From Seonamhaeicola sp. ML3 (GTDB lineage Bacteria; Bacteroidota; Bacteroidia; Flavobacteriales; Flavobacteriaceae): a stretch of 64,000 nucleotides of DNA. The notes below the pieces were generated by a model that worked only from the letters and a program-made list of their open reading frames with translations, made no database searches and was not told the DNA's origin. Location of the stretch: the NCBI RefSeq assembly GCF_023273855.1, contig NZ_CP096884.1:434001-498000 (forward strand). Direction: 5' to 3'. The translations under genes and the position numbers were made by a program. The first letter of the stretch is position 1. Each line of letters opens with the position of its first letter. Below are positions 1 to 64,000 of this stretch, one piece after another.

Positions 1-2
1 TA

Positions 3-143
3 GATGAAAGTACCATACAACGTATGTGGGTATTACGTAAATACCTAGCCGACATGAACCCTGTTGAAGCCATGGAATTCACAAACGAACGCTTTAAGCA
101 AACCAGAAATAACGAAGAGTTTTTAATATCCATGAATGGATAA
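3..143 (+). CDS. rho: Transcription termination factor Rho, C-terminal end (partial)
   Basis: The window opens inside this gene. The last 46 residues are readable and contain RMWVLRKYLADMNPVEAMEF and end in EEFLISMNG. This is the conserved C-terminal tail of Rho, the hexameric RNA helicase that ends transcription at C-rich sites. Only the tail is visible, so the RNA-binding and ATPase domains cannot be checked. A strong hairpin with a T tract follows at 168-208. Confidence 0.88.
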   Translation, partial: DESTIQRMWVLRKYLADMNPVEAMEFTNERFKQTRNNEEFLISMNG

Positions 144-167
144 CCTTTACCAACTAAACTAAACCCT

Positions 168-208
168 AAAAAGCCTCATTACTTGTTTGTTTTGAGGCTT
201 TTTTTTTG
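168..208 (+). terminator. Rho-independent terminator after rho
   Basis: AAGCCTCA (171-178) pairs with TGAGGCTT (193-200) and is followed by a run of T. It sits 25 bp after the rho stop codon and should end that transcript. Confidence 0.85.
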
Positions 209-261
209 GTTCTAATGAACCGTTCAGAACAATTCTTTTAGTCTGTGCACAAATAAGTCCA

Positions 262-298
262 CACAAAATAAAAAAGCCTTTCATTTCTGAAAGGCTTT
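262..298 (-). terminator. Rho-independent terminator after rpsT
   Basis: AAAGCCTTTCA (273-283) and TGAAAGGCTTT (288-298) form an 11-bp stem with a 4-nt loop. On the minus strand the stem runs into a T-rich tract, and it lies 25 bp beyond the rpsT stop. Confidence 0.85.
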
Positions 299-323
299 CA
301 AATATCTTTTTTGGTGACTTATC

Positions 324-575
324 CTAAAGTGCAGAAACGTGTTTTGCTAAACCAGATTTAAGGTTTGCAGCTTTGTTAGCATGAATAACGTTCTTCTTAG
401 CTAACTTATCCAACATAGAAACAACTTGAGGAAATAAAGCCTCAGCTTCTTTCTTGTCTGAAAGCTCACGTAATTTCTTAATAGCGTTACGTGTAGTTTT
501 GTGTTGATATCTGTTTATCACACGCTTAGCTTCGTTACTTCTAATTCTTTTTAATGCTGACTTATGATTTGCCAT
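324..575 (-). CDS. rpsT: 30S ribosomal protein S20
   Basis: This 83-residue basic protein begins [18 protein letters not shown], the hallmark start of S20, and continues as an all-helical Lys/Arg-rich chain. S20 binds 16S rRNA early in assembly of the small subunit. The length matches the family. It stands alone between its own terminator and the upstream tRNA-Glu gene, which lies on the same strand, so the two may share a transcript. Confidence 0.97.
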
Positions 576-601
576 GTTGTTTTTTTCTTTATAAAAAATT
601 G

Positions 602-673
602 TAGCCCGTAGGGGAATCGAACCCCTCTTACCAGGATGAAAACCTGGCGTCCTAGCCGATAGACGAACGGGCC
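602..673 (-). tRNA. tRNA-Glu (anticodon TTC)
   Basis: The minus strand folds as a cloverleaf. The acceptor stem is GGCCCGT with ACGGGCT (a G-U first pair), the anticodon stem CCAGG/CCTGG encloses loop TTTTCAT giving anticodon TTC, and the T arm contains GGTTCGATTCC. CCA is not encoded. It lies 26 bp upstream of rpsT on the same strand. Confidence 0.95.
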
Positions 674-786
674 ATTTAGGTTACTTCATTATTTAATGAG
701 CATGCAATTCGTGATTGCGGATGCAAAAATACAACTATTTTTAAATGTTGCAATACTTATGCATTTTTTTTTGAAAAAATTTTAAT

Positions 787-2265
787 CTAATAAGCTTTTG
801 CAAATAAAACCCTGCCTTTAGAAGGATTTCCAGAGTACACACAAGTACCTGTTTCTTCTTTAGAATCTAACGGAATACAACGAATGGTTGCTTTTGTAAG
901 CTCCTTAATTTTTTCTTCGGTTTCATTAGTACCATCCCAATGTGCAGAAACAAACCCACCTTTACCTTCTAAAACTTCCTTAAACTCATTAAAAGTTTCT
1001 ACTGGGGTGATATGCTCATTTCTAAAGTCTAAAGCTTTGTTAAATAGGTTTTCCTGCATCTCTTCTAACAAATCTTCAATAACAACTGTAATTCTATCTA
1101 AAATTACGGTTTGCTTGCTCAAAGTGTCCCTTCTAGCGACTTCTACAGTTTCATTTTCTAGATCTTTTGGTCCAATTGCAATTCTTAAAGGAACCCCCTG
1201 TAACTCATGTTGGGCAAACTTTGCTCCAGGACGTAATGTATCCCTTTTATCAAATTTAACAGAAATACCTCGATCTCTTAAATCACTGATAATGTCTTCG
1301 GCTACTTTACTAATGGCTTCAAACTGCTCCTCACTTTTATATATTGGCACCACAACGACTTGGTAAGGTGCTAAATTTGGAGGTAGTACTAATCCGTTGT
1401 CATCACTATGGGTCATGATTAGAGCACCCATCAATCGCGTAGATACTCCCCAAGAAGTTGCCCAGACATAATCCTGTTTTCCTTCTTTTGTAGCGTACTT
1501 AACATCAAATGCTTTCGCAAAATTTTGTCCTAAAAAGTGGGATGTTCCAGCCTGTAACGCTTTTCCATCTTGCATCAAAGCTTCTATACAATAGGTATCC
1601 TCGGCTCCTGCAAAACGTTCACTTTCTGTTTTTACACCTTGTATAACCGGTATAGCCATGAAGTTTTCAACAAAATTGGCGTAAACATTATTCATTTGCT
1701 TAGTTTCTTCTATAGCTTCAGCTTTAGTGGCATGTGCTGTATGGCCTTCTTGCCATAAAAATTCAGCAGTCCTTAAAAACAATCGTGTTCGCATTTCCCA
1801 ACGAACCACATTTGCCCATTGGTTAATCAATATGGGTAGATCTCTGTAAGATTGGATCCAATTCCTGTAGGTATTCCATATAATGGCCTCACTTGTTGGT
1901 CTAACAACCAACTCTTCTTCTAACCTAGCTTCGGGGTCTACCCTTAACTTACCTGGTTTATCTGGATCATTTTGCAATCTGTAATGTGTTACAACTGCAC
2001 ATTCTTTTGCAAAACCTTCAGCATTTTTTTCTTCAGCTTCGAATAAACTCTTAGGTACAAAAAGAGGAAAATACGCATTTTGATGTCCCGTTTCTTTAAA
2101 CATTTTATCTAGTTCTGCTTGCATTTTTTCCCAAATTGCAAAGCCATAAGGTTTAATAACCATACAACCTCTTACTGCCGAATTCTCGGCCAGGTCTGCT
2201 TTTACAACCAACTCGTTATACCATTTTGAATAATCTTCTGCTCTACTGGTAAGTTTTTTGCTCAT
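787..2265 (-). CDS. proS: Prolyl-tRNA synthetase, archaeal/eukaryotic type
   Basis: This enzyme charges tRNA-Pro with proline in the cytoplasm. The chain is 492 residues from MSKKLTSR. An in-frame upstream ATG would add six residues (MCQSID), but the MSKK start fits the family. Class II motif 2 is seen as VVRWEMRTR with [18 protein letters not shown] downstream, and [20 protein letters not shown] precedes it. The protein has no editing-domain insertion of the bacterial long form and ends in a tyrosine (FAKAY), as archaeal-type ProRS does. This type is normal in Flavobacteriia. It is divergent from the lipoprotein gene at 2364. Confidence 0.96.
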
Positions 2266-2327
2266 ATCAATGCTTTGGCACAAATATTGTGCTTATGTTA
2301 AATGAAAAATAGTTTCGCAAAACTAAC

Positions 2328-2335
2328 TATTTTTG
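2328..2335 (+). promoter_or_regulatory. Bacteroidota -7 promoter box (TATTTTTG)
   Basis: The box TATTTTTG matches TAnnTTTG and lies 28 bp before the ATG at 2364. No clear -33 box was found, so the call rests on position and consensus only. Confidence 0.4.
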
Positions 2336-2363
2336 TTATGTTCAACAATAAAATTCTAGAGAT

Positions 2364-3617
2364 ATGCGCTTTAATAACAACCCAATAGGAAAAGCGTCAT
2401 TCATTGTCTTAATTGTTCTAATGTTTGGCTTAGTTTCATGTGGATCATACCAATACGTTGGTACAGACTATGATGGTATATATGGCGATTCGCAAGTGAA
2501 AGTAGTGAACACACCAACAGAAACTGTAGTTGAGGTTCCTAACCCATCTAACAGCAATTACTACAAAAACTACTTTAGAACGAAAACTCTAGAATCTGAA
2601 GTTGTATTGGACAACGACTCTATATTTACAGATATAGACAGTTACCAATCTGACAATTACGCTGTAAACGACACCATTTATAATGATTACCTAGGTCATG
2701 CTGGTTGGGGCCAACAAAGCAATAATGTTACCATAAATTATATTGACAACGGTTGGAACAACTGGGGTTGGAATGCAGGTTTCGGATGGGGATGGAACAA
2801 CTGGGGTTGGAACAATTGGGGTTGGAATAACTGGGGCTGGAACCGATGGAACAGATGGGGTTGGAATGACTGGGCCTGGGGTGGAGGCTGGAACAACTGG
2901 GGTTGGGGGTTTGACCCATTTTGGTGTCCACCATATTTTGGCGGAGGCTTCTACGGAGGCTGGGCTAATAATCCTTGGAGATTCAACAATGGCTTTTATA
3001 ATGGTAGAAGATTAGCCTTTAATTCAACTAGAAGAGGCAGCTATTACGGCAATAGTTCTAGAAACACTTTAAGTAACAGAGCTGTAAGCTCCAATACATC
3101 TAGAAGAAATAGCATATCTAGTTCTAACAGATTGGCCACTAATTCTAAATATAACACTGCGAGGAGAAGTAGTATATCTAGAACATCCAGTAGAGCAACA
3201 ACTTATAACAACACCAGAACAACATCACGTATTAGTAGTGTTAACAGAAATTACAATAACACTAATAGCACAAACAGTTCCTACAACAGAAGGCCTACGA
3301 GTAGTACAGTAAGACGATATTCTAATTCTCAATCGAGAACTACAACTTCGAGAACACCTACATCGAATTCTACAACAAGGTCTACATCGCCTACGGCAAG
3401 AAGAAGCACGAGCACCTATAGACAGCCCTCGAGCACTTATAGTACACCTAGTAGATCCTCGTACTCGAGTTACCCTTCTCGCTCGTCTTCATCATCTTCC
3501 TCAAGGAGTTCCTCTTATAGTACACCTAGTAGAAGCTCTAGCTCAGGGTCTTATTCTAGATCCTCGGGAGGAGGTAGTAGCAGAAGTTCATCAAGCGGAG
3601 GAGGAAGACGCCGATAA
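2364..3617 (+). CDS. Trp/Gly/Asn-repeat and Ser/Arg-rich lipoprotein of unknown function
   Basis: The N-terminus has a hydrophobic signal and lipobox LVSC, giving a lipidated Cys26, so an envelope location is likely. Three zones follow: an acidic, Asn/Tyr-rich part to about residue 110; a low-complexity zone of about 90 residues built from WNNWGW repeats; and a 200-residue tail of Ser, Arg, Thr and Asn that becomes almost purely Ser/Gly/Arg at the end. I recognise no enzyme domain. The composition suggests a disordered, possibly adhesive or matrix-interacting surface protein, but that is inference. It lies 32 bp upstream of the outer membrane protein gene and is probably cotranscribed with it. 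Confidence 0.8.
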   Translation: MRFNNNPIGKASFIVLIVLMFGLVSCGSYQYVGTDYDGIYGDSQVKVVNTPTETVVEVPNPSNSNYYKNYFRTKTLESEVVLDNDSIFTDIDSYQSDNYAVNDTIYNDYLGHAGWGQQSNNVTINYIDNGWNNWGWNAGFGWGWNNWGWNNWGWNNWGWNRWNRWGWNDWAWGGGWNNWGWGFDPFWCPPYFGGGFYGGWANNPWRFNNGFYNGRRLAFNSTRRGSYYGNSSRNTLSNRAVSSNTSRRNSISSSNRLATNSKYNTARRSSISRTSSRATTYNNTRTTSRISSVNRNYNNTNSTNSSYNRRPTSSTVRRYSNSQSRTTTSRTPTSNSTTRSTSPTARRSTSTYRQPSSTYSTPSRSSYSSYPSRSSSSSSSRSSSYSTPSRSSSSGSYSRSSGGGSSRSSSSGGGRRR

Positions 3618-3649
3618 TACCAAACATTACAAAAACAAAAATTAACTAT

Positions 3650-5182
3650 ATGAAAAAGTTTAGTTTCCTATTTGTAGGCTTGATTTCTATGGCCTCAATA
3701 AATGCCCAAGATATATCAGATGCTTTAAGATATTCTCAAGATGAAATTCAGGGAACAGCCCGGTTTAGAGCTTTAAGTGGTGCTTTTGGTGCCCTAGGAG
3801 GCGACATGAGTGCTGTAAGTATTAATCCGGCAAGTTCAGCAGTATTCAGCAGAAGTCATGCCTCAATCTCTGGTGCAAACATTGAAACCGAAAATAGCTC
3901 AAACTATTTTGGAGGAACAGGTATTACTAATGAAACAGACTTCGATATCAATCAGGCTGGAGCGGTGTTTGTTTTTGCCGCTCGTAACAATTCTCCATGG
4001 AAAAAGTTTTCTCTGGCAGTTGCTTTTGAAAGGACAAACAACCATGAGGACACTTGGTTTGCCGCAGGAACGAATACTACTAACGACCCCAATTTCAGCA
4101 ATTCTGTAGCCAGTTATTTCTTTGATTTTGCTGATGGAAAAAGACTAGATGAAATCTCCGCTATGCCAAATGAATCACTTGCAAACGCCTACCAAGACAT
4201 TGGACAAGTATTTGGCTTTGCACACCAACAGGCATTTCTCGGTTTTGAATCCTTTATTTTAGAACCAGACAACATAAATAATGATGCTAACACAACTTAC
4301 ACATCCAATATATCACCTGGAAGTTTTATTCACGATTATACCTATGCAGCTACAGGATATAACGGAAAAGTATCTTTTAACTTAGCCACGCAATACGAAG
4401 ACAATCTATACCTTGGCGTTAACCTTAACTCACACTTTATCGACTATCAACGTTCCACGCTATTGTTCGAAGACAACAACAATATTGGATCTACAGTAAA
4501 TTTTGTAGAGTTTGAAAATACTTTAACCACAAGGGGTAACGGTTTTTCATTTCAAGTTGGTGGTATTATGAAACTAACCCCAGAGTTTAGGGTTGGTATC
4601 ACATATGATTCACCAGTGTGGTATACTATAGAAGAAGAAACCTCTCAATATTTAGGAACCGATGGCACTAATGGTTTTCTTGAGATATTTCCACAAACAG
4701 TTAACATATACCCACAATATAGACTACAAACACCTTCTAAAGTAACAGGAAGTTTAGCTTATGTCTTTGGTAAAAAAGGCTTAATAAGCTTTGATTACTC
4801 TAGAAAAGACTACGGCAACACTAAATTTAGACCAGAATCTGATGTCTTTTTCCAAGACTTAAATACAGATATTAGCAACGTACTTACCGAAGCGTCTACA
4901 TACAGACTAGGCGGCGAATACAAACACAAGCAATTTAGCTTTAGAGGTGGTTATCGCTTTGAAGAGAGCCCGTATTTAGATGGAGTTACAGTCGGTGACC
5001 TTAACGGTTATTCTTTAGGGTTGGGTTATAACTTTGGGAATACCAAGTTAGACATCACTTACGACCGTGCCGAAAGATCTTTTAACAACAATCTTTACAA
5101 CCTTAATTTTGGTAATGCCCCTCAGGCGGCAGTAAATAGAGAAAATTCAAATATTACAGTATCACTAAATTTTAATATATAA
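3650..5182 (+). CDS. Outer membrane protein of the OmpP1/FadL type
   Basis: This 510-residue protein has a signal peptide ending SINAQ and then an N-terminal segment with SGAFGALGGDMSAVSINPA, typical of Bacteroidota members of the OmpP1/FadL/TodX transport family. The rest alternates short amphipathic strands, as expected for a beta-barrel, and ends ITVSLNFNI. FadL proteins carry hydrophobic molecules across the outer membrane, but the substrate cannot be read here. Homologues are often mislabelled as hemin receptors. It follows the Trp-repeat lipoprotein by 32 bp and is closed by a terminator at 5194-5234. Confidence 0.82.
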   Translation: MKKFSFLFVGLISMASINAQDISDALRYSQDEIQGTARFRALSGAFGALGGDMSAVSINPASSAVFSRSHASISGANIETENSSNYFGGTGITNETDFDINQAGAVFVFAARNNSPWKKFSLAVAFERTNNHEDTWFAAGTNTTNDPNFSNSVASYFFDFADGKRLDEISAMPNESLANAYQDIGQVFGFAHQQAFLGFESFILEPDNINNDANTTYTSNISPGSFIHDYTYAATGYNGKVSFNLATQYEDNLYLGVNLNSHFIDYQRSTLLFEDNNNIGSTVNFVEFENTLTTRGNGFSFQVGGIMKLTPEFRVGITYDSPVWYTIEEETSQYLGTDGTNGFLEIFPQTVNIYPQYRLQTPSKVTGSLAYVFGKKGLISFDYSRKDYGNTKFRPESDVFFQDLNTDISNVLTEASTYRLGGEYKHKQFSFRGGYRFEESPYLDGVTVGDLNGYSLGLGYNFGNTKLDITYDRAERSFNNNLYNLNFGNAPQAAVNRENSNITVSLNFNI

Positions 5183-5193
5183 TCAATGAAAAT

Positions 5194-5234
5194 AAGGGCT
5201 TTAACTGATACCGTTGCAAATCCCTTGTTTTTTT
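5194..5234 (+). terminator. Rho-independent terminator
   Basis: AAGGGCTTT (5194-5202) pairs with AAATCCCTT (5218-5226), 8 of 9 positions, and is followed by GTTTTTTT. It closes the lipoprotein/OmpP1-like transcript. Confidence 0.65.
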
Positions 5235-5316
5235 ATGTAATTTTTACAGGAGCACTTAGACTATTAACAAAACACTAATTATTTGCTAAGACCAAGAATA
5301 ACAAATCTTTATTGTT

Positions 5317-5324
5317 TATCTTTG
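5317..5324 (+). promoter_or_regulatory. Promoter -7 box for folE (TATCTTTG)
   Basis: TATCTTTG is the preferred form of the Bacteroidota -7 element. It lies 26 bp before the folE ATG, after the preceding terminator, so folE should have its own transcript. Confidence 0.65.
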
Positions 5325-5350
5325 CAAACTAATTTTTTAAACTTTTTCAT

Positions 5351-6028
5351 ATGAAATTTGATAAAGATTTTGAAGATTTTGACGCCATAGGAGACAACCA
5401 CATTGGGGCTTCGCAAGATACGCCAATGAGAAGTGATGCTTTTAAGTTAACAAATGAAGAGAAAATAGACATCATAAAAGATGATGTTCGTCATATTATG
5501 GAAACTTTAGGTTTAGACCTAAGCGATGATAGTTTAAGAGGCACTCCTAACCGTGTTGCAAAAATGTTCGTAAAAGAGATTTTTGGTGGATTAGACCCAG
5601 AGCTCAAACCAAAAGCCTCCACTTTTGAAAACAAATACCAGTATGGCGAAATGCTGGTTGAAAAAAATATCACAGTATACTCAACTTGCGAGCACCACTT
5701 GCTACCTATAGTTGGTAGAGCTCATGTAGCTTACATTTCTAACGGTACGGTTGTTGGCTTATCTAAAATGAATAGAATCGTAGATTACTATGCTAAGCGT
5801 CCTCAAGTTCAGGAACGTCTAACTATTCAAATCGTAAGAGAACTCCAGGAAGTTTTAGGCACTAAAGACGTTGCTTGTATCATTGATGCCAAACATCTTT
5901 GTGTAAACTCCAGAGGTATTAAAGATATTGAGAGCAGTACTGTAACTTCTGAATTTGGCGGAAAATTTAAAGACATGGCTACCAGAAGAGAGTTTTTAGA
6001 TTACATTAAGTTAGATACTCAGTTCTAA
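5351..6028 (+). CDS. folE: GTP cyclohydrolase I
   Basis: FolE opens GTP to 7,8-dihydroneopterin triphosphate, the first step to folate and other pterins. The 225-residue chain has the zinc site motif STCEHHLLP and the later Cys in KHLCVNSRGI, plus SKMNRIVDYYAKRPQVQERL and the substrate-binding SSTVTSEFGG region. The first 30 residues are an acidic extension common in this phylum. It is a single gene with its own promoter. Confidence 0.97.
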   Translation: MKFDKDFEDFDAIGDNHIGASQDTPMRSDAFKLTNEEKIDIIKDDVRHIMETLGLDLSDDSLRGTPNRVAKMFVKEIFGGLDPELKPKASTFENKYQYGEMLVEKNITVYSTCEHHLLPIVGRAHVAYISNGTVVGLSKMNRIVDYYAKRPQVQERLTIQIVRELQEVLGTKDVACIIDAKHLCVNSRGIKDIESSTVTSEFGGKFKDMATRREFLDYIKLDTQF

Positions 6029-6335
6029 ATAGATAATCTGTCATCCTCGATATTAAGATATGTAGAGTATCTTTTTAAAACAGGCTCAAATCGAAAGCTT
6101 CTTAAATATTTTAGAAGAAGTATATTCAAATAACAAAACCTAATTTATTAACTGATTTAGTAGTTCTAATCTAAACTATTAAATCAGTTAATTATTTCTA
6201 AAAAATCAAGATTAATTGTACTAGGAAATTATAAAAGCATTAGTTTTGGATTTAAATCTAGATAAAACAAATTAAAAGATTCTGCATAATTACCTCATTA
6301 ATTTCTAATAGCTTAACCACGTTCTAACCATCAAC
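6029..6335. other. Intergenic stretch between folE and cysS with a long hairpin
   Basis: This 307-bp AT-rich gap holds no open frame that I can support. The only clear structure is an inverted repeat at 6148-6191. I see no consensus TAnnTTTG box close to cysS. Confidence 0.6.
6148..6191. repeat. Inverted repeat, 16-bp arms
   Basis: TTAACTGATTTAGTAG (6148-6163) and CTATTAAATCAGTTAA (6176-6191) are complementary at 15 of 16 positions around a 12-nt loop. There is no following T run, so it is a poor intrinsic terminator. It may still form a stable RNA hairpin after folE or be a mobile palindrome. Confidence 0.6.
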
Positions 6336-7817
6336 ATGCAACTCTACAAACAACAGCAATTAAAAATCTACAACTCACTTACTGGAGAAAAAGAAATCTT
6401 TAAACCTATAAACGAAGGCCACGTTGGCATGTACGTTTGTGGACCTACAGTCTACAGCAATGTTCATTTAGGTAATGTTAGGACTTTCATGTCTTTCGAT
6501 GTGATTTTTAGATATCTAAAACATTTAGGTTATAAGGTACGCTACGTTAGAAATATTACAGATGCTGGTCATCTAGAAAATGATGCAGATGTAGGAGAAG
6601 ATAAAATCACAAAAAAGGCACGACTAGAACAAATAGAACCCATGGAAGTGGTACAGCGTTATACACTGGACTTTCATAATGTTTTAAGTACATTGAATTT
6701 TTTACCTCCAAGTATAGAACCTACGGCAACAGGCCACATAATAGAACAGATCGAACTTGTAAAGGCAATAATCGATAACGGATTCGCTTACGAGGTTAAT
6801 GGCTCGGTATATTTTGATGTTCATAAGTTCAACGAAACCAGCAAATATGGCAAGCTAAGCAAAAGAGTACTTGAAGACTTAATTCATAATACACGTACTT
6901 TAGATGGGCAGAGCGACAAAAAGAACCCTCAGGATTTTGCGCTTTGGAAAAAAGCAGAGCCTCAACATATCATGAGATGGCCTTCTCCATGGGGTGATGG
7001 ATTCCCTGGTTGGCACTTAGAATGTACAGCTATGAGCACCAAATATCTTGGTGAAACTTTTGATATTCATGGTGGTGGTATGGACTTAAAATTTCCACAT
7101 CACGAATGCGAAATTGCTCAAAACGAAGCAGCTTTAGGTAAATCGCCTGTAAACTACTGGATGCATGCCAATATGTTGGAAATGAACGGTCAGCGCATGG
7201 CTAAATCAACAGGAAACATCATAAACCCGCATGAACTATTATCTGGAAAAAATGATAAAATGAGTAAAGCTTACTCTCCAAGCGTAATACGTTTCTTTAT
7301 GGCACAGTCGTCTTACAGAAGTGTGCTCGATTTAACAGATGCTGGTTTGTTAGCTAGTGAGAAAGGTTATAACAGGTTAATGGAAGCTATGGGATTAATA
7401 TCTAATCTAAAAGCTTCTGGCTCTTCATCAATTGATATTAAATCATGGCTTCAAAAATGTTATGATGCCATGAATGACGATTTTAACACACCGATCTTAA
7501 TAGCCAACTTGTTTGAAAGCGCCAAATACATTAATCAAGTAAAAGAAGGTAGCAAGACATTAACCGCGGAAGACATTACACTTCTACAAAACAGCTTAAA
7601 CATATTTGCTTTTGATATTCTAGGACTATTAAAAGATGCCGAAGTAATTTCTGGTGGTGATAAATTAACTGGAGCTGTTGATGTACTAATTAAGTTAAGA
7701 CAAGAAGCAAGAGCGAATAAAGACTTTGCGTTATCCGATAAAATAAGAGATGAATTAGCCGATGTAGGCATTGTGCTTAAAGACGGGAAGGACGGCACCA
7801 CATTTACTGTGAATTAA
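6336..7817 (+). CDS. cysS: Cysteinyl-tRNA synthetase
   Basis: This class I synthetase charges tRNA-Cys. In 493 residues it shows the zinc and active-site start MYVCGPTVY, the HIGH-like VHLGNVRTF, the second zinc ligands in LECTAMS and FPHHECE, and the KMSKS-like [13 protein letters not shown]-type helical domain follows at the C-terminus. Length and motif order are those of a complete enzyme. Confidence 0.97.
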
Positions 7818-7895
7818 TTAGTCGTTTATCTGTTTAGACGTTTAGTTGTTTATTCGTTTCCCACTTAACATCTAAACAAATCCACAAATAAACAT
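7818..7895. repeat. Short GTTTA-rich repeat cluster with dyad symmetry
   Basis: Between cysS and yidD the sequence repeats units of the form GTTTAnnn several times. It then contains CATCTAAACAAAT and CAAATAAAC, roughly the reverse complement of the first half. It could fold as one long imperfect hairpin at the end of the cysS message. The function is unknown. Confidence 0.4.
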
Positions 7896-7898
7896 TTT

Positions 7899-8117
7899 AT
7901 GAAATTCCTCATAGCACCATTTTTATTTTTGATAAAAGTATACCAATTGTTTATTTCTCCCATTACACCGGCTACGTGCAGATACAACCCAACATGTTCT
8001 CAGTACAGTAAAGAAGCTTTAAAAAAGCACGGCCTTTTTAAAGGAGGTTGGTTAGCTATAAAGCGTATACTTTCTTGTCATCCATGGGGAGGCTCTGGGT
8101 ATGACCCTGTGCCCTAG
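7899..8117 (+). CDS. yidD: Membrane protein insertion efficiency factor YidD
   Basis: This 72-residue protein has the YidD signature: an N-terminal hydrophobic helix, then [18 protein letters not shown] and a C-terminal [17 protein letters not shown]. YidD assists insertion of proteins by YidC at the inner membrane. In this phylum it can be separated from rpmH and rnpA, as here, where it follows cysS. Confidence 0.95.
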
Positions 8118-8217
8118 TGAGGTCTTTACGTGATCTACTTCATTCCTGAAGTTAAATCACTTTAAAAAATAATCATTAACTTAGTTAATTCAGGCCGTTA
8201 AAAAACCTCTTGATTTC

Positions 8218-9057
8218 ATGAGAAAATTGATTATTTATCTTTTAAAACAATTCAATCCAGGTACTATTCGAATAAAACATCACCTGACCAAAAAACCCTT
8301 TTATCTCGACATGTTTTTACATAAAGGGTATTGGTACTATGGAACCCGAAGAGAAAAAGACACCATAGCTCTATTTAAAGACATATTACCAGAATGTAGT
8401 TTTGTTATTGATATCGGTGCCAACATTGGTTATTTTAGTCAATACTTTTTTGAACTCATGAAGTCCCCTAAAACACTCCTTCTTTTTGAACCTGAAAATA
8501 AAAACTTAACATATCTAAGAAAAAACATAGACAAGCATAATAGTGTAAGAATAATAGAAAAAGCCGTATCAAATAAGAGTGGAACTGCTAATTTCTATGT
8601 CGACGACTTAACTGGTCAAAACAACTCTCTTTTAAGTGACTATAAGGTTTTTGATGAAGTTGTTAAAAACTCAGGGATTAAGAACGTTAAAAAAACAAAA
8701 ATTGAAGTACAAACTATTACAATTGACTCCCTCTTAGAAGAAGAATTCAAAAGTAAACAACCAGACTTTATCAAAATAGATATCGAAGGTGCTGAATTAT
8801 TAGCTCTTAAAGGAATGCAGAAAACTATAAAACTTCATCATCCCACTTTAATGGTAGAAATTACCGAAAACATTAGTGAGACTCTCCAATTTATTCATGA
8901 TTTTGGTTATGTAATTTTCACTCCTAAAAAGAGACTAGTTGCTGAATCTGACTATAAAAATGTATTTTTTAATGTTTTTTGTATCCATAATTCAAAGCAC
9001 GATTTACTAAATAAACTGGGTATAGAACATAATGAATTTAGCACTTTAGAATCTTAA
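8218..9057 (+). CDS. FkbM-family SAM-dependent methyltransferase
   Basis: The 279-residue protein carries the SAM-binding motif FVIDIGANIGYFSQYF near residue 65 and the FkbM motif PDFIKIDIEGAELLALKGM near residue 180. FkbM-type enzymes O-methylate sugars, polyketides or other small molecules. The substrate cannot be inferred, and no glycan cluster surrounds it. It is a single gene followed by a terminator at 9153-9181. Confidence 0.85.
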   Translation: MRKLIIYLLKQFNPGTIRIKHHLTKKPFYLDMFLHKGYWYYGTRREKDTIALFKDILPECSFVIDIGANIGYFSQYFFELMKSPKTLLLFEPENKNLTYLRKNIDKHNSVRIIEKAVSNKSGTANFYVDDLTGQNNSLLSDYKVFDEVVKNSGIKNVKKTKIEVQTITIDSLLEEEFKSKQPDFIKIDIEGAELLALKGMQKTIKLHHPTLMVEITENISETLQFIHDFGYVIFTPKKRLVAESDYKNVFFNVFCIHNSKHDLLNKLGIEHNEFSTLES

Positions 9058-9152
9058 TACTCGTATTAACAACTTAATATCATAGCAAAAAAATTAATCA
9101 CATTACATTTACGAATTCCCATTATATTAAATTAAGATTCTACTAAAAAATT

Positions 9153-9181
9153 CCTAAGATTAATTCTAAGGTTGTTTTTTT
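9153..9181 (+). terminator. Rho-independent terminator after the FkbM gene
   Basis: CCTAAGA (9153-9159) and TCTAAGG (9165-9171) form a short stem with one mismatch, followed by TTGTTTTTTT. It lies between convergent genes and overlaps the last bases of the pepD stop region. Confidence 0.5.
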
Positions 9182-10646
9182 AAATCGATTCCCTTGGGAT
9201 AGCCTTTAAAATTTCTAGTACAAACCTCCAATATTTTTTAACTGAAGATATTTGAGCGCGTTCATCAGGAGAATGTGCGCCTTTAATATTTGGCCCAAAA
9301 CTGATCATATCCATATCTGGGTAGTTTGTTCCTAAAATACCACATTCTAAGCCAGCATGGCAAGCTGCAACACGAGGTTTTTCGCCGTTTAACGCTTCAT
9401 AAAGTTTTGTCATTACCTTAAGAATTTCAGAATCCATATTTGGCGTCCACCCAGGATAATCCCCAGAAAATTCTACCTCACAACCTGTTAGTTCAAAAGT
9501 AGCCCTTAAGGTATTGGCTAAATCCATTTTAGCACTTTCAACAGAAGAGCGAGTTAGACAAGCAATTTTGATAGTTCCATCTTTAATCAACACACGAGCA
9601 AGATTATTAGAAGTTTCAACTAAATCCGGAATATCTGCACTCATCCTGTAAACCCCATTCTGTGTGGCATATAGGGCCCTAGTCACCCCTTCTTGAACAC
9701 CTAAATCTATTATCATTTTAGGAGCATCGCACTTAGACACTACAACATCTAAATCAGGTTCGGTTGTTTTTAATTCTTTTCTAATAGTATTAGATAGCAT
9801 TGCCATTTCTAATAAAAAAGCATCTTCATGAATGGCATCAATGGCAATTAGAGCTTTACTTTCTCGTGGAATGGCGTTACGAAGTCCGCCACCATCAATT
9901 TCAGAAATTCTTAGTCCAAAATTCTCAAAACCGTCAAACAGTAAACGGTTCATGATTTTATTGGCGTTACCCAAACCTTCATGAATTTGCATGCCCGAAT
10001 GCCCTCCTTGCAGCCCCTTCACTTCAATTGTAAAACCTATTTTAAACTCTGGTGTTTTTTCTTCGTTATAAGCACGAGTGGCAGTAACATCAATTCCTCC
10101 TGCACAGCCCACACCTATTTCATCGTCTTCTTCAGTATCTAAATTCAATAGGATTCCACCTTCTAAAAGACCGCCCTTTAATCCCATAGCACCAGTCATA
10201 CCGGTTTCTTCATCTATAGTAAACAAGGCTTCAATCGCAGGATGTTCAATCTCATTGCTCTCTAAAATCGCCATAATGGTTGCAACACCCAAACCATTGT
10301 CTGCACCTAAGGTTGTTCCTTTTGCGTAAACCCAGTCACCATCTACATACATTTCAATACCTTGAGTCTCAAAATCAAAAACGGTATCGCTATTTTTTTG
10401 GTGAACCATATCCAAATGCGACTGCATAACTACTGTTGTTCTATCTTCAAAACCTACTGTCGCTGGTTTTTTTATGATTACATTACCTACTTTATCGACC
10501 AAAGTTTCTAAACCTAGGTTTTCTCCAAAAGTTTTCATGAAATTAATAACCCGCGCTTCTTTCTTCGAAGCTCTGGGCACAGCGTTTAAATCTGCAAACT
10601 TATTCCAAAGCTGTTTAGGCTCTAATTGTCTTATTTCTGTATTCAT
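9180..10646 (-). CDS. pepD: Aminoacyl-histidine dipeptidase (cytosolic Xaa-His dipeptidase)
   Basis: This M20-family metallopeptidase cleaves unspecific dipeptides such as Xaa-His. The 488 residues include the first metal motif MQSHLDMVHQ, TTLGADNGLGVATIMAILE, the catalytic FTIDEETGMTGAMGL, and a late CHAGLECGILG with FGPNIKGAHSPDERA. The order and length match PepD. It is followed on the same strand by no other gene and is preceded 13 bp upstream by a small secreted protein gene. Confidence 0.95.
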   Translation of the reverse strand: MNTEIRQLEPKQLWNKFADLNAVPRASKKEARVINFMKTFGENLGLETLVDKVGNVIIKKPATVGFEDRTTVVMQSHLDMVHQKNSDTVFDFETQGIEMYVDGDWVYAKGTTLGADNGLGVATIMAILESNEIEHPAIEALFTIDEETGMTGAMGLKGGLLEGGILLNLDTEEDDEIGVGCAGGIDVTATRAYNEEKTPEFKIGFTIEVKGLQGGHSGMQIHEGLGNANKIMNRLLFDGFENFGLRISEIDGGGLRNAIPRESKALIAIDAIHEDAFLLEMAMLSNTIRKELKTTEPDLDVVVSKCDAPKMIIDLGVQEGVTRALYATQNGVYRMSADIPDLVETSNNLARVLIKDGTIKIACLTRSSVESAKMDLANTLRATFELTGCEVEFSGDYPGWTPNMDSEILKVMTKLYEALNGEKPRVAACHAGLECGILGTNYPDMDMISFGPNIKGAHSPDERAQISSVKKYWRFVLEILKAIPRESI

Positions 10647-10659
10647 TTTAGTTTTTATT

Positions 10660-11166
10660 TTAAAGCTCTTCTTTTTTTGCAGCTTTCAAAATCATATTGC
10701 ATACTTTTAAATAGGTCTGCAACTGCCTTTCTTCCGTATTACTTGAAGGCGACCAAGCATTTAATGAAATTGAACTCATACTATCTCCATATGTTAACTG
10801 ACATTCGTAACCATCGACCCCTATTCTATTTTCAAATTTCACAAAACTGTCAATATCTATGGAATGAATCAGTTTTTCAATTTGACTATATTCGTCTTTT
10901 GAAATCTTAATCCTGAAATCTGGTTTTACAGAAGTTTCTTTATCAGCATCTGTGGTCCATACAAATATCTCAGATTTTTTAGGTTCTGGACGATTGAATA
11001 TAGTTATGTGCACTTCTTTATCTATAATCTTCCTGCTATGTCTTACCAGAAGTTCAATCTTGGTAAATATGTTTTTATCCTGTGTTGTGCCATTTTGACC
11101 AATAGTAATATTGGATATCAAAATGAGAACAATAATCATAACTTTATTTATAATTTTCATGGACAA
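10660..11166 (-). CDS. Hypothetical secreted protein
   Basis: The 168-residue protein has a hydrophobic N-terminal segment ending around ISNITIGQ, consistent with a signal peptide. A mixed polar domain follows, with IELLVRHSRKIIDKEVHITIF and VDGYECQLTYGDSMSSISLNAWSPSS. The start could be M1 or M3. I do not recognise the family. It lies directly upstream of pepD with a 13-bp gap, so the two may be cotranscribed. Confidence 0.65.
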   Translation of the reverse strand: MSMKIINKVMIIVLILISNITIGQNGTTQDKNIFTKIELLVRHSRKIIDKEVHITIFNRPEPKKSEIFVWTTDADKETSVKPDFRIKISKDEYSQIEKLIHSIDIDSFVKFENRIGVDGYECQLTYGDSMSSISLNAWSPSSNTEERQLQTYLKVCNMILKAAKKEEL

Positions 11167-11238
11167 AAAGAGTTTTAGGTATTATAAAAGTACATAAAAT
11201 GAACTGGTATACAACTTATCAATAGACACAATTTTTAT

Positions 11239-11246
11239 TACTTTTG
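11239..11246 (+). promoter_or_regulatory. Promoter -7 box (TACTTTTG)
   Basis: TACTTTTG fits TAnnTTTG and lies 4 bp before the ATG at 11251, implying a very short or leaderless message. Confidence 0.45.
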
Positions 11247-11250
11247 ATTT

Positions 11251-12321
11251 ATGCTGAAAAACAAAAAACTACTCTTAGCACTAAGCCTTATTCCACAATA
11301 TGTATTGGTTGTTTTGCTATCTAAAAACCCAGAATTTATAGAATCTTTCTACAGCAATGGAATATATGTTTATGTTTCTAAGTTATTTAGATTCATGTTA
11401 GGATGGCTGCCCTTTTCTTTTGGAGACCTAGTCTACGGTTTAGCTATCATCTATATTATGAGGTGGTTGATAATACATCGCAAACGCATAATTAAAGACA
11501 CTATAAATTGGTTAGTTGATATAGTAGCAGCTGCTGCAATCTTGTATTTTACCTTTCATCTGTTTTGGGGATTAAATTATTATAGATTACCTCTACACGA
11601 AAGCCTAAACTTAGACCATAAGTATACTACAGAACAGTTAGTGGCTACGACAAACAAACTTATTGAACATACTAACACCTTACACGCTAAAATAAAACAA
11701 AACGATACGGTTAAGGTTACACTACCCTATTCTAAAAGTGAAATCTTTAAGAAAACACCCGAGGGCTATGATAATTTAAAAGCTATTTTTCCACATTTAG
11801 AATACGCGCCCAAGAGCATTAAAAAATCTTTATTTAGCTACCCTTTAACTTATATGGGGTTTAGCGGGTATTTGAATCCACTGACTAATGAATCTCAAGT
11901 TAACGGGGTAATGCCCTTAATAAAAATCCCCACAACTACGGCTCATGAAATGGCGCATCAATTGGGTTATGCCGCAGAAAACGAAGCAAATTTTCTTGGT
12001 TTTCTGGCTTCCATTCATAATGATGATATTTACTTTAAATACTGTGGTTACACCTTCGGATTACGTTATTGTTTAAACGAAATTTACAGGCGTGATGAAG
12101 CACTTTTTAAAGAAATCATAAAAACTATAAACAAAGGCGTTTTAAAAAACTATGAAGAGGTTCGTTTATTTTGGGAAGCCCAAGAAAACCCCATCGAACC
12201 GTTTTTTAAAATATTCTATGGCAGCTATTTAAAAGCCAATAACCAAAGCAAGGGCATGAACAGTTACAATTATGTTGTGGCGCTATTAGTGAATTACATT
12301 GAGACCAATGGCTTAGATTAA
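11251..12321 (+). CDS. DUF3810 family membrane protein with zinc-protease-like motif
   Basis: This 356-residue protein has three hydrophobic segments in the first 115 residues and then a soluble domain containing TTAHEMAHQLGYAAENEANFLGFLAS. The HExxH plus downstream ENEAN arrangement resembles a gluzincin metal site, and this layout is typical of the DUF3810 family of Bacteroidota. Substrate and role are unknown. It lies 8 bp upstream of an RNA methyltransferase gene and probably shares its transcript. Confidence 0.82.
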   Translation: MLKNKKLLLALSLIPQYVLVVLLSKNPEFIESFYSNGIYVYVSKLFRFMLGWLPFSFGDLVYGLAIIYIMRWLIIHRKRIIKDTINWLVDIVAAAAILYFTFHLFWGLNYYRLPLHESLNLDHKYTTEQLVATTNKLIEHTNTLHAKIKQNDTVKVTLPYSKSEIFKKTPEGYDNLKAIFPHLEYAPKSIKKSLFSYPLTYMGFSGYLNPLTNESQVNGVMPLIKIPTTTAHEMAHQLGYAAENEANFLGFLASIHNDDIYFKYCGYTFGLRYCLNEIYRRDEALFKEIIKTINKGVLKNYEEVRLFWEAQENPIEPFFKIFYGSYLKANNQSKGMNSYNYVVALLVNYIETNGLD

Positions 12322-12329
12322 CAATCCAT

Positions 12330-13136
12330 ATGAAGGAAATAACGAGTATACAAAACCCATTTATAAAACAACTTGTTCAATTAAGGGACAAGTCTCGAGA
12401 ACGTAGAAAATCGGGCACCTTTTTGATTGAAGGGCTACGTGAAATTTCATTAGCTATTAAAGGTGGCTATAAACTTGAAACCCTTTTGTTTTATCCAGAT
12501 TTATTCTCACTAGAACAACTAAACGACTTATTTCTTAGCGTAGTCGAAGACCCAATAAACACCATCGAGATTTCAAAAGAAGTATACCAAAAACTTGCTT
12601 ACAGAGAAACTACAGAGGGTATTTTGGTAGTTGCAAAATCTAAGTCTAATTTGCTAGACAAGTTAAGCTTTAAAAATGACTCACCTTTGATTTTAGTTGC
12701 CGAAACTCCTGAAAAACCCGGTAATATAGGCGCTCTTTTAAGAACAGCAGATGCCGCAAATATAGATGCTGTAATTATAGCGAATCCAAAGACCGATTTA
12801 TATAACCCAAACATTATTCGCTCCAGTGTTGGTTGTGTATTCACTAATCAAATAGCAACAGGAACTACCATAGAAATTATTGAATTCTTAAAGGAAAACA
12901 ACATCAATATCTACAGTGCGATTTTACAAGAATCTGTTGAATACCATACTCAAGATTTCACAAAAGCCACGGCTATAGTTGTTGGGACAGAAGCTACTGG
13001 TTTAAGTGAGGATTGGCGGATTAACGCAACTCAAAACATCATTATTCCCATGCAAGGAGAAATAGATTCTATGAATGTTTCGGTTGCCGCAGGAATTCTT
13101 ATTTTTGAGGCCAAGCGCCAGCGTGGTTTTCAATAA
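12330..13136 (+). CDS. SpoU/TrmH-family RNA 2'-O-ribose methyltransferase
   Basis: The 268-residue protein has an N-terminal substrate-binding domain (ITSIQNPFIKQLVQLRDKSRER) and a SPOUT knot domain. The knot motifs are EKPGNIGALLRTADAANID, VVGTEATGLSEDW and IPMQGEIDSMNVSVAAGILIFEA. Such enzymes methylate ribose in rRNA or tRNA using SAM, and the target base cannot be told from sequence. It is the second gene after the DUF3810 gene. Confidence 0.9.
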   Translation: MKEITSIQNPFIKQLVQLRDKSRERRKSGTFLIEGLREISLAIKGGYKLETLLFYPDLFSLEQLNDLFLSVVEDPINTIEISKEVYQKLAYRETTEGILVVAKSKSNLLDKLSFKNDSPLILVAETPEKPGNIGALLRTADAANIDAVIIANPKTDLYNPNIIRSSVGCVFTNQIATGTTIEIIEFLKENNINIYSAILQESVEYHTQDFTKATAIVVGTEATGLSEDWRINATQNIIIPMQGEIDSMNVSVAAGILIFEAKRQRGFQ

Positions 13137-13139
13137 CCT

Positions 13140-13195
13140 GTCATGCTGAACTTGTTTCAGCATCTCAAAAGACCCTGAAACAAGTTCAGGGTGAC
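13140..13195. repeat. REP-like inverted repeat
   Basis: Two arms, 13140-13164 and 13171-13195, share the core CTGAACTTGTTTCAG and its complement, with GTCA and TGAC at the outer ends. It looks like a dispersed palindromic repeat of the kind common between flavobacterial genes. It may act as a bidirectional transcript end. It overlaps a possible GTG start at 13191 for the next gene, which argues for the ATG at 13218 instead. Confidence 0.6.
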
Positions 13196-13217
13196 AACAA
13201 GTAATGCAACAACAAAA

Positions 13218-14450
13218 ATGACCTCAACAACCCTATTTTACATCATCATCGCCATTATAGTAATCAACTTTATAGTAGACAAGGTTCTTGATGCACTAAA
13301 CGCCAAACATTTTAACGACGCCTTGCCAAAAGATTTACACGATGTTTATGATGAGACCGAATACAAAACATCGCAAAACTATAAGACTACCAAATATAAA
13401 TTTGGGATGCTAACCTCAACCTTTTCCATTATACTTACCTTAGGTTTTTTACTTCTAGATGGTTTTGAATTCGTTGACAACATAGCCCGTAGCTTAAGCA
13501 CCAATCCTATTGTTATTGCTTTGATTTTCTTCGGAATCATTATGATTGCTAGCGATATACTCACTACACCATTTTCGTACTACAGCACTTTTGTAATTGA
13601 AGAAAAATTCGGATTCAACAAAACCACCAAAAAGACCTTTGTTTTAGATAAAATAAAAGGCTGGCTAATGTCTGCCGTTTTAGGCGGTGGTATTTTAGCA
13701 TTAATCATTTGGTTTTACAACGCTACCGGTAAAAACTTTTGGTTATATGCATGGGGGCTGGTAACCGTATTTACGGTTTTTATGAATATGTTTTACTCCA
13801 AACTCATTGTGCCACTCTTTAACAAACAAACACCACTGGAAGCAGGTAGTTTAAGAGATAAAATTTCGGCTTATGCTAAAACGGTTGGTTTTAAACTAGA
13901 CAAGATTTTTGTAATTGATGGTTCTAAACGAAGTACTAAAGCCAATGCCTATTTTTCTGGTTTTGGTAGCGAAAAACGAGTAACCCTTTATGATACATTA
14001 ATAAACGATTTGGACGATGAAGAAATCGTTGCTGTACTAGCTCATGAAGTGGGTCATTATAAAAAGAAACATATCATTTTTAATTTAGTAGCTTCTGTTT
14101 TACTTACAGGATTAACACTGTATATCTTATCACTTTTTATTTCGAATCCCATACTATCACAGGCTTTAGGTGTTGAAACAGCAAGTTTTCATATTGGTTT
14201 AATCGCCTTTATGCTACTTTATTCCCCTATTTCTGAAATTACAGGGTTGATCATGAATATTTTTTCAAGAAAGTTTGAATACCAAGCCGATGATTATGCC
14301 AAAAGCACTTACAAAGGCGAACCACTCATTACCAGCCTAAAAAAACTATCCAAAAACAGTCTAAGCAATTTAACGCCTCACCCGGCTTACGTCTTTATGC
14401 ATTACTCACACCCCACGTTGTTGCAACGCATAAAAAATTTAAGGAAGTAA
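13218..14450 (+). CDS. M48 family metalloprotease (Ste24/CAAX protease type)
   Basis: This 410-residue integral membrane protein has several hydrophobic segments, the zinc motif VLAHEVGHYKKKH and the third ligand region FEYQADDYAKS. The gene end LTPHPAYVFMHYSHPTLLQRI is typical of Ste24-type M48 proteases. These act at the inner membrane in protein quality control. The in-frame GTG at 13191 lies inside a palindromic repeat, so I chose the ATG at 13218. Confidence 0.93.
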   Translation: MTSTTLFYIIIAIIVINFIVDKVLDALNAKHFNDALPKDLHDVYDETEYKTSQNYKTTKYKFGMLTSTFSIILTLGFLLLDGFEFVDNIARSLSTNPIVIALIFFGIIMIASDILTTPFSYYSTFVIEEKFGFNKTTKKTFVLDKIKGWLMSAVLGGGILALIIWFYNATGKNFWLYAWGLVTVFTVFMNMFYSKLIVPLFNKQTPLEAGSLRDKISAYAKTVGFKLDKIFVIDGSKRSTKANAYFSGFGSEKRVTLYDTLINDLDDEEIVAVLAHEVGHYKKKHIIFNLVASVLLTGLTLYILSLFISNPILSQALGVETASFHIGLIAFMLLYSPISEITGLIMNIFSRKFEYQADDYAKSTYKGEPLITSLKKLSKNSLSNLTPHPAYVFMHYSHPTLLQRIKNLRK

Positions 14451-14486
14451 GCCCATAATACAAATCATTTCAAAACATATAATAAG

Positions 14487-15854
14487 ATGAATCCCCAATT
14501 AAAACCTACTATTTTTCTCATAGCTCTTATGTTTTGCATGTTAAACTCGTGTAGTAATAACGACACTACGCCACTTTCAGAAGAAGAACCTGATGAAATA
14601 CCAGACCAGTCGGAATTCACAATATATTCAGATCAGGATTATCCAGACATACCTTCATTTGAAATCCCAGATTCAGCTCAAAGGTATATAGGAGGCCCCA
14701 ATGCAGACGATTCCAACAACGGTTCTAAATCGGCACCATGGGCAACATTTGATAAAGGCCTAAGGGAATTGGCTGTATCTAGCAGTTGGTATTGTTTAAA
14801 TCTAGCATCAGATTTAAGTATTGACTCCCCAATAGACACCAAATTTTACGGCCCTGGCCCGGGTACACCCTCGCAATTTGTCTACATAAGAAGCGACCCT
14901 TCGGTTTCCACGCCCATAACATTAACCATAAATGCTAGGGTAGAAATAGACGGACAACAACATTGGCTTTGGTATGGTTTTAAAATGAGAGGTACAGAAG
15001 GTGTAAACATTGGTGATGACCGTCCAACATACCATCATACCATTCGAAATATACAAGGAAACATGAGCGGACAAGGCGGTGATAATCATGGCTTTTTCCA
15101 AGCCCTTAATTACAATGCCAATTACTTTGGGGTTTTTAATTGTGATTTTACTGGCCCAGGCACAACAAACGATGGCATCCATGGAAATACAGCGGCTATT
15201 ATTGCATTCCGTGTTACGCATATGCGTTTAGAAAATAACCGTATAAGTAATACGCCAAGACCGCTTTATTACAAACACTCTAACCAACCTGCTTTCGGGA
15301 CTGCCAGTATTCATATTAGAAATAATTATCATAAAGCAGAAGGTATAGGCGAGTATTGTTTTTTTGCCGGACGCGCCGAAGCTGGTACTTTTGAAATCTC
15401 CAACAATATTTTTGAAGGTTATGTGGAAATCTCTAACGGTGGCGGGTCAGAACAACCCGAAGGACATTTCATTTCCCATAACACCTTTTTGTCTGACTTA
15501 AAAATACAAAATGGCAATGACCCTGTGATTAATGCTACTATTACAAACAATATTATTGCTGGTAAATTCGAAATACTAAGGTATCATAACAACGTAAACA
15601 CGAATACATCGAACTATCAGCTCTATGGTGACCATATTTACTATCAGACTCACAAATACACCTTAGAAGAATGGCAGGCATCTTCTATACCAAGCAATCA
15701 AGACACCAATTCCTTGTCTGGGCAACCCCAGTTTTTAGAAAACCAAGACCCGCCAAAGCATTATGAACTAGCCCCAAATTCTACAGGAAAACAGGCGGCA
15801 AGCGATGGTGAAGATATTGGAGCCAATACTAGCTATGTGGGTGTAAAACAATAA
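14487..15854 (+). CDS. Lipoprotein with right-handed parallel beta-helix-like repeats
   Basis: The signal ends in the lipobox LNSCSN and is followed by an acidic linker (SEEEPDEIPDQ). The body reads YIGGPNADDSNNGSKSAPWATFDKGL, a start common to parallel beta-helix proteins of the pectate-lyase fold. Repeats then follow with strand-turn units such as HMRLENNRISN, SIHIRNNYH, TFEISNNIFEG and ATITNNIIAG. It may bind or cleave a polysaccharide, but no catalytic residues can be assigned. It is a lone gene 36 bp after the M48 protease. Confidence 0.75.
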   Translation: MNPQLKPTIFLIALMFCMLNSCSNNDTTPLSEEEPDEIPDQSEFTIYSDQDYPDIPSFEIPDSAQRYIGGPNADDSNNGSKSAPWATFDKGLRELAVSSSWYCLNLASDLSIDSPIDTKFYGPGPGTPSQFVYIRSDPSVSTPITLTINARVEIDGQQHWLWYGFKMRGTEGVNIGDDRPTYHHTIRNIQGNMSGQGGDNHGFFQALNYNANYFGVFNCDFTGPGTTNDGIHGNTAAIIAFRVTHMRLENNRISNTPRPLYYKHSNQPAFGTASIHIRNNYHKAEGIGEYCFFAGRAEAGTFEISNNIFEGYVEISNGGGSEQPEGHFISHNTFLSDLKIQNGNDPVINATITNNIIAGKFEILRYHNNVNTNTSNYQLYGDHIYYQTHKYTLEEWQASSIPSNQDTNSLSGQPQFLENQDPPKHYELAPNSTGKQAASDGEDIGANTSYVGVKQ

Positions 15855-16047
15855 GTTTTAGGCTCAGTAAACGTAATTTAAAAATATACTTTAGATAATA
15901 AACCTTAGGTGTAGTTAAATGACCTAATTATTGATTTTGTAAAAATTTTCAACTAACTTCGTTTAACAATCGATAAACTTCATTAAAACGGAAGTCTATC
16001 TCCAAGTTGTAATTCATTGCCCTAAAAACCGAAATCAAACCCGAAAA

Positions 16048-16602
16048 ATGAATTTGAAAAGATATTTGATTGACCTAATTACAATTCCCATAATCCTTAT
16101 TTTTTGTTTTGTTAAATTAATTATGAATATTCCTGGCTATGGAGAAATATGCGACCAAGATGCAGGAATGATTTTCATTTCGTTATTAATTTTCGTTCCA
16201 GCTTGTTTTATCTTTTTGATTAGAAACTTCTTTAAAATTTCTAAGAACAAGGGAAATAAAAATAGAAAAACAGCTCTAATAATCTGTATTTCTCTATTGA
16301 TTTTAAGTTTTGGCGGGTTGAATAAATTGATATTTTCCACTTGGTTTGGAAAGTTAAAATTCCAAGCTCGTTCAAGTCAGAATAATATGGTTTTTATAAA
16401 ACTATATGAAAACGGAAAATTTTACAGTGAAGGTTTTTTTAGTTCTTGTTATGAGGAAATCACTGGCACTTATAAAGTTAACAATGACAATTTGAAACTA
16501 AAATACGAAAAAGAATCTGAATTCATATCTAGAGAATATTTAATTAAAGGCAAGGAATTAATAAATTTAAATGAAAAAAAAGACACTCTTTTAATTGAGT
16601 AA
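16048..16602 (+). CDS. Hypothetical membrane protein
   Basis: The 184-residue protein has hydrophobic segments at about residues 9-27, 41-60 and 77-95. A soluble C-terminal domain of about 90 residues follows, with FIKLYENGKFYSEGFFSSCYEEITGTYKV. That pattern resembles small stress or envelope proteins that report a value with a beta-rich domain, but I do not recognise the family. It is followed by an unusual inverted-repeat unit (16634-16755) that looks like the ends found after mobile gene cassettes. Confidence 0.7.
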   Translation: MNLKRYLIDLITIPIILIFCFVKLIMNIPGYGEICDQDAGMIFISLLIFVPACFIFLIRNFFKISKNKGNKNRKTALIICISLLILSFGGLNKLIFSTWFGKLKFQARSSQNNMVFIKLYENGKFYSEGFFSSCYEEITGTYKVNNDNLKLKYEKESEFISREYLIKGKELINLNEKKDTLLIE

Positions 16603-16633
16603 AATTACGAATGAATAAAACAACGAAATTACA

Positions 16634-16755
16634 ACAACGTGTATATTCAATTGCTTGCTTTATGCTTACTTGGGAAAATCCTCGCGGATTTTCCATTCAG
16701 TAATTATTTGCTAAATTTAGTGCTTAAATCACGCAACTGAAACATACACACAACC
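16634..16755. repeat. Nested inverted-repeat unit, attC-like in layout
   Basis: The outer arms are ACAACGTGTATATTCAATTG (from 16634) and GCAACTGAAACATACACACA (from 16733), complementary in blocks (GTGTAT, TTCA, TTGC). In the centre GGAAAATCC (16673-16681) pairs with GGATTTTCC (16686-16694) around TCGC. The unit directly follows a lone hypothetical gene. The layout recalls integron attC sites, but no integron integrase is present in the window. Confidence 0.5.
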
Positions 16756-16885
16756 ATTAAACAAACCACCAAAAAAACACTTGATTTCATCTTAGTCACT
16801 TAATTAGCAAACAAACACGTTAACGATTGAAGCGGCATCCTTTTTTGAAGCGTGAGAAAAAGATATAGCGAAAAGCGTGTTAAAA

Positions 16886-16911
16886 CCTGCCTACCTGCGG
16901 TAGCAGGCAGG
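16886..16911. repeat. CCTGCC palindrome (REP-like)
   Basis: CCTGCCT and AGGCAGG flank ACC-TGC-GGT, giving a GC-rich stem in AT-rich surroundings. It is likely a dispersed palindrome. Confidence 0.5.
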
Positions 16912-16929
16912 CGCCAAATAAAAAAACAT

Positions 16930-16937
16930 TATCTTTG
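16930..16937 (+). promoter_or_regulatory. Promoter -7 box for the DEAD-box helicase (TATCTTTG)
   Basis: TATCTTTG matches the phylum consensus and lies 112 bp before the ATG. This gives an unusually long 5' leader that could carry regulation, as seen for cold-shock helicases. Confidence 0.6.
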
Positions 16938-17049
16938 CCGCTTAAATTCCTCAGGGTGAGGATGTGTTACGGGAAGGTTTAGGTTTAAGTATGTCGGTTC
17001 ACTTCTTTATGTAACACTACATAATACAACTGATTACTTATACTCAAAA

Positions 17050-18822
17050 ATGAGCACATTCCAAGACTTGGGTTTGCAAGACAACCTTTTGCAAGCCATT
17101 ACAGATTTAGGCTTTATTACTCCTAGTGAGGTACAACAAAAAGCCATTCCTATTTTATTAGACGAAGAAACCGATTTGGTGGCACTGGCCCAAACAGGAA
17201 CCGGTAAAACAGCGGCCTTTGGCTTCCCTATGCTACAGAAAATAAATGTAGATAGCAGAACTACACAAGGGTTAATCCTATCACCAACCCGTGAGCTTTG
17301 TTTACAGATTACCAACGAATTAAAACTCTACGGAAAGTATTGCAAAGGCTTAAACGTCGTAGCCATTTATGGTGGTGCAAGCATTACAGACCAAGCAAGG
17401 GCTGTTAAAAAAGGTGCACAAATTATTGTAGCCACACCTGGTAGAATGAAAGATATGATTAGCCGAAGATTGGTAGATATTTCTAAAATAGAATACAGTG
17501 TTTTAGATGAAGCTGATGAAATGCTAAACATGGGGTTTTATGAAGATATTACCAGTATTCTATCACATACTCCAGACGACAAAAGCACCTGGTTATTTTC
17601 GGCCACTATGCCAAAAGAAGTTGCTACTATTGCTAAAAAATTCATGTATGAGCCTAAGGAGATTACCGTTGGCCATAAAAATGAAGGTAGCAAAAATGTA
17701 TCTCATGAATATTACACCGTTAATTCTCGTGACAGATACCAAGCCTTAAAACGTTTGGCCGATGCTAACCCAGATATTTTCTCGGTAGTTTTTTGTAGAA
17801 CCAAACGCGACACACAGAAAGTAGCCGAACAACTTATTGACGATGGTTATAACGCCGGCGCGCTGCACGGTGATTTAAGTCAGAACCAACGTGATTTGGT
17901 TATGAAATCTTTTAGAAATAAGCAAATACAAATGTTAGTGGCTACCGATGTGGCTGCTCGTGGTATTGATGTTGATGATATTACCCATGTTATAAATTAC
18001 CAATTACCAGATGAAATTGAAACCTATACGCACCGTTCTGGGCGTACAGGTAGAGCTGGAAAAACCGGAGTTTCTATGGTAATTGTTTCTAAAAGTGAGG
18101 TTAGAAAGATAAAGAGTATTGAGCGTATTATAAAAAAGCAATTTGTTAAAAAAGATATTCCAGATGGATCTATGATATGTGAAATTCAGTTGATGTCTTT
18201 GGCCAACAAGGTTCATAATACCGAAGTGAATCATGAGATTGATAAACACCTAGAAAGTATAAACGAACTGTTCGAAGACACCACGAAAGACGAGCTTATA
18301 AAAAAGTTCTTTTCGGTTGAGTTTACACGTTTCCATAACTACTATCAAAAAGCACGCGATTTAAATGTTTCTGACGGTGGAAGAGCAGAAAGCAGTGGCG
18401 ATTCTACCCGTTACTTCATTAACGTAGGAAGAAAAGATGGTTACGACTGGATGTCGCTTAAAGACTTTTTAAGAGAAGTTCTTGAACTAGGAAAAGATGA
18501 TGTCTTTAAGGTGGAGACCAAGGATAGTTTTTCATTTTTTAACACAGAACCAGAACACCAACAAAAAGTTTTAGACTTTTTTACCGACTTTAAACAAAAT
18601 GGACGTTTTGTAAATGTAGAAGTCTCTGAAAACCGAAGCAGAAGTAGAAGACGTGATGGCCGAAAAGGTGGTAAACGCGATGGAGGAAGACGAGATGATA
18701 GACGTGGAGATAAGCGCTCTGGTTCAAAAGGCAATGATTATAAACGCTCTGATAAAAAAGGGAAACGCTCTAAGTCTGGTAAAGATTTTGGAGCATCGAG
18801 ACCGAGACGTTCTAGACGTTAA
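17050..18822 (+). CDS. DEAD-box ATP-dependent RNA helicase with DbpA-type RNA-binding domain
   Basis: The helicase core shows a Q motif near residue 28, AQTGTGKT at 47-54, PTREL, TPGR, DEAD at 153-156 and SAT at 184-186. The second RecA domain has ATDVAARGIDVDD and HRSGRTGRAG. A DbpA-like RRM follows at about 455-540 (YFINVGRKDGYDWMSLKDFL). The last 50 residues are a basic Arg/Gly/Lys/Asp tail. Such proteins unwind structured RNA in ribosome assembly or mRNA decay and are often cold-induced. It is a single gene with a long leader. Confidence 0.94.
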   Translation: MSTFQDLGLQDNLLQAITDLGFITPSEVQQKAIPILLDEETDLVALAQTGTGKTAAFGFPMLQKINVDSRTTQGLILSPTRELCLQITNELKLYGKYCKGLNVVAIYGGASITDQARAVKKGAQIIVATPGRMKDMISRRLVDISKIEYSVLDEADEMLNMGFYEDITSILSHTPDDKSTWLFSATMPKEVATIAKKFMYEPKEITVGHKNEGSKNVSHEYYTVNSRDRYQALKRLADANPDIFSVVFCRTKRDTQKVAEQLIDDGYNAGALHGDLSQNQRDLVMKSFRNKQIQMLVATDVAARGIDVDDITHVINYQLPDEIETYTHRSGRTGRAGKTGVSMVIVSKSEVRKIKSIERIIKKQFVKKDIPDGSMICEIQLMSLANKVHNTEVNHEIDKHLESINELFEDTTKDELIKKFFSVEFTRFHNYYQKARDLNVSDGGRAESSGDSTRYFINVGRKDGYDWMSLKDFLREVLELGKDDVFKVETKDSFSFFNTEPEHQQKVLDFFTDFKQNGRFVNVEVSENRSRSRRRDGRKGGKRDGGRRDDRRGDKRSGSKGNDYKRSDKKGKRSKSGKDFGASRPRRSRR

Positions 18823-18829
18823 ATTTAAA

Positions 18830-18873
18830 TGTCATTAAGAAAGAATTTTTGTCACACTTCCTTCTTAATGACA
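18830..18873. terminator. Hairpin after the helicase gene
   Basis: TGTCATTAAGAA (18830-18841) and TTCTTAATGACA (18862-18873) form a perfect 12-bp stem just after the stop codon. No T tract follows, so it is either a weak terminator or an mRNA 3' stabiliser. Confidence 0.5.
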
Positions 18874-18997
18874 GTTAAACTGAAAAAATATATTTAATTA
18901 AACACTTTTGTTAATTTTTAGTCAAAATATCGAACTAAAACACACATTAGTGTTTAGTTTAGTACTTTTATCTTTAAATTAGAGTATAAAAATTGTT

Positions 18998-19774
18998 ATG
19001 AGATTTCAACTATTGCTTTTATGCCTTTTATTTTCGTCTTTAGCTGTCGTGGCTCAAGAGGATAAACTGGCCATTGGGGTAGTTTTAAATTCTGAAAACA
19101 ATAAACCGCTAGAAAGTGTAAATATTGTAAACCTTAATCAAGTAAAAGGAACAATCACCAACAGTAAAGGTGAATTTGAAATTGCTGCCAAGGTAAATGA
19201 CACACTTCATTTTTCTTACCTAGGGTTTAAATCGATTAAAGTTAGGGTAACCAACGACTGGTTAAAATTTGGAAGCTCTGAAATTAAACTCACCGAGCTT
19301 GCTCTTGCACTAGAAAAGGTTGTTGTAAACCAACTTAGGCTTACTGGCTATTTAGAGGTCGATATAAAACAGGTTCCAGAACCAAATTACAACTACAGGT
19401 ATCAAATTCCGGGGCTATCATCAAGTGGATACGAGGCCTCGAAATCTAAGGGCATAAATAAAATTATTGGTTCAATTTTTAATCCGGCAGATTTTCTTCA
19501 TAGAATGTTTGGCAAGAAACCAAACGAACTTAAAAAGCTAAAGAAAATGAAGGAGGATGACGAAATACGGAATTTGTTGGCTTCGCGTTTTGATAGAGAA
19601 ATGCTAACTGCCTTGCTTAATGTAGATAAAATAGACCTCGATGAAATTGTTAGCCAATGTAACTATTCAAAAGGGTTTATACAAACAGCAAACGACCTAC
19701 AAATCCTCGATGCTATTAGTGAATGTTATGAGGAATACAAAGTGTTAAGCAGAGGAAGAAACAACAGACTTTAG
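18998..19774 (+). CDS. Carboxypeptidase-regulatory-like domain protein, exported
   Basis: A signal peptide (ending VVAQ) is followed by a CarboxypepD_reg-like beta-sandwich at about residues 25-105 (LAIGVVLNSENNKPLESVNIVNL, GTITNSKGEFEI, LHFSYLGFKSIKV). A C-terminal helical part of about 130 residues of unknown role comes next. The N-domain is the same as that found at the start of SusC/TonB receptors, but here no barrel follows. It may be a periplasmic accessory protein. A near-consensus box TATCTTTA lies about 28 bp upstream. Confidence 0.78.
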   Translation: MRFQLLLLCLLFSSLAVVAQEDKLAIGVVLNSENNKPLESVNIVNLNQVKGTITNSKGEFEIAAKVNDTLHFSYLGFKSIKVRVTNDWLKFGSSEIKLTELALALEKVVVNQLRLTGYLEVDIKQVPEPNYNYRYQIPGLSSSGYEASKSKGINKIIGSIFNPADFLHRMFGKKPNELKKLKKMKEDDEIRNLLASRFDREMLTALLNVDKIDLDEIVSQCNYSKGFIQTANDLQILDAISECYEEYKVLSRGRNNRL

Positions 19775-19807
19775 AATAAACAATCCTTACCCAAAACACT
19801 TTTTTAG

Positions 19808-20335
19808 CTACTTTTCTAGGATATGCTTTAGTGTGGATAATCCGTCTTCAAAATCTTTACCAACGGCCTTATCCATATTAAAAAAGAGCATAAATAAACT
19901 AAACGGAAACTTATTCTTTCCAGAAAATCCCCAAACGACTTTTGTCCTTTCATCACCAAGATATTCTACCTTTAAATAGGCATCAGATTGTGATTTCCAA
20001 GGTTTAAAAAAACGGAGTTCAGATTCAATAATATCGTCTTTAACAATCCTTTTAATCTCCTGTTCACCAGAACCAACGTCTTTATTACCTTCCCATTTAG
20101 AAAGAAAACCCACTTCACCATCTTTACCAACAAACTTTTGAGACATATCTGGGTCTTTTTTCTTCCATGGTGACCATTCATCCTGATTTTTGATAAGTTT
20201 TAGATACTTAAATACTTCAGATATTGGTTTTTCAATCTCTATAACTCTAGAAACATGATACTTTTTAGGTGCGATAAGTACAAGGAATACAAAAATTACA
20301 ATCAGGGATATAAGTATATAAAGTAAAATATACAT
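19808..20335 (-). CDS. SRPBCC-family protein with N-terminal membrane helix
   Basis: The 175-residue protein begins with a hydrophobic helix (LLYILISLIVIFVFLVLIAP). A START/Bet v1-like domain follows, with YHVSRVIEIEKPISEVFKYL, DEWSPWKKKDPDM and KVVWGFSGKNKFPF. These domains bind lipids or other hydrophobic ligands in a deep pocket. No substrate is known. It lies 38 bp downstream of the TrmH-like gene on the same strand. Confidence 0.82.
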   Translation of the reverse strand: MYILLYILISLIVIFVFLVLIAPKKYHVSRVIEIEKPISEVFKYLKLIKNQDEWSPWKKKDPDMSQKFVGKDGEVGFLSKWEGNKDVGSGEQEIKRIVKDDIIESELRFFKPWKSQSDAYLKVEYLGDERTKVVWGFSGKNKFPFSLFMLFFNMDKAVGKDFEDGLSTLKHILEK

Positions 20336-20373
20336 AAGGTATCTTGTTTAGTTGGTGAACTAAAATTAAAGAA

Positions 20374-21030
20374 TTAAGGTGTAATATAAAAACGCTTAAC
20401 GATATCGTCGTAACTTTTGATAGTTTTCGATATCCAATCGAGCTTCTTTTCTTTTATTTCACTCTCCGAAAGACGCCAGTCTATTTCAGATGCTTTTAGT
20501 TTAGATGTGACATACTGAAGGATAATGGCTGCTGAAACCGATATATTCAAACTTTCAGTAAAACCAACCATGGGTATTTTTAAAAAACTATCGGCTGCAT
20601 TGACAACGTCTTCAGAAAGCCCTTCGGTTTCCCTTCCGAAGAAAAAACACGATTTCTTAGTAACATCAAAATCACTTAAATCACAATCATTTTTATGCGG
20701 TGTCGTCGCTACGATTTGATATCCTTTGCGTTTTAAATCAGAAATACAATCCTTAACCGAATGGTATCGGTTTAAGTCGACCCACTTCTGTGCGCCCATA
20801 GCAATCTCGCGATCTATACGTTTGGTATTCTGTTCCTCAACAATATTAACTTCCTGAATACCAAAAACATCACAACTTCTTATAACTGCGCTAGTGTTAT
20901 GAAGCTGATATACATCTTCGGTAGCCACCGTAAAATGCTTTGTACGTTCTTGTAAAACGGCGTTAAATCTTGTTTTACGATGTTCTGTTAAATAGGTTTC
21001 TAAATGCGCTAGAAGTTTTTCGTCAATCAT
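20374..21030 (-). CDS. TrmH-like tRNA/rRNA 2'-O-methyltransferase
   Basis: This 218-residue SPOUT enzyme has HNTSAVIRSCDVFGIQEV, FFFGRETEGLSEDVV and IPMVGFTESLNISVSAAIIL, the three knot motifs of the SpoU family. The N-terminal RKTRFNAVLQERTKHFTVATEDV fits TrmH, which makes Gm18 in tRNA. It is divergent from the interrupted sirtuin gene. A TAACTTTG box (minus strand, 21036-21043) lies just upstream. Confidence 0.9.
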   Translation of the reverse strand: MIDEKLLAHLETYLTEHRKTRFNAVLQERTKHFTVATEDVYQLHNTSAVIRSCDVFGIQEVNIVEEQNTKRIDREIAMGAQKWVDLNRYHSVKDCISDLKRKGYQIVATTPHKNDCDLSDFDVTKKSCFFFGRETEGLSEDVVNAADSFLKIPMVGFTESLNISVSAAIILQYVTSKLKASEIDWRLSESEIKEKKLDWISKTIKSYDDIVKRFYITP

Positions 21031-21035
21031 ATTTT

Positions 21036-21043
21036 CAAAGTTA
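21036..21043 (-). promoter_or_regulatory. Promoter -7 box for the TrmH-like gene
   Basis: The plus strand reads CAAAGTTA, which is TAACTTTG on the minus strand and fits TAnnTTTG. It is 5 bp from the start codon, giving a nearly leaderless message. Confidence 0.45.
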
Positions 21044-21056
21044 GTATTTTTATATT

Positions 21057-21107
21057 ATGAAGAAACATATTGTTGTATTGACAGGAGCTGTAAACAAATT
21101 TGTGTAA
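21057..21107 (+). pseudogene. cobB: Sirtuin (NAD-dependent deacylase) gene, 5' fragment cut by the element
   Basis: The ATG at 21057 opens MKKHIVVLTGA, the first beta strand and NAD-binding start of a class III sirtuin. The frame then runs into element DNA (VNKFV) and stops at 21107. The remaining 218 codons are found 26.3 kb away at 47354-48010. Joining the two at the shared GC gives MKKHIVVLTGAGMSAESG with the intact GAG motif. Confidence 0.93.
21075..21105. other. attL: left attachment junction
   Basis: Chromosomal sequence ends ACAGGA, then comes the GC core at 21087-21088, then element sequence TGTAAACAAATTTGTG. The element arm is the imperfect reverse complement of the right element arm (10 of 14 positions over ACAAA..GTTTAC). 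Confidence 0.82.
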
Positions 21108-21125
21108 AACAAAAATTTTAATCCC

Positions 21126-21133
21126 TATCTTTA
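21126..21133 (+). promoter_or_regulatory. Probable integrase promoter -7 box (TATCTTTA)
   Basis: TATCTTTA differs by one base from the consensus and lies inside the element, 23 bp before the integrase ATG. The integrase may therefore be expressed without the cobB promoter. Confidence 0.4.
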
Positions 21134-21155
21134 ACCATATTTTAGTGTGGAAATT

Positions 21156-22883
21156 ATGGAGCAATTAGCGATATACTGTCGTAAATCTCAGGATAATAAA
21201 GATAGGGATTCTACTTCAATTGACGAACAAAAGAATCAGGGTAATTTAAAGGCTATAGAACTTAATTTAGAACCCGTATTATTTATTGAAGACACCAGTT
21301 CAGGTAAGCTTGACTTAAAGGATAGACCTGTTATGATGGACATGCTACAAAAAATAAGTGCTAAAGATTCTAAAATCAAAGCTGTCTTTGCTTATGATAC
21401 GAGTAGATTATATAGAAATGATGAAACTAAGCATAAGTTTTTAGCTATTATCAAAAGAAAAGATATTGAATTATATTTTAAATCAGGTAGGTTTGATTGG
21501 AATGACCCTCACTCTAAACTTTTACATAATATCTTATCTGCAACAGATGAATTTTTTGTTGACTTAACTTCTATTAAAATTAAAGATACATTAAGGTCAA
21601 AAGCAAGAGAAGGAAAGGTAAACGGTGCTGTTTTACCTTATGGATATACTAAAGATGAAAATAGTTATCTAAAGCCTGACGAAAGTGAATCTAAAATAGT
21701 TAAAAAGATATTTGATGACTTCATACAAGGTAAAACATCTTCAGAGATAAGAAATTGGTTAATTGATAATAATGTGCAAACAAGATACAATAAAATAGGC
21801 GGCACTAATAAAATAATTCATAAAGGTAGGAATGAAACAAGAGTATATAAAAAGTCTGATTCAACTTGGACAACTGGCACAATCTTACAAATAATTAGAA
21901 ATCCAATTTACAAAGGGAAAAGACGTTGGAGGGATGAATTTTTCGATGTTCCTTTAATAGTTGACCCAGTAAAATGGGAAAAAGCTAATAATAGTTATAT
22001 AAACAGAAACAAAGGCTCTCTAAGAGGCAAAAATACAGACCATAAATATTTACTTACTCCATTACTCCAATGCGGTTGCGGTCAATCACTTAATGGGCGT
22101 TCAAATAAACTTGAAAACTATTATGGTTGTGCAGGAAAAAGGTACAAGGAAAAAAAATGTAATTCTAAATACATTCCAGTTAATGTACTTGATTCAATAA
22201 TAACTAAATTAATATATGGAAATCTCTACAGTACAGTTAAGGAATCATTTTCTGATAATAATTCAGATAAACGAGAAGAACTCCAAACAAGAATTAAAAG
22301 TCTCGAAGCTGACTTAAAAAACATAGAAAATAACAAGCTAAGTGTAGAAAATTATCTTGCTGACGGCACTTATAATAAAGTACAATATTTAAGACAAGTT
22401 AAAAGGTTAGATAGTAAGGCAAATGAGATTAAAATAAAGAAAGCTAATATCGAGGAAAGCTTGAAATCGCTGAAAGGAGATACAAATATTTTAAGAGAAA
22501 TTGAAGAACTAACAAATATCGCTCATTCATATATAGATTACCCTTTTGAAGATACACACCCTGGTTTTATGAAGAATTACACCGACGCTGTTTTTAAGGG
22601 GTATCTCGCTTTAAAACTACCTTTTTTGGAAAGACAAAAAACATTTAGAAAGTTTATAAAGAACATACTGGTAAAATGGAAGCCCGAAAGTAAACTGTTT
22701 GAAATTACAATTAGTTACAAATTACCTATTGAGGATGAATTGTATTTAATGGATAGCTTAACATTGCACGTTGTTGATTCTAAAAAAAGACAAACCCAAT
22801 GGGCAAATACAGATAAATTAAAAAAACATAGAAAGGTAACTATTGAAGATGTACAGTCAAGACTGCAAAAGTATAAACTATAA
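21156..22883 (+). CDS. Large serine integrase (site-specific recombinase)
   Basis: The 575-residue protein (from ATG at 21156; a GTG at 21147 is also possible) starts with a resolvase catalytic domain. The nucleophile is Ser11 in IYCRKSQD, with VFAYDTSRLYRND and the helix E region downstream. A recombinase domain follows at about 170-300 (PYGYTKDENSYLKPDESESKIVKKIF, ILQIIRNPIYKGKRRW). Next are a zinc ribbon (LLQCGCGQSLNGR, YYGCAGK, KKCNSKYI) and a coiled-coil at about 375-450. This is the architecture of phage-type serine integrases. It starts 69 bp from the attL core, the expected position for the enzyme that inserted the element. Confidence 0.95.
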   Translation: MEQLAIYCRKSQDNKDRDSTSIDEQKNQGNLKAIELNLEPVLFIEDTSSGKLDLKDRPVMMDMLQKISAKDSKIKAVFAYDTSRLYRNDETKHKFLAIIKRKDIELYFKSGRFDWNDPHSKLLHNILSATDEFFVDLTSIKIKDTLRSKAREGKVNGAVLPYGYTKDENSYLKPDESESKIVKKIFDDFIQGKTSSEIRNWLIDNNVQTRYNKIGGTNKIIHKGRNETRVYKKSDSTWTTGTILQIIRNPIYKGKRRWRDEFFDVPLIVDPVKWEKANNSYINRNKGSLRGKNTDHKYLLTPLLQCGCGQSLNGRSNKLENYYGCAGKRYKEKKCNSKYIPVNVLDSIITKLIYGNLYSTVKESFSDNNSDKREELQTRIKSLEADLKNIENNKLSVENYLADGTYNKVQYLRQVKRLDSKANEIKIKKANIEESLKSLKGDTNILREIEELTNIAHSYIDYPFEDTHPGFMKNYTDAVFKGYLALKLPFLERQKTFRKFIKNILVKWKPESKLFEITISYKLPIEDELYLMDSLTLHVVDSKKRQTQWANTDKLKKHRKVTIEDVQSRLQKYKL

Positions 22884-23445
22884 ATATTCTCCTTTTTGTT
22901 GATTTTATAGTTATATTATAACTAATTGAAAATAAAAGTACTATGTTTTATTATTTGTAGAATTTTAATACTTTTTTTTTCTAACTTACTATTCATTAAT
23001 TTTGACCCTTTAAGGCTAATATTAACCTTAATTTTGGGGAAACTATACTGGGACATGGAGACATGCCGAGTCAGACCAAGGACGAGCATCCACAAATATG
23101 CTTGGTTGGGGTCTTAGAGGGTTTAATATCTGTACCTTTGCAATAACAGGGAAACATAGCGGAGAAATTTGAAGAGCGGTTGGAATCCGTATCGCAATCC
23201 TACATAGTTGAAAGTTCTTGATATAAATGCAGGTCGTAGGGAAGTATCCCCTATATTTTTCAAGTGTAGAAACTTGGAATCTGGCAAGGCTTTTTAAAGT
23301 CAAAACAGCTTGTCCGAAATTCAAGAATAGAATTTTAAATAGTTGATTTTCAGTATTTTAACTGATTTTCTCCCTTGGGATTTGTGTATCTATTCAACAA
23401 TGGCTAAATCATTGAGTCTTTTTAGTTTTTTTGACAGTCAAAAGT

Positions 23446-23461
23446 CGGAGCTGACGCTCCC
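23446..23461. repeat. Short GC-rich hairpin (GGAGC-TGAC-GCTCC)
   Basis: A 5-bp perfect stem with a 4-nt loop, embedded in AT-rich DNA and preceded by a T run. It may be a REP-like palindrome or a fragment of one. Confidence 0.4.
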
Positions 23462-23671
23462 CCTTTTAGATAAAGCAGCCTAAGTAAATATTTATATTCT
23501 AAAGATTTGTATTTCTTTCGAATAGGCTAAACAAAATACGGCACGGGGTGGACTATACCCATATTAGATTTTTTTAATGTATATTTAGTAGTACAACAAT
23601 TTACCCTATTGATTCTTCTAATAGGACATCTAAACTTATGTTAAACAAAATAAGGAGTTCTTAATTTTTTA

Positions 23672-23679
23672 TACCTTTG
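23672..23679 (+). promoter_or_regulatory. Promoter -7 box (TACCTTTG)
   Basis: TACCTTTG fits the consensus and lies 8 bp upstream of the ATG at 23688, so the metal island is likely to be transcribed from here with almost no leader. Confidence 0.55.
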
Positions 23680-23687
23680 TATCAGAT

Positions 23688-24101
23688 ATGAAACAAGTAT
23701 TCCATAAAATAATGTCGTTTTTAATGGCTTTTGTAGTATTATTTTCTACAATGTCATTTACAATAGATATGCACTATTGCGGAGATACTTTGGTTGAGAC
23801 TGCTGTATTCCATAAAGCAAAAGGTTGTGGTATGGAAATGCAAAACCCTTCAAGTACTGATTGTGCTGTTACAAAAAAGAATTGTTGTACAGATGAACAA
23901 ATTACTATTGAAGGTCAGGATGAGTTAAAAATATCTTTTGATAAATTAACTTTCGACCAACAAGTATTTATAGCTTCATTTATATCTACTTATATTAACC
24001 TTTTTGAAGGTTTAAATGAAAGTGTATCTTCTTACGAAGAATACAAACCGCCACTCGTCATAAGGCAAATCTTCAAGCTTGACGAGACCTATTTAATTTG
24101 A
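23688..24101 (+). CDS. Small exported Cys-rich protein of the HYC-CC-PP type
   Basis: The 137-residue protein has a signal segment, then MHYCGDTLVETAVF, a KKNCCTDEQ motif, and a late YKPPLV. This order (HYC, CC, PP) defines a small family seen next to heavy-metal efflux genes in Flavobacteriia. The cysteines and histidine could bind metal in the periplasm. It is the first gene of the metal island, 108 bp before the RND pump, with a palindrome between. Confidence 0.78.
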   Translation: MKQVFHKIMSFLMAFVVLFSTMSFTIDMHYCGDTLVETAVFHKAKGCGMEMQNPSSTDCAVTKKNCCTDEQITIEGQDELKISFDKLTFDQQVFIASFISTYINLFEGLNESVSSYEEYKPPLVIRQIFKLDETYLI

Positions 24102-24120
24102 TTTTTAAACAATAGACTGT

Positions 24121-24151
24121 TTATCCTATAGTCCATGCACTATAAGGATAA
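24121..24151. promoter_or_regulatory. 31-bp palindrome upstream of the RND pump operon
   Basis: TTATCCTATAGT (24121-24132) pairs with ACTATAAGGATAA (24139-24151) with one bulged base around CCATGC. No T tract follows. It could be an operator for a metal regulator or an RNA hairpin in the leader of the pump message. A smaller hairpin, GATGTT/AACATC, follows at about 24164-24180. Confidence 0.5.
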
Positions 24152-24209
24152 TTTGTTGTATTCGATGTTTTTCTAACATCAATGTCTAACTGTTTAATAA
24201 TCATACACA

Positions 24210-27200
24210 ATGCTAAATAAAAGCATAAAATTTTTAATAGAAAATAAACTTGTAGCAGTTTTATTGCTCGTTCTTTTTATAGGTTGGGGAACTGTAAATG
24301 CTCCTTTTAATTGGGATGTTGGCTTTTTACCAAGTAACCCTGTAGCCGTTGATGCCATCCCTGATATTGGGGAAAATCAACAAATCGTTTTTACTAAATG
24401 GGATGGTCGTTCTCCACAAGATATTGAAGACCAAATTACCTACCCATTGACCACCTCATTATTAGGAATACCAGGAGTGAAAACCATTCGTAGTTCATCA
24501 ATGTTTGGCTTTTCCAGTATCTATATCATTTTTGAAGAAGACATAGAATTTTACTGGAGTAGAAGTCGGATTCTTGAAAAATTGAACTCACTACCAAGTG
24601 GATTACTTCCAGAAGGTGTAAATCCAGCTTTGGGTCCAGATGCTACTGGCTTAGGTCAAATATTTTGGTACACCCTTGAAGGACGTGATGAAAACGGAAA
24701 TGTAACTGGTGGTTGGGATTTACATGAATTACGGAGTATTCAAGATTACTATGTAAAGTATGCTTTGTCATCAGCAAGTGGTGTTTCAGAAGTTGCTTCG
24801 ATTGGTGGGTATGTTCAAGAATACCAAGTCGATGTTAATCCTGAGTTAATGCGACAATACAATATTGGTTTGCATCATGTTGTAAAGGCAGTAAAAGAAA
24901 GCAATAAAGATATAGGCGCACAAACCTTAGAGATTAATCAGGCTGAATATTTGGTTCGAGGGTTAGGCTATATAAAATCCATTGCAGATATAGAAAATGC
25001 TGTTATAATTTCTGAAGACTTTACAGCAATTAGAATTAAAGACATAGGAAATGTGTCTTTAGGAGCAGCAACAAGACGAGGTGTTTTGGACAAGGAAGGT
25101 GCTGAAGTTGTTGGAGCAGCAGTTGTAGCTCGATATGGAGCAAATCCAATGGAAGTCATCACAAATGTAAAAGAAAAAATAAGTGAGTTAAGTTCTGGGT
25201 TACCATCAAAAGTATTGAGTGATGGAAGAACGTCTCAACTTACTATTGTACCTTTTTATGACCGAACAGAATTGATTCAAGAAACGTTAGGGACACTTAA
25301 TGAAGCTTTAACTTTAGAGATATTGATAACAATTTTGGTCATCATTATTATGGTGTTCAATTTACGAGCTTCAGTTCTTATTTCTGGTTTACTACCTGTT
25401 GCTGTTTTAATGGTGTTTATAGCTATGAAACTCTTTGGAGTTGATGCAAACATTGTAGCCTTATCTGGTATTGCTATTGCTATTGGTACGATGGTAGATG
25501 TTGGTGTTATTCTTTCAGAAAACATAATAAGACACTTAGATGAAAACAAAAATAAGCTACCAATAAATACTGTGGTTTATAATGCAACTGCTGAAGTTTC
25601 AGGGGCTATTGTAACCGCAGTAATGACCACTATTATAAGTTTTATTCCTGTGTTTACAATGATAGGTGCAGAAGGAAAATTGTTTAGACCATTGGCATTT
25701 ACAAAAACCTTTGCTTTAACGGCTTCTATAATAGTTGCCTTATTCCTGATACCACCATTTGCGGCATTTCTATTTAGAAAGAAGAATATAAAAAAGACCT
25801 TTAGTTATGTAGTAAATGGGCTTTTAATCATAATTGGTATTGCAACAATAATATCTGGATATTGGATCGGTCTTATATTGATAGCATTTGGCATTACAGC
25901 CTTATTAAAATTTAATGGACAACTTTTAGAAAAAAGAGCGAACCTTATAAATATTGTAATCTCATCATTAACAATCGTCTTTCTTCTTGCTGAATATTGG
26001 AGACCTTTAGGTGTTGACAAAAGCATCTTTTGGAATCTCATTTTTGTTGGTATGATATGCTTTGGCTTATTAGGTGTGTTTACATTATTTAGAAGATACT
26101 ATACTCGCATTTTACAATGGGCATTAGCTAATAAAATCTTATTTCTATCTATTCCAACACTTATCGTGATTGGTGGATTTTTCATAATGAAAAATACAGG
26201 TAAAGAATTTATGCCATCGTTAAACGAAGGGTCTTTTTTACTCATGCCTACTTCGATGCCACATTCAGGTGTAGAAGAAAACAAACGAGTGCTTCAGCAA
26301 TTAGATATGGCTGTGGCAAGCATTCCAGAGATTAAAACCGTAGTTGGGAAAGCTGGACGGACAGAATCTGCTTTAGACCCAGCTCCATTATCTATGTATG
26401 AAAATATGATTCAATATAAACCTGAATATATGTTAAATCTGCATGGAGAGCGTCAACGCTATAGGGTTAACGAAGATGGTTTGTTTGAATTGAAGGATGG
26501 AAGTTTTGTAGCAAACCCTAATAACTCTGATAAAAACATTGTTCTTAATTCTGATATAGTTAGAGAACAATTAATTGAAGATAATGATGGAGAATTTTAT
26601 AGAAACTGGAGGCCAGTAATAAACAACCCTAATGACATTTGGAAAGAAATTGTACGTGTAACTAAGTTGCCAGGTGTTACATCAGCCCCTAAATTACAGC
26701 CCATAGAAACACGTTTGGTCATGTTGCAAACAGGAATGCGTGCTCCAATGGGAATTAAGGTTAAAGGACAAGATTTAAAGCAAATTGAAGCCTTTGGTGT
26801 TCAGTTAGAGGATATTTTAAAACAAGCTGAAGGTGTTAAAGTTGAAGCTGTATTTGCTGACAGAATAGTCGGAAAGCCTTATTTGTTAATTGATATAGAT
26901 AGGGAAAAATTGGCTCGTTATGGCATATCCATAGATGATGTCCAAAATGTTTTAAAAGTTGCTGTAGGCGGTATGGTATTAACTCAAACTGTTGAGGGTC
27001 GAGAGCGATACGGAGTAAGAGTTCGTTATCCAAGAGAGTTAAGGGGCAATCCTTCAGATTTAGAAAACATTTATATCCCAGTAGAAAAAGGAAGTCCAGT
27101 TCCATTGAGTGAATTAGCAACTATTCGTTACGAACAAGGCGCACAAGTCATTAAGAGTGAAGATACTTTTTTAGTGGGTTATGTGTTGTTCGATAAATTA

Positions 27201-27923
27201 GATGGGTATGCAGAAGTTAATGTTGTTGAAAATGCGCAAACCTTAATTCAACAAAAAATAGATTCAGGAGAATTAGTAGTTCCTAAAGGGATTAATTATA
27301 AATTCACAGGAACTTATGAAAATCAATTACGAGCAGAAAAAACCTTATCGGTTGTAGTGCCATTGGCATTGTTCATTATCTTCTTAATACTATATTTTCA
27401 GTTTCGTTCAGTAGCAACCTCTTTTATGGTATTTACAGGCATAGCCGTTGCTTTTGCAGGTGGTTTTATCATGATTTGGTTATATGGTCAAAACTGGTTT
27501 TTAAACTTCAATTTCTTTGGCGAAAACCTAAGAGACTTGTTCCAGATGCATCCTATTAATTTAAGTGTAGCTGTTTGGGTTGGTTTTATAGCCTTGTTTG
27601 GTATAGCTACTGATGATGGCGTTGTTATGGCAACTTACCTCACTCAAATATTTGATAGGAATAAACCAACAAACAAGAATGATGTAAGAGCATCAGTAAT
27701 AGAGGCAGGAGAAAAGCGTATTAGACCTTGTTTAATGACAACTGCAACTACCATATTAGCACTATTACCAGTACTAACATCAACAGGTCGTGGTAGCGAT
27801 ATTATGATTCCTATGGCAATTCCAAGTTTTGGAGGTATGCTCATTGCCTTAATCACTCTATTTGTTGTTCCAGTTTTATACAGTTGGAAAGCAGAATTAC
27901 AACTTAAAAAAGTAGCAAAATGA
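24210..27923 (+). CDS. CusA/CzcA-family heavy-metal efflux RND permease
   Basis: This is the inner-membrane proton/metal antiporter of a tripartite pump. The 1237 residues show the HME-RND start (DVGFLPSNPVAVDAIPDIGENQQIVF), the transport motif GIAIAIGTMVDVGVILSENIIRHLDE in TM4, and the GTDDGVV-like IATDDGVVMATYL late in the protein. The sequence resembles the Cu/Ag (CusA) subgroup. It is about 190 residues longer than E. coli CusA, mainly from extra hydrophobic segments at about 510-630 and a longer periplasmic loop. The stop overlaps the next start (ATGA), showing translational coupling. Confidence 0.93.
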   Translation: MLNKSIKFLIENKLVAVLLLVLFIGWGTVNAPFNWDVGFLPSNPVAVDAIPDIGENQQIVFTKWDGRSPQDIEDQITYPLTTSLLGIPGVKTIRSSSMFGFSSIYIIFEEDIEFYWSRSRILEKLNSLPSGLLPEGVNPALGPDATGLGQIFWYTLEGRDENGNVTGGWDLHELRSIQDYYVKYALSSASGVSEVASIGGYVQEYQVDVNPELMRQYNIGLHHVVKAVKESNKDIGAQTLEINQAEYLVRGLGYIKSIADIENAVIISEDFTAIRIKDIGNVSLGAATRRGVLDKEGAEVVGAAVVARYGANPMEVITNVKEKISELSSGLPSKVLSDGRTSQLTIVPFYDRTELIQETLGTLNEALTLEILITILVIIIMVFNLRASVLISGLLPVAVLMVFIAMKLFGVDANIVALSGIAIAIGTMVDVGVILSENIIRHLDENKNKLPINTVVYNATAEVSGAIVTAVMTTIISFIPVFTMIGAEGKLFRPLAFTKTFALTASIIVALFLIPPFAAFLFRKKNIKKTFSYVVNGLLIIIGIATIISGYWIGLILIAFGITALLKFNGQLLEKRANLINIVISSLTIVFLLAEYWRPLGVDKSIFWNLIFVGMICFGLLGVFTLFRRYYTRILQWALANKILFLSIPTLIVIGGFFIMKNTGKEFMPSLNEGSFLLMPTSMPHSGVEENKRVLQQLDMAVASIPEIKTVVGKAGRTESALDPAPLSMYENMIQYKPEYMLNLHGERQRYRVNEDGLFELKDGSFVANPNNSDKNIVLNSDIVREQLIEDNDGEFYRNWRPVINNPNDIWKEIVRVTKLPGVTSAPKLQPIETRLVMLQTGMRAPMGIKVKGQDLKQIEAFGVQLEDILKQAEGVKVEAVFADRIVGKPYLLIDIDREKLARYGISIDDVQNVLKVAVGGMVLTQTVEGRERYGVRVRYPRELRGNPSDLENIYIPVEKGSPVPLSELATIRYEQGAQVIKSEDTFLVGYVLFDKLDGYAEVNVVENAQTLIQQKIDSGELVVPKGINYKFTGTYENQLRAEKTLSVVVPLALFIIFLILYFQFRSVATSFMVFTGIAVAFAGGFIMIWLYGQNWFLNFNFFGENLRDLFQMHPINLSVAVWVGFIALFGIATDDGVVMATYLTQIFDRNKPTNKNDVRASVIEAGEKRIRPCLMTTATTILALLPVLTSTGRGSDIMIPMAIPSFGGMLIALITLFVVPVLYSWKAELQLKKVAK

Positions 27924-29137
27924 AAAGATTAGTATTAATACTTCTTGGTCTAATGACATTTAATTTTTCAAATGGGCAACAGTTGGAAATATTAATTAAT
28001 GAAGCATTAGCGAATAATCCAGAGATTCAGAAATTTGAATTACAATATAGTATTGCTTCAGAAAAAGTAAATGAAGTTAATACCATTCCAAACACCGAAT
28101 TTGGAGTAGGCTATTTTGTAAGTGAACCTGAAACAAGAACTGGAGCGCAACGTTTTAAAATTTCTGCAAAACAAATGATGCCTTGGTTTGGTTCTATTAC
28201 TGCCAGAGAAAATTATGTTAACTCATTGGCGGATGCTAAATATGAAGATATTGCGATTGCAAAACGAAAGTTAGTAGCTTCTGTATCTCAGTCTTACTAT
28301 AACCTCTATGCGCTTAAAACAAAACAAAGGGTTTTAGATGACAATATAGCATTACTTAAAACCTACGAAACATTGGCTTTAACGTCTCTTGAAGTAGGTA
28401 AAGCTTCAGCAGTTGATGTATTAAGATTGCAGATGAGACAGAACGAGTTATGGCAATCAAAGCAAGTTCTGGCGCAGTTGTATTTAGCAGAACAAACAAC
28501 ATTTAATAAGCTTTTAAATAGAGAAAAGTCTGTTGAAATTGATTTAGTTAGTGAATTAACTATACCATTAAATGATGCTTTAAATGACTCGAAAAATTTA
28601 GCATTACATCCTGAGCTGACAAAATATGATAAGTTGTTTAAATCTGTAGAACAATCCGAATTATTGAATCAAAAAGATAGTCAACCTATGGTTGGTTTTG
28701 GGTTGGATTATGTTTCGGTTTCAGAACGACCAAACATGAGTTTTAGTGATAACGGAAAAGATATTGTTATGCCTATGGTGTCACTTTCAATTCCGATTTT
28801 CAATAAGAAAAACAAATCGCAAACAAGACAGAACGCTTTAAAACAACAAGAAATTACATTCCAGAAACAAGAAAGAGAAAATGTTTTAGAAACTGCTTTA
28901 TCTAAAGCAATTAATAACAGAATAGCTTCACGAATTAGTTATGATACGCAAGCCAAAAACTTAAAACAGGCAAAAGATGCAGAAGACATTTTGATAAAAA
29001 GCTATGAAACAGGAACGATTGATTTTAATGATGTCTTAGACATCCAAGAATTACAATTAAAGTTTCAAATTAATCAAATAGAATCTGTGAAGAACTATTA
29101 TGTTCAATCAACAATTATTAATTACTTAACTATATAA
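27920..29137 (+). CDS. TolC-family outer membrane efflux channel
   Basis: The 405-residue protein has a signal peptide (ending SNGQQ) and two long helical hairpin repeats typical of TolC/CusC (EILINEALANNPEIQKFELQY; VASVSQSYYNLYALKTKQRV; ALKQQEITFQKQERENVLETALSKAINN). It forms the outer membrane duct for the RND pump. It overlaps the pump gene by 4 bases and lies 3 bp before the next gene. Confidence 0.9.
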   Translation: MKRLVLILLGLMTFNFSNGQQLEILINEALANNPEIQKFELQYSIASEKVNEVNTIPNTEFGVGYFVSEPETRTGAQRFKISAKQMMPWFGSITARENYVNSLADAKYEDIAIAKRKLVASVSQSYYNLYALKTKQRVLDDNIALLKTYETLALTSLEVGKASAVDVLRLQMRQNELWQSKQVLAQLYLAEQTTFNKLLNREKSVEIDLVSELTIPLNDALNDSKNLALHPELTKYDKLFKSVEQSELLNQKDSQPMVGFGLDYVSVSERPNMSFSDNGKDIVMPMVSLSIPIFNKKNKSQTRQNALKQQEITFQKQERENVLETALSKAINNRIASRISYDTQAKNLKQAKDAEDILIKSYETGTIDFNDVLDIQELQLKFQINQIESVKNYYVQSTIINYLTI

Positions 29138-29140
29138 AAA

Positions 29141-29869
29141 ATGAAACATACATATAATATACAAGGCATGACTTGTGGAAACTGTAAAGCTTCTGTTGAG
29201 AAGTATTTAAGTGAAGTAAATAATGTAACGGATGTTTCTGTGAACCTTGAAAGAGGAGAAGCAGAAATAACAATGAGCAGTCATATAGATACTAACGTAT
29301 TTCAAAAAGCCTTACCAGAAAAATATTTACTCACAGAGAAAAATGTATTTACTTCAGTAGAACCTTCAAGCCATGAAATAGAACAAGAAAAGAGCAAATT
29401 ACAACAATTAAAACCGTTATTACTTATTATCTTTTATATCGTATCAGCAAGTATTTTGCTACACTATAAAAACTGGTCTTGGGATTCTTTTATGCTTGAC
29501 TTTATGGGATTGTTCTATATCGTATTTAGTTTCTTTAAAATGCTCGATTTAAAAGGTTTTCCAGAATCGTTTAGAATGTATGACCCATTAGCTAAGAAAG
29601 TACCTGCTTATGGCAAAGTTTATCCTTTTATAGAAACAGGATTAGGTCTGATGTTCTTAATGCGATTTGAAGTGAATATTGCTTTAATTATCACACTTAT
29701 TGTTTTAGGAATAACAACTATTGGAGTTACTAAAACTTTATTGGATAAAAAATCTATCAGATGTGCTTGTTTAGGAACAGCACTAAAACTGCCCATGACA
29801 GAAGCTACATTTATTGAGAATGCTATTATGATTGTAATGGCTGTACTAATGTTATTAAACATATTTTAA
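29141..29869 (+). CDS. HMA-domain protein fused to a MauE/DoxX-like membrane domain
   Basis: Residues 1-70 are a heavy-metal-associated domain with the metal site GMTCGNC. The remaining part has four hydrophobic segments, the last pair linked by the Cys-containing loop IRCACLGTAL. HMA domains bind Cu(I) or Hg(II) through the CxxC pair. The membrane part resembles MauE/DoxX, suggesting a role in thiol redox or metal transfer at the inner membrane. It sits between the TolC-like and CusB-like genes with gaps of 3 and 1 bp. Confidence 0.82.
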   Translation: MKHTYNIQGMTCGNCKASVEKYLSEVNNVTDVSVNLERGEAEITMSSHIDTNVFQKALPEKYLLTEKNVFTSVEPSSHEIEQEKSKLQQLKPLLLIIFYIVSASILLHYKNWSWDSFMLDFMGLFYIVFSFFKMLDLKGFPESFRMYDPLAKKVPAYGKVYPFIETGLGLMFLMRFEVNIALIITLIVLGITTIGVTKTLLDKKSIRCACLGTALKLPMTEATFIENAIMIVMAVLMLLNIF

Positions 29870-29870
29870 A

Positions 29871-31640
29871 ATGAAAAAATATATAATTTATATCGGAGTA
29901 TTGGCTGTGGGACTTCTGTTAGGATGGTTACTTTTTGGTAATACTTCAAATGAAGCAACTGCACATAATCATATCGAGACAGTAGAAAACAATCAGATGT
30001 GGACATGTTCTATGCATCCGCAAATTATGCAACCAGAAGAAGGGGATTGTCCAATATGCGGTATGGATTTAATTCCAGCGGAAGCTGGAGCTGATGGGTT
30101 AACCGCAGACCAATTTAAACTGACTAAAAATGCAATGGCATTGGCTAACATTCAAACATCAGTTGTAGGTCATAGTAAAGCTGAAGGAGGTACTATAAAA
30201 CTTTCTGGTAAAATAGTTGAAAATGAAGAAGCAAATGTAGTTCAAGTCAGTTACTTTTCTGGTAGAATAGAAAAACTAAATGTCAGTTATACAGGAGAAA
30301 AAGTAAGAAAGGGTCAGTTATTGGCAACTATTTATTCTCCAGAACTATTTGCTGCTCAACAAGAGCTTATTACAGCATCTTCCTTAAAAGAATCTCAACC
30401 AGAATTATATAAGGCAGTTCGTAACAAGCTAAAACTTTGGAAGCTATCAGATACCCAAATAAATCAGATTGAAGCTTCTGGAAAAGTAAAAGAGAACTTT
30501 TCTGTTTATGCTACTGTATCAGGTACGGTATCTAAAAAATTAGTAGAGCAAGGTAGTTATATAAAGCAAGGGCAGCCTTTGTTAAAAATTGCAAACCTAA
30601 ATACAGTTTGGGCAAATTTTGATGTCTATGAAAATCAAATAGACCTATTTAAGGAAGGGCAAGAAGTTTCTATTAAGACTAATGCATACCCCAATAAAAC
30701 TTTTAATGCTAAAGTTTCTTTTATAGACCCTACACTTGATGTTAAAACAAGGACAATGAAATTGAGAGCTGTTTTAAGCAATGGAAAAGATTTGTTTAAA
30801 CCAGGTATGTTTATAGAAGGTAATATAAAGCCTGTTAACGCAATTAATGGACAAATATCTGTTATACCTTCAAGTGCTGTTTTATGGACAGGAAAACGCT
30901 CCGTAGTGTACTTAAAGAAGAATCCTAACGAACCCATATTTGAATTACGAGAAGTAACATTGGGCAACAGAGTTGGAGAAAATTATGAAGTATTAGAAGG
31001 GGTTAATAATGGAGATGAAATTGTAACGAATGGCACATTTACTGTGGATGCTGCTGCACAATTACAAGGTAAAAAATCCATGATGAATAAAGAAGGAGGT
31101 AAAGTAATGACTGGTCATGAAGGACATCTTGGTATGGATTCAAAACCATCAAGCTCAAATGAAAGTCATTCCAATATGAATGAAAGAATAGAAGTGTCAG
31201 AAGATTTTCAAAATCAATTAAAAATAGTTTTTAATGATTATATCGAATTAAAGGAAGCTTTGGTAAACGAGGATTCTAAAAAGGGGGTTGAATCGGCAAA
31301 AGAGTTATTGTCTAATTTAAGTAAGATAGATATGAAGCTATTAACTAATAAGGGACATAGCCATTGGATGACCTTAGAAAAAGAATTAGAGACTTCGGCA
31401 AGTTCAATCTCAAACACATCAAATATTAAAGGGCAAAGAAATCATTTTAAACATCTCTCATCTCATCTGGCAAAAGCACTTCAGTTATTTGGTATAAACG
31501 AAAAGGTTTATTATCAATATTGCCCTATGGCAGACAGTAACACTGGAGCATATTGGTTAAGTAAAGAAGAAAAAGTAATCAATCCATATTTTGGGGAAGC
31601 CATGCTTACCTGCGGAGATGTAAAACAAGTAATAGAATAA
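29871..31640 (+). CDS. CusB-like RND periplasmic adaptor with metal-binding and DUF3347 domains
   Basis: The 589-residue protein has an N-terminal membrane anchor. A heavy-metal-binding domain follows at about 44-72 (WTCSMHPQIMQPEEGDCPICGMDL). The membrane-fusion core at about 95-400 includes lipoyl-like and barrel segments (SYTGEKVRKGQLLATIYSPEL, GSYIKQGQPLLKIANLNTVW). After a His/Met-rich linker (TGHEGHLGMDSK) there is a DUF3347 domain at about 440-589 with YYQYCPMADSNTGAYWLSKEE. It bridges pump and channel and may hand metal to the pump. Confidence 0.92.
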   Translation: MKKYIIYIGVLAVGLLLGWLLFGNTSNEATAHNHIETVENNQMWTCSMHPQIMQPEEGDCPICGMDLIPAEAGADGLTADQFKLTKNAMALANIQTSVVGHSKAEGGTIKLSGKIVENEEANVVQVSYFSGRIEKLNVSYTGEKVRKGQLLATIYSPELFAAQQELITASSLKESQPELYKAVRNKLKLWKLSDTQINQIEASGKVKENFSVYATVSGTVSKKLVEQGSYIKQGQPLLKIANLNTVWANFDVYENQIDLFKEGQEVSIKTNAYPNKTFNAKVSFIDPTLDVKTRTMKLRAVLSNGKDLFKPGMFIEGNIKPVNAINGQISVIPSSAVLWTGKRSVVYLKKNPNEPIFELREVTLGNRVGENYEVLEGVNNGDEIVTNGTFTVDAAAQLQGKKSMMNKEGGKVMTGHEGHLGMDSKPSSSNESHSNMNERIEVSEDFQNQLKIVFNDYIELKEALVNEDSKKGVESAKELLSNLSKIDMKLLTNKGHSHWMTLEKELETSASSISNTSNIKGQRNHFKHLSSHLAKALQLFGINEKVYYQYCPMADSNTGAYWLSKEEKVINPYFGEAMLTCGDVKQVIE

Positions 31641-31674
31641 TTAATTATAAATAATAACAATTAAATTTTTAAAG

Positions 31675-32070
31675 ATGAAAAAAGTAATTTTAAGTGTAGT
31701 AATAATTGCAGCTATTGGTTTAGTAAGCTGCAAAAGTGATTTAAAACAGAAAACAGAAACAACTACCGAAGTTTCTCATGAAATGGCGATGACAAATTTG
31801 TCCTTTGGTGTTAGAGGAAATTGTGGTATGTGCAAAAAGACTATTGAAAAAGCAGCCAATAGTGTTGACGGTGTTGCAAAAGCAACTTGGGATGTAGATA
31901 AGAAGAAAATTGATGTAACTTTTGATGATTCTAAAACTGATGCTATGGCAATTCATAAAGCAATAGCAGCTTCAGGTTACGATACGGAAAAAGTAGCGAG
32001 TAGTGAAGAAGCCTATAGCGGTTTACCAGGTTGTTGCCAGTATGACCATGAAATGGCTATGAACCAATAA
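31675..32070 (+). CDS. HMA-domain lipoprotein
   Basis: A short signal ends in lipobox LVSCK (Cys20). A heavy-metal-associated domain follows at about 43-110 with the site GNCGMCKKTIEKAANSVDGV. The C-terminus is rich in His, Met and Cys (GLPGCCQYDHEMAMNQ). It is likely an envelope metal chaperone feeding the pump encoded just upstream. It ends the first metal operon, and a weak hairpin follows at 32141-32175. Confidence 0.85.
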   Translation: MKKVILSVVIIAAIGLVSCKSDLKQKTETTTEVSHEMAMTNLSFGVRGNCGMCKKTIEKAANSVDGVAKATWDVDKKKIDVTFDDSKTDAMAIHKAIAASGYDTEKVASSEEAYSGLPGCCQYDHEMAMNQ

Positions 32071-32140
32071 ATCGAAATCAACGAGCATAATTATTAATCA
32101 ATAATGTAAAAGACGTTCTAAATATTGATTAAGTATAAAT

Positions 32141-32175
32141 AACCCTCCTTGTTTAAGTAAGCTAAGAGGGTTGTT
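32141..32175 (+). terminator. Possible terminator after the pump operon
   Basis: AACCCTC (32141-32147) and GAGGGTT (32166-32172) pair around an 18-nt loop. Only a weak T-rich tail (GTTTC) follows. Confidence 0.4.
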
Positions 32176-32310
32176 TCAATTCGCATTATATAATGATAGT
32201 TAGATTAATTATCCTTGATGGGTTTTATTGAAATATATGAAATATGATTATAAAATAAAACTAATCGAAGTCTTTATGAGGAATGTGTAATAAATGCCCA
32301 ATAGTGTTTT

Positions 32311-32325
32311 TGCACAACCATTGCA
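32311..32325. promoter_or_regulatory. Candidate operator TGCA-N7-TGCA, copy 1
   Basis: TGCACAACCATTGCA lies just upstream of the -7 box at 32338. A 13-of-15 match (TGCACTTCCATTGCA) occurs at 35328-35342, just after the Fur-like gene. The outer TGCA tetrads give dyad symmetry, as expected for a dimeric repressor such as Fur. Confidence 0.5.
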
Positions 32326-32337
32326 TCATTAAATTTT

Positions 32338-32345
32338 TATCTTTG
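32338..32345 (+). promoter_or_regulatory. Promoter -7 box (TATCTTTG)
   Basis: A perfect preferred box 5 bp before the ATG at 32351. It should drive the small Cys/His protein, TonB receptor and Fur-like genes. Confidence 0.65.
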
Positions 32346-32350
32346 CCTCA

Positions 32351-32668
32351 ATGAGATTCATAACAATCATACTGTCACTTACAATGCTTTTTTTGTCTAT
32401 ACAACCTTGTTCAGATGGTCAAAATTTAGAAGACCATCATCAAGGCGAAATTAGCGTTAATCACAATCATCAAGAAGATAGTGATGATTCTTGCCCTGTA
32501 ACCTGTATATGTAATTGTTGTGGTATAGCAATAACCTATGAGCCTTTGGATTCTTATGACTTTATCCTTCAATTAATGATTTCAACAGAATTGATTTCCT
32601 CATACCAATTTCATTACAGATTAGATGTTCATCCCAAGATTTGGCAACCGCCACAAGTAATTAGCTAA
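32351..32668 (+). CDS. Small exported His/Cys-rich protein, DUF6660-like
   Basis: The 105-residue protein has a signal segment, a His-rich stretch (LEDHHQGEISVNHNHQEDSDD) and a Cys cluster (CPVTCICNCCGIAI). A short C-terminus ends KIWQPPQVIS. The histidines and cysteines suggest metal binding outside the inner membrane. It resembles the DUF6660 proteins found beside TonB receptors in this phylum, but I am not certain of the family number. It precedes the TonB receptor by 50 bp. Confidence 0.72.
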   Translation: MRFITIILSLTMLFLSIQPCSDGQNLEDHHQGEISVNHNHQEDSDDSCPVTCICNCCGIAITYEPLDSYDFILQLMISTELISSYQFHYRLDVHPKIWQPPQVIS

Positions 32669-32718
32669 AAACAACACAGTTTTTAAATCAATTTTTAGTT
32701 AATTACAATAATATTTCA

Positions 32719-34905
32719 ATGAATAAATACATATTGAGCATAAAGCTCATTTTAATACTTTGCCTATCACTAAAGGCACAAACATCGGATATACAAATAA
32801 AAGTCATTACAGAGGCTGAAGACGAGCCTTTAATGGGTGCTACGGTTTATTTTGAAACATTAGAAAAAGGAGCAGTAACCAATTTTGAAGGTATTGCAGA
32901 ATTTACAGAAGTAACAAATGGTCAGCACCATGTAATAATTTCATTTTTAGGCTTTGAAACGTTAGAAACGACAATTCAAGTTCCAAGCAAAACAGAATTA
33001 TTATTTAAACTTAAAGAAGGTGGCAACGAATTGGATGAAGTTGTACTTCAATCTACTCGCAGTACAAGAACAGTAAAAAAGATACCTACTCGAATTGAGT
33101 TTATTGGAACAGAAGAATTAGGCGAAAAAGCAATAATGAACCCTACTAATATTTCTATGGTATTACGTGAAAGTACGGGAATACAAATGCAACAAACTTC
33201 TTTAAGTAGTGGTAGTACTAATATTCGTATTCAGGGTTTAGATGGAAGATATACACAATTATTGCGAGATGGATTTCCACTTTATGGTGGCTTTTCAAGT
33301 GGATTAAGCATATTACAAATCCCACCTTTAGACCTTAAACAGTTTGAAATAATAAAAGGTAGTTCATCAACACTATATGGCGGTGGTGCTATTGCAGGTT
33401 TAGTAAATATGGTGTCTAAAACACCCGATGAAGAACCAGCATTAGATATTATGCTTACACAAACCCAAGCATTAGGAAGTACAGCTAATATCTTTTACAG
33501 TAAACGAAATGAAAAGTTTGGTGTTTCACTTTACGGTTCGGGTCACTATCAAAAGGCGTATGACCCAGAAGATGATGGCTTTAGTAATCTACCAAAAACA
33601 ACATCAATTTCTTTCAATCCTAAATTGTTTTACTATCCATCGGAGAAAACTATAGTTTGGTTCGGACTTAATGGAACGTATGATGATAGAGTTGGTGGAG
33701 ATATTACTAAAATTGAAAGTGGCGAAGAAGGGATTCATCAATATACAGAAGAAAACAATTCAAAACGTTTAAGTAGTCAATTTGTATATCAAACGCAGTT
33801 AGATTCTATTAGTTCATTGCAGTTTAAAAATAGTATCTCGTTTTTTGACAGAAACGTAACAGTTCCTGATTTCAATTTTGATGGCAAGCAAACTAATACC
33901 TTTACTGAAATTACATATAATAAAGCATCAGTAAAAACCGATTGGATAGTTGGAGCTAATCTATATACCTCAAATTTTGATGAAAATGATAATGCATCAC
34001 TACAACGTGACCAAAAAGATGTAACCTTTGGAGTATTTGCAAATAACATCTACGATATTTCAGATAATTGGATATTAGAAACAGGGTTAAGAGCAGATTA
34101 TAATAACGATTTCGGATTCTTCCCATTACCAAGAATTTCATTATTATATAAAAATAATAGTGGATTTTCAAGTAGAATTGGTGGTGGTTTAGGGTATAAA
34201 ATTCCAGACATTTTTACAGAGGAAGCAGAATATATCAACTTTGAAAATGTTCTTGCTATAGATAAATCTACAGCAGGTGCAGAACGTTCTTATGGTATTA
34301 ATTTCGATTTAAATTACCAAACACATTTATCTGATGAGATAGGGTTCTCTTTAAATCAACTTTTTTATGTAACTGCAATAAATGATGCACTACTTCTAAA
34401 TTCAACTAATAATGGTTTGTTTCAATTTGAAAATGCACCTGATGAAATCTTTAGTAAAGGAGCAGAAACTAATATCAAATTTACTTATAAGGACTTTAGA
34501 TGGTTTTTAAACTATGCGCTTATTGATACCAAACTAAATTATTTAGCTGGTAATCCACAAAAACCATTAACTGCAAAACATAATGGGGGTAGTGTATTAA
34601 TGTATGAATCTGATAAGTGGCGAATAGGCTATGAAACCTATTACACAGGAGAACAATTCTTGTCAAATGGTACAAAAACAACAGATTTTGTTACTATGGG
34701 TTTATTATTAATGCGTAATTTTAAATTGGGTAGTGTGTTTATGAATTTTGAAAACTTTACAGATAGAAGACAAAGTAGATTTTCGCCATTGGTTCTACCA
34801 CCGTATGAAAACCCTATATTTCCAGAGATTTATGCGCCTACAGATGGTTTTATTTTTAGTGTAGGTCTTATTATTAAACCTTTTGGTAACGAAGACCACG
34901 ATTAA
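32719..34905 (+). CDS. TonB-dependent outer membrane receptor
   Basis: The 728-residue protein has a signal peptide, a carboxypeptidase-regulatory-like domain at about 22-95 (GATVYFETLEKGAVTNFEGIAEF) and a plug at about 115-225 (RIEFIGTEELGEKAI, NIRIQGLDGRYTQLLRDGFPLYGG). A beta-barrel follows, ending GFIFSVGLIIKPFG. It imports a ligand using TonB energy. Its place between a His/Cys-rich protein and a Fur-like regulator inside a metal island suggests a metal or metal complex, but that is inference. Confidence 0.9.
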   Translation: MNKYILSIKLILILCLSLKAQTSDIQIKVITEAEDEPLMGATVYFETLEKGAVTNFEGIAEFTEVTNGQHHVIISFLGFETLETTIQVPSKTELLFKLKEGGNELDEVVLQSTRSTRTVKKIPTRIEFIGTEELGEKAIMNPTNISMVLRESTGIQMQQTSLSSGSTNIRIQGLDGRYTQLLRDGFPLYGGFSSGLSILQIPPLDLKQFEIIKGSSSTLYGGGAIAGLVNMVSKTPDEEPALDIMLTQTQALGSTANIFYSKRNEKFGVSLYGSGHYQKAYDPEDDGFSNLPKTTSISFNPKLFYYPSEKTIVWFGLNGTYDDRVGGDITKIESGEEGIHQYTEENNSKRLSSQFVYQTQLDSISSLQFKNSISFFDRNVTVPDFNFDGKQTNTFTEITYNKASVKTDWIVGANLYTSNFDENDNASLQRDQKDVTFGVFANNIYDISDNWILETGLRADYNNDFGFFPLPRISLLYKNNSGFSSRIGGGLGYKIPDIFTEEAEYINFENVLAIDKSTAGAERSYGINFDLNYQTHLSDEIGFSLNQLFYVTAINDALLLNSTNNGLFQFENAPDEIFSKGAETNIKFTYKDFRWFLNYALIDTKLNYLAGNPQKPLTAKHNGGSVLMYESDKWRIGYETYYTGEQFLSNGTKTTDFVTMGLLLMRNFKLGSVFMNFENFTDRRQSRFSPLVLPPYENPIFPEIYAPTDGFIFSVGLIIKPFGNEDHD

Positions 34906-34907
34906 TT

Positions 34908-35321
34908 ATGGAAACAATAGAACAATTATTAGAGTCAAAAGATATTCGTGTTACAGCAATGCGTTTGTTGATTTACAAGTTTCTTGCAGAAAAAAAGGTA
35001 GCAGTAACTCTGAGTGATATTGAAAATGCTTTTGGAAAGGCAGATAGAACGACACTTTATAGAACTATTAAAACCTTTGAGGAAAAAGTAATAGTACATC
35101 AAATAGATGATGGTACAGGTATTACCAAATATGCATTATGCGAACAAGGTTGTAGTTGTGATATAAAAACCGATTTACACTTACATTTTCATTGTAACAA
35201 TTGCAATGAAACCATTTGCTTAACAGACCATAAAATACCTCAAATAAAAGTACCTGATGGCTTTATTTCGGAAAATGTAAACTTGGTTGTAAAAGGAATA
35301 TGTGATAAGTGTAGTGGGTAA
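34908..35321 (+). CDS. Fur-family metal-responsive transcriptional regulator
   Basis: The 137-residue protein has the winged-helix domain of Fur proteins (VTAMRLLIYKFLAEKKVAVTLSDIENAF, DRTTLYRTIKTFEE). The dimerisation domain carries HLHFHCNNCNETICL and a C-terminal GICDKCSG, so two CxxC pairs are available for structural zinc. The regulated metal cannot be read. It starts 2 bp after the TonB receptor stop, so it is part of that operon. Matching candidate operators lie upstream of the operon and just after this gene. Confidence 0.9.
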   Translation: METIEQLLESKDIRVTAMRLLIYKFLAEKKVAVTLSDIENAFGKADRTTLYRTIKTFEEKVIVHQIDDGTGITKYALCEQGCSCDIKTDLHLHFHCNNCNETICLTDHKIPQIKVPDGFISENVNLVVKGICDKCSG

Positions 35322-35327
35322 CATAAT

Positions 35328-35342
35328 GCACTTCCATTGCAC
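35328..35342. promoter_or_regulatory. Candidate operator TGCA-N7-TGCA, copy 2
   Basis: TGCACTTCCATTGCA matches copy 1 at 32311 in 13 of 15 positions. TGCACTT is repeated directly within it. It lies 31 bp before the likely DUF3703 ATG. Confidence 0.5.
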
Positions 35343-35372
35343 TTACTATTAAATTATTTTTATCCAAAATTA

Positions 35373-35732
35373 ATGGATATGACGTTTAATACTAAAATAC
35401 CTAAACATCTTAAAAAGGCTTATAACGAAGAATTAAAACAATACAGTTTATGTTTAGAAAATAAACAGTATAGTAATGCTTGGTATCATTTAGAGCGCAG
35501 TCATATAATAGGGCAATCTTACCCTATAGAACATACCTATTCACATTGGCTAATGCTAAAATTTGGATTGAGACAAAAAGATATTAAAGAAGTATTCGGT
35601 CAAATTATAAGGTTAATTGCTGGTGGTTGGAAATCATTTATAAATCACGTTCCTCTTGGAAATACTGGTGGTGCAAATGTACCACCATTAATGCGTATGC
35701 CTATTCCAAGTGATATTAAATCATTGATGTAA
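35373..35732 (+). CDS. DUF3703 domain protein
   Basis: The likely start is ATG 35373 (MDMTFNTKIPKHL), giving 119 residues. A TTG at 35337 is also open but would overlap the candidate operator. The protein is helical with AYNEELKQYSLCLENKQYSNAWYHLERSHIIGQ and THWLMLKFGL-like THSHWLM, and ends HVPLGNTGGANVPPLMRMPIP. DUF3703 proteins are small cytosolic proteins often found with metal-resistance genes. Their activity is unknown. Confidence 0.8.
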   Translation: MDMTFNTKIPKHLKKAYNEELKQYSLCLENKQYSNAWYHLERSHIIGQSYPIEHTYSHWLMLKFGLRQKDIKEVFGQIIRLIAGGWKSFINHVPLGNTGGANVPPLMRMPIPSDIKSLM

Positions 35733-35787
35733 TATCAAAATGGTATTGCGTAAGACTTTTAATAAGACTTATTAATAGAATAATAAA

Positions 35788-36375
35788 ATGAAAAATAAAT
35801 TAGCGGTTACAAGTATCCTAACAGCAATCACAGCTTCATTGTGTTGTATCACACCTATTTTGGCATTAATTGTAGGAACAAGTGGTGTAGCTTCAACATT
35901 TTCTTGGATTGAACCGTTTAGACCATACTTAATAGGGCTAACCATATTAGTCATTCTCTTTGCTTGGTATCAAAAACTAAAACCTCAAAAAGAAATTGAC
36001 TGCGAATGTGAGACAGACGAAAAGCCAAAGTTTATGCAATCAAAAACTTTTTTAGGGATTGTAACTGTATTTGCAATTGTAACATTGGCTTTCCCATATT
36101 ATTCAGGAATTTTCTACCCAAACACAGAAAAGCAAATAATCGTAGTTGACAAATCAGACATTAAAACGACTGAATTTAAAATAAGTGGAATGACTTGTGC
36201 GAGTTGCGAAGAAAACGTAAATCACGAAGTAAATAAGCTCAACGGAATTGTAAACTCAAAAGCGTCTTACGAAAATGGAAATGCAATCGTAGAATTTGAC
36301 AAAACCAAAACCAACGAAACAGAAATCGAGAAAGCAATTAACTCAACAGGTTATAAAGTAACCGACAAAAAATAA
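35788..36375 (+). CDS. MerTP-like mercuric transport fusion protein
   Basis: The 195-residue protein resembles a MerT membrane domain joined to a MerP-like domain. TM1 carries the paired cysteines (ASLCCITPILALIV), a cytosolic loop has DCECETDEK, and two more hydrophobic segments follow. Residues from about 130 form a periplasmic HMA domain with GMTCASC. MerT imports Hg(II) toward MerA, yet no merA, merB or merR is present in the window. It may move another soft metal. It is followed 5 bp later by the GDCCVxC protein. Confidence 0.85.
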   Translation: MKNKLAVTSILTAITASLCCITPILALIVGTSGVASTFSWIEPFRPYLIGLTILVILFAWYQKLKPQKEIDCECETDEKPKFMQSKTFLGIVTVFAIVTLAFPYYSGIFYPNTEKQIIVVDKSDIKTTEFKISGMTCASCEENVNHEVNKLNGIVNSKASYENGNAIVEFDKTKTNETEIEKAINSTGYKVTDKK

Positions 36376-36380
36376 AATTA

Positions 36381-36587
36381 ATGGAAATTCAATTAAAATC
36401 AGAAATTACTTGTCCTAATTGCGGATATAAAAAAATTGAAGAAATGCCAACAAACGCTTGTCAGTTTTTCTACGAATGCAAGAATTGTAAATCGGTTTTG
36501 AAACCAAATGAAGGAGATTGTTGTGTGTATTGCTCTTACGGTACAGTTTCTTGCCCACCAATTCAACAAAACAAGGAATGTTGTTAA
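36381..36587 (+). CDS. GDCCVxC-domain small protein
   Basis: This 68-residue protein has a zinc-ribbon-like N-terminus (ITCPNCGYKKIEEMP), a second pair (YECKNCKSVL), then the defining EGDCCVYCSYGTVSCPP and a terminal ECC. Eleven cysteines in 68 residues imply soft-metal binding in the cytoplasm. Family members accompany MerT-like genes. It ends the metal island. Confidence 0.85.
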   Translation: MEIQLKSEITCPNCGYKKIEEMPTNACQFFYECKNCKSVLKPNEGDCCVYCSYGTVSCPPIQQNKECC

Positions 36588-36679
36588 TCTTTGTATTGTA
36601 ATAAATTGAGGAAGTAATAAAAAGCAGGAAAGTTTTAAAAAGATAATTGAATAATTACAATTAACTATTTTGGTAATTT

Positions 36680-39600
36680 TTATGAAAAATAGTATTGATA
36701 CTTATCCATTTTACTTGCAATAGAAGGAAAGGACATTGGTTTAGATTCAAGTTTTATATGTATGTCTTTTAAATCCAGTAAGACTTGATTAAGATAATAT
36801 AGGTCATGTTCATTTTTGTCAAGAGGTTTTCTACATTTTTCTAACTCTTCAATAAGTTGTTTACACACATCTGGAGAATTATTTTGAGCAATAGCATTAA
36901 TTGATTCAACAATAAACCTTATTGGGTTGCTATACTCATCAAATTTAAACTCATTATTTTCATAATAAGTTTTAATTAATTCAATGATATATGGGATTGA
37001 TTTTGGGTTGTTATGCTTAGGAAAGTCCTCTGTACGTAAACTATTTTTAGTTCTTCGTGTATATATCTTTTGCTCTTTAATCCAATTATTAAAATATAGG
37101 AATGCCTTTTCATAATTAGATTTAATAAGGTATTTAATAGTGATTAATTCTTTTAAGTGTTCATCATTTGCATTATAGTAATACAGTATTTTATCAATAA
37201 TGAAATCACTTTGGTTATTTTCAATTAGAATATCGAAAATTGACCATACTATATCACCTGTAATCTCTACTTGCATATTTTTGTTTGCAATTTTTTTAAG
37301 TAAATCTACAGAAGGGTTAATTTGATAATATTTCTTTAAGATTTCTTTTCTAAAGTAATGGTTTTGATTGTTATCTAATAAGTAGTCTTCTATTTTAGGA
37401 TAAGCCTTTCTTAAACGGTTATCAATAGCATAGATAAAGTGATTTTTTCTTATTTGCTCAACAGTAATGCCTTTTTCAATGTTTCGAATTATCCTGTCAT
37501 CAACTGTAGATTTATCTAATATTTTACATATATAGCCAATACCATGATGCTGTCCGTTAAAATTCATTGTACCATCAACCTCCAATAATTCTAAAAGGAT
37601 TTCATCAGGATACTTTAAATTAAGTAGATTTCTAAAATACCAAAGAAAATCACATTCCTCTTTATCTAATAAAGATTCTGATTCAAGATTTATAGATTTA
37701 ATCGATTCTTGGCACCAGTTATTGATAAAATCATATTGCTCTTTTGTAATCTCTATGGGCTTGTTTAGTCTGTTGTTACGCTTAGAATGTATTTCTTCTT
37801 TAATTTTCTTTATTAGGTATAATTCGCGGTTGACTAATTTAAGAACATCATCACAAGTAACATATTTGGAATTAGAATGACGTAATGTCTCATGAACAAT
37901 ATTAATGACTAATTGTGGAATGGACTTTTGTAATTCAAGACTCTCCCAATATATTTTCTCAAATTCATGAAGACTCTCCCAACTTGTTTTTTCTGATTGT
38001 AGATTAGTGAATAAAACTTTTACTAATTCTATTAATTTGTTTTTACTAAATAATAAATCAAAATTTAAACTTTCTTTAACCTCATGAAATTGCTGCCATT
38101 CACTTCTCTTTTTTTGTTCTAAAATATCTCCTTTAAAATCATAGTTTGTATCCTTCAAAATAAGACTTTGAAATTCTATTGCTAATTCGAAATTTCGCCA
38201 ACTCAAGTTATTTCTGAAATGCAGTACAGCTATATCTTTAATGTTACTTTTCTTGTATTCTTCCGCTAAAAATACAATACACTTATCAGTAGCTATGTGC
38301 GACATAAACCGCATTCCAATCTTATTTCTAACAACATAGAATTTTAAAAAGGCTTCATGTTGAGTATTTGTGATTTTGAAAAACTCAGAAAAATCTTTTT
38401 CAAAATCAAAAAGATATAACCTTTTTTCAATGCCTCTGTAAATAAAATTCACAACCTTATCTAAAATATTAGCTTCTTTAGAATACATAGTAGAAAGCCT
38501 TTGAATAGATTCTGTGATTTCGCTTTCGTTAAGATGATAATTATCTTTTCTAACTAATAGGAAATCTAAAGCAAATAAAAATGAGTCAATATCTCTAAAC
38601 TGTAAAAGAACATTCTTTAAATTTTGTCTTTCATTAGATGCTATGTTCCTATCTTCTTTATGCTTTCTTTTTTTATTTCCAGATATTTTTTGAGCTATAT
38701 TTTTTATGAAACTTATGTGCTTGTTAGGGTCAACAGATTTTTCGTTTAAGAACAATTCTTTTTGAAAACATTCTAATATGGAAGTGAAAATTCTATGATA
38801 ATCATTTTCTTGAATCTTAGATAATAGCTTTGTGAAAAACTCTTCATCTAAATGATATTCTAATCGTTTTACAAACCTTAATAAATCTGATTTAGCATCT
38901 AAATCGAAATCATCATTAGAATCGTCCAAATAATTTAATATTAATGACTTTATCTCTTCTTCTTTTTCTCTTAAATTCATGTGAGTCAATAAATCAAAAG
39001 CTGATATTCTTGTTCTTCTATGATTTGTTGTGTCATTTATTTCAGAGATTAAAAAATCGATATTTTTAACGTCGTCTCCAAACTTGGCAATTTTTATTGT
39101 TTCACTATCATTAGTCCTTATCCACAAAGTGTTAACCTTACACCTTTTAATAAAATAATCTTGAAAAACATCTGATCTTATATCTTTAGATATTCTGTCT
39201 GAATCAGATTTAAATAGAACTTCTGAATCGTATTTTTTAAGCCATTCCGTTAAATTTATATAAGTTTCATCAGTTGATTCTAAATCATTAATCAAATAGG
39301 ATATTGAATTTAACCATGAAGGGTGTGTTTTATTATTATCAGAATTAAGACTAATAAAGCTAATAATTTCATCAAATGGAAGCTTCATCAAGGCTTTTGA
39401 GACAAAATACTCTTGAAGGTTTTTATGCTCAAATTGCCATTTATCTGCGTTGTAAACTTTTTCAATAAAACAAGAATTGATTAGTTCTGCCTTATGATTT
39501 GGAATTAACATTGTTAGTTCGGAATCTTCAATCACTCTTGATTGCATTGCCTCTATGGTTAATGCAGTTTTTTTACATGCAGAAAATATTATAGACTTGT

Positions 39601-40927
39601 CATATTCTTTATTCTGAAATTTTCTAACTCTATCTTCCTCTAATCTTTTATCAACGTATTTTTCAATTAGGTCAGTTTTGTTTTTTGGTAAACTGGAGTT
39701 TTCCGAATAGTATTCTCCGAAAAGGTTTAAATAAAAAGGGTTTTCTAAAAACTCTCTTTGGTCTTCATTAACATGTAAGCCTAAAATTACTTTACGTGGA
39801 AATTTGAATGCTGACTGTAAATGATTTATTGCGCTTTGATAGCTTATACTGTCAAGAAAAAAGCATTCAAATTTTGGTATTCCTTTTACAATATTTTCAT
39901 AAATGTTGGTTCTACAACTAAGAACAAAATAAATATTCTTAAATTCATCTTTGTTATTAGAAATGAAGTTTTGGAGTTTAGCCTTAAACTCATTTATATA
40001 GGATATTTCATCCAAGCCATCCAAAATAATCAAAAGGTTAGGTATCTTATCCCAATCTTTTGGAAGAAAATCACTTATTTTACTATCAACTGTAAAACTG
40101 TTTATTACTCTGTAAAAAGGAATGGTATTCGTTTCTTCTCTATTCTTCCAAAAATATTGTGCCAGTTCAGCTAATTCTACAGATTTACCTAAACCTGGAT
40201 TGCCTAACAATGCTAACCCATCATTTTTTGAGTTTGAAATATTGTCCTTAACTATTGAGATTAGATTATCTGAATCATCTTCTTCATGATATAAATATCT
40301 ATGAGACTTCTTAGCTTTTTTTTCCTTAATTAGATTTCGTGGAATATAATTTGAACATTTTTTGGCGTTCGAAATAAATTTTTCTTTATCCTCTTCGCTA
40401 ACTATGACTTTCCTAAAATTTCCTCTTGAAAGAATGATGCTTTTAAACTTTTCAATTTCCTCATTCTCATTTATTTTGAGACTACATTCATGTTTGTAAA
40501 TTTCTTTGTAGATGTTTTTATTTAGAGCGAATAAGTTTTCTACTCCATTTGACTGTTCCAAAAGCCTTATTGTAAATGGAAATTTATCTAATATTGGTTC
40601 GGACTTTTCAGCATTTCTATTATTTCCAAAATTGGCTCTTGGACTGATAAATATTGCCAAATCGTTTTTTTTGAGCGTATAATTTGATTCTAAGTCATGA
40701 GCTTTGGCGTAAATTGCCCCAAACTTTAAATCTGTTGAATAGTCCTTACATTCAATATAAATTGATTTTTCAATTAAATTTTCACTGATAATAAATTGAA
40801 CATCAAAGCCATCTTGTGTCCCATTAAATTGGATACGCTCTTTATGAACTATATAGCCTAACTTGTTGAATAAGTAAGAGAAGAACTCTTTGGTTAATTT
40901 TTCAAAATTTTTACCATCATTTTTCAT
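36680..40927 (-). CDS. Nuclease-NACHT STAND protein, candidate anti-phage effector
   Basis: From ATG 40927 the chain has 1415 residues (a TTG at 40942 would add five). Residues about 1-125 resemble a PD-(D/E)XK nuclease: FEKLTKEFFSYLFNKLGY, then GFDVQF (Asp42) and IYIECKDY (Glu59, Lys61). A P-loop NTPase of the NACHT type follows, with Walker A GNPGLGKS (242-249), Walker B LLIILDGLDE (298-307), the sensor VLSCRTN (335-341) and the winged-helix motif FEHKNLQEYF near 499-508. The remaining 900 residues are helical and could be a sensor. Such proteins (bNACHT, Avs) sense phage proteins and activate a toxic effector, here DNA cutting. It is the last gene of a three-gene operon. Confidence 0.85.
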   Translation of the reverse strand: MKNDGKNFEKLTKEFFSYLFNKLGYIVHKERIQFNGTQDGFDVQFIISENLIEKSIYIECKDYSTDLKFGAIYAKAHDLESNYTLKKNDLAIFISPRANFGNNRNAEKSEPILDKFPFTIRLLEQSNGVENLFALNKNIYKEIYKHECSLKINENEEIEKFKSIILSRGNFRKVIVSEEDKEKFISNAKKCSNYIPRNLIKEKKAKKSHRYLYHEEDDSDNLISIVKDNISNSKNDGLALLGNPGLGKSVELAELAQYFWKNREETNTIPFYRVINSFTVDSKISDFLPKDWDKIPNLLIILDGLDEISYINEFKAKLQNFISNNKDEFKNIYFVLSCRTNIYENIVKGIPKFECFFLDSISYQSAINHLQSAFKFPRKVILGLHVNEDQREFLENPFYLNLFGEYYSENSSLPKNKTDLIEKYVDKRLEEDRVRKFQNKEYDKSIIFSACKKTALTIEAMQSRVIEDSELTMLIPNHKAELINSCFIEKVYNADKWQFEHKNLQEYFVSKALMKLPFDEIISFISLNSDNNKTHPSWLNSISYLINDLESTDETYINLTEWLKKYDSEVLFKSDSDRISKDIRSDVFQDYFIKRCKVNTLWIRTNDSETIKIAKFGDDVKNIDFLISEINDTTNHRRTRISAFDLLTHMNLREKEEEIKSLILNYLDDSNDDFDLDAKSDLLRFVKRLEYHLDEEFFTKLLSKIQENDYHRIFTSILECFQKELFLNEKSVDPNKHISFIKNIAQKISGNKKRKHKEDRNIASNERQNLKNVLLQFRDIDSFLFALDFLLVRKDNYHLNESEITESIQRLSTMYSKEANILDKVVNFIYRGIEKRLYLFDFEKDFSEFFKITNTQHEAFLKFYVVRNKIGMRFMSHIATDKCIVFLAEEYKKSNIKDIAVLHFRNNLSWRNFELAIEFQSLILKDTNYDFKGDILEQKKRSEWQQFHEVKESLNFDLLFSKNKLIELVKVLFTNLQSEKTSWESLHEFEKIYWESLELQKSIPQLVINIVHETLRHSNSKYVTCDDVLKLVNRELYLIKKIKEEIHSKRNNRLNKPIEITKEQYDFINNWCQESIKSINLESESLLDKEECDFLWYFRNLLNLKYPDEILLELLEVDGTMNFNGQHHGIGYICKILDKSTVDDRIIRNIEKGITVEQIRKNHFIYAIDNRLRKAYPKIEDYLLDNNQNHYFRKEILKKYYQINPSVDLLKKIANKNMQVEITGDIVWSIFDILIENNQSDFIIDKILYYYNANDEHLKELITIKYLIKSNYEKAFLYFNNWIKEQKIYTRRTKNSLRTEDFPKHNNPKSIPYIIELIKTYYENNEFKFDEYSNPIRFIVESINAIAQNNSPDVCKQLIEELEKCRKPLDKNEHDLYYLNQVLLDLKDIHIKLESKPMSFPSIASKMDKYQYYFS

Positions 40928-40942
40928 TGTTTTATAGAACAA

Positions 40943-41230
40943 TTATTCGTCTTTAAACATAGCATTTAATATAAGACCAAGACCTAATCCAATAATACCT
41001 CCTATTATAGCTGTACCAATATTTTTCTCTTTTTGCTTGTCTTTTCTTGCCAGTGCAAATTCTTCCCAATTATTAAAACCTGCTCTATTTAAAAAAGTAT
41101 AGATATAATCTTTGGTTAAGCCAGAGTTTAATAATATAAATTCATATTTTTTATAATCATCTAAAGTGGCAGTATTTGCCTCAATCTTATTAGACAATAA
41201 TTCTAATTCGCTAATTTGAATATTACTCAT
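40943..41230 (-). CDS. Small protein with glycine-rich C-terminal membrane helix
   Basis: The 95-residue protein has a helical polar part (ISELELLSNKIEANTATLDDYKKYEFILL) and ends with one membrane helix rich in glycine (GTAIIGGIIGLGLGLILNAMF) and a short KDE tail. Glycine-zipper helices often pack into oligomers or pores. The gene overlaps the upstream coiled-coil gene by 8 bp and ends immediately before the NACHT frame, so the three are translationally linked. I do not recognise the family. A role as membrane effector, anchor or inhibitor of the NACHT protein is possible but unproven. Confidence 0.72.
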   Translation of the reverse strand: MSNIQISELELLSNKIEANTATLDDYKKYEFILLNSGLTKDYIYTFLNRAGFNNWEEFALARKDKQKEKNIGTAIIGGIIGLGLGLILNAMFKDE

Positions 41231-41504
41231 TATCTAAAAGGTTATTATTAATATTATTTTGATTGTTGGAATTTAATCTTCTAACGACATCTATAGCAGT
41301 GTTGAATGAAGATATTTTAATTTCGTATTCTCTTAACCTATCCTCAAGTTTAGATATTCGCTCTTTATGGTCTTTTACATGATGATTTAAACCAATATTT
41401 TCTTTTTCTAATTTATTGGTTAGACTCGATATAGGAGTAACCTCTTTTGTAATTACTTCCTGTAAATACTTTTTACTTATCCAAATGAAAGGGTTTAAGT
41501 TCAT
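41223..41504 (-). CDS. Small coiled-coil protein, first gene of the NACHT operon
   Basis: The 93-residue protein begins MNLNPFIWISKKYLQEVITKEV. A coiled coil follows (SSLTNKLEKENIGLNHHVKDHKERISKLEDRLREYEIKISSF), then an Asn-rich tail (NSNNQNNINNNLLDNE). It has no catalytic motif. It overlaps the membrane-helix gene by 8 bp. It could be an adaptor or oligomerisation partner. No family is recognised. Confidence 0.7.
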   Translation of the reverse strand: MNLNPFIWISKKYLQEVITKEVTPISSLTNKLEKENIGLNHHVKDHKERISKLEDRLREYEIKISSFNTAIDVVRRLNSNNQNNINNNLLDNE

Positions 41505-41620
41505 AAATAATTTTAATTATTAACTTCATTATTTTATTAAGTGGTACGAAACAATAAAATTAAAAGAATAAATGAAATTTGAAAGAATTAACTTTAAAAT
41601 AGCATCGAATTTAACGGCTA

Positions 41621-41851
41621 TTATTTAAATTGGAATAGTTCAGAAACATCAACATTGAGAGCTTTAGAAAGGCTTAAAAGCGTAGTGGTAGTTGGGTTAG
41701 TTCTTCCTGATTCTATTCTTCTTAAAGAGCCATCGTCCATATCAAGCAAATCTGAAAGTTCTTTTTGTTTGATTCCTTTTTCTTCACGAATTGCTACGAT
41801 ACGCTTACCTAACTTTTTTATATAACTTTTTTCTTCTTTTGTAAGTGACAT
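41621..41851 (-). CDS. XRE-family helix-turn-helix regulator
   Basis: From MSLTKEEK (ATG 41851; an in-frame ATG seven codons upstream is also open) the protein has 76 residues. It carries a Cro/C1-type HTH, GIKQKELSDLLDMDDGSLRRIESGRTNPTTTTLLSLSKAL. It lies 116 bp upstream of the nuclease-NACHT operon on the same strand and likely controls it. A perfect 16-bp palindrome at 41901-41916 beside its start is a good operator candidate. Confidence 0.88.
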   Translation of the reverse strand: MSLTKEEKSYIKKLGKRIVAIREEKGIKQKELSDLLDMDDGSLRRIESGRTNPTTTTLLSLSKALNVDVSELFQFK

Positions 41852-41878
41852 TATCAACCTGAATGATGTCACAAATTA

Positions 41879-41886
41879 TAGGTTTG
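41879..41886 (+). promoter_or_regulatory. Promoter -7 box (TAGGTTTG)
   Basis: TAGGTTTG fits TAnnTTTG and faces the lipoprotein gene at 42011. The palindrome at 41901 would then lie just downstream of the start site, a position suited to repression. Confidence 0.4.
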
Positions 41887-41900
41887 ACAGTATTAACAAG

Positions 41901-41916
41901 AGGGCGTATACGCCCT
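41901..41916. promoter_or_regulatory. Perfect 16-bp palindrome, candidate XRE operator
   Basis: AGGGCGTATACGCCCT equals its own reverse complement. It is GC-rich in an AT-rich gap between the divergent XRE regulator and lipoprotein gene. Length and symmetry suit a small HTH dimer. Confidence 0.6.
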
Positions 41917-42010
41917 GTATTAAATATTATTTATATATTTGAATTTAAGCTTACGGTTATCTCTAAGATTAATTGTTGCTTGAACAATATAAAAACCTCA
42001 AAACCTACCA

Positions 42011-42775
42011 ATGAAAAAAAATCTAATATTATTAATAATAGTAATTACTATAATTTTTAGCTGTTCATCTACGTCCGTTGATAATACAGATTCAAATAAT
42101 GATTCTACTTTAAACCCACCAGAATGGATAAGAGGTGTATGGTTAACAAGTACTTGGATAGATGCAGGATATGAATTTTCTACTGATGACTTTTGTTTTA
42201 TTGAATTATGTGATAAATCTTGTATAGGAGATGAAGCAGGAAGCTTTGATGTCAGCTATGAAGAAGAAATAACCGAAAGTTATTACTCTTTTGCCGTAAT
42301 TAGGTCAAATTCGGATAATACGTCGGCAACAAGAACAAAATATGAGTTTGAAAAGATTTCAGATACAGAAATCAAAAGGGGAAACCAAAGTGCTATTCAT
42401 ACTAAACAGCAAGATGATTGGGTAAATTGTAGCCTATTTGATGAAAACACTGTTTATCCTCTGAACAACGAAGATGCTTTTTTCGTTATTAGTGTTCCTA
42501 ATGCACCTGCCCGTGCAAGAGTTACATTAGAAATACATTTCAAAGACGGTTCAATGGAAAAAAGCGAATCAAACCCAAACTCATATATCCAAAAGGCAAT
42601 TAGGATAGACAAAGAAGCAACAAAAGCTGTATTGACTGTTAAAGATTTAGACAATTTGAGTGGTATCGATTATACCGTAATAGGTAGATTATATAATTCT
42701 GATTACAGTAACCAGTACTTCGTTATATACGAAGAAGATATAAGAGGTGTAGTTAAAACGATTTTCTTTGAGTAA
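42011..42775 (+). CDS. Hypothetical lipoprotein
   Basis: A signal ends in IIFSCSS (Cys18) and a low-complexity Asn/Asp/Ser linker follows. The 200-residue body includes PPEWIRGVWLTSTWIDAGYEFSTDDFCFIELC and a second domain from about residue 155 that reads like a beta-sandwich (ARARVTLEIHFKDGSMEKSESN, AVLTVKDLDNLSGIDYTVIGRLYN). No family recognised. It is divergent from the XRE regulator and may share control with it. Confidence 0.7.
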   Translation: MKKNLILLIIVITIIFSCSSTSVDNTDSNNDSTLNPPEWIRGVWLTSTWIDAGYEFSTDDFCFIELCDKSCIGDEAGSFDVSYEEEITESYYSFAVIRSNSDNTSATRTKYEFEKISDTEIKRGNQSAIHTKQQDDWVNCSLFDENTVYPLNNEDAFFVISVPNAPARARVTLEIHFKDGSMEKSESNPNSYIQKAIRIDKEATKAVLTVKDLDNLSGIDYTVIGRLYNSDYSNQYFVIYEEDIRGVVKTIFFE

Positions 42776-42807
42776 TTAATTAATGTGATATTGATAAAAG
42801 TGTATTT

Positions 42808-43230
42808 ATGGCATTTGTATATATTGGAATAGCAGTAGTTGTATTTATAATAATATTTAATATTTCTGATAAGGCAGTTAACAAAACTAATCCAAAGCCT
42901 CAAATAAACAGGGTAACAATGGATAGTATTGAAAATGTTATGAATAAACAGCAAAAGGCAATGAACGATTTGCAAAAACTTACAGAAGATAGGTTATATA
43001 GAACATTAACATTAGGGTTAGATAAAGCATCAGAAGAAATCAGGGAAAACCCAGACTATCTTAAAAGATATATGGAAGTATTGATAGAAAATCAAACTAA
43101 AGAAATATCTAAAACCGTTTATAAAACTTCTGCACCTAATTCACTATTGAGTGATGAGCAAATAAAATATTCTCTAAACGAAGCTGCTAAAAAAGTTCTT
43201 AATCACGCTAATAAATTAAACTCCCTATAG
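42808..43230 (+). CDS. Hypothetical single-pass membrane protein with helical tail
   Basis: The N-terminal membrane helix (FVYIGIAVVVFIIIFNI) is followed by a charged, mostly helical region of about 115 residues (NVMNKQQKAMNDLQKLTEDRLYRTLTLGLDKASEEI). It probably faces the cytoplasm or periplasm as a coiled coil. Not recognised. It lies 32 bp after the lipoprotein gene and 3 bp before the next small gene. Confidence 0.65.
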   Translation: MAFVYIGIAVVVFIIIFNISDKAVNKTNPKPQINRVTMDSIENVMNKQQKAMNDLQKLTEDRLYRTLTLGLDKASEEIRENPDYLKRYMEVLIENQTKEISKTVYKTSAPNSLLSDEQIKYSLNEAAKKVLNHANKLNSL

Positions 43231-43233
43231 AAA

Positions 43234-43413
43234 ATGGACTCAATATTTCAGTTTTGTGTTGACATATTAAGAGAAACAGCTAAAATTATAGGTGTTTCAT
43301 ACGAAGCAATTAATGTTTGGATATTTGTAATTATTCATCCTTTAATAACTACATACTTGTTTTATCAATACAAAAAATACAAAAGGCTTTTCAATGAAGT
43401 TAAAATCTCATAA
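43234..43413 (+). CDS. 59-residue hypothetical membrane protein
   Basis: ATG 43234 opens MDSIFQFCVDILRETAKIIG, continues with the hydrophobic segment AINVWIFVIIHPLITTYLF and ends in a basic tail (YQYKKYKRLFNEVKIS). The start lies 3 bp after the previous stop. The end overlaps the next, frameshifted gene by 20 bp. The tight spacing supports expression. Function unknown. Confidence 0.5.
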   Translation: MDSIFQFCVDILRETAKIIGVSYEAINVWIFVIIHPLITTYLFYQYKKYKRLFNEVKIS

Positions 43414-43785
43414 GGAATTAGTTTCAAGTTACGCAAGAGCGTTTAACCACTTAAATTCAAATTATATAGTGATTATTTAGCTGATGGCTTTCAATATACT
43501 TCTCAATGGGTTTTTAGTGAGATTGAGAATAAAAAAAACTATTTGGAGTATTTTGAACAAAAATTAAAGCAATTTTTAAATTCCGATATAAAAATAATAG
43601 CAAGATTAGGTCTATATCGTAATAACTATTGTATTGTGCTATATCAAATAGACCTTAGCAAAAGAAATCAAACTAAAATAGTAACACTACTAATTGAATC
43701 TCAAAAAGGGAAAATAAAAAGGGCAGATATGTGTATGATTCCGAGTATTAGTCAAATAAATTTGTTAGAAGAAATACCAAGTTAG
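43394..43785 (+). pseudogene. Frameshifted small gene, NTF2-like/SnoaL-like in appearance
   Basis: ATG 43394 reads MKLKSHKELVSSYARAFNHL and then stops at 43480. From about 43460 the next frame continues with SDYLADGFQYTSQWVFSEI, LEYFEQKLKQFLNSDIKIIARLG and ends at 43785. Joined, they give one protein of about 130 residues with the pattern of a SnoaL-like fold. The break lies near 43455-43475. It may be a true frameshift or a sequencing error. Confidence 0.6.
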
Positions 43786-44114
43786 TATATGCCACTCTTA
43801 TTGAAAAAAAGGAATATTTTTTCGCATTAAACTTGACAATACTATTGTCATAAATATTATTATCAGAAATATATTAATAACTCACTTAAACACTTCATTT
43901 TAATTTTAAAAAACCACTTTTTGGGTAATAATTATGTCCTTTTGCGAGCATGTACCTAAAAAGCATAGATTTAGCCAGTTTTTATCACTAAATTTCTAAC
44001 TGACATTGAATAACTTTAAATTTTGAACACCTTAAAATTTTGCTATAAAAATGCTTAAAATCCTTGATATAGTTGAATTTTTGTTGATTTAACAAATTTG
44101 ATTTATAAATTACC

Positions 44115-44191
44115 TTGTATGGTTTTTTGTAGGTCTTTAATAATCATCTAAAAAACGTCTTTTTAGGCAAAAACACCTTGATAACCCCCAT
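44115..44191. repeat. Two-part repeat, copy 1
   Basis: TTGTATGGTTTTTTGTAGGT (44115-44134) is followed after 45 bp by GATAACCCCCAT (44180-44191). The same two blocks occur in the same order with a 44-bp gap at 44356-44432. Confidence 0.75.
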
Positions 44192-44224
44192 TTTGCCCAA
44201 AATGCCATTTTTTGCCCAAAATCC
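44191..44224. repeat. Direct repeat TTTTGCCCAAAAT
   Basis: TTTTGCCCAAAATGCC (44191-44206) is followed at once by TTTTGCCCAAAATCC (44210-44224). This resembles a pair of protein binding sites or iterons. Confidence 0.6.
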
Positions 44225-44354
44225 ACGTTCAGAACAAAATAACTTTAATTTTTTAAATCGGATAATTTCCGAACTTTCAATTCTTCGAAACGCTTACTAT
44301 ATATGAGATTACAGAAGTTCTAATTATTTTATTTTCTTTATTTTTTAAAATCTC

Positions 44355-44436
44355 TTTGTATGGTTTTTTGTAGGTTTATGTCGATTTGTAAAAATTGCAT
44401 ATTTGCCCCTGTCTGTACCGATAACCCCCCATACAA
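44355..44436. repeat. Two-part repeat, copy 2, with closing 9-bp stem
   Basis: TTGTATGGTTTTTTGTAGGT (44356-44375) and GATAACCCCCCAT (44420-44432) repeat copy 1. Here the ends TTTGTATGG (44355-44363) and CCATACAAA (44428-44436) are exact complements, so the whole unit can close as a hairpin of about 80 nt. Confidence 0.7.
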
Positions 44437-44713
44437 AACTCTGGTATTAAATCTTTTGGAATACCCCCTGCATATCCAAATTCAACATTTTAAAACAGCT
44501 CGAATTTTGGAATGTTTTCCATAATAAAAATCTTAATAAATAAGAATGTTATCATAAAACAATTAACGTGCTATTTTTAGATTATAGCCTAATTGCAATA
44601 CAGGCAAAAAATAATACTTCACAAAAAAAAAGACATAAAAATATACTAAATATACCTACCCTAAAATTAGTACATTAATTAGGTTTTTTGTATATTTATT
44701 ATAAATAAAAAAA

Positions 44714-44742
44714 GCCTTGAAGTATTACGAGTACTACAAGGC
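44714..44742. repeat. Strong hairpin upstream of ardA
   Basis: GCCTTGAAGTAT pairs with GTACTACAAGGC with two mismatches. On the minus strand it is followed by TTTTTTT and would be a good intrinsic terminator, although no minus-strand gene ends here. On the plus strand it lies 39 bp before the ardA ATG and may act in its leader. Confidence 0.6.
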
Positions 44743-44781
44743 ATATCAAAAAATGTTTAACGCTAATTAAAATTTAATGAC

Positions 44782-45303
44782 ATGACAAATGTACAAATTT
44801 ATGTTGGTACTTATGCCAAGTACAACAATGGAAGCATTTACGGAAAATGGTTCAAATTAAAAGATTATTCTGATTATCTGGAACTGCAAAAAGCAATTAA
44901 AGAATATCATAAGGACGAGGAAGACCCAGAGTTTATGATTCAAGATTACGAATGTTCTGAAATAATAGAAAGTTTAGGGTTAATTAGTGAGTGCCATATT
45001 TCTAAAGAAATATATGAAATCATTGAAGAAATTGAAGATTGTTGTTATGAAGAAGAAATAGTTGAAGCTTATATTCATTGCTTTGGAGGCGCAAATAATA
45101 TTCAAGAAATTTTAGATAATGTTAATGAATCTTATTGTGGAGAGTTTTTAAGCGATGTTCAATTCACAGAGCTTCTTTTAGAAGAAATGGGGGATTTGAA
45201 ACCTGAATTACCTTCTTATATTCATATAGATTGGGAAAGAACAGCTTCGGATATTATGATGGACTATGCTAATCATAATAACCATTATTTTAGATTAATG
45301 TAA
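44782..45303 (+). CDS. ardA: Antirestriction protein ArdA
   Basis: The acidic 173-residue protein starts with VQIYVGTYAKYNNGSIYGKW and has KDEEDPEFMIQDYE, then an EAYIHCFGG motif and a C-terminal DWERTASDIMMDYANHNNHYFRL. This is ArdA, a DNA mimic that blocks type I restriction enzymes. Mobile elements carry it to survive entry into a new host. It is followed by a terminator at 45310-45334. Confidence 0.93.
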   Translation: MTNVQIYVGTYAKYNNGSIYGKWFKLKDYSDYLELQKAIKEYHKDEEDPEFMIQDYECSEIIESLGLISECHISKEIYEIIEEIEDCCYEEEIVEAYIHCFGGANNIQEILDNVNESYCGEFLSDVQFTELLLEEMGDLKPELPSYIHIDWERTASDIMMDYANHNNHYFRLM

Positions 45304-45309
45304 AATATT

Positions 45310-45334
45310 AAGCCCTCTAAATGGGGGCTTTATT
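45310..45334 (+). terminator. Rho-independent terminator after ardA
   Basis: AAGCCC (45310-45315) and GGGCTT (45325-45330) pair and are followed by TTATT. It lies 6 bp after the ardA stop. Confidence 0.6.
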
Positions 45335-45347
45335 CAACTTATAGAAA

Positions 45348-45956
45348 ATGAAAACAAGATACATAAGAGTAAGTACTGGAAATCAAAAAACGGAAAGGCA
45401 ACTTGTGAAAAAGCATCCAAACGAAGTTTTATACATTGATGTTATTAGTGGAGCTATACCGTTTAGAGAAAGACCTAAAGGAAAAGAAATATTAAAAGAA
45501 ATTGAAAAAGGCAATATTGATTACATTTCTGTACATAGTATTGATAGGCTCGGTAGGAGCTTATATGATATACTTTCTACTTTAGAAATATTAAATAAAA
45601 ATAAAATTACACTCAAAGTAGATAATTTAGGCATAGAAAGTTTAGTTGACAATAAACCTAACCATGCATTTAAATTAATTATTTCTGTTATGGCTAACAT
45701 TGCAGAAATGGAAAGAGAATCTCTCTTGGAAAGGCAAAGAGAAGGTATCGCTATTGCTAAAGCTAAAGGTGTTTATAAAGGTAGAATAAAAGGATCTGCC
45801 GAATCTGACAAACAAGTACTACACAAGTATAAAAACGTTGTTAAACAGCTTAAAAATGGGCAGTCTTTGAGAAATACAGCGAAGCTATGCGACGTTTCCT
45901 TAGGAACAGTACAAAAGGTAAAGTCTATTATGAAAAATCAAAGTATAATAACTTAA
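45348..45956 (+). CDS. Small serine recombinase (resolvase/invertase family)
   Basis: The 202-residue protein has the resolvase catalytic domain with nucleophile Ser9 in IRVSTGNQ, then DYISVHSIDRLGRSLYDIL and IAEMERESLLERQREGIAIAKAKGVYKG. A C-terminal HTH follows (GQSLRNTAKLCDVSLGTVQKVK). It probably resolves dimers or inverts a short segment. The inverted repeats at 47135-47226 are possible targets. It is separate from the large integrase at the other end. Confidence 0.92.
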   Translation: MKTRYIRVSTGNQKTERQLVKKHPNEVLYIDVISGAIPFRERPKGKEILKEIEKGNIDYISVHSIDRLGRSLYDILSTLEILNKNKITLKVDNLGIESLVDNKPNHAFKLIISVMANIAEMERESLLERQREGIAIAKAKGVYKGRIKGSAESDKQVLHKYKNVVKQLKNGQSLRNTAKLCDVSLGTVQKVKSIMKNQSIIT

Positions 45957-45970
45957 AATTTATAAGATTA

Positions 45971-46708
45971 TTATGCAGCTTTTAAATTATCCTTTTCATT
46001 ACTGTGATTCTGAAGAATAGATGTCCATCGCCTCTTAATCGTACTTAGGCTTAAAGGAACTTTCTTTTCCAATTCCTCTTGGGTCATTCCGTCCCTGTAG
46101 GCATTAATAAGTAATTGAAGATTTTTATTTAAAATCGTTTTACCTCCATCTTTATTAGTCAAATCCGATTTCTGATATGGAGTCAAATCATAATCTGGAT
46201 TCCACAGAATTGGTAAGCACTTTACACGCCCTTTAAAAACTGAAGGTTTTTCGATTATCTTATCTATAATATCTTCAATTTTTTTAAATGATTCAAGTCG
46301 CTCTTCTGTTAGCTTGAAAACATGATGAATAGGGGTATAATGATAGTAAATTTCGTTCGCTAATGCTACTAAGCAATCTTTTTTTGCTTTAGTACATATA
46401 TGATAGCCATTTAGAATCCCGTTCAAAACCCTGTAAAACCGATTTAAGGATTTTAGTCTTTTTTCTGGAAGTAATACTTGCATAAACTCAAATTGCCCTC
46501 TTAAAAATGGTTCTCCATTAAAATATTGGTTTGCTATAACTATATGCTCGTTAGAAGTGAGGACATTAAAGAATGGTTTATGATATGTTTTTATATCATT
46601 AGGCTCTACATAAGTTATTTTTATGCCAGATAAGGGTGTGCCTTTGGTAAATAGTTCATTTAATTCTTCTAAACTATTGCGTTTTGTGAGTGTTATTTTA
46701 CTTTCCAT
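45971..46708 (-). CDS. Hypothetical protein with C-terminal helix-turn-helix
   Basis: The 245-residue protein has no recognised domain over residues 1-190 (includes NGILNGYHICTKAKKDCLVALANEIYYHYTPIHHVF). A C-terminal HTH, LINAYRDGMTQEELEKKVPLSLSTIKRRW, resembles that of resolvases and sigma factors. It is convergent with the resolvase gene with a 14-bp gap and lies close to the right end of the element. It may be a DNA-binding accessory factor. Low-certainty annotation. Confidence 0.65.
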   Translation of the reverse strand: MESKITLTKRNSLEELNELFTKGTPLSGIKITYVEPNDIKTYHKPFFNVLTSNEHIVIANQYFNGEPFLRGQFEFMQVLLPEKRLKSLNRFYRVLNGILNGYHICTKAKKDCLVALANEIYYHYTPIHHVFKLTEERLESFKKIEDIIDKIIEKPSVFKGRVKCLPILWNPDYDLTPYQKSDLTNKDGGKTILNKNLQLLINAYRDGMTQEELEKKVPLSLSTIKRRWTSILQNHSNEKDNLKAA

Positions 46709-46793
46709 ATTCCTTTTGACCTTCCGTTAATTCATTGCGTAAAATTATTTTAATTTGACTTTTCTGGCAATTATGTCACAAAAAGACAAAGTT

Positions 46794-46814
46794 TCCCTAC
46801 TAAATCAGTAGGGA
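46794..46814. repeat. 8-bp perfect hairpin
   Basis: TCCCTACT, loop AAATC, AGTAGGGA. It lies 86 bp upstream of the minus-strand gene's start and is not followed by a T tract. Confidence 0.5.
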
Positions 46815-47134
46815 TTAGGGTTTAACCTGTCTTTATATTATTATATATATACTGCGTGACACCTTTCTATTTAGAAAATTTGCAATACAAACCATTCATT
46901 AAAAGACACTTAGAGACTAACCTTCGGTTGTGTAGTAAAAAAGTAGGATAAATCATAGGTGTAATCCAGAAGTGCCACGGCACCAAGAACTACCACCTAC
47001 AGATATTTTTAATAGAGGAATTTGTGCCATCTAATCTTTCTAAGATTTTTGTATTAATAAGTATTAGTACGAAATGGCACGTGGGGAGCTATATCTTTTA
47101 TATCCTTTCTCCTATTAAATAGATTTACCAAAAA

Positions 47135-47226
47135 TTGATAGGTTTAACTAAGTGGGCGCAAAATATTTAGTTTTTTTAATTAAATTAAGAATAGAGACTA
47201 AACCGCCCATAAACTAAACCTATCAA
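47135..47226. repeat. Long inverted repeat near the right end
   Basis: TTGATAGGTTTA (47135-47146) and TAAACCTATCAA (47215-47226) are exact complements. Inside them AGTGGGCG (47151-47158) and CGCCCAT (47204-47210) continue the match with gaps, and TTTAGT/ACTAAA pair further in. It could be a resolvase site or a structured RNA. Confidence 0.6.
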
Positions 47227-47339
47227 ATCAGGCTTATTAGAATTGAGCAAGTCAATTAAACTTTTGTTTAAGCCCCACCAAAGCCCAGTAAAATTGAAAT
47301 GATTAAAAAAAATATTTAGAACAATAAATTAATTGCCAA

Positions 47340-47370
47340 CAAAAAGTTTTACTGCAGGTATGAGTGCCGA
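47340..47370. other. attR: right attachment junction
   Basis: Element sequence AAAAAGTTTTACT is followed by the GC core at 47354-47355 and then the cobB codons AGGTATGAGTGCC. Together with attL this defines the element ends. Confidence 0.82.
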
Positions 47371-48010
47371 AAGTGGTGTAAAAACATTTAGGGACCATGA
47401 TGGACTTTGGGAAGGCCATGATGTTATGCAAGTAGCTTCGCCCCAAGGATTTGCAAACGACCCCGAACTGGTTTTTGATTTTTATAACCAAAGACGCCGA
47501 CAACTCTTTGAAGTTGAACCAAACAGTGCACATTACGACTTGGCTAATTTGGAATCTAATTACAACGTTTCTATAATAACCCAAAATGTGGACGATTTGC
47601 ATGAAAGGGCCGGAAGCACGAATATATTGCACCTTCATGGGGAACTATTAAAAGTTAGAAGTACTCATGATGACACCAACATTAAAGTATGGAAAACCGA
47701 TTTAGTTTTGGGGGACTATTGTGAAAAAGGACATCAATTACGCCCCCATATTGTTTGGTTTGGAGAAGATGTCCCGCTCATCAGTAAAGCTGTGGAAATA
47801 TGCGCTTCTGCCGATGTATTATTCATTATTGGAACTTCAATGCAGGTGTATCCAGCTGCTGGATTAATGCATTATATCCCCGAAAAGACGCTTGTTTTTT
47901 ATATAGACCCCAACCCTGCTCTATCTGGAAAGGAAAACATTACCGTTATTGCAGAACCTGCTACGATAGGTGTAAGACAAGCCATTACACTATTAAATGC
48001 ACTAGATTAA
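47354..48010 (+). pseudogene. cobB: Sirtuin (NAD-dependent deacylase) gene, 3' fragment
   Basis: This part encodes all of the sirtuin beyond residue 11: GMSAESGVKTFRDHDGLWEG, FYNQRRRQLF (Tyr/Arg pair of class III desuccinylases), TQNVDDLHERAG, the catalytic His in LHLHGELL, and GTSMQVYPAAGL. A TTG at 47333 in element DNA could start a hybrid protein with SFTAGMS in place of LTGAGMS. It lacks the first strand and the GAG loop, so NAD binding should fail. The gene is probably inactive while the element is present. Confidence 0.92.
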
Positions 48011-48438
48011 ATCCCTGTGTATTCACTCAATGCTTTTCCAAGACCAGTTTGTAAGGTATAGTCGAAACTTGAAATTTCAGAATCTATTTTACCTAAAATA
48101 CGCTCTATTTGCTTGTATGTTTTTTTCAATGATTTATAATAGTTTAACCAACTCATATTAGATGCATCTAAATTATAGAGTTTACACCAAGCTAGGTAAT
48201 CATCGCTTTCTATATACTCTTCCAGAGCTACAAGAGTTAAGTAAAAATTTATAAGGGGATTTTGTTCGCTAAAATGATTGAATTCATCATCAATAAGAAT
48301 ATCCCAACAGTCATCGTTAATTGTGTACCGTACCCAAAAAACATGGTTGTTGCTATCTAAACTTTTAGTCTTTCTTACATCTATTTTAAAGTCAATTAAA
48401 TATTGCTTTAATCGTTCTATTTCAGGATGTGATCTCAA
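48007..48438 (-). CDS. Hypothetical cytosolic protein
   Basis: The 143-residue protein has no signal or membrane helix. It contains HVFWVRYTINDDCWDILIDDEFNHFSEQNPLINFYLTLVALEEYIE and a helical C-terminus. I do not recognise a family. Its last codon overlaps the end of the sirtuin gene by 4 bp, and it lies 4 bp beyond the sulfatase start on the same strand side, so it belongs to the original chromosomal neighbourhood. Confidence 0.65.
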   Translation of the reverse strand: MRSHPEIERLKQYLIDFKIDVRKTKSLDSNNHVFWVRYTINDDCWDILIDDEFNHFSEQNPLINFYLTLVALEEYIESDDYLAWCKLYNLDASNMSWLNYYKSLKKTYKQIERILGKIDSEISSFDYTLQTGLGKALSEYTGI

Positions 48439-48442
48439 TAAT

Positions 48443-49927
48443 TTATTGTTTTAGCCGCCCAATTTTTCGATTGCCATTACCTGTTTTAATACCCACGTTT
48501 ATATCTCCCAGTTCCTTTCTTGCCTTTTCAACTTCTAACATTAACTCCTCAACCTTTTCTGGATAATGTTCATATACATTGTACTGTTCGCCAGGATCAC
48601 GCATCATGTTGTACAACTCTGGAGTTTCTATGGTCATTTTAATACGCTTTCCTGCATGGCCGTCGTTTCCAGGTTTTGCGTTATATGATTTCCAAGAATG
48701 CGGCAGAACTAATTTCCAGTTACCTTTTCTAAGTCCATTTAAATTATTCTTACCAAAATAGTACCATATGGTTTTCCTAGGATTTGTATTAAAATCTCCT
48801 TTAAAAAGAGAAGTAATGTCCACTCCGTCTATTTTGTTATCAGACAATTTACCTTCCGTTATTGATGCTAATGTTGGCAGTAAATCTATAGCGCAGGCTA
48901 AGTGATTGCATACAACACCTTCCGGTATATTATTAGGCCAATTGATTATAAAAGGAACTCTTTGACCGCCTTCCCAACTAGTGGTCTTTCCCTCTCTAAG
49001 TCCTCCAGAGGACCCCGCATGATTGCCAAAATTAAGCCATGGCCCATTATCTGTTGTAAAAATCACAATGGTATTATCAGTAATGCCATTTTTTTCTAAC
49101 GCTTTGTTAATTTCTCCTACCGACCAATCAATTTCCATCATAACATCGCCATAAAACCCTTGTTCACTTTTTCCTCTAAATTTATCTGAAACCCCCAGCG
49201 GAATATGCCCCATGGTATGTGGCAGGTAAACAAAAAATGGCTTCTCAGCATTTCTATTTATAAAGTCAACTGCTTTTTCAGTATAAAGTGTAGTAAGCTT
49301 ATCCTGATCTTTCATACTGGAAATGGTATCTATAACCATGTTACCTTCTATTAAAGGAAGCGGTGGCATTTTTCCTCTACCCTTATCTTCGGGAAGTTCG
49401 TGCCCATCTATATTACTATGGGGCCACATATCATTAGAATATGGCAGCCCGACATATTCATCAAAACCATGTTGTAATGGTAAAAACTCTTCTTGCCAAC
49501 CTAAGTGCCACTTGCCAAAACATGCCGTGGCGTAATCTTGTTCTTTGAACATTTCGGCAATTGTCCATTCATCTGAGTTTAAACCAACATTATGATGAGG
49601 GAATAAAGCACCAGAAAAGCCAATTCTATTTGGGTAGCAACCTGTTAATAAACCAGCTCTGGATGCCGAACAAACGGGCTGAGCAGCATAAAAATTGGTA
49701 AACGTCATGCCATTGGCAGCCATTTGATCAAGATTGGGCGTTTCAAACCCGGTGGCTCCATAACAACCTAAATCTCCATACCCCATATCATCTATAAAGA
49801 TGAGAACGACATTGGGCTTACCATTCTTTTTTTGTTTGTTGCTGTCTTTATTAGAGCTACATGAAAAAAAGACAGCAACTATTATCACCAAGATAATTAT
49901 TTGCTTGAGCCTTTTAGCAAATTGCAT
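48443..49927 (-). CDS. Sulfatase (S1 family), lipoprotein
   Basis: The 494-residue protein has a lipobox FFSCSS and the sulfatase start PNVVLIFIDDMGYGDLGCYG. The active-site motif is PVCSASRAGLLTG, where Cys is converted to formylglycine; here the usual Pro of CxPxR is Ala, an accepted variant. FGKWHLG and IVIFTTDNG complete the metal site. S1 sulfatases remove sulfate from algal or animal glycans. No carbohydrate cluster surrounds it, so the substrate is unknown. A maturation enzyme is not in the window. Confidence 0.92.
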   Translation of the reverse strand: MQFAKRLKQIIILVIIVAVFFSCSSNKDSNKQKKNGKPNVVLIFIDDMGYGDLGCYGATGFETPNLDQMAANGMTFTNFYAAQPVCSASRAGLLTGCYPNRIGFSGALFPHHNVGLNSDEWTIAEMFKEQDYATACFGKWHLGWQEEFLPLQHGFDEYVGLPYSNDMWPHSNIDGHELPEDKGRGKMPPLPLIEGNMVIDTISSMKDQDKLTTLYTEKAVDFINRNAEKPFFVYLPHTMGHIPLGVSDKFRGKSEQGFYGDVMMEIDWSVGEINKALEKNGITDNTIVIFTTDNGPWLNFGNHAGSSGGLREGKTTSWEGGQRVPFIINWPNNIPEGVVCNHLACAIDLLPTLASITEGKLSDNKIDGVDITSLFKGDFNTNPRKTIWYYFGKNNLNGLRKGNWKLVLPHSWKSYNAKPGNDGHAGKRIKMTIETPELYNMMRDPGEQYNVYEHYPEKVEELMLEVEKARKELGDINVGIKTGNGNRKIGRLKQ

Positions 49928-49938
49928 AGATGCTTCGA

Positions 49939-50529
49939 TTAGTTTTTAATAATCCTAAAAGTAAGATTTATTCTTGAATCAATTGGTCTTTTCGTTTTTG
50001 GTATTTTGTGTTTCCAAAAATGTTGTGTAGTGCCTTTCATCAACAAATAGCTACCATGTTCTAACAGTATATCGGTTCTCTTAAGATCTTTTCTTGATAC
50101 ATGCTTAAGTTGAAAGGGACGGGTCTCTCCAAACGAAACGGAAGCAATAACAGGATTTTCACCGAGTTCTTTCTCGTTATCCTGGTGCCAGTCATTACTA
50201 TCCATACCGCCTCTGTAATAATTAAGCAAGCAAGTGTTAAAAGATATACCAGACACCTCCTCGATACGTTCTTTAATAAAAGTTAACTCTTTAGTCCATT
50301 GATGAGGTCGCATTGTTATTCCAGAATATTTATATGTTTTATTGCCATCACCGTATAAAGCTGTGAGCCTGGGGACATCATAAATCTTTCCAAAAAACTT
50401 AATTTGATCTTGTTGCCAAATAATATCTGATTTTAAAGTTTGGAATAATTTATCTGCAACATCTTTAGTGAAAAAATCATTGTGCAGTTCTATATCGGCA
50501 TCAGGCAAACGGAATATTTCCTTTTTCAT
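49939..50529 (-). CDS. AlkB-family alpha-ketoglutarate-dependent dioxygenase
   Basis: The 196-residue protein has the iron-binding WHQDNEKELG (HxD), a later His in TTQHFWKHKIP, and the 2-oxoglutarate arginines in RINLTFRIIK. The motif VIASVSFGETRPFQLKH matches AlkB homologues of the ALKBH2/3 type, which repair N-alkyl lesions in DNA or RNA by oxidative demethylation. It lies 11 bp upstream of the sulfatase gene, probably by chance of operon packing. Confidence 0.93.
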   Translation of the reverse strand: MKKEIFRLPDADIELHNDFFTKDVADKLFQTLKSDIIWQQDQIKFFGKIYDVPRLTALYGDGNKTYKYSGITMRPHQWTKELTFIKERIEEVSGISFNTCLLNYYRGGMDSNDWHQDNEKELGENPVIASVSFGETRPFQLKHVSRKDLKRTDILLEHGSYLLMKGTTQHFWKHKIPKTKRPIDSRINLTFRIIKN

Positions 50530-50568
50530 TAAATATAACTTTAGACCACGATACTGAAATTATATATA

Positions 50569-51114
50569 CTAATATGATATTTTGAATTTGTTGATACACC
50601 TAACATCATTGGGGTTACTAACATTTACAACTTCAACATTATTGAAAGTAGCTCTTAAGGAAAGTACCATGCCACTATCGGAGTCCAATTCAAGTCTTTC
50701 AACAACTAAACTGCCTGTATTATTATCAGTACTAAAATACTCGGTAGTACCAACCCTATAAAACACATAGGCCGAGCCAACTGTGGCACTGGCATCATCA
50801 ATAGTATAATTTTCTTTTTCGAGATTATCAAGATCAATAAAGATGTTAAAACCTAAATCTGTACTTTCGTCTATAGTACTATGACCACCCGCTTGTACTG
50901 TAGGTTTAGCAAATCCAGCATCGGCCCTGTATGCATAAACATTATTATCTAAATCTTCAAAATTGATATTTGTGGAGCAACTCGTATTATTAGATATTGA
51001 AGCCTCTAATGAAGCCCCAATTATTATCGCCATGGGGTTGGATGGTTCGGAGCTACAGCTAATCAATAGTCCTGAAAACAGACTAATAAAACCGAGCCTA
51101 AAAAACACTTTCAT
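50569..51114 (-). CDS. Hypothetical lipoprotein
   Basis: The signal ends in LLISCSSEPS (Cys20). The rest, about 160 residues, is a beta-rich domain with INFEDLDNNVYAYRADAGFAKPTVQAGG and SLVVERLELDSDSGMVLSLRATFNNVEV. Not recognised. It is alone between AlkB and the T9SS surface protein. Confidence 0.65.
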   Translation of the reverse strand: MKVFFRLGFISLFSGLLISCSSEPSNPMAIIIGASLEASISNNTSCSTNINFEDLDNNVYAYRADAGFAKPTVQAGGHSTIDESTDLGFNIFIDLDNLEKENYTIDDASATVGSAYVFYRVGTTEYFSTDNNTGSLVVERLELDSDSGMVLSLRATFNNVEVVNVSNPNDVRCINKFKISY

Positions 51115-51185
51115 GATATAATATTTTGATTAACAACATCTTAAATATACTAAAATTTAATAAGAGGCTTTGTAAAATAATGGCA

Positions 51186-53720
51186 CTACCTTACTAAGCT
51201 AAAATGTCCCTTAAACGTTCTTGAATTCCCAGAGGCATCTACAAGGTTTACAACAAACCAATAATCTGATGCCGCTAATGTTTGCCCATTAAAAGTTCCG
51301 TCCCATCCGGCTTCTCCTGGATTTATTTGTTTTAAAAATTTACCATACCTATCGTATATTCTAATGGTTGACAAAGCTTCGTATTCAGGACCAAGACCTA
51401 TTATATTCCATGTATCATGCTGTAAATCGCCATTTGGAGTAAAAAACTTTGGAAAACCTAAAACGAATACTTCTAACTCAGTTATTCCACATCCGTTTTT
51501 ATCCCTAACATAAAGTTTATGATTGCCTGACTGGACACCCTCAAAAACCGACTGTTCTTGGTAGGGCCCGAATTCATTGTCCAAGGCAAATTCATAATCA
51601 CCAATTCCAAGGTTAGAAACATCTATGGTAATGGTATTGTTATTGGACAAATCAACCACAGTGATGTCATCCAAAGTAATGGTAGAAACACCAGAGGTTA
51701 ACAGTTCATAAAAAACCGGTGCAGATTCACAGTTTTCCAGAGATGTTGCAGTGGCACTATACACACCTTCAGCATCTACGAAAACTGTGCTTGAACTACC
51801 AATAATATTACCGTTTGTATCCTGCCATTCGAAGGTAAGACCACTATCGCTTGGATTTACAATTGAAAGCACAACCGGAGAACCATCTATACAAAACACT
51901 TCAGACTGTTCTATTTCAAATTCTGGTATTGTATTTACAGTTAGCAAAACATTTGGACCAATACCAAAACAATCACCATTATCCATACTTTCTATCCGCA
52001 CATAAATACTTTCAGAAAAAGGAGACTTATTTCTGTAATTTTCAGAATCAATGATTTCATTTTGTTCTAATTGCGCATCGGCAAGTGTATTGTAATAATG
52101 AACACTCAAATTTTGTCCCGATGGAAATTGCCCCATAAAACTAGCTGAAAGACTTGCTAAATTAAAACTACTAAATCCAGCAGAGGCACTATTCTCACAA
52201 GCATCAATGCTTAAAACAAAATCGCTGGATAATGCTGTGGTCGCTACTTCCAAATTAATTTGAGATACACTAAAACAGCCTGTATTAATATTTTCAACAC
52301 GCCCATAAACGGTGTTTGAAGTGCCGTTACTGTAAGGAAAAGGTGTTAAGGCATTGTCTCCCTGCTCGGCATCTGTAATCGAACTATGGTAGGTAACTGT
52401 TATAGTATTGGAAGGCTCAGTAGTTGTAACATTATTCAATTCCTCTAAATTAAATACTGTAATCCCATCTGGTGTGCCATCTACATCACAGTTTTTAAAC
52501 GTTACCACAGGCTCAACATTGGGTATTTGATTCACTACCACTTGAAACTCAACACGTTCACCTTCCGTACAACCATTTACTGATACTGAAGCAAAATAAC
52601 TCGTTGTAGCTTGTATTACGGGTGTTATAAATATATTGCCCGTAAAAATAGGAGTGGATGCGTTTATACTATTGTACCACAAAATATCCCCATCACTAGG
52701 AATGGCTTCTAAAGTAACATTTTGTGGTCCGCATACTGTAGTAGTCTCAATTGGGCTTGTAATACTTGGAAAACTTATTTTAGTACTCGCAGAGATGTTT
52801 ACTACAGGATCTCCTGGCATACCGCCATATTCCACAACATAGCCTCGTGGATGGAAATCTCCTGTAACATCAGGATCTCCCGCTAAGGGCAAATCGTTCC
52901 AACTACCTAAATTACCCACATTGGGGCTAGTTATGTGAGCATAGTTTTCGTCTCCACCATTAGGACTACAGCAATCGTTTGGTTCATTTACATTCCAATT
53001 CGCAAAGTTTGGTGAGGTTCCGTTTATACCACCATTCCAAAAAACAGTGCCTGCTTCTGGGCCTGTCACCCATTGCCAAACCCCTTCGGTTGCAGCATCG
53101 GTACCTCCAATCCATCCGGCACCTGCAGCCTGTTCTCCGGTTATTTGCGCTTCTTCTGGAGAAGTAACGGTAGCTAGATAGCCTTGCAAGCCAAAATATG
53201 TACTTGAAGCAGCTGCAGCTCTTGCCTGCGTCCATGTGATACCAAAATTTGGGATGTATTCATAAAAATGACCTGTTGATGGTAAAAAATTAGCATCGCC
53301 AATGGTAAAAGAAAATATCTTATCAACTCTTTCTGTGTTAGGGGTTGTAGTGTAAACCACATCTCTAACAGCCGCAATTAAATCTGCGTACAAGATTGTT
53401 GTGCTTGGAACAATACTAAAAAACGTAAGTTTCCCCTGTACCGGATCCCAAGTTCTGCCAATATTTGGATGGTTTCCTGTTAACAATAAGACATCTTCAC
53501 CAAAAGTATAACCTTCAGAAATTTGAATAAAAAATGCCTCAATTCCTGTATCATCGGGATCTATTATATCAAAATCTGTAGCTATATTTATTGGGTTCCC
53601 TGAACAATAACTCTGATCTCCGGTCGCAATAATTTCTGGAGGCACATTAGTTTGCGCACAAATTAACCCAACAAAAAGCAGAAAAGGAAAAACAAATCTA
53701 AATTTAAAATCCCATATCAT
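51186..53720 (-). CDS. Secreted C-type-lectin-like surface protein with T9SS type B sorting domain
   Basis: The 844-residue protein has a signal peptide ending GLICAQ. A cadherin-like segment follows, then a C-type lectin domain at about 150-300 (GHFYEYIPNFGITWTQARAAAASSTYFGLQGYLATVTS, WIGGTDAATEGVWQWVTG). Several Ig-like/gliding-motility modules come next. The C-terminal CHU_C type B sorting domain (FPKFFTPNGDLQHDTWNI, IRIYDRYGKFLKQI, GTFNGQTLAASDYWFVV) directs it through the type IX secretion system to the surface. It probably binds a carbohydrate. Confidence 0.92.
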   Translation of the reverse strand: MIWDFKFRFVFPFLLFVGLICAQTNVPPEIIATGDQSYCSGNPINIATDFDIIDPDDTGIEAFFIQISEGYTFGEDVLLLTGNHPNIGRTWDPVQGKLTFFSIVPSTTILYADLIAAVRDVVYTTTPNTERVDKIFSFTIGDANFLPSTGHFYEYIPNFGITWTQARAAAASSTYFGLQGYLATVTSPEEAQITGEQAAGAGWIGGTDAATEGVWQWVTGPEAGTVFWNGGINGTSPNFANWNVNEPNDCCSPNGGDENYAHITSPNVGNLGSWNDLPLAGDPDVTGDFHPRGYVVEYGGMPGDPVVNISASTKISFPSITSPIETTTVCGPQNVTLEAIPSDGDILWYNSINASTPIFTGNIFITPVIQATTSYFASVSVNGCTEGERVEFQVVVNQIPNVEPVVTFKNCDVDGTPDGITVFNLEELNNVTTTEPSNTITVTYHSSITDAEQGDNALTPFPYSNGTSNTVYGRVENINTGCFSVSQINLEVATTALSSDFVLSIDACENSASAGFSSFNLASLSASFMGQFPSGQNLSVHYYNTLADAQLEQNEIIDSENYRNKSPFSESIYVRIESMDNGDCFGIGPNVLLTVNTIPEFEIEQSEVFCIDGSPVVLSIVNPSDSGLTFEWQDTNGNIIGSSSTVFVDAEGVYSATATSLENCESAPVFYELLTSGVSTITLDDITVVDLSNNNTITIDVSNLGIGDYEFALDNEFGPYQEQSVFEGVQSGNHKLYVRDKNGCGITELEVFVLGFPKFFTPNGDLQHDTWNIIGLGPEYEALSTIRIYDRYGKFLKQINPGEAGWDGTFNGQTLAASDYWFVVNLVDASGNSRTFKGHFSLVR

Positions 53721-53788
53721 TAAAAATACAGCTTATTTTACTCGAATTAATAAATTTAGTCATTATTGCGCTAATTAGCTAAACCAAA

Positions 53789-55021
53789 CTATTTATTCTT
53801 AGCCTCTATCCACTTACTCATAAACTTAGTACTTTGCAAAGAATGGTGAAACAACATTTGCCCAGTGAAATTATTCAACCTGCGTTCATATAGCTCGATA
53901 GAAATATCTAGAACGGTTTTAATGAAGACCTCTTGAAATGCTCTTTTGCTAAACCTTTCATTAATTACATCTAAGCCAAACTTTTGCTTTTCTTGCCAAA
54001 GTACTTTTGTGGTATAGAGCTCCACTGCTCTATCTGCAAACGCATGGGGATTATTTTCTATGAATCCATTTGGTTGATAGTTGCCATAAATACCCTCTGC
54101 CCCAATACTGGTTGTAACACAGGGCGTACAGTTCTTAATAGCATCGAAGATCTTACCTTTTAAACCCGCACCAAACTGCAGGGGCGCTAAACACACTCTT
54201 GATTTTTTTAGAACGGCACTGGCACTTTCTGCAAACCCATTAACTATAAAGCCTTCTTTAGAATTGTGTAACTGATTTACCTTGAGCGAAGCATAAGCAC
54301 CATATATATGCATTTGTGAGTCTGGAATTTGCTGCCTAATTAATGGCCAAATGTTTTTCTTTAAGTGCAAGACTGCATCAAAATTAGGTTCATGTAAAAA
54401 ATTCCCAATAGTAGTAAAGTAATTTCGTTCTTCGAAAGCTGGGAGTTCTGAATATGTATCAGAGGGTATATAATCAAACATGAAGGGCAAATAGAACAGC
54501 AAAGACTCATCAACCTTAAAATCCTCACTTAAAATATCCATCTCAGCTTCAGAGATTATTAAGGTTAAATCACATCTATATATACTGGCTATTTCTCTTT
54601 TAGCTGTATCGTTGAACAAGTATGATTTGTTAAAATCCGTATTATCCTTTAGAGCTTGATGCCGCCCTTTTCGTAAACAATGTAGGTCTTCGGTATCAAG
54701 AATCCTGAGTGCATCTGGACAGTGTTCTGCCACACGCCAACCAAACTGTTCCTCGGTCATAAACCTATCGAACATAACTACATTTGGATTCAGTGCTTTT
54801 ATAAAATCATCAAAACTAGAACTATTAAGCTCAATGGAGACCTGAGTAACGCCTATATCTTTTAAATTAAATGCATTATTGGACCTAGAAGAGGTGCTCG
54901 CAAAAGTTATTTCATAATCGGCCAATTGAAACGTCTCTATTAACTGCATCATCCTACTACCTGCCGCAGAGCTTTTTGGTTCGGGCCAAACAAAACCAAT
55001 AATCAATAATTTTCTACTCAT
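53789..55021 (-). CDS. GT4-type glycosyltransferase
   Basis: From ATG 55021 (MSRKLLIIGFVWPEP) the protein has 410 residues; an upstream ATG would add a basic, atypical 14-residue leader. It has two Rossmann halves, with the donor-binding half showing YFTTIGNFLHEPNFDAVLHL and APLQFGAGLKGKIFDAIKNCTPCVTTSIGAEG. Such enzymes transfer a sugar from a nucleotide-sugar to a glycan or lipid. Acceptor unknown. It is divergent from the gene at 55071. Confidence 0.87.
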   Translation of the reverse strand: MSRKLLIIGFVWPEPKSSAAGSRMMQLIETFQLADYEITFASTSSRSNNAFNLKDIGVTQVSIELNSSSFDDFIKALNPNVVMFDRFMTEEQFGWRVAEHCPDALRILDTEDLHCLRKGRHQALKDNTDFNKSYLFNDTAKREIASIYRCDLTLIISEAEMDILSEDFKVDESLLFYLPFMFDYIPSDTYSELPAFEERNYFTTIGNFLHEPNFDAVLHLKKNIWPLIRQQIPDSQMHIYGAYASLKVNQLHNSKEGFIVNGFAESASAVLKKSRVCLAPLQFGAGLKGKIFDAIKNCTPCVTTSIGAEGIYGNYQPNGFIENNPHAFADRAVELYTTKVLWQEKQKFGLDVINERFSKRAFQEVFIKTVLDISIELYERRLNNFTGQMLFHHSLQSTKFMSKWIEAKNK

Positions 55022-55070
55022 AAAATTCAAAAAACATTTATTTTTATGTTTTAAAAGTAACAAATTCCTT

Positions 55071-55643
55071 TTGACTTCAAATCAACTTTACAACGAACTG
55101 AGCTATGTAAATCATTCTCGAGAAAAACGAACTTACTATGCAAATTTGGTAATTAACAATCCTCATTTAGTACCCAAACTATTAGAAATCTTATTTAAAG
55201 TTGATGATAAACTATCGCCTCGTGCGGCGTGGGTTTTCGAATTTATGTGCAGCAAGGATATCGAAACAGTTGCCCCATACCTAGACTATTTCACAGAAAA
55301 CATACATAAAGTCCACATAGATTCTGCCGTAAGACCAGTAGCTAAAGTTTGTGAGCTTGTGGTTACTGCTTATTATGACAAAACCAAAAACATCATACAA
55401 AATACTTTAACCAATATTCATAAGGAACGTATCATTGAAACCTGTTTTGATTACCTTATAAACGACGAAAAAGTTGCCCCAAAAGCCTACAGCATGTCAA
55501 CCTTATTCCTTTTGGGCAAAGAATACGATTGGGTATACCCAGAATTGATTACGATATTGGAACGAAATTTTCATTTACAAAGTGCCGCCTTTAAAGCCAG
55601 AGCTAAACACATCCTTAAAAAACTAAAAAAAGATAGAAAATGA
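55071..55643 (+). CDS. Hypothetical helical-repeat protein upstream of purB
   Basis: The 190-residue protein starts with TTG 55071 (MTSNQLYNELSYVNHSREKR), the only in-frame start that fits. It is all-helical with HEAT-like units (NPHLVPKLLEILFKVDDKLSPRAAWVFEFM, SAVRPVAKVCELVVTAYYDK, VAPKAYSMSTLFLLGKEY). Flavobacterial homologues sit next to purB and are sometimes mislabelled as adenylosuccinate lyase. Function unknown. It lies 80 bp before purB. Confidence 0.78.
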   Translation: MTSNQLYNELSYVNHSREKRTYYANLVINNPHLVPKLLEILFKVDDKLSPRAAWVFEFMCSKDIETVAPYLDYFTENIHKVHIDSAVRPVAKVCELVVTAYYDKTKNIIQNTLTNIHKERIIETCFDYLINDEKVAPKAYSMSTLFLLGKEYDWVYPELITILERNFHLQSAAFKARAKHILKKLKKDRK

Positions 55644-55689
55644 CACTAAAACTTCCTGCATGTAGCTTCTGTCTTCTATCTAAAAAACC

Positions 55690-55697
55690 TATCTTTG
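55690..55697 (+). promoter_or_regulatory. Promoter -7 box for purB (TATCTTTG)
   Basis: TATCTTTG 25 bp before the purB ATG, so purB has its own transcript start. Confidence 0.65.
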
Positions 55698-55722
55698 CAA
55701 CTTCTTAAAAATCAAACATAAC

Positions 55723-57066
55723 ATGTCATTATCTGTATTAAATGCCATCTCTCCAATAGATGGTCGTTATAGAAGTAAAGCCAATGAACTAGCGCCTTTC
55801 TTTTCTGAAGAAGCCTTAATAAAATATCGTGTTTTAGTTGAAATAGAATACTTTATTGCGCTTTGTGAATTACCTCTACCTCAACTTACAGATGTAGACC
55901 ATGCCATTTTTGAAGACCTTAGAGTTATTTACAAAGATTTTACAGCGGAAGATGCGCTAGCCATAAAAAAAATTGAAAGCGTAACTAACCACGATGTAAA
56001 AGCTGTAGAGTATTTTATTAAAGAAAGGTTTGACGCATTAGAATTATCACAATTCAAAGAATTCATTCATTTTGGATTGACCTCGCAAGACATTAACAAC
56101 ACGGCCATTCCATTAAGTATCAAGGAGGCCATGAACGATGTTTATGTCCCAGAATATTTTACGGTTTTAAATAAACTTAAAGAATTAGTCGAAGCCTGGA
56201 AAGATGTTCCTATGCTCGCAAGAACACACGGACAACCTGCTTCCCCTACTCGATTAGGTAAAGAGATTGCTGTTTTTGTAACCCGTTTAGAAGAACAATT
56301 CAATTTATTGAACGATATCCCTAGTGCTGCCAAATTTGGTGGTGCTACCGGAAACTTTAATGCTCACCATGTGGCTTATCCAGATATTGATTGGAAAGCT
56401 TTTGGAGATACTTTTGTACAAGAAAAATTGGGTTTACACCACTCGTTTCCAACAACACAGATAGAACACTATGACCATATGGCGGCACTGTTTGATTGTC
56501 TTAAACGCATCAACACGATATTAATTGATTTAGACCGCGACGTTTGGACTTATGTGTCTATGGATTACTTTAAACAAAAGATTAAAAAAGGTGAAGTTGG
56601 AAGTTCGGCTATGCCACATAAAGTAAATCCAATCGATTTTGAAAACAGCGAAGGAAACCTGGGTATTGCCAATGCCGTTTTTGAGCACTTATCTGCTAAA
56701 TTACCAATCTCAAGATTACAACGCGATCTAACTGACAGTACAGTTTTACGTAATGTTGGCGTACCTTTTGGCCACACGATAATTGGGTTTAAAGCAACCT
56801 TGAAAGGGTTGAACAAATTACTTTTAAATGAAAGCAAGTTCGCTTTAGATTTAGAAAATAACTGGGCCGTTGTTGCAGAAGCCATTCAAACGATTTTACG
56901 CAGAGAAGGCTACCCTAATCCTTACGAAGCCTTAAAAGGCTTAACCAGAACCAATGAAACGATAAATCAAAGTTCTATTTCAAATTTTATTGATACCTTA
57001 GAGGTATCTGACACAATAAAAGCGGAATTAAAACGTATTACCCCTAGCAACTATACCGGGATTTAA
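55723..57066 (+). CDS. purB: Adenylosuccinate lyase
   Basis: PurB splits succinyl-AMP and SAICAR in purine synthesis. The 447-residue protein has the fumarase/aspartase signature GSSAMPHKVNP with the catalytic serine loop, HFGLTSQDINNTAIPLS, and ARTHGQPASPTRLGKE with the conserved His. PISRLQRDLTDSTVLRNVG completes the active site. Length and motifs show a complete enzyme. Confidence 0.97.
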   Translation: MSLSVLNAISPIDGRYRSKANELAPFFSEEALIKYRVLVEIEYFIALCELPLPQLTDVDHAIFEDLRVIYKDFTAEDALAIKKIESVTNHDVKAVEYFIKERFDALELSQFKEFIHFGLTSQDINNTAIPLSIKEAMNDVYVPEYFTVLNKLKELVEAWKDVPMLARTHGQPASPTRLGKEIAVFVTRLEEQFNLLNDIPSAAKFGGATGNFNAHHVAYPDIDWKAFGDTFVQEKLGLHHSFPTTQIEHYDHMAALFDCLKRINTILIDLDRDVWTYVSMDYFKQKIKKGEVGSSAMPHKVNPIDFENSEGNLGIANAVFEHLSAKLPISRLQRDLTDSTVLRNVGVPFGHTIIGFKATLKGLNKLLLNESKFALDLENNWAVVAEAIQTILRREGYPNPYEALKGLTRTNETINQSSISNFIDTLEVSDTIKAELKRITPSNYTGI

Positions 57067-57075
57067 AAAAATAAG

Positions 57076-57276
57076 ATGCTAAGCGACAACCAATCATTAT
57101 TACTTTGCGGCTTAATTGTAGTGGGCATTTTCGTCACAGGACTACTTGGAACACTAGACAACTTCTTGGTTCTCACTGTACTGACTATATTTTTCTTAGC
57201 CATTATCATCAACCTTGTTTCAACTAAAACGTTTGCTCCAAAAGAAGAAGAGATTGAAGTCGAAGTTGAGGAATAA
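57076..57276 (+). CDS. Small two-helix membrane protein
   Basis: The 66-residue protein has two hydrophobic helices (LLLCGLIVVGIFVTGLLGTL and FLVLTVLTIFFLAIIINLV) and an acidic tail (PKEEEIEVEVEE). It starts 9 bp after purB and is likely cotranscribed. Function unknown. Confidence 0.6.
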   Translation: MLSDNQSLLLCGLIVVGIFVTGLLGTLDNFLVLTVLTIFFLAIIINLVSTKTFAPKEEEIEVEVEE

Positions 57277-57295
57277 CTTCTAATCATATTTAAAT

Positions 57296-57327
57296 TCAAA
57301 AAAAAAGAGTGCCCCTTAGACACTCTT
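57296..57327 (-). terminator. Rho-independent terminator after the DUF4252 operon
   Basis: AAGAGTG (57305-57311) and CACTCTT (57321-57327) pair. On the minus strand they are followed by a run of T (57297-57304 complement). It lies 29 bp after the last gene of the minus-strand operon. Confidence 0.8.
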
Positions 57328-57355
57328 AAATTATGTTTTTTGTGTATTCCTTTAG

Positions 57356-57895
57356 CTACTCAAAAAAATTCATGATATCCTGAATTTGACTTTGATCTAA
57401 ATTGGCATTTCGAAGACTGTTTATCAGTACTCCTATTTTTTCTGGTTTCATATCATCTCCAAGCACACGAACAATTCCAAAGCCAAGGTCTTCAGCACTT
57501 CCAAAAATTACAACTTCATCGGCCGATTCGTCGTCACCAACATATTTAACCACAACTTTTCTTCCTCTATCACTAAATTCAATTAAATCTTGATATTCAT
57601 CATTACTTAAAATGGTCTTCACTTTTTCTATTTCAGCATTGTAAACCTTCAGGTCTGAGTCTGAACTTCTATAACCAAGAAAATTCAATTTCTTCACAGA
57701 ATTATAGGCCTCTTGCTGTTCTTCTGTAAACTTTGATTGATCGAGTTGCATTAAGGAGATTGGAATATCTTGAGCAATAAAGTCTTTGGTCTCTTGATGA
57801 TCCACATAATAGCGTTGTAAGCTAACACCATCGCCGCAGCTTACAAAGAAAACTGCGGCAAGGGTATAAAGAATATATTTTACTGTTCGTTGCAT
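57356..57895 (-). CDS. DUF4252 lipoprotein
   Basis: The 179-residue protein has lipobox FFVSCGDG (Cys20) and a DUF4252 domain, seen in RGRKVVVKYVGDDESADEVVIFGSAEDLGFGIVRVLGDDMKPEKI. It is the last gene of a four-gene operon led by an ECF sigma factor. The family is of unknown function and often occurs in pairs as here. Confidence 0.8.
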   Translation of the reverse strand: MQRTVKYILYTLAAVFFVSCGDGVSLQRYYVDHQETKDFIAQDIPISLMQLDQSKFTEEQQEAYNSVKKLNFLGYRSSDSDLKVYNAEIEKVKTILSNDEYQDLIEFSDRGRKVVVKYVGDDESADEVVIFGSAEDLGFGIVRVLGDDMKPEKIGVLINSLRNANLDQSQIQDIMNFFE

Positions 57896-57909
57896 GATTG
57901 ATGGTATGA

Positions 57910-58467
57910 TTATTTTTTCTCTAAATGTTCTCCAGCTGGAATATTCATTTTTTCGGTTAACTTAGAAATCTCGTTTAAGTCTATATCGCCTGTGAAAGAC
58001 ACAACTACCGTTTCTATTTTTCTTTGCTTACCATTGATTTCAATTTTATCATCCATCACTTTATCTATTCCATTAACAAAAATCAATAGTTCTTTTACAT
58101 GGTCTTCATCTTTGCCTTCTTTTACATAGAACTTCACTTCACTACCATCGTCTCTAACTTCCATTAACTCTTCAAGGCTGTTAGATCGCGACTTTACCCA
58201 TTTACTGATATCTGCCGATATTTCTTTACTATCTGTTACGATAGTCTTAAAACTGGTAATACTTTTTACCATATCCATAAATGCTTTGGCCTCTGGATCA
58301 CTTGTATCGACTCCAACCTTTGCAATCATCTGGAACATTTTTGGTTTTATGTTTACGTATGTTACGTTGGGATTGTCGCTATACTTTTCAAAAATATCTT
58401 TTTGTGCCATCCCTGTTAGTGGTAATAACATAATGGCCATTACGAATACTATTAATCGTTTATTCAT
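57910..58467 (-). CDS. DUF4252 exported protein
   Basis: From MNKRLIVFVMAIML (ATG 58467; an upstream ATG would add ten residues before the signal) the protein has 185 residues. A signal peptide ends GMAQ and a DUF4252 domain follows (SLEELMEVRDDGSEVKFYVKEGKDEDHVKELLIFV, TVVVSFTGDIDLNEISKL). It is paralogous to the lipoprotein encoded 14 bp downstream. Confidence 0.82.
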   Translation of the reverse strand: MNKRLIVFVMAIMLLPLTGMAQKDIFEKYSDNPNVTYVNIKPKMFQMIAKVGVDTSDPEAKAFMDMVKSITSFKTIVTDSKEISADISKWVKSRSNSLEELMEVRDDGSEVKFYVKEGKDEDHVKELLIFVNGIDKVMDDKIEINGKQRKIETVVVSFTGDIDLNEISKLTEKMNIPAGEHLEKK

Positions 58468-58535
58468 TTTTTCTGTATTTAAATTTATTGAAATCATTTT
58501 GTTTGTTTTGTACCGAATGTAATTCGGTGTTTTTG

Positions 58536-59009
58536 TTACTTTTTAAAAATAATACTGGTCGAATTTTCTATTTCGTTCAAGTATCCCAAAGTGGCTGTTC
58601 CTTTGTCAACTTCACCCAAATAACTAACTGCTTGGGTACCTTTGTTAAAATGACCTGAAATCATAGCCAATTGTTTAGATACTTCGTTAAGAGCTTCTTC
58701 GGGTTCACAATACGTACCTAAATCATTGCAATTGTCTTGTTGACCAAAGTAAAACCCTAACATAAGAACCGCTACGGCTGCGACAGAAATCCATTTGTAA
58801 TTAAATATTTTCTTATTTTTTAATGGAACGTCTTTAGTAAACTGTTCTTTTTGGTTTCCCAAAAAATACTGGAACATGGGTTTGTACATTTCTAAATGTG
58901 GCGCTACAGTTTCTTGCGAAAAATAGTTTTTTAACTGCTGCTCTTCTTTAAGAATTGTTTCTCCGTTCTCGTACTTTTCAAGTAACTTTTCTATATTATC
59001 TAACACCAT
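58536..59009 (-). CDS. Single-pass membrane protein, likely anti-sigma factor
   Basis: The 157-residue protein has a soluble N-terminus ([30 protein letters not shown]), one membrane helix near residues 74-93 ([19 protein letters not shown]) and a short periplasmic tail. It overlaps the sigma factor gene by 14 bp, the usual arrangement for a sigma/anti-sigma pair. I see no zinc-type HxxxCxxC, so the anti-sigma role is inferred from position and topology. Confidence 0.75.
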
Positions 59010-59505
59010 AATTATGTGTTTTTGTTAATTTCTCTCTTATTGCTTTTCTTGCTCTAGACAAGGTAACCCTCACAGCTGTATTGGTCATATCGAGCATTTT
59101 CGCTATCTCATCATAATCGTATTCCTCGATATCTCTTAACTGAACAATCATACGCTGCTGTTCTGGTAATACTTCTATTATTTTCCCGACCCAACTTACA
59201 CTATCGTTTAACTCAACTTGTTTTTGTAACGGCGTATTTTTCTCTTCATAATTTGTGTGAACAATCTTTAGGTTTTGCGCCTGCTTAGATTTTAATTTAT
59301 CGAAACAAAAATTCTTGGTCATGGTCATTGAAAACGCCTCCACATTCTTATACTCCTGAATTTTCGCTTTGTTGTTCCACAATTTCAAAAGAACTTCTTG
59401 AGTTGCATCTTCTGCCTCTTCGGTCGATACCAGCAATCGTTTTGCCAAACGAAACACCTTATCCTTAAAGGGCATAACAATATTTAAAAACTCTGTTTGA
59501 GTCAT
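58996..59505 (-). CDS. ECF RNA polymerase sigma factor
   Basis: The 169-residue protein shows sigma region 2 ([40 protein letters not shown]) and region 4 ([46 protein letters not shown]). It directs RNA polymerase to a small regulon that probably includes its own operon with the membrane protein and two DUF4252 genes. Confidence 0.93.
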
Positions 59506-59742
59506 TTTGGGTTGGTTTTTGAATAGCCTTTTTTTGCTATTTGTTATTACGACGAGTCACTTTTTATTTTGTTACACGTGAAATTAAAATTCTATAAAAA
59601 TGAAATTTTTTCGCTTATTTTTAGACTACTTAAACTAATGCTTGATAATTTTTACCCTAATTTATTTCAATTAAGTATGTTTTTTATTTTTTATTATACA
59701 ATAATGTAAGTAATTTTAGGGTTTTATTTAAAATTCATTGCT

Positions 59743-61275
59743 ATGAAAAGAGACATATACACAATGCTAAGAGTGTTTTATTCATTAACTTTTGTCATCT
59801 TATTGGTGGGATGCAGTAAAAGCGACCCTGTAACCGAAGAGGATGACACTCCAGATCCAGATACACCAATTCCGGTTTCATTAGACAACCCTATTCATAA
59901 TTTTGTATGGAAAGGTCTAAATGAAATATATCTATGGCAACAAGACGTAGCCGATTTGGCAGACAATAAAGACGACAATCAAAATAATTACTACAGTTTT
60001 TTAAATGGTTTTAACTCACCAGAAGAAACGTTTGATGGTTTATTATATCAAAAAGACGTTGTAGATAAATTTAGTTTTTTGGTAGATGATTATGTGGAAT
60101 TGGAAAATTCTTTTCAAGGCATTTCCCTTTCTAATGGCTTAGATTTTAGATTGGTAAGATTATCAGGTTCTGATGATATTTTCGGTTATGTAAGATATGT
60201 GGCCAACAATTCTGATGCTGCTTCAAAAGATATTAAACGCGGAGACCTTTTTTTAGAAGTTGACGGACAGCAACTTAACCTTAACAACTACATAAACCTT
60301 TTGTTTGGAGATAATAGCAGATATACGCTCGGTTTGGCAGAAATAAACAATAACTCCATTTCACTTTCTGGAAAAACTGTAGAACTCACTAAAAGCCAAT
60401 TTACCGAAAACCCTATCCTGATTGATAAAGTTATTGAAACGGGAGGATCTAAAATTGGTTACTTAATGTACAATAGTTTTATAGCAGATTTTGATGACGA
60501 GCTTAACACCGCAATAGGAAACTTTAAATCCCAAGGAATCACAGACCTTGTTTTAGACTTAAGATACAATCCAGGAGGGCGAGTAAGTTCAGCTGTAATT
60601 CTGTCCAGTATGATTACGGGGCAATTTGGACGAAAAGTTCTAATCCAAGAAATATGGAACGACAAATATCAAGCCTTTTTTGAAGCGAATGCTCCAGACA
60701 GGCTTTTAAATAGATTCACCTCAACTTTATTGGATGACACTCCAATTGAAACGCTCAACTTAAATAAAGTTTATATTTTAACAACTGAAAATTCTGCATC
60801 TGCGAGCGAACTCATCATAAATGGATTAGACGCTTACATAGATGTTGTGCAAATAGGAACGAGTACAACCGGAAAATATACAGCATCTGTAACCTTGTAC
60901 GACTCACCAGATTTCTCTAAAGACAATGTTAACCAGGGTCATACTTATGCGCTTCAACCTCTTGTTTATAAATCTGCCAATGCTAATGGTATAACCGATT
61001 ATTTTAATGGGTTAACTCCAGACCATCTTATTACTTACAATACATCGTCGGGTGTTGCAGAAGGAGAAGACTTCTTGAACATGGGTACTTTAGGTGATGT
61101 TAACGAGCCGTTTTTGGCAAAAGCTATTGAATTGATTACAGGTTCAACAACTAAGAGCACACCTAACAAATTAGATAGACAACCCTCACCTGCTGTAGAT
61201 GTTGTAGTAAATTCTAAAGACTTTTCTCCTCTGGGTAATGAAATGTATATAGAACGCTTACCTGTTATAGAGTAA
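59743..61275 (+). CDS. S41-family peptidase lipoprotein, first of a tandem pair
   Basis: The signal ends in lipobox LLVGCSKS. The 510-residue protein has a PDZ-like part at about 120-190 (DAASKDIKRGDLFLEVDGQQL) and the C-terminal processing protease fold, LVLDLRYNPGGRVSSAVILSS. The catalytic Ser lies in TTENSASASELIINGL and the Lys in STTGKYTA. It is expected to cleave proteins at hydrophobic C-termini in the envelope. It lies 11 bp before a paralogue. Confidence 0.88.
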   Translation: MKRDIYTMLRVFYSLTFVILLVGCSKSDPVTEEDDTPDPDTPIPVSLDNPIHNFVWKGLNEIYLWQQDVADLADNKDDNQNNYYSFLNGFNSPEETFDGLLYQKDVVDKFSFLVDDYVELENSFQGISLSNGLDFRLVRLSGSDDIFGYVRYVANNSDAASKDIKRGDLFLEVDGQQLNLNNYINLLFGDNSRYTLGLAEINNNSISLSGKTVELTKSQFTENPILIDKVIETGGSKIGYLMYNSFIADFDDELNTAIGNFKSQGITDLVLDLRYNPGGRVSSAVILSSMITGQFGRKVLIQEIWNDKYQAFFEANAPDRLLNRFTSTLLDDTPIETLNLNKVYILTTENSASASELIINGLDAYIDVVQIGTSTTGKYTASVTLYDSPDFSKDNVNQGHTYALQPLVYKSANANGITDYFNGLTPDHLITYNTSSGVAEGEDFLNMGTLGDVNEPFLAKAIELITGSTTKSTPNKLDRQPSPAVDVVVNSKDFSPLGNEMYIERLPVIE

Positions 61276-61286
61276 CCTAAAAATCC

Positions 61287-62729
61287 ATGAGCCCCAGAAA
61301 ACAAGTATTTCTTCATTTAGGTCTCGTAGCACTATTATGTTCAGGTTGTTTCACGGATAATGACGACAATGTTGTCACTACAAGTGAAATAAATGATTTT
61401 GTCTACAGAGGGATGAATGTCTTTTATTTATACAAAGACAATGTACCAGATCTCGATAACGACCTTTTTTTAAGCGACAATTACAACAACTATCTCAATT
61501 CGTTTAGTTCACCAGAGCAATTATTCGAGAGCTTAATCTACAATCGCGAAACGATTGATCGGTTTAGTTGGATAGTAGACGATTATTTTGAATTAGAAAG
61601 ACAATTTCAAGGTATTAGCGGAACCAACGGTATGGAATTTAGTTTGTTTTCTAAACCAAACAGCAACAATGGTGTTTTTGGTGTGGTAAGACTCGTGCTA
61701 CCCAATAGCGATGCCGATAACAAAGGATTAAAGCGGGGTGACCTATTCTTTGCAGTTAATGGTGAGGATTTATTTTTTAATTCTGAAAATGATAATAATC
61801 TAGATATTTTCAACAATTCTAGCTACACACTCAATTTAGGGGTATACGATGACAAAAATACAACTGACGAGAGTGATGATACCATTGAAACAAGAAATGA
61901 AGATATTTTATTAACTAAGTCTGAATATACCGAAAATCCCATTTTCAATACCAACATTTATGACGTTAATGGAGAAAATGTTGGGTATTTAATGCTCAAC
62001 GGGTTTACTGCTGGTTACGCCCAGGAACTTAACAACGTATTTAATGACTTTAAAGCGAACAATATAAAACACCTAATTGTAGATTTGAGGTACAACCCTG
62101 GCGGAAGCGTCTCACTTGAAACTGATTTAGCGAGTATGATTACTGGGCAATTCACCGGACAATTGTTCAAGCGATTAGTTTATAACAGCAATTTCGAAGC
62201 AACCGATTATAATTTTACAAGCAAACTAGAGAATGGCGACGCTTTAAATAGTCTTGAGCTGAACAAAATTTATATTCTCGCTACAGGACGCTCTGCTTCT
62301 GCCAGTGAGGGGCTCATAAACAGCCTTAAAGCCTACATAGATGTCGTTCAAATTGGTACGAATACTACTGGAAAAACACAAGCATCCCGAACCATTTACG
62401 ACTCTCCCGATAACAATTATAGGCGACAAGGGGCCAATCCAAATCACACTTATGCCATGCAACCACTAATTGCCGAGGGTGTGAATAAAGACAACCTTAG
62501 CGTACCAAATAACGGTTTAGTTCCTGACATCGACTTTTGGGAGAGTGCGCTCAATTATGGCATCATTGGAGATGAGAATGAACCCTTTCTAGCCCTAGCG
62601 CTAGCTGAAATTGAAAATTCTTCAACAAAATTAAATACAATCAAAGCTCAATCTGAAATATTTAACTTCAACCCAATAAAAGATAGCGATGATTTTATTC
62701 GCCATCAAGGCGGTATGATCATCGACTAA
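61287..62729 (+). CDS. S41-family peptidase lipoprotein, second of a tandem pair
   Basis: The 480-residue protein has lipobox LCSGCFTD and the same order as its neighbour: a PDZ-like part (GLKRGDLFFAVNGEDL), LIVDLRYNPGGSVSLETDLAS, catalytic Ser in ATGRSASASEGLIN and Lys in NTTGKTQA. Blocks such as TEYTENPIF and AYIDVVQIGT match the upstream gene closely, so a tandem duplication is likely. Confidence 0.88.
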   Translation: MSPRKQVFLHLGLVALLCSGCFTDNDDNVVTTSEINDFVYRGMNVFYLYKDNVPDLDNDLFLSDNYNNYLNSFSSPEQLFESLIYNRETIDRFSWIVDDYFELERQFQGISGTNGMEFSLFSKPNSNNGVFGVVRLVLPNSDADNKGLKRGDLFFAVNGEDLFFNSENDNNLDIFNNSSYTLNLGVYDDKNTTDESDDTIETRNEDILLTKSEYTENPIFNTNIYDVNGENVGYLMLNGFTAGYAQELNNVFNDFKANNIKHLIVDLRYNPGGSVSLETDLASMITGQFTGQLFKRLVYNSNFEATDYNFTSKLENGDALNSLELNKIYILATGRSASASEGLINSLKAYIDVVQIGTNTTGKTQASRTIYDSPDNNYRRQGANPNHTYAMQPLIAEGVNKDNLSVPNNGLVPDIDFWESALNYGIIGDENEPFLALALAEIENSSTKLNTIKAQSEIFNFNPIKDSDDFIRHQGGMIID

Positions 62730-62740
62730 AATTTAACCTT

Positions 62741-63463
62741 TTGAAAAAACGCAAAACCTATTTTAATTGGAGCTCAGGCAAAGATTCGGCCTTGGCATTA
62801 TATCACTTATTGCAAAACAAAAACTATGCTGTTGAAGAGCTAATCACAACTGTTAATGGTCACTACAATCGTGTTTCCATGCATGGACTTAGAAACGAAC
62901 TACTCGTTGCTCAGACCGAATCTATAGGAATCAAATCAAACTTAATTGAACTTCCTGAAATGCCCAATATGGAAACTTACGAGCAAAAAATGAGCGAAAC
63001 AGTTTCTAGATTGAAATCTGAAGGGTTTACACACTCGGCTTTTGGTGATATTTTCCTAGAAGATTTGCGACAATACCGCGAAGACCAATTGGCAAAACAA
63101 GGTTTTAAAGCTGTTTTCCCCATATGGAAAAGAGATACCAAAGCGCTGTTGAATGAGTTTCTGGAACTAGGTTTTAAAACCATTATTGTATGCGCTAATT
63201 CAAAATACTTTAATGAGGATTTTGTTGGGACTGTTATAGATAAAAACTTTATAGATAATCTGCCTGAAGGGGTAGACCCCTGTGGTGAAAATGGGGAGTT
63301 TCACACGTTTTGTTTCGACGGCCCCATATTTAAAACCCCAATTGATTTCTCAATAGGAAAAAAAGTTTATCGAGAATATAAAAACCCCAATACAGATGAT
63401 TCTGTTTGCAAGTCGGATGCTGAAAATTACGGGGTTTGGTATTGTGATTTAATTCCAAAATAA
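62741..63463 (+). CDS. Dph6-related ATP-pyrophosphatase (diphthine-ammonia-ligase-like)
   Basis: The start is TTG 62741 (MKKRKTYFNWSSGKDSALAL). The PP-loop SSGKDS binds ATP. HSAFGDIFLEDLRQYREDQLAKQGFKAVFPIWKRDT and the C-terminal GEFHTFCFDGPIF are typical of the Dph6/MJ0570 group. In archaea and eukaryotes Dph6 amidates diphthine. Bacteria lack diphthamide, so the bacterial substrate is different or unknown. It lies 11 bp after the second S41 peptidase. Confidence 0.88.
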   Translation: MKKRKTYFNWSSGKDSALALYHLLQNKNYAVEELITTVNGHYNRVSMHGLRNELLVAQTESIGIKSNLIELPEMPNMETYEQKMSETVSRLKSEGFTHSAFGDIFLEDLRQYREDQLAKQGFKAVFPIWKRDTKALLNEFLELGFKTIIVCANSKYFNEDFVGTVIDKNFIDNLPEGVDPCGENGEFHTFCFDGPIFKTPIDFSIGKKVYREYKNPNTDDSVCKSDAENYGVWYCDLIPK

Positions 63464-63496
63464 AAACCTGCTAAGCCTAAGACTTAACAGGTTTTT
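63462..63496. terminator. Bidirectional terminator
   Basis: AAAAACCTG (63462-63470) and CAGGTTTTT (63488-63496) pair, with TAAG/CTTA continuing inside. It serves both the Dph6-like gene and the convergent PAS gene. Confidence 0.8.
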
Positions 63497-63523
63497 AAAT
63501 ATTTAAATGGGCAGTAAACTCAG

Positions 63524-63973
63524 CTATCCCACTTGTCTTTCTAAAGCAATAAAATGGGTTTTATTATTATTACTAAATAACGGATAAATCTTTATCTCAC
63601 ATTCGTAAGGATCTCCATTTTTCCTGTAATTTGTAATAATCTCCTTAAAAGGCATACTTCCCCTCAATTTCGACCTTATTTTCGACTTTGCAGTCCTGGA
63701 AGTATTAGCCCCCTGAAGTAAACCTGGTCTTTTATTAAGGACATCAGACTTGGCATAACCCGTCATTTTAGAAAATCCTTTATTCACCCAAACTATATTT
63801 TGGCTTAAATCTGTTAGAATGATAGCTTCAAAAACCTCTTTTTCAAAAATAGACTCTACATTATCCTGCCAATTATACTTTTTAGCATAAGATTTTACTT
63901 GGTTTATATCCTGAATTCTTTCTGCTTCATTTAACGACCTAAAATATTGATCACTGTAAATATCCCAGCTCAT
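63524..63973 (-). CDS. PAS-domain protein
   Basis: The 149-residue protein has one PAS domain at about 40-145 (FEAIILTDLSQNIVWVNKGFSKMTGYAKSDVLNKRPGLLQG, YRKNGDPYECEIKIYPLFSNNNKTHFIALERQ). The loop KRPGLLQG stands where LOV proteins have NCRFLQG, so the photoactive cysteine is missing and flavin photochemistry is not expected. No output domain is present, and the protein ends right after the PAS fold. It may be a stand-alone sensor module. Only 27 bp precede its start in the window. Confidence 0.85.
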   Translation of the reverse strand: MSWDIYSDQYFRSLNEAERIQDINQVKSYAKKYNWQDNVESIFEKEVFEAIILTDLSQNIVWVNKGFSKMTGYAKSDVLNKRPGLLQGANTSRTAKSKIRSKLRGSMPFKEIITNYRKNGDPYECEIKIYPLFSNNNKTHFIALERQVG

Positions 63974-64000
63974 AAGAGGTGTTATACCTTTATGAATACC

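Follow-up and report, generated by a model that had tools for sequence, protein, structure and literature searches.

The 26,267-bp segment that splits the sirtuin gene cobB of Seonamhaeicola sp. ML3 is very probably a site-specific island, whose large serine integrase joins attP to an attB located in the 5' end of cobB. This explanation is based on comparison with other genomes, in which the site proved to be used in three hosts and the empty site matched the reconstructed one. Within the 64,000-nucleotide stretch of contig NZ_CP096884.1 analysed herein (the window), the ATG of cobB was located at 21057. The left piece of the gene, consisting of the 5' codons including the GC core (the left half of attB, now in attL; uninterrupted in relatives), occupies 21057-21088 on the plus strand, and encodes MKKHIVVLTGA before reaching a stop within a few further codons. 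The cobB remainder at 47354-48010, on the same strand, matched PF02146 with 142.2 bits (cut-off, 24). The GC core was present in two copies, at 21087-21088 and 47354-47355, with the island between them, and rejoining the flanks at GC gave an uninterrupted CobB of 228 aa beginning MKKHIVVLTGAGMSAESG. The first-pass annotation had placed both parts of cobB, the GC common to them, and an element of 26.27 kb, and had claimed that the parts rejoin in frame without a lost base; its coordinates proved exact to the base, and the 228-aa frame was open. Since the host genome is a single contig of 3.47 Mb, an artefact of contig joining is unlikely. A genome-wide search for the SIR2 family returned the right-hand cobB piece as its single match.

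The left junction attL (21087-21120, plus strand) comprises the GC core and the integrase-proximal attP arm, and the same arm was found in the two related elements described below, whereas attR (47333-47355, plus strand) comprises the other attP arm and the GC core, and includes a TTG that is in frame with the cobB remainder downstream. The integrase gene lies at 21156-22883 on the plus strand and encodes 575 aa from the ATG at 21156, in good agreement with the start 69 bp from the left core given earlier; the open reading frame list starts the same gene at the GTG at 21147. The proposed assignment to the serine integrases was well supported, as the Resolvase, Recombinase, and zinc-ribbon domains (PF00239, PF07508, and PF13408) all exceeded the Pfam cut-offs. 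Furthermore, a dinucleotide core common to attL and attR and an empty site restored without loss were both observed, as is characteristic of large serine integrases. Among 20 open reading frames of the element, Pfam recognized no relaxase or type IV secretion genes, a search by which very divergent genes could be missed, and no capsid, terminase, or tail genes; a PHROGs search of seven window proteins likewise revealed none of the latter. By the features tested, the element would be classified as a large-serine-integrase island, those of conjugative elements and prophages not having been recognized.

When the rejoined CobB was used as query against 397 genomes of the family, matches were obtained in 325, with split cobB genes in family genomes scored among the matches listed. 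For genomes with a completeness of 90% or more and a contamination of 5% or less, a match was present in 290 of 330 and absent in 40, indicating that loss of cobB is tolerated. Thirty cobB loci were fetched, one being the window's own and 29 foreign (L003-L031). A single open frame spanned the motif in every one of the 29, two of which came from the same genus as the window, and thus the intact cobB sought in close relatives was found. A stricter motif pattern was matched by 28 of these loci, the exception (L016) carrying a variant residue, and GC stood at the core in all 28. Together with the exact join, this constancy bore out both GC as the core with cobB as attB and the suggestion that a conserved motif codon is targeted, the attB codons being widely kept. 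In one congener (G213), the intact cobB adjoins the same SpoU methylase gene as in the window; in the other (G374), it adjoins the window's downstream genes, and the SpoU gene was not found within the stretch of the locus examined. A further genome (G170), in which the CobB match began at residue 15, was considered as carrying an interrupted cobB and was dropped, as its contig ended at that point.

The search for other elements having the same core in the same codon was successful in two hosts, so that the proposed use of cobB as a target in more than one host now extends to three. In Pontimicrobium aquaticum CAU 1491 (G200), the cobB match began at residue 11, and an island of 19,148 bp was found at the same codon, with an integrase 83% identical to that of the window. 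In the uncultured Flavobacteriaceae YR2-1303, an island of 25,499 bp occupied the same codon, and its integrase was 100% identical. The same cobB codon was thus used by three of three close integrase relatives, window included; rejoining restored cobB in sequence in all three hosts, and the integrase frame was open in all three elements. In the window and P. aquaticum, attL and attR have only GC in common, which fixes the core, and the five bases shared by attL and attR in YR2-1303 are compatible with it. The presence of related islands at this codon in P. aquaticum and YR2-1303 is a new finding of this analysis.

When the window was compared with YR2-1303 in 400-bp steps, identity was 66-68% in the host DNA as far as attL and rose to 98-100% over 21.1-27.5 kb; the 90 bases immediately following the core were identical. 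This step at attL shows that the island moved between hosts recently, as vertical descent does not produce such a pattern. The right part of the island is a mosaic in the same comparison: identity was 89-100% at 41.9-45.8 kb, 66-77% over the gene for a 245-aa protein, and 88-89% at 46.7-47.3 kb, followed by 71-74% in cobB. For the window segment at approximately 32.2-36.6 kb, blastn found no counterpart in the element of YR2-1303.

Components common to all three elements were the integrase, two open reading frames of 254 aa (with a lipoprotein-like start) and 140 aa (42011-43230, plus strand), a conserved non-coding block containing a repeat pair spaced 241 bp (43930-44560), a small serine resolvase/invertase (45348-45956, plus strand), and the 245-aa protein adjoining attR (45971-46708, minus strand). 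The last gave a weak helix-turn-helix match with its P. aquaticum homologue only, and a single-sequence structural model (mean pLDDT, 40.7) did not resolve its fold. A structured RNA was considered for the non-coding block and found no support, as 15 of 216 pairs changed on both sides and the covariation term was unfavourable in the three sequences; a search of 20-49 kb against Rfam up to E 0.1 gave no match. In the window, the cargo starts with metal-efflux genes (24210-31640, plus strand) for a CusA/CzcA-family RND pump (TIGR00914, 775 bits; cut-off, 701), a TolC-like outer membrane protein, an HMA-MauE protein, and a CusB-like adaptor (RND_mfp, 147.9; cut-off, 94.9). Further metal-related genes follow at 31675-36375 on the plus strand, encoding an HMA protein, DUF6660, a TonB receptor, a Fur-like regulator, DUF3703, and a MerTP fusion (308.7 bits; cut-off, 180). 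A 1420-aa protein encoded at 36680-40942 on the minus strand, whose NACHT domain scored marginally (PF05729, 27.2 bits; cut-off, 26.7), is a candidate defence protein, for which PADLOC gave no informative match and the PDB no match. An ArdA-type antirestriction protein (84.1 bits; cut-off, 27) is encoded at 44782-45303 on the plus strand. The cargo of the P. aquaticum element instead includes a UvrD-like helicase, an S24 peptidase together with an impB/mucB-type polymerase, and proteins of the GmrSD, HEPN, and SRAP types, of which the GmrSD protein also matched a PADLOC candidate-defence model. The cargo differs between the elements, being either metal efflux with the NACHT protein or SOS-type and GmrSD genes, and the islands form a cobB-specific large-serine-integrase family having a common backbone and differing cargo.

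Close relatives of the integrase were few. A species-genome scan, which was limited by its search pattern and may have left out the window's own record, recovered the two loci already described for P. aquaticum and YR2-1303. At E 1e-70, a set of 395 genomes from the order, which overlaps that of the family, yielded only the window's own copy. Such rarity counts against the explanation given above. Eleven pattern-matching stretches in viral contigs included no relative of the integrase; plasmids contained no close relative, and phages none closer than two records of one phage with 29% identity. Eleven distant integrases (30-35% identity) had no cobB in their flanks, of which at most some 1.5 kb per side was covered.

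As for the mechanism, strand exchange would take place at the GC within the codon for Ala in the GAG motif, and integration would remove codons 1-10 of cobB, which specify the first strand as well as some of the NAD-binding motif. With these codons cut off, the cell would lose its only detected sirtuin, and cobB is most likely simply inactivated by integration. The motif may be targeted because its conserved codons offer a landing site in many hosts, and the island could persist because cobB is dispensable and the cargo carried (metal efflux and candidate defence) can be of benefit. Precise excision would restore cobB; such restoration is a matter of geometry, common to all elements lodged within genes, and does not imply regulation.

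It is possible, albeit rather unlikely, that the island has become fixed in its host and effectively never excises, making the loss of cobB permanent. Serine integrases generally require a directionality factor to excise, as stated in the text of an integrase survey (PMC12884075), and none was recognized in the element, nor were transfer or phage genes among the open reading frames scanned. However, the left end is nearly identical to that in a different host, pointing to movement not long ago, and the integrase frame is intact.

We consider it improbable that the island re-caps the gene, with the in-frame TTG in its attR arm starting a slightly shorter CobB. The TTG frame, which reads PTKSFTAGMSAES after the first residue, was open in all three elements, and the dusA islands provide a published precedent (PMC4482086). 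The re-capped protein, however, would have KKHIVVLTGAG replaced by PTKSFTAG, and would lack one Gly of the GAG motif and most of the first strand. In addition, the similarity to P. aquaticum detected by blastn begins again only some 28 bp ahead of the core and is missing immediately upstream of that point; the TTG is thus best regarded as belonging to a conserved arm bound by the integrase and not as lying behind a promoter. Promoter-like sites upstream numbered four against a shuffled mean of 3.3, in a scan that does not cover Bacteroidota promoters, and a Flavobacterium-type promoter pattern did not occur more often in the window than in shuffled sequence, with no match near attR.

Least probable of all, and unsupported, is a regulated version of the reversible switch proposed in the first-pass annotation. 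In this version, conditional excision would restore cobB and alter protein deacylation before reintegration, in the manner of SPbeta at spsM. No directionality factor or excision-linked regulator was recognized among the element's open reading frames, the assembly, where a rare form would not show, contained no exact match to the reconstructed pattern of an excised attP, and the cargo, which differs between the elements, had no detectable link to deacylation. Recombination directionality factors are not known to be conserved, and the 245-aa protein is only a candidate for this role. Besides the intact rejoined cobB and open integrase in all three hosts, the state of the split genes would suit such a switch, as they showed 1, 0, and 1 deviations at the 99 columns invariant in 29 intact genes, within the range of 0-3 given by the intact genes themselves in a leave-one-out comparison. 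This lack of clear decay in the cobB pieces would also fit frequent excision, and to that extent speaks against simple inactivation. However, the near-identical DNA of the window and YR2-1303 shows recency, and recent insertion explains why decay is lacking in one or both of these two; moreover, P. aquaticum has a Gly → Asp change after SAES, where none of the 29 intact genes varies, and the family genomes without a cobB match indicate that the gene is dispensable. It is very doubtful that the islands couple cargo carriage to proteome acylation in several Flavobacteriaceae, integration removing the only sirtuin and regulated excision returning CobB.

Insertion of this kind has published parallels. 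The large serine recombinase (LSR) elements surveyed by Durrant et al. (2022, PMC10083194) likewise pair a serine integrase with a dinucleotide core and target a conserved position within a coding gene; in that survey, 82.8-88.3% of LSR clusters were predicted to be relatively site-specific, and six 50%-identity clusters all insert at the same point of a prolyl isomerase gene. The target here is instead a sirtuin gene in Flavobacteriaceae, and the main text of the survey contains none of the terms "Sir2", "deacetylase", and "Bacteroid". The dusA islands (PMC4482086) are similarly diverse islands that have an integrase in common and occupy a single conserved target at the 5' end of a coding gene, but use tyrosine integrases, with a replacement beta strand proposed and excision shown by PCR. 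The SPbeta prophage in spsM of Bacillus subtilis (PMC4191935) is likewise an in-gene element whose precise excision rebuilds the gene, as would occur here; SprA, SprB, and sporulation-timed excision are proven there, whereas no directionality factor, regulation, or phage genes were recognized for the cobB island. A literature search covering titles and the starts of abstracts revealed no serine-integrase element in a sirtuin gene, and the survey of integrases cited above (PMC12884075) does not mention "cobB" in its main text. The mode of insertion is thus familiar, and cobB as a target was not found in print at the level of titles and abstracts. The element offers a natural set of integrase, attP, and attB for Flavobacteriaceae that could be put to use in genetic work on these bacteria, and the codons of its landing site were conserved across the relatives examined. 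Finally, the natural interruption of a sirtuin gene in three hosts opens both the role of CobB and the proposed switch to direct testing.

Among the three islands that occupy the same cobB codon, a non-coding block at 43930-44560 of the window element was found to have homologous counterparts in those of Pontimicrobium aquaticum (locus L046, 3680-4640), with which it shares 82% identity, and uncultured Flavobacteriaceae YR2-1303 (locus L054, 6990-8010), and in each of the three the members of a repeat pair within it lie exactly 241 bp apart. When 378 family genomes were searched, full-length matches were confined to its own genome and that of P. aquaticum, and 47 other genomes gave short AT-rich matches of no more than 50 bits. 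This block is a candidate origin, transfer or resolution site.

The 80-aa ORF at 43543-43785 looks like a shortened copy, since P. aquaticum has a 127-aa ORF (L046 3310-3693) whose C-terminal part it resembles, and its place in YR2-1303 is taken by a 130-aa ORF.

As for the cargo, the module at 32211-36643, comprising a TonB receptor, a Fur-like regulator, DUF3703 and MerTP, was not matched by blastn in the element of YR2-1303, which is similar in other respects. A candidate defence gene lies at 36680-40942; its 1420-aa product has a marginal NACHT domain, and searches of PADLOC and PDB returned no informative match for it. Two small ORFs lie upstream of this gene on the same strand.

Next to attR, the right island end, the 245-aa gene product (45971-46708) showed 62% protein identity to its YR2-1303 counterpart and the neighbouring resolvase 98%, a disparity indicating a recombination breakpoint near 45.9 kb. 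In the P. aquaticum cobB remainder (L046 6582-7250), Asp replaces a Gly invariant in all 29 relatives with an uninterrupted frame, possibly an early sign that the split gene is decaying.
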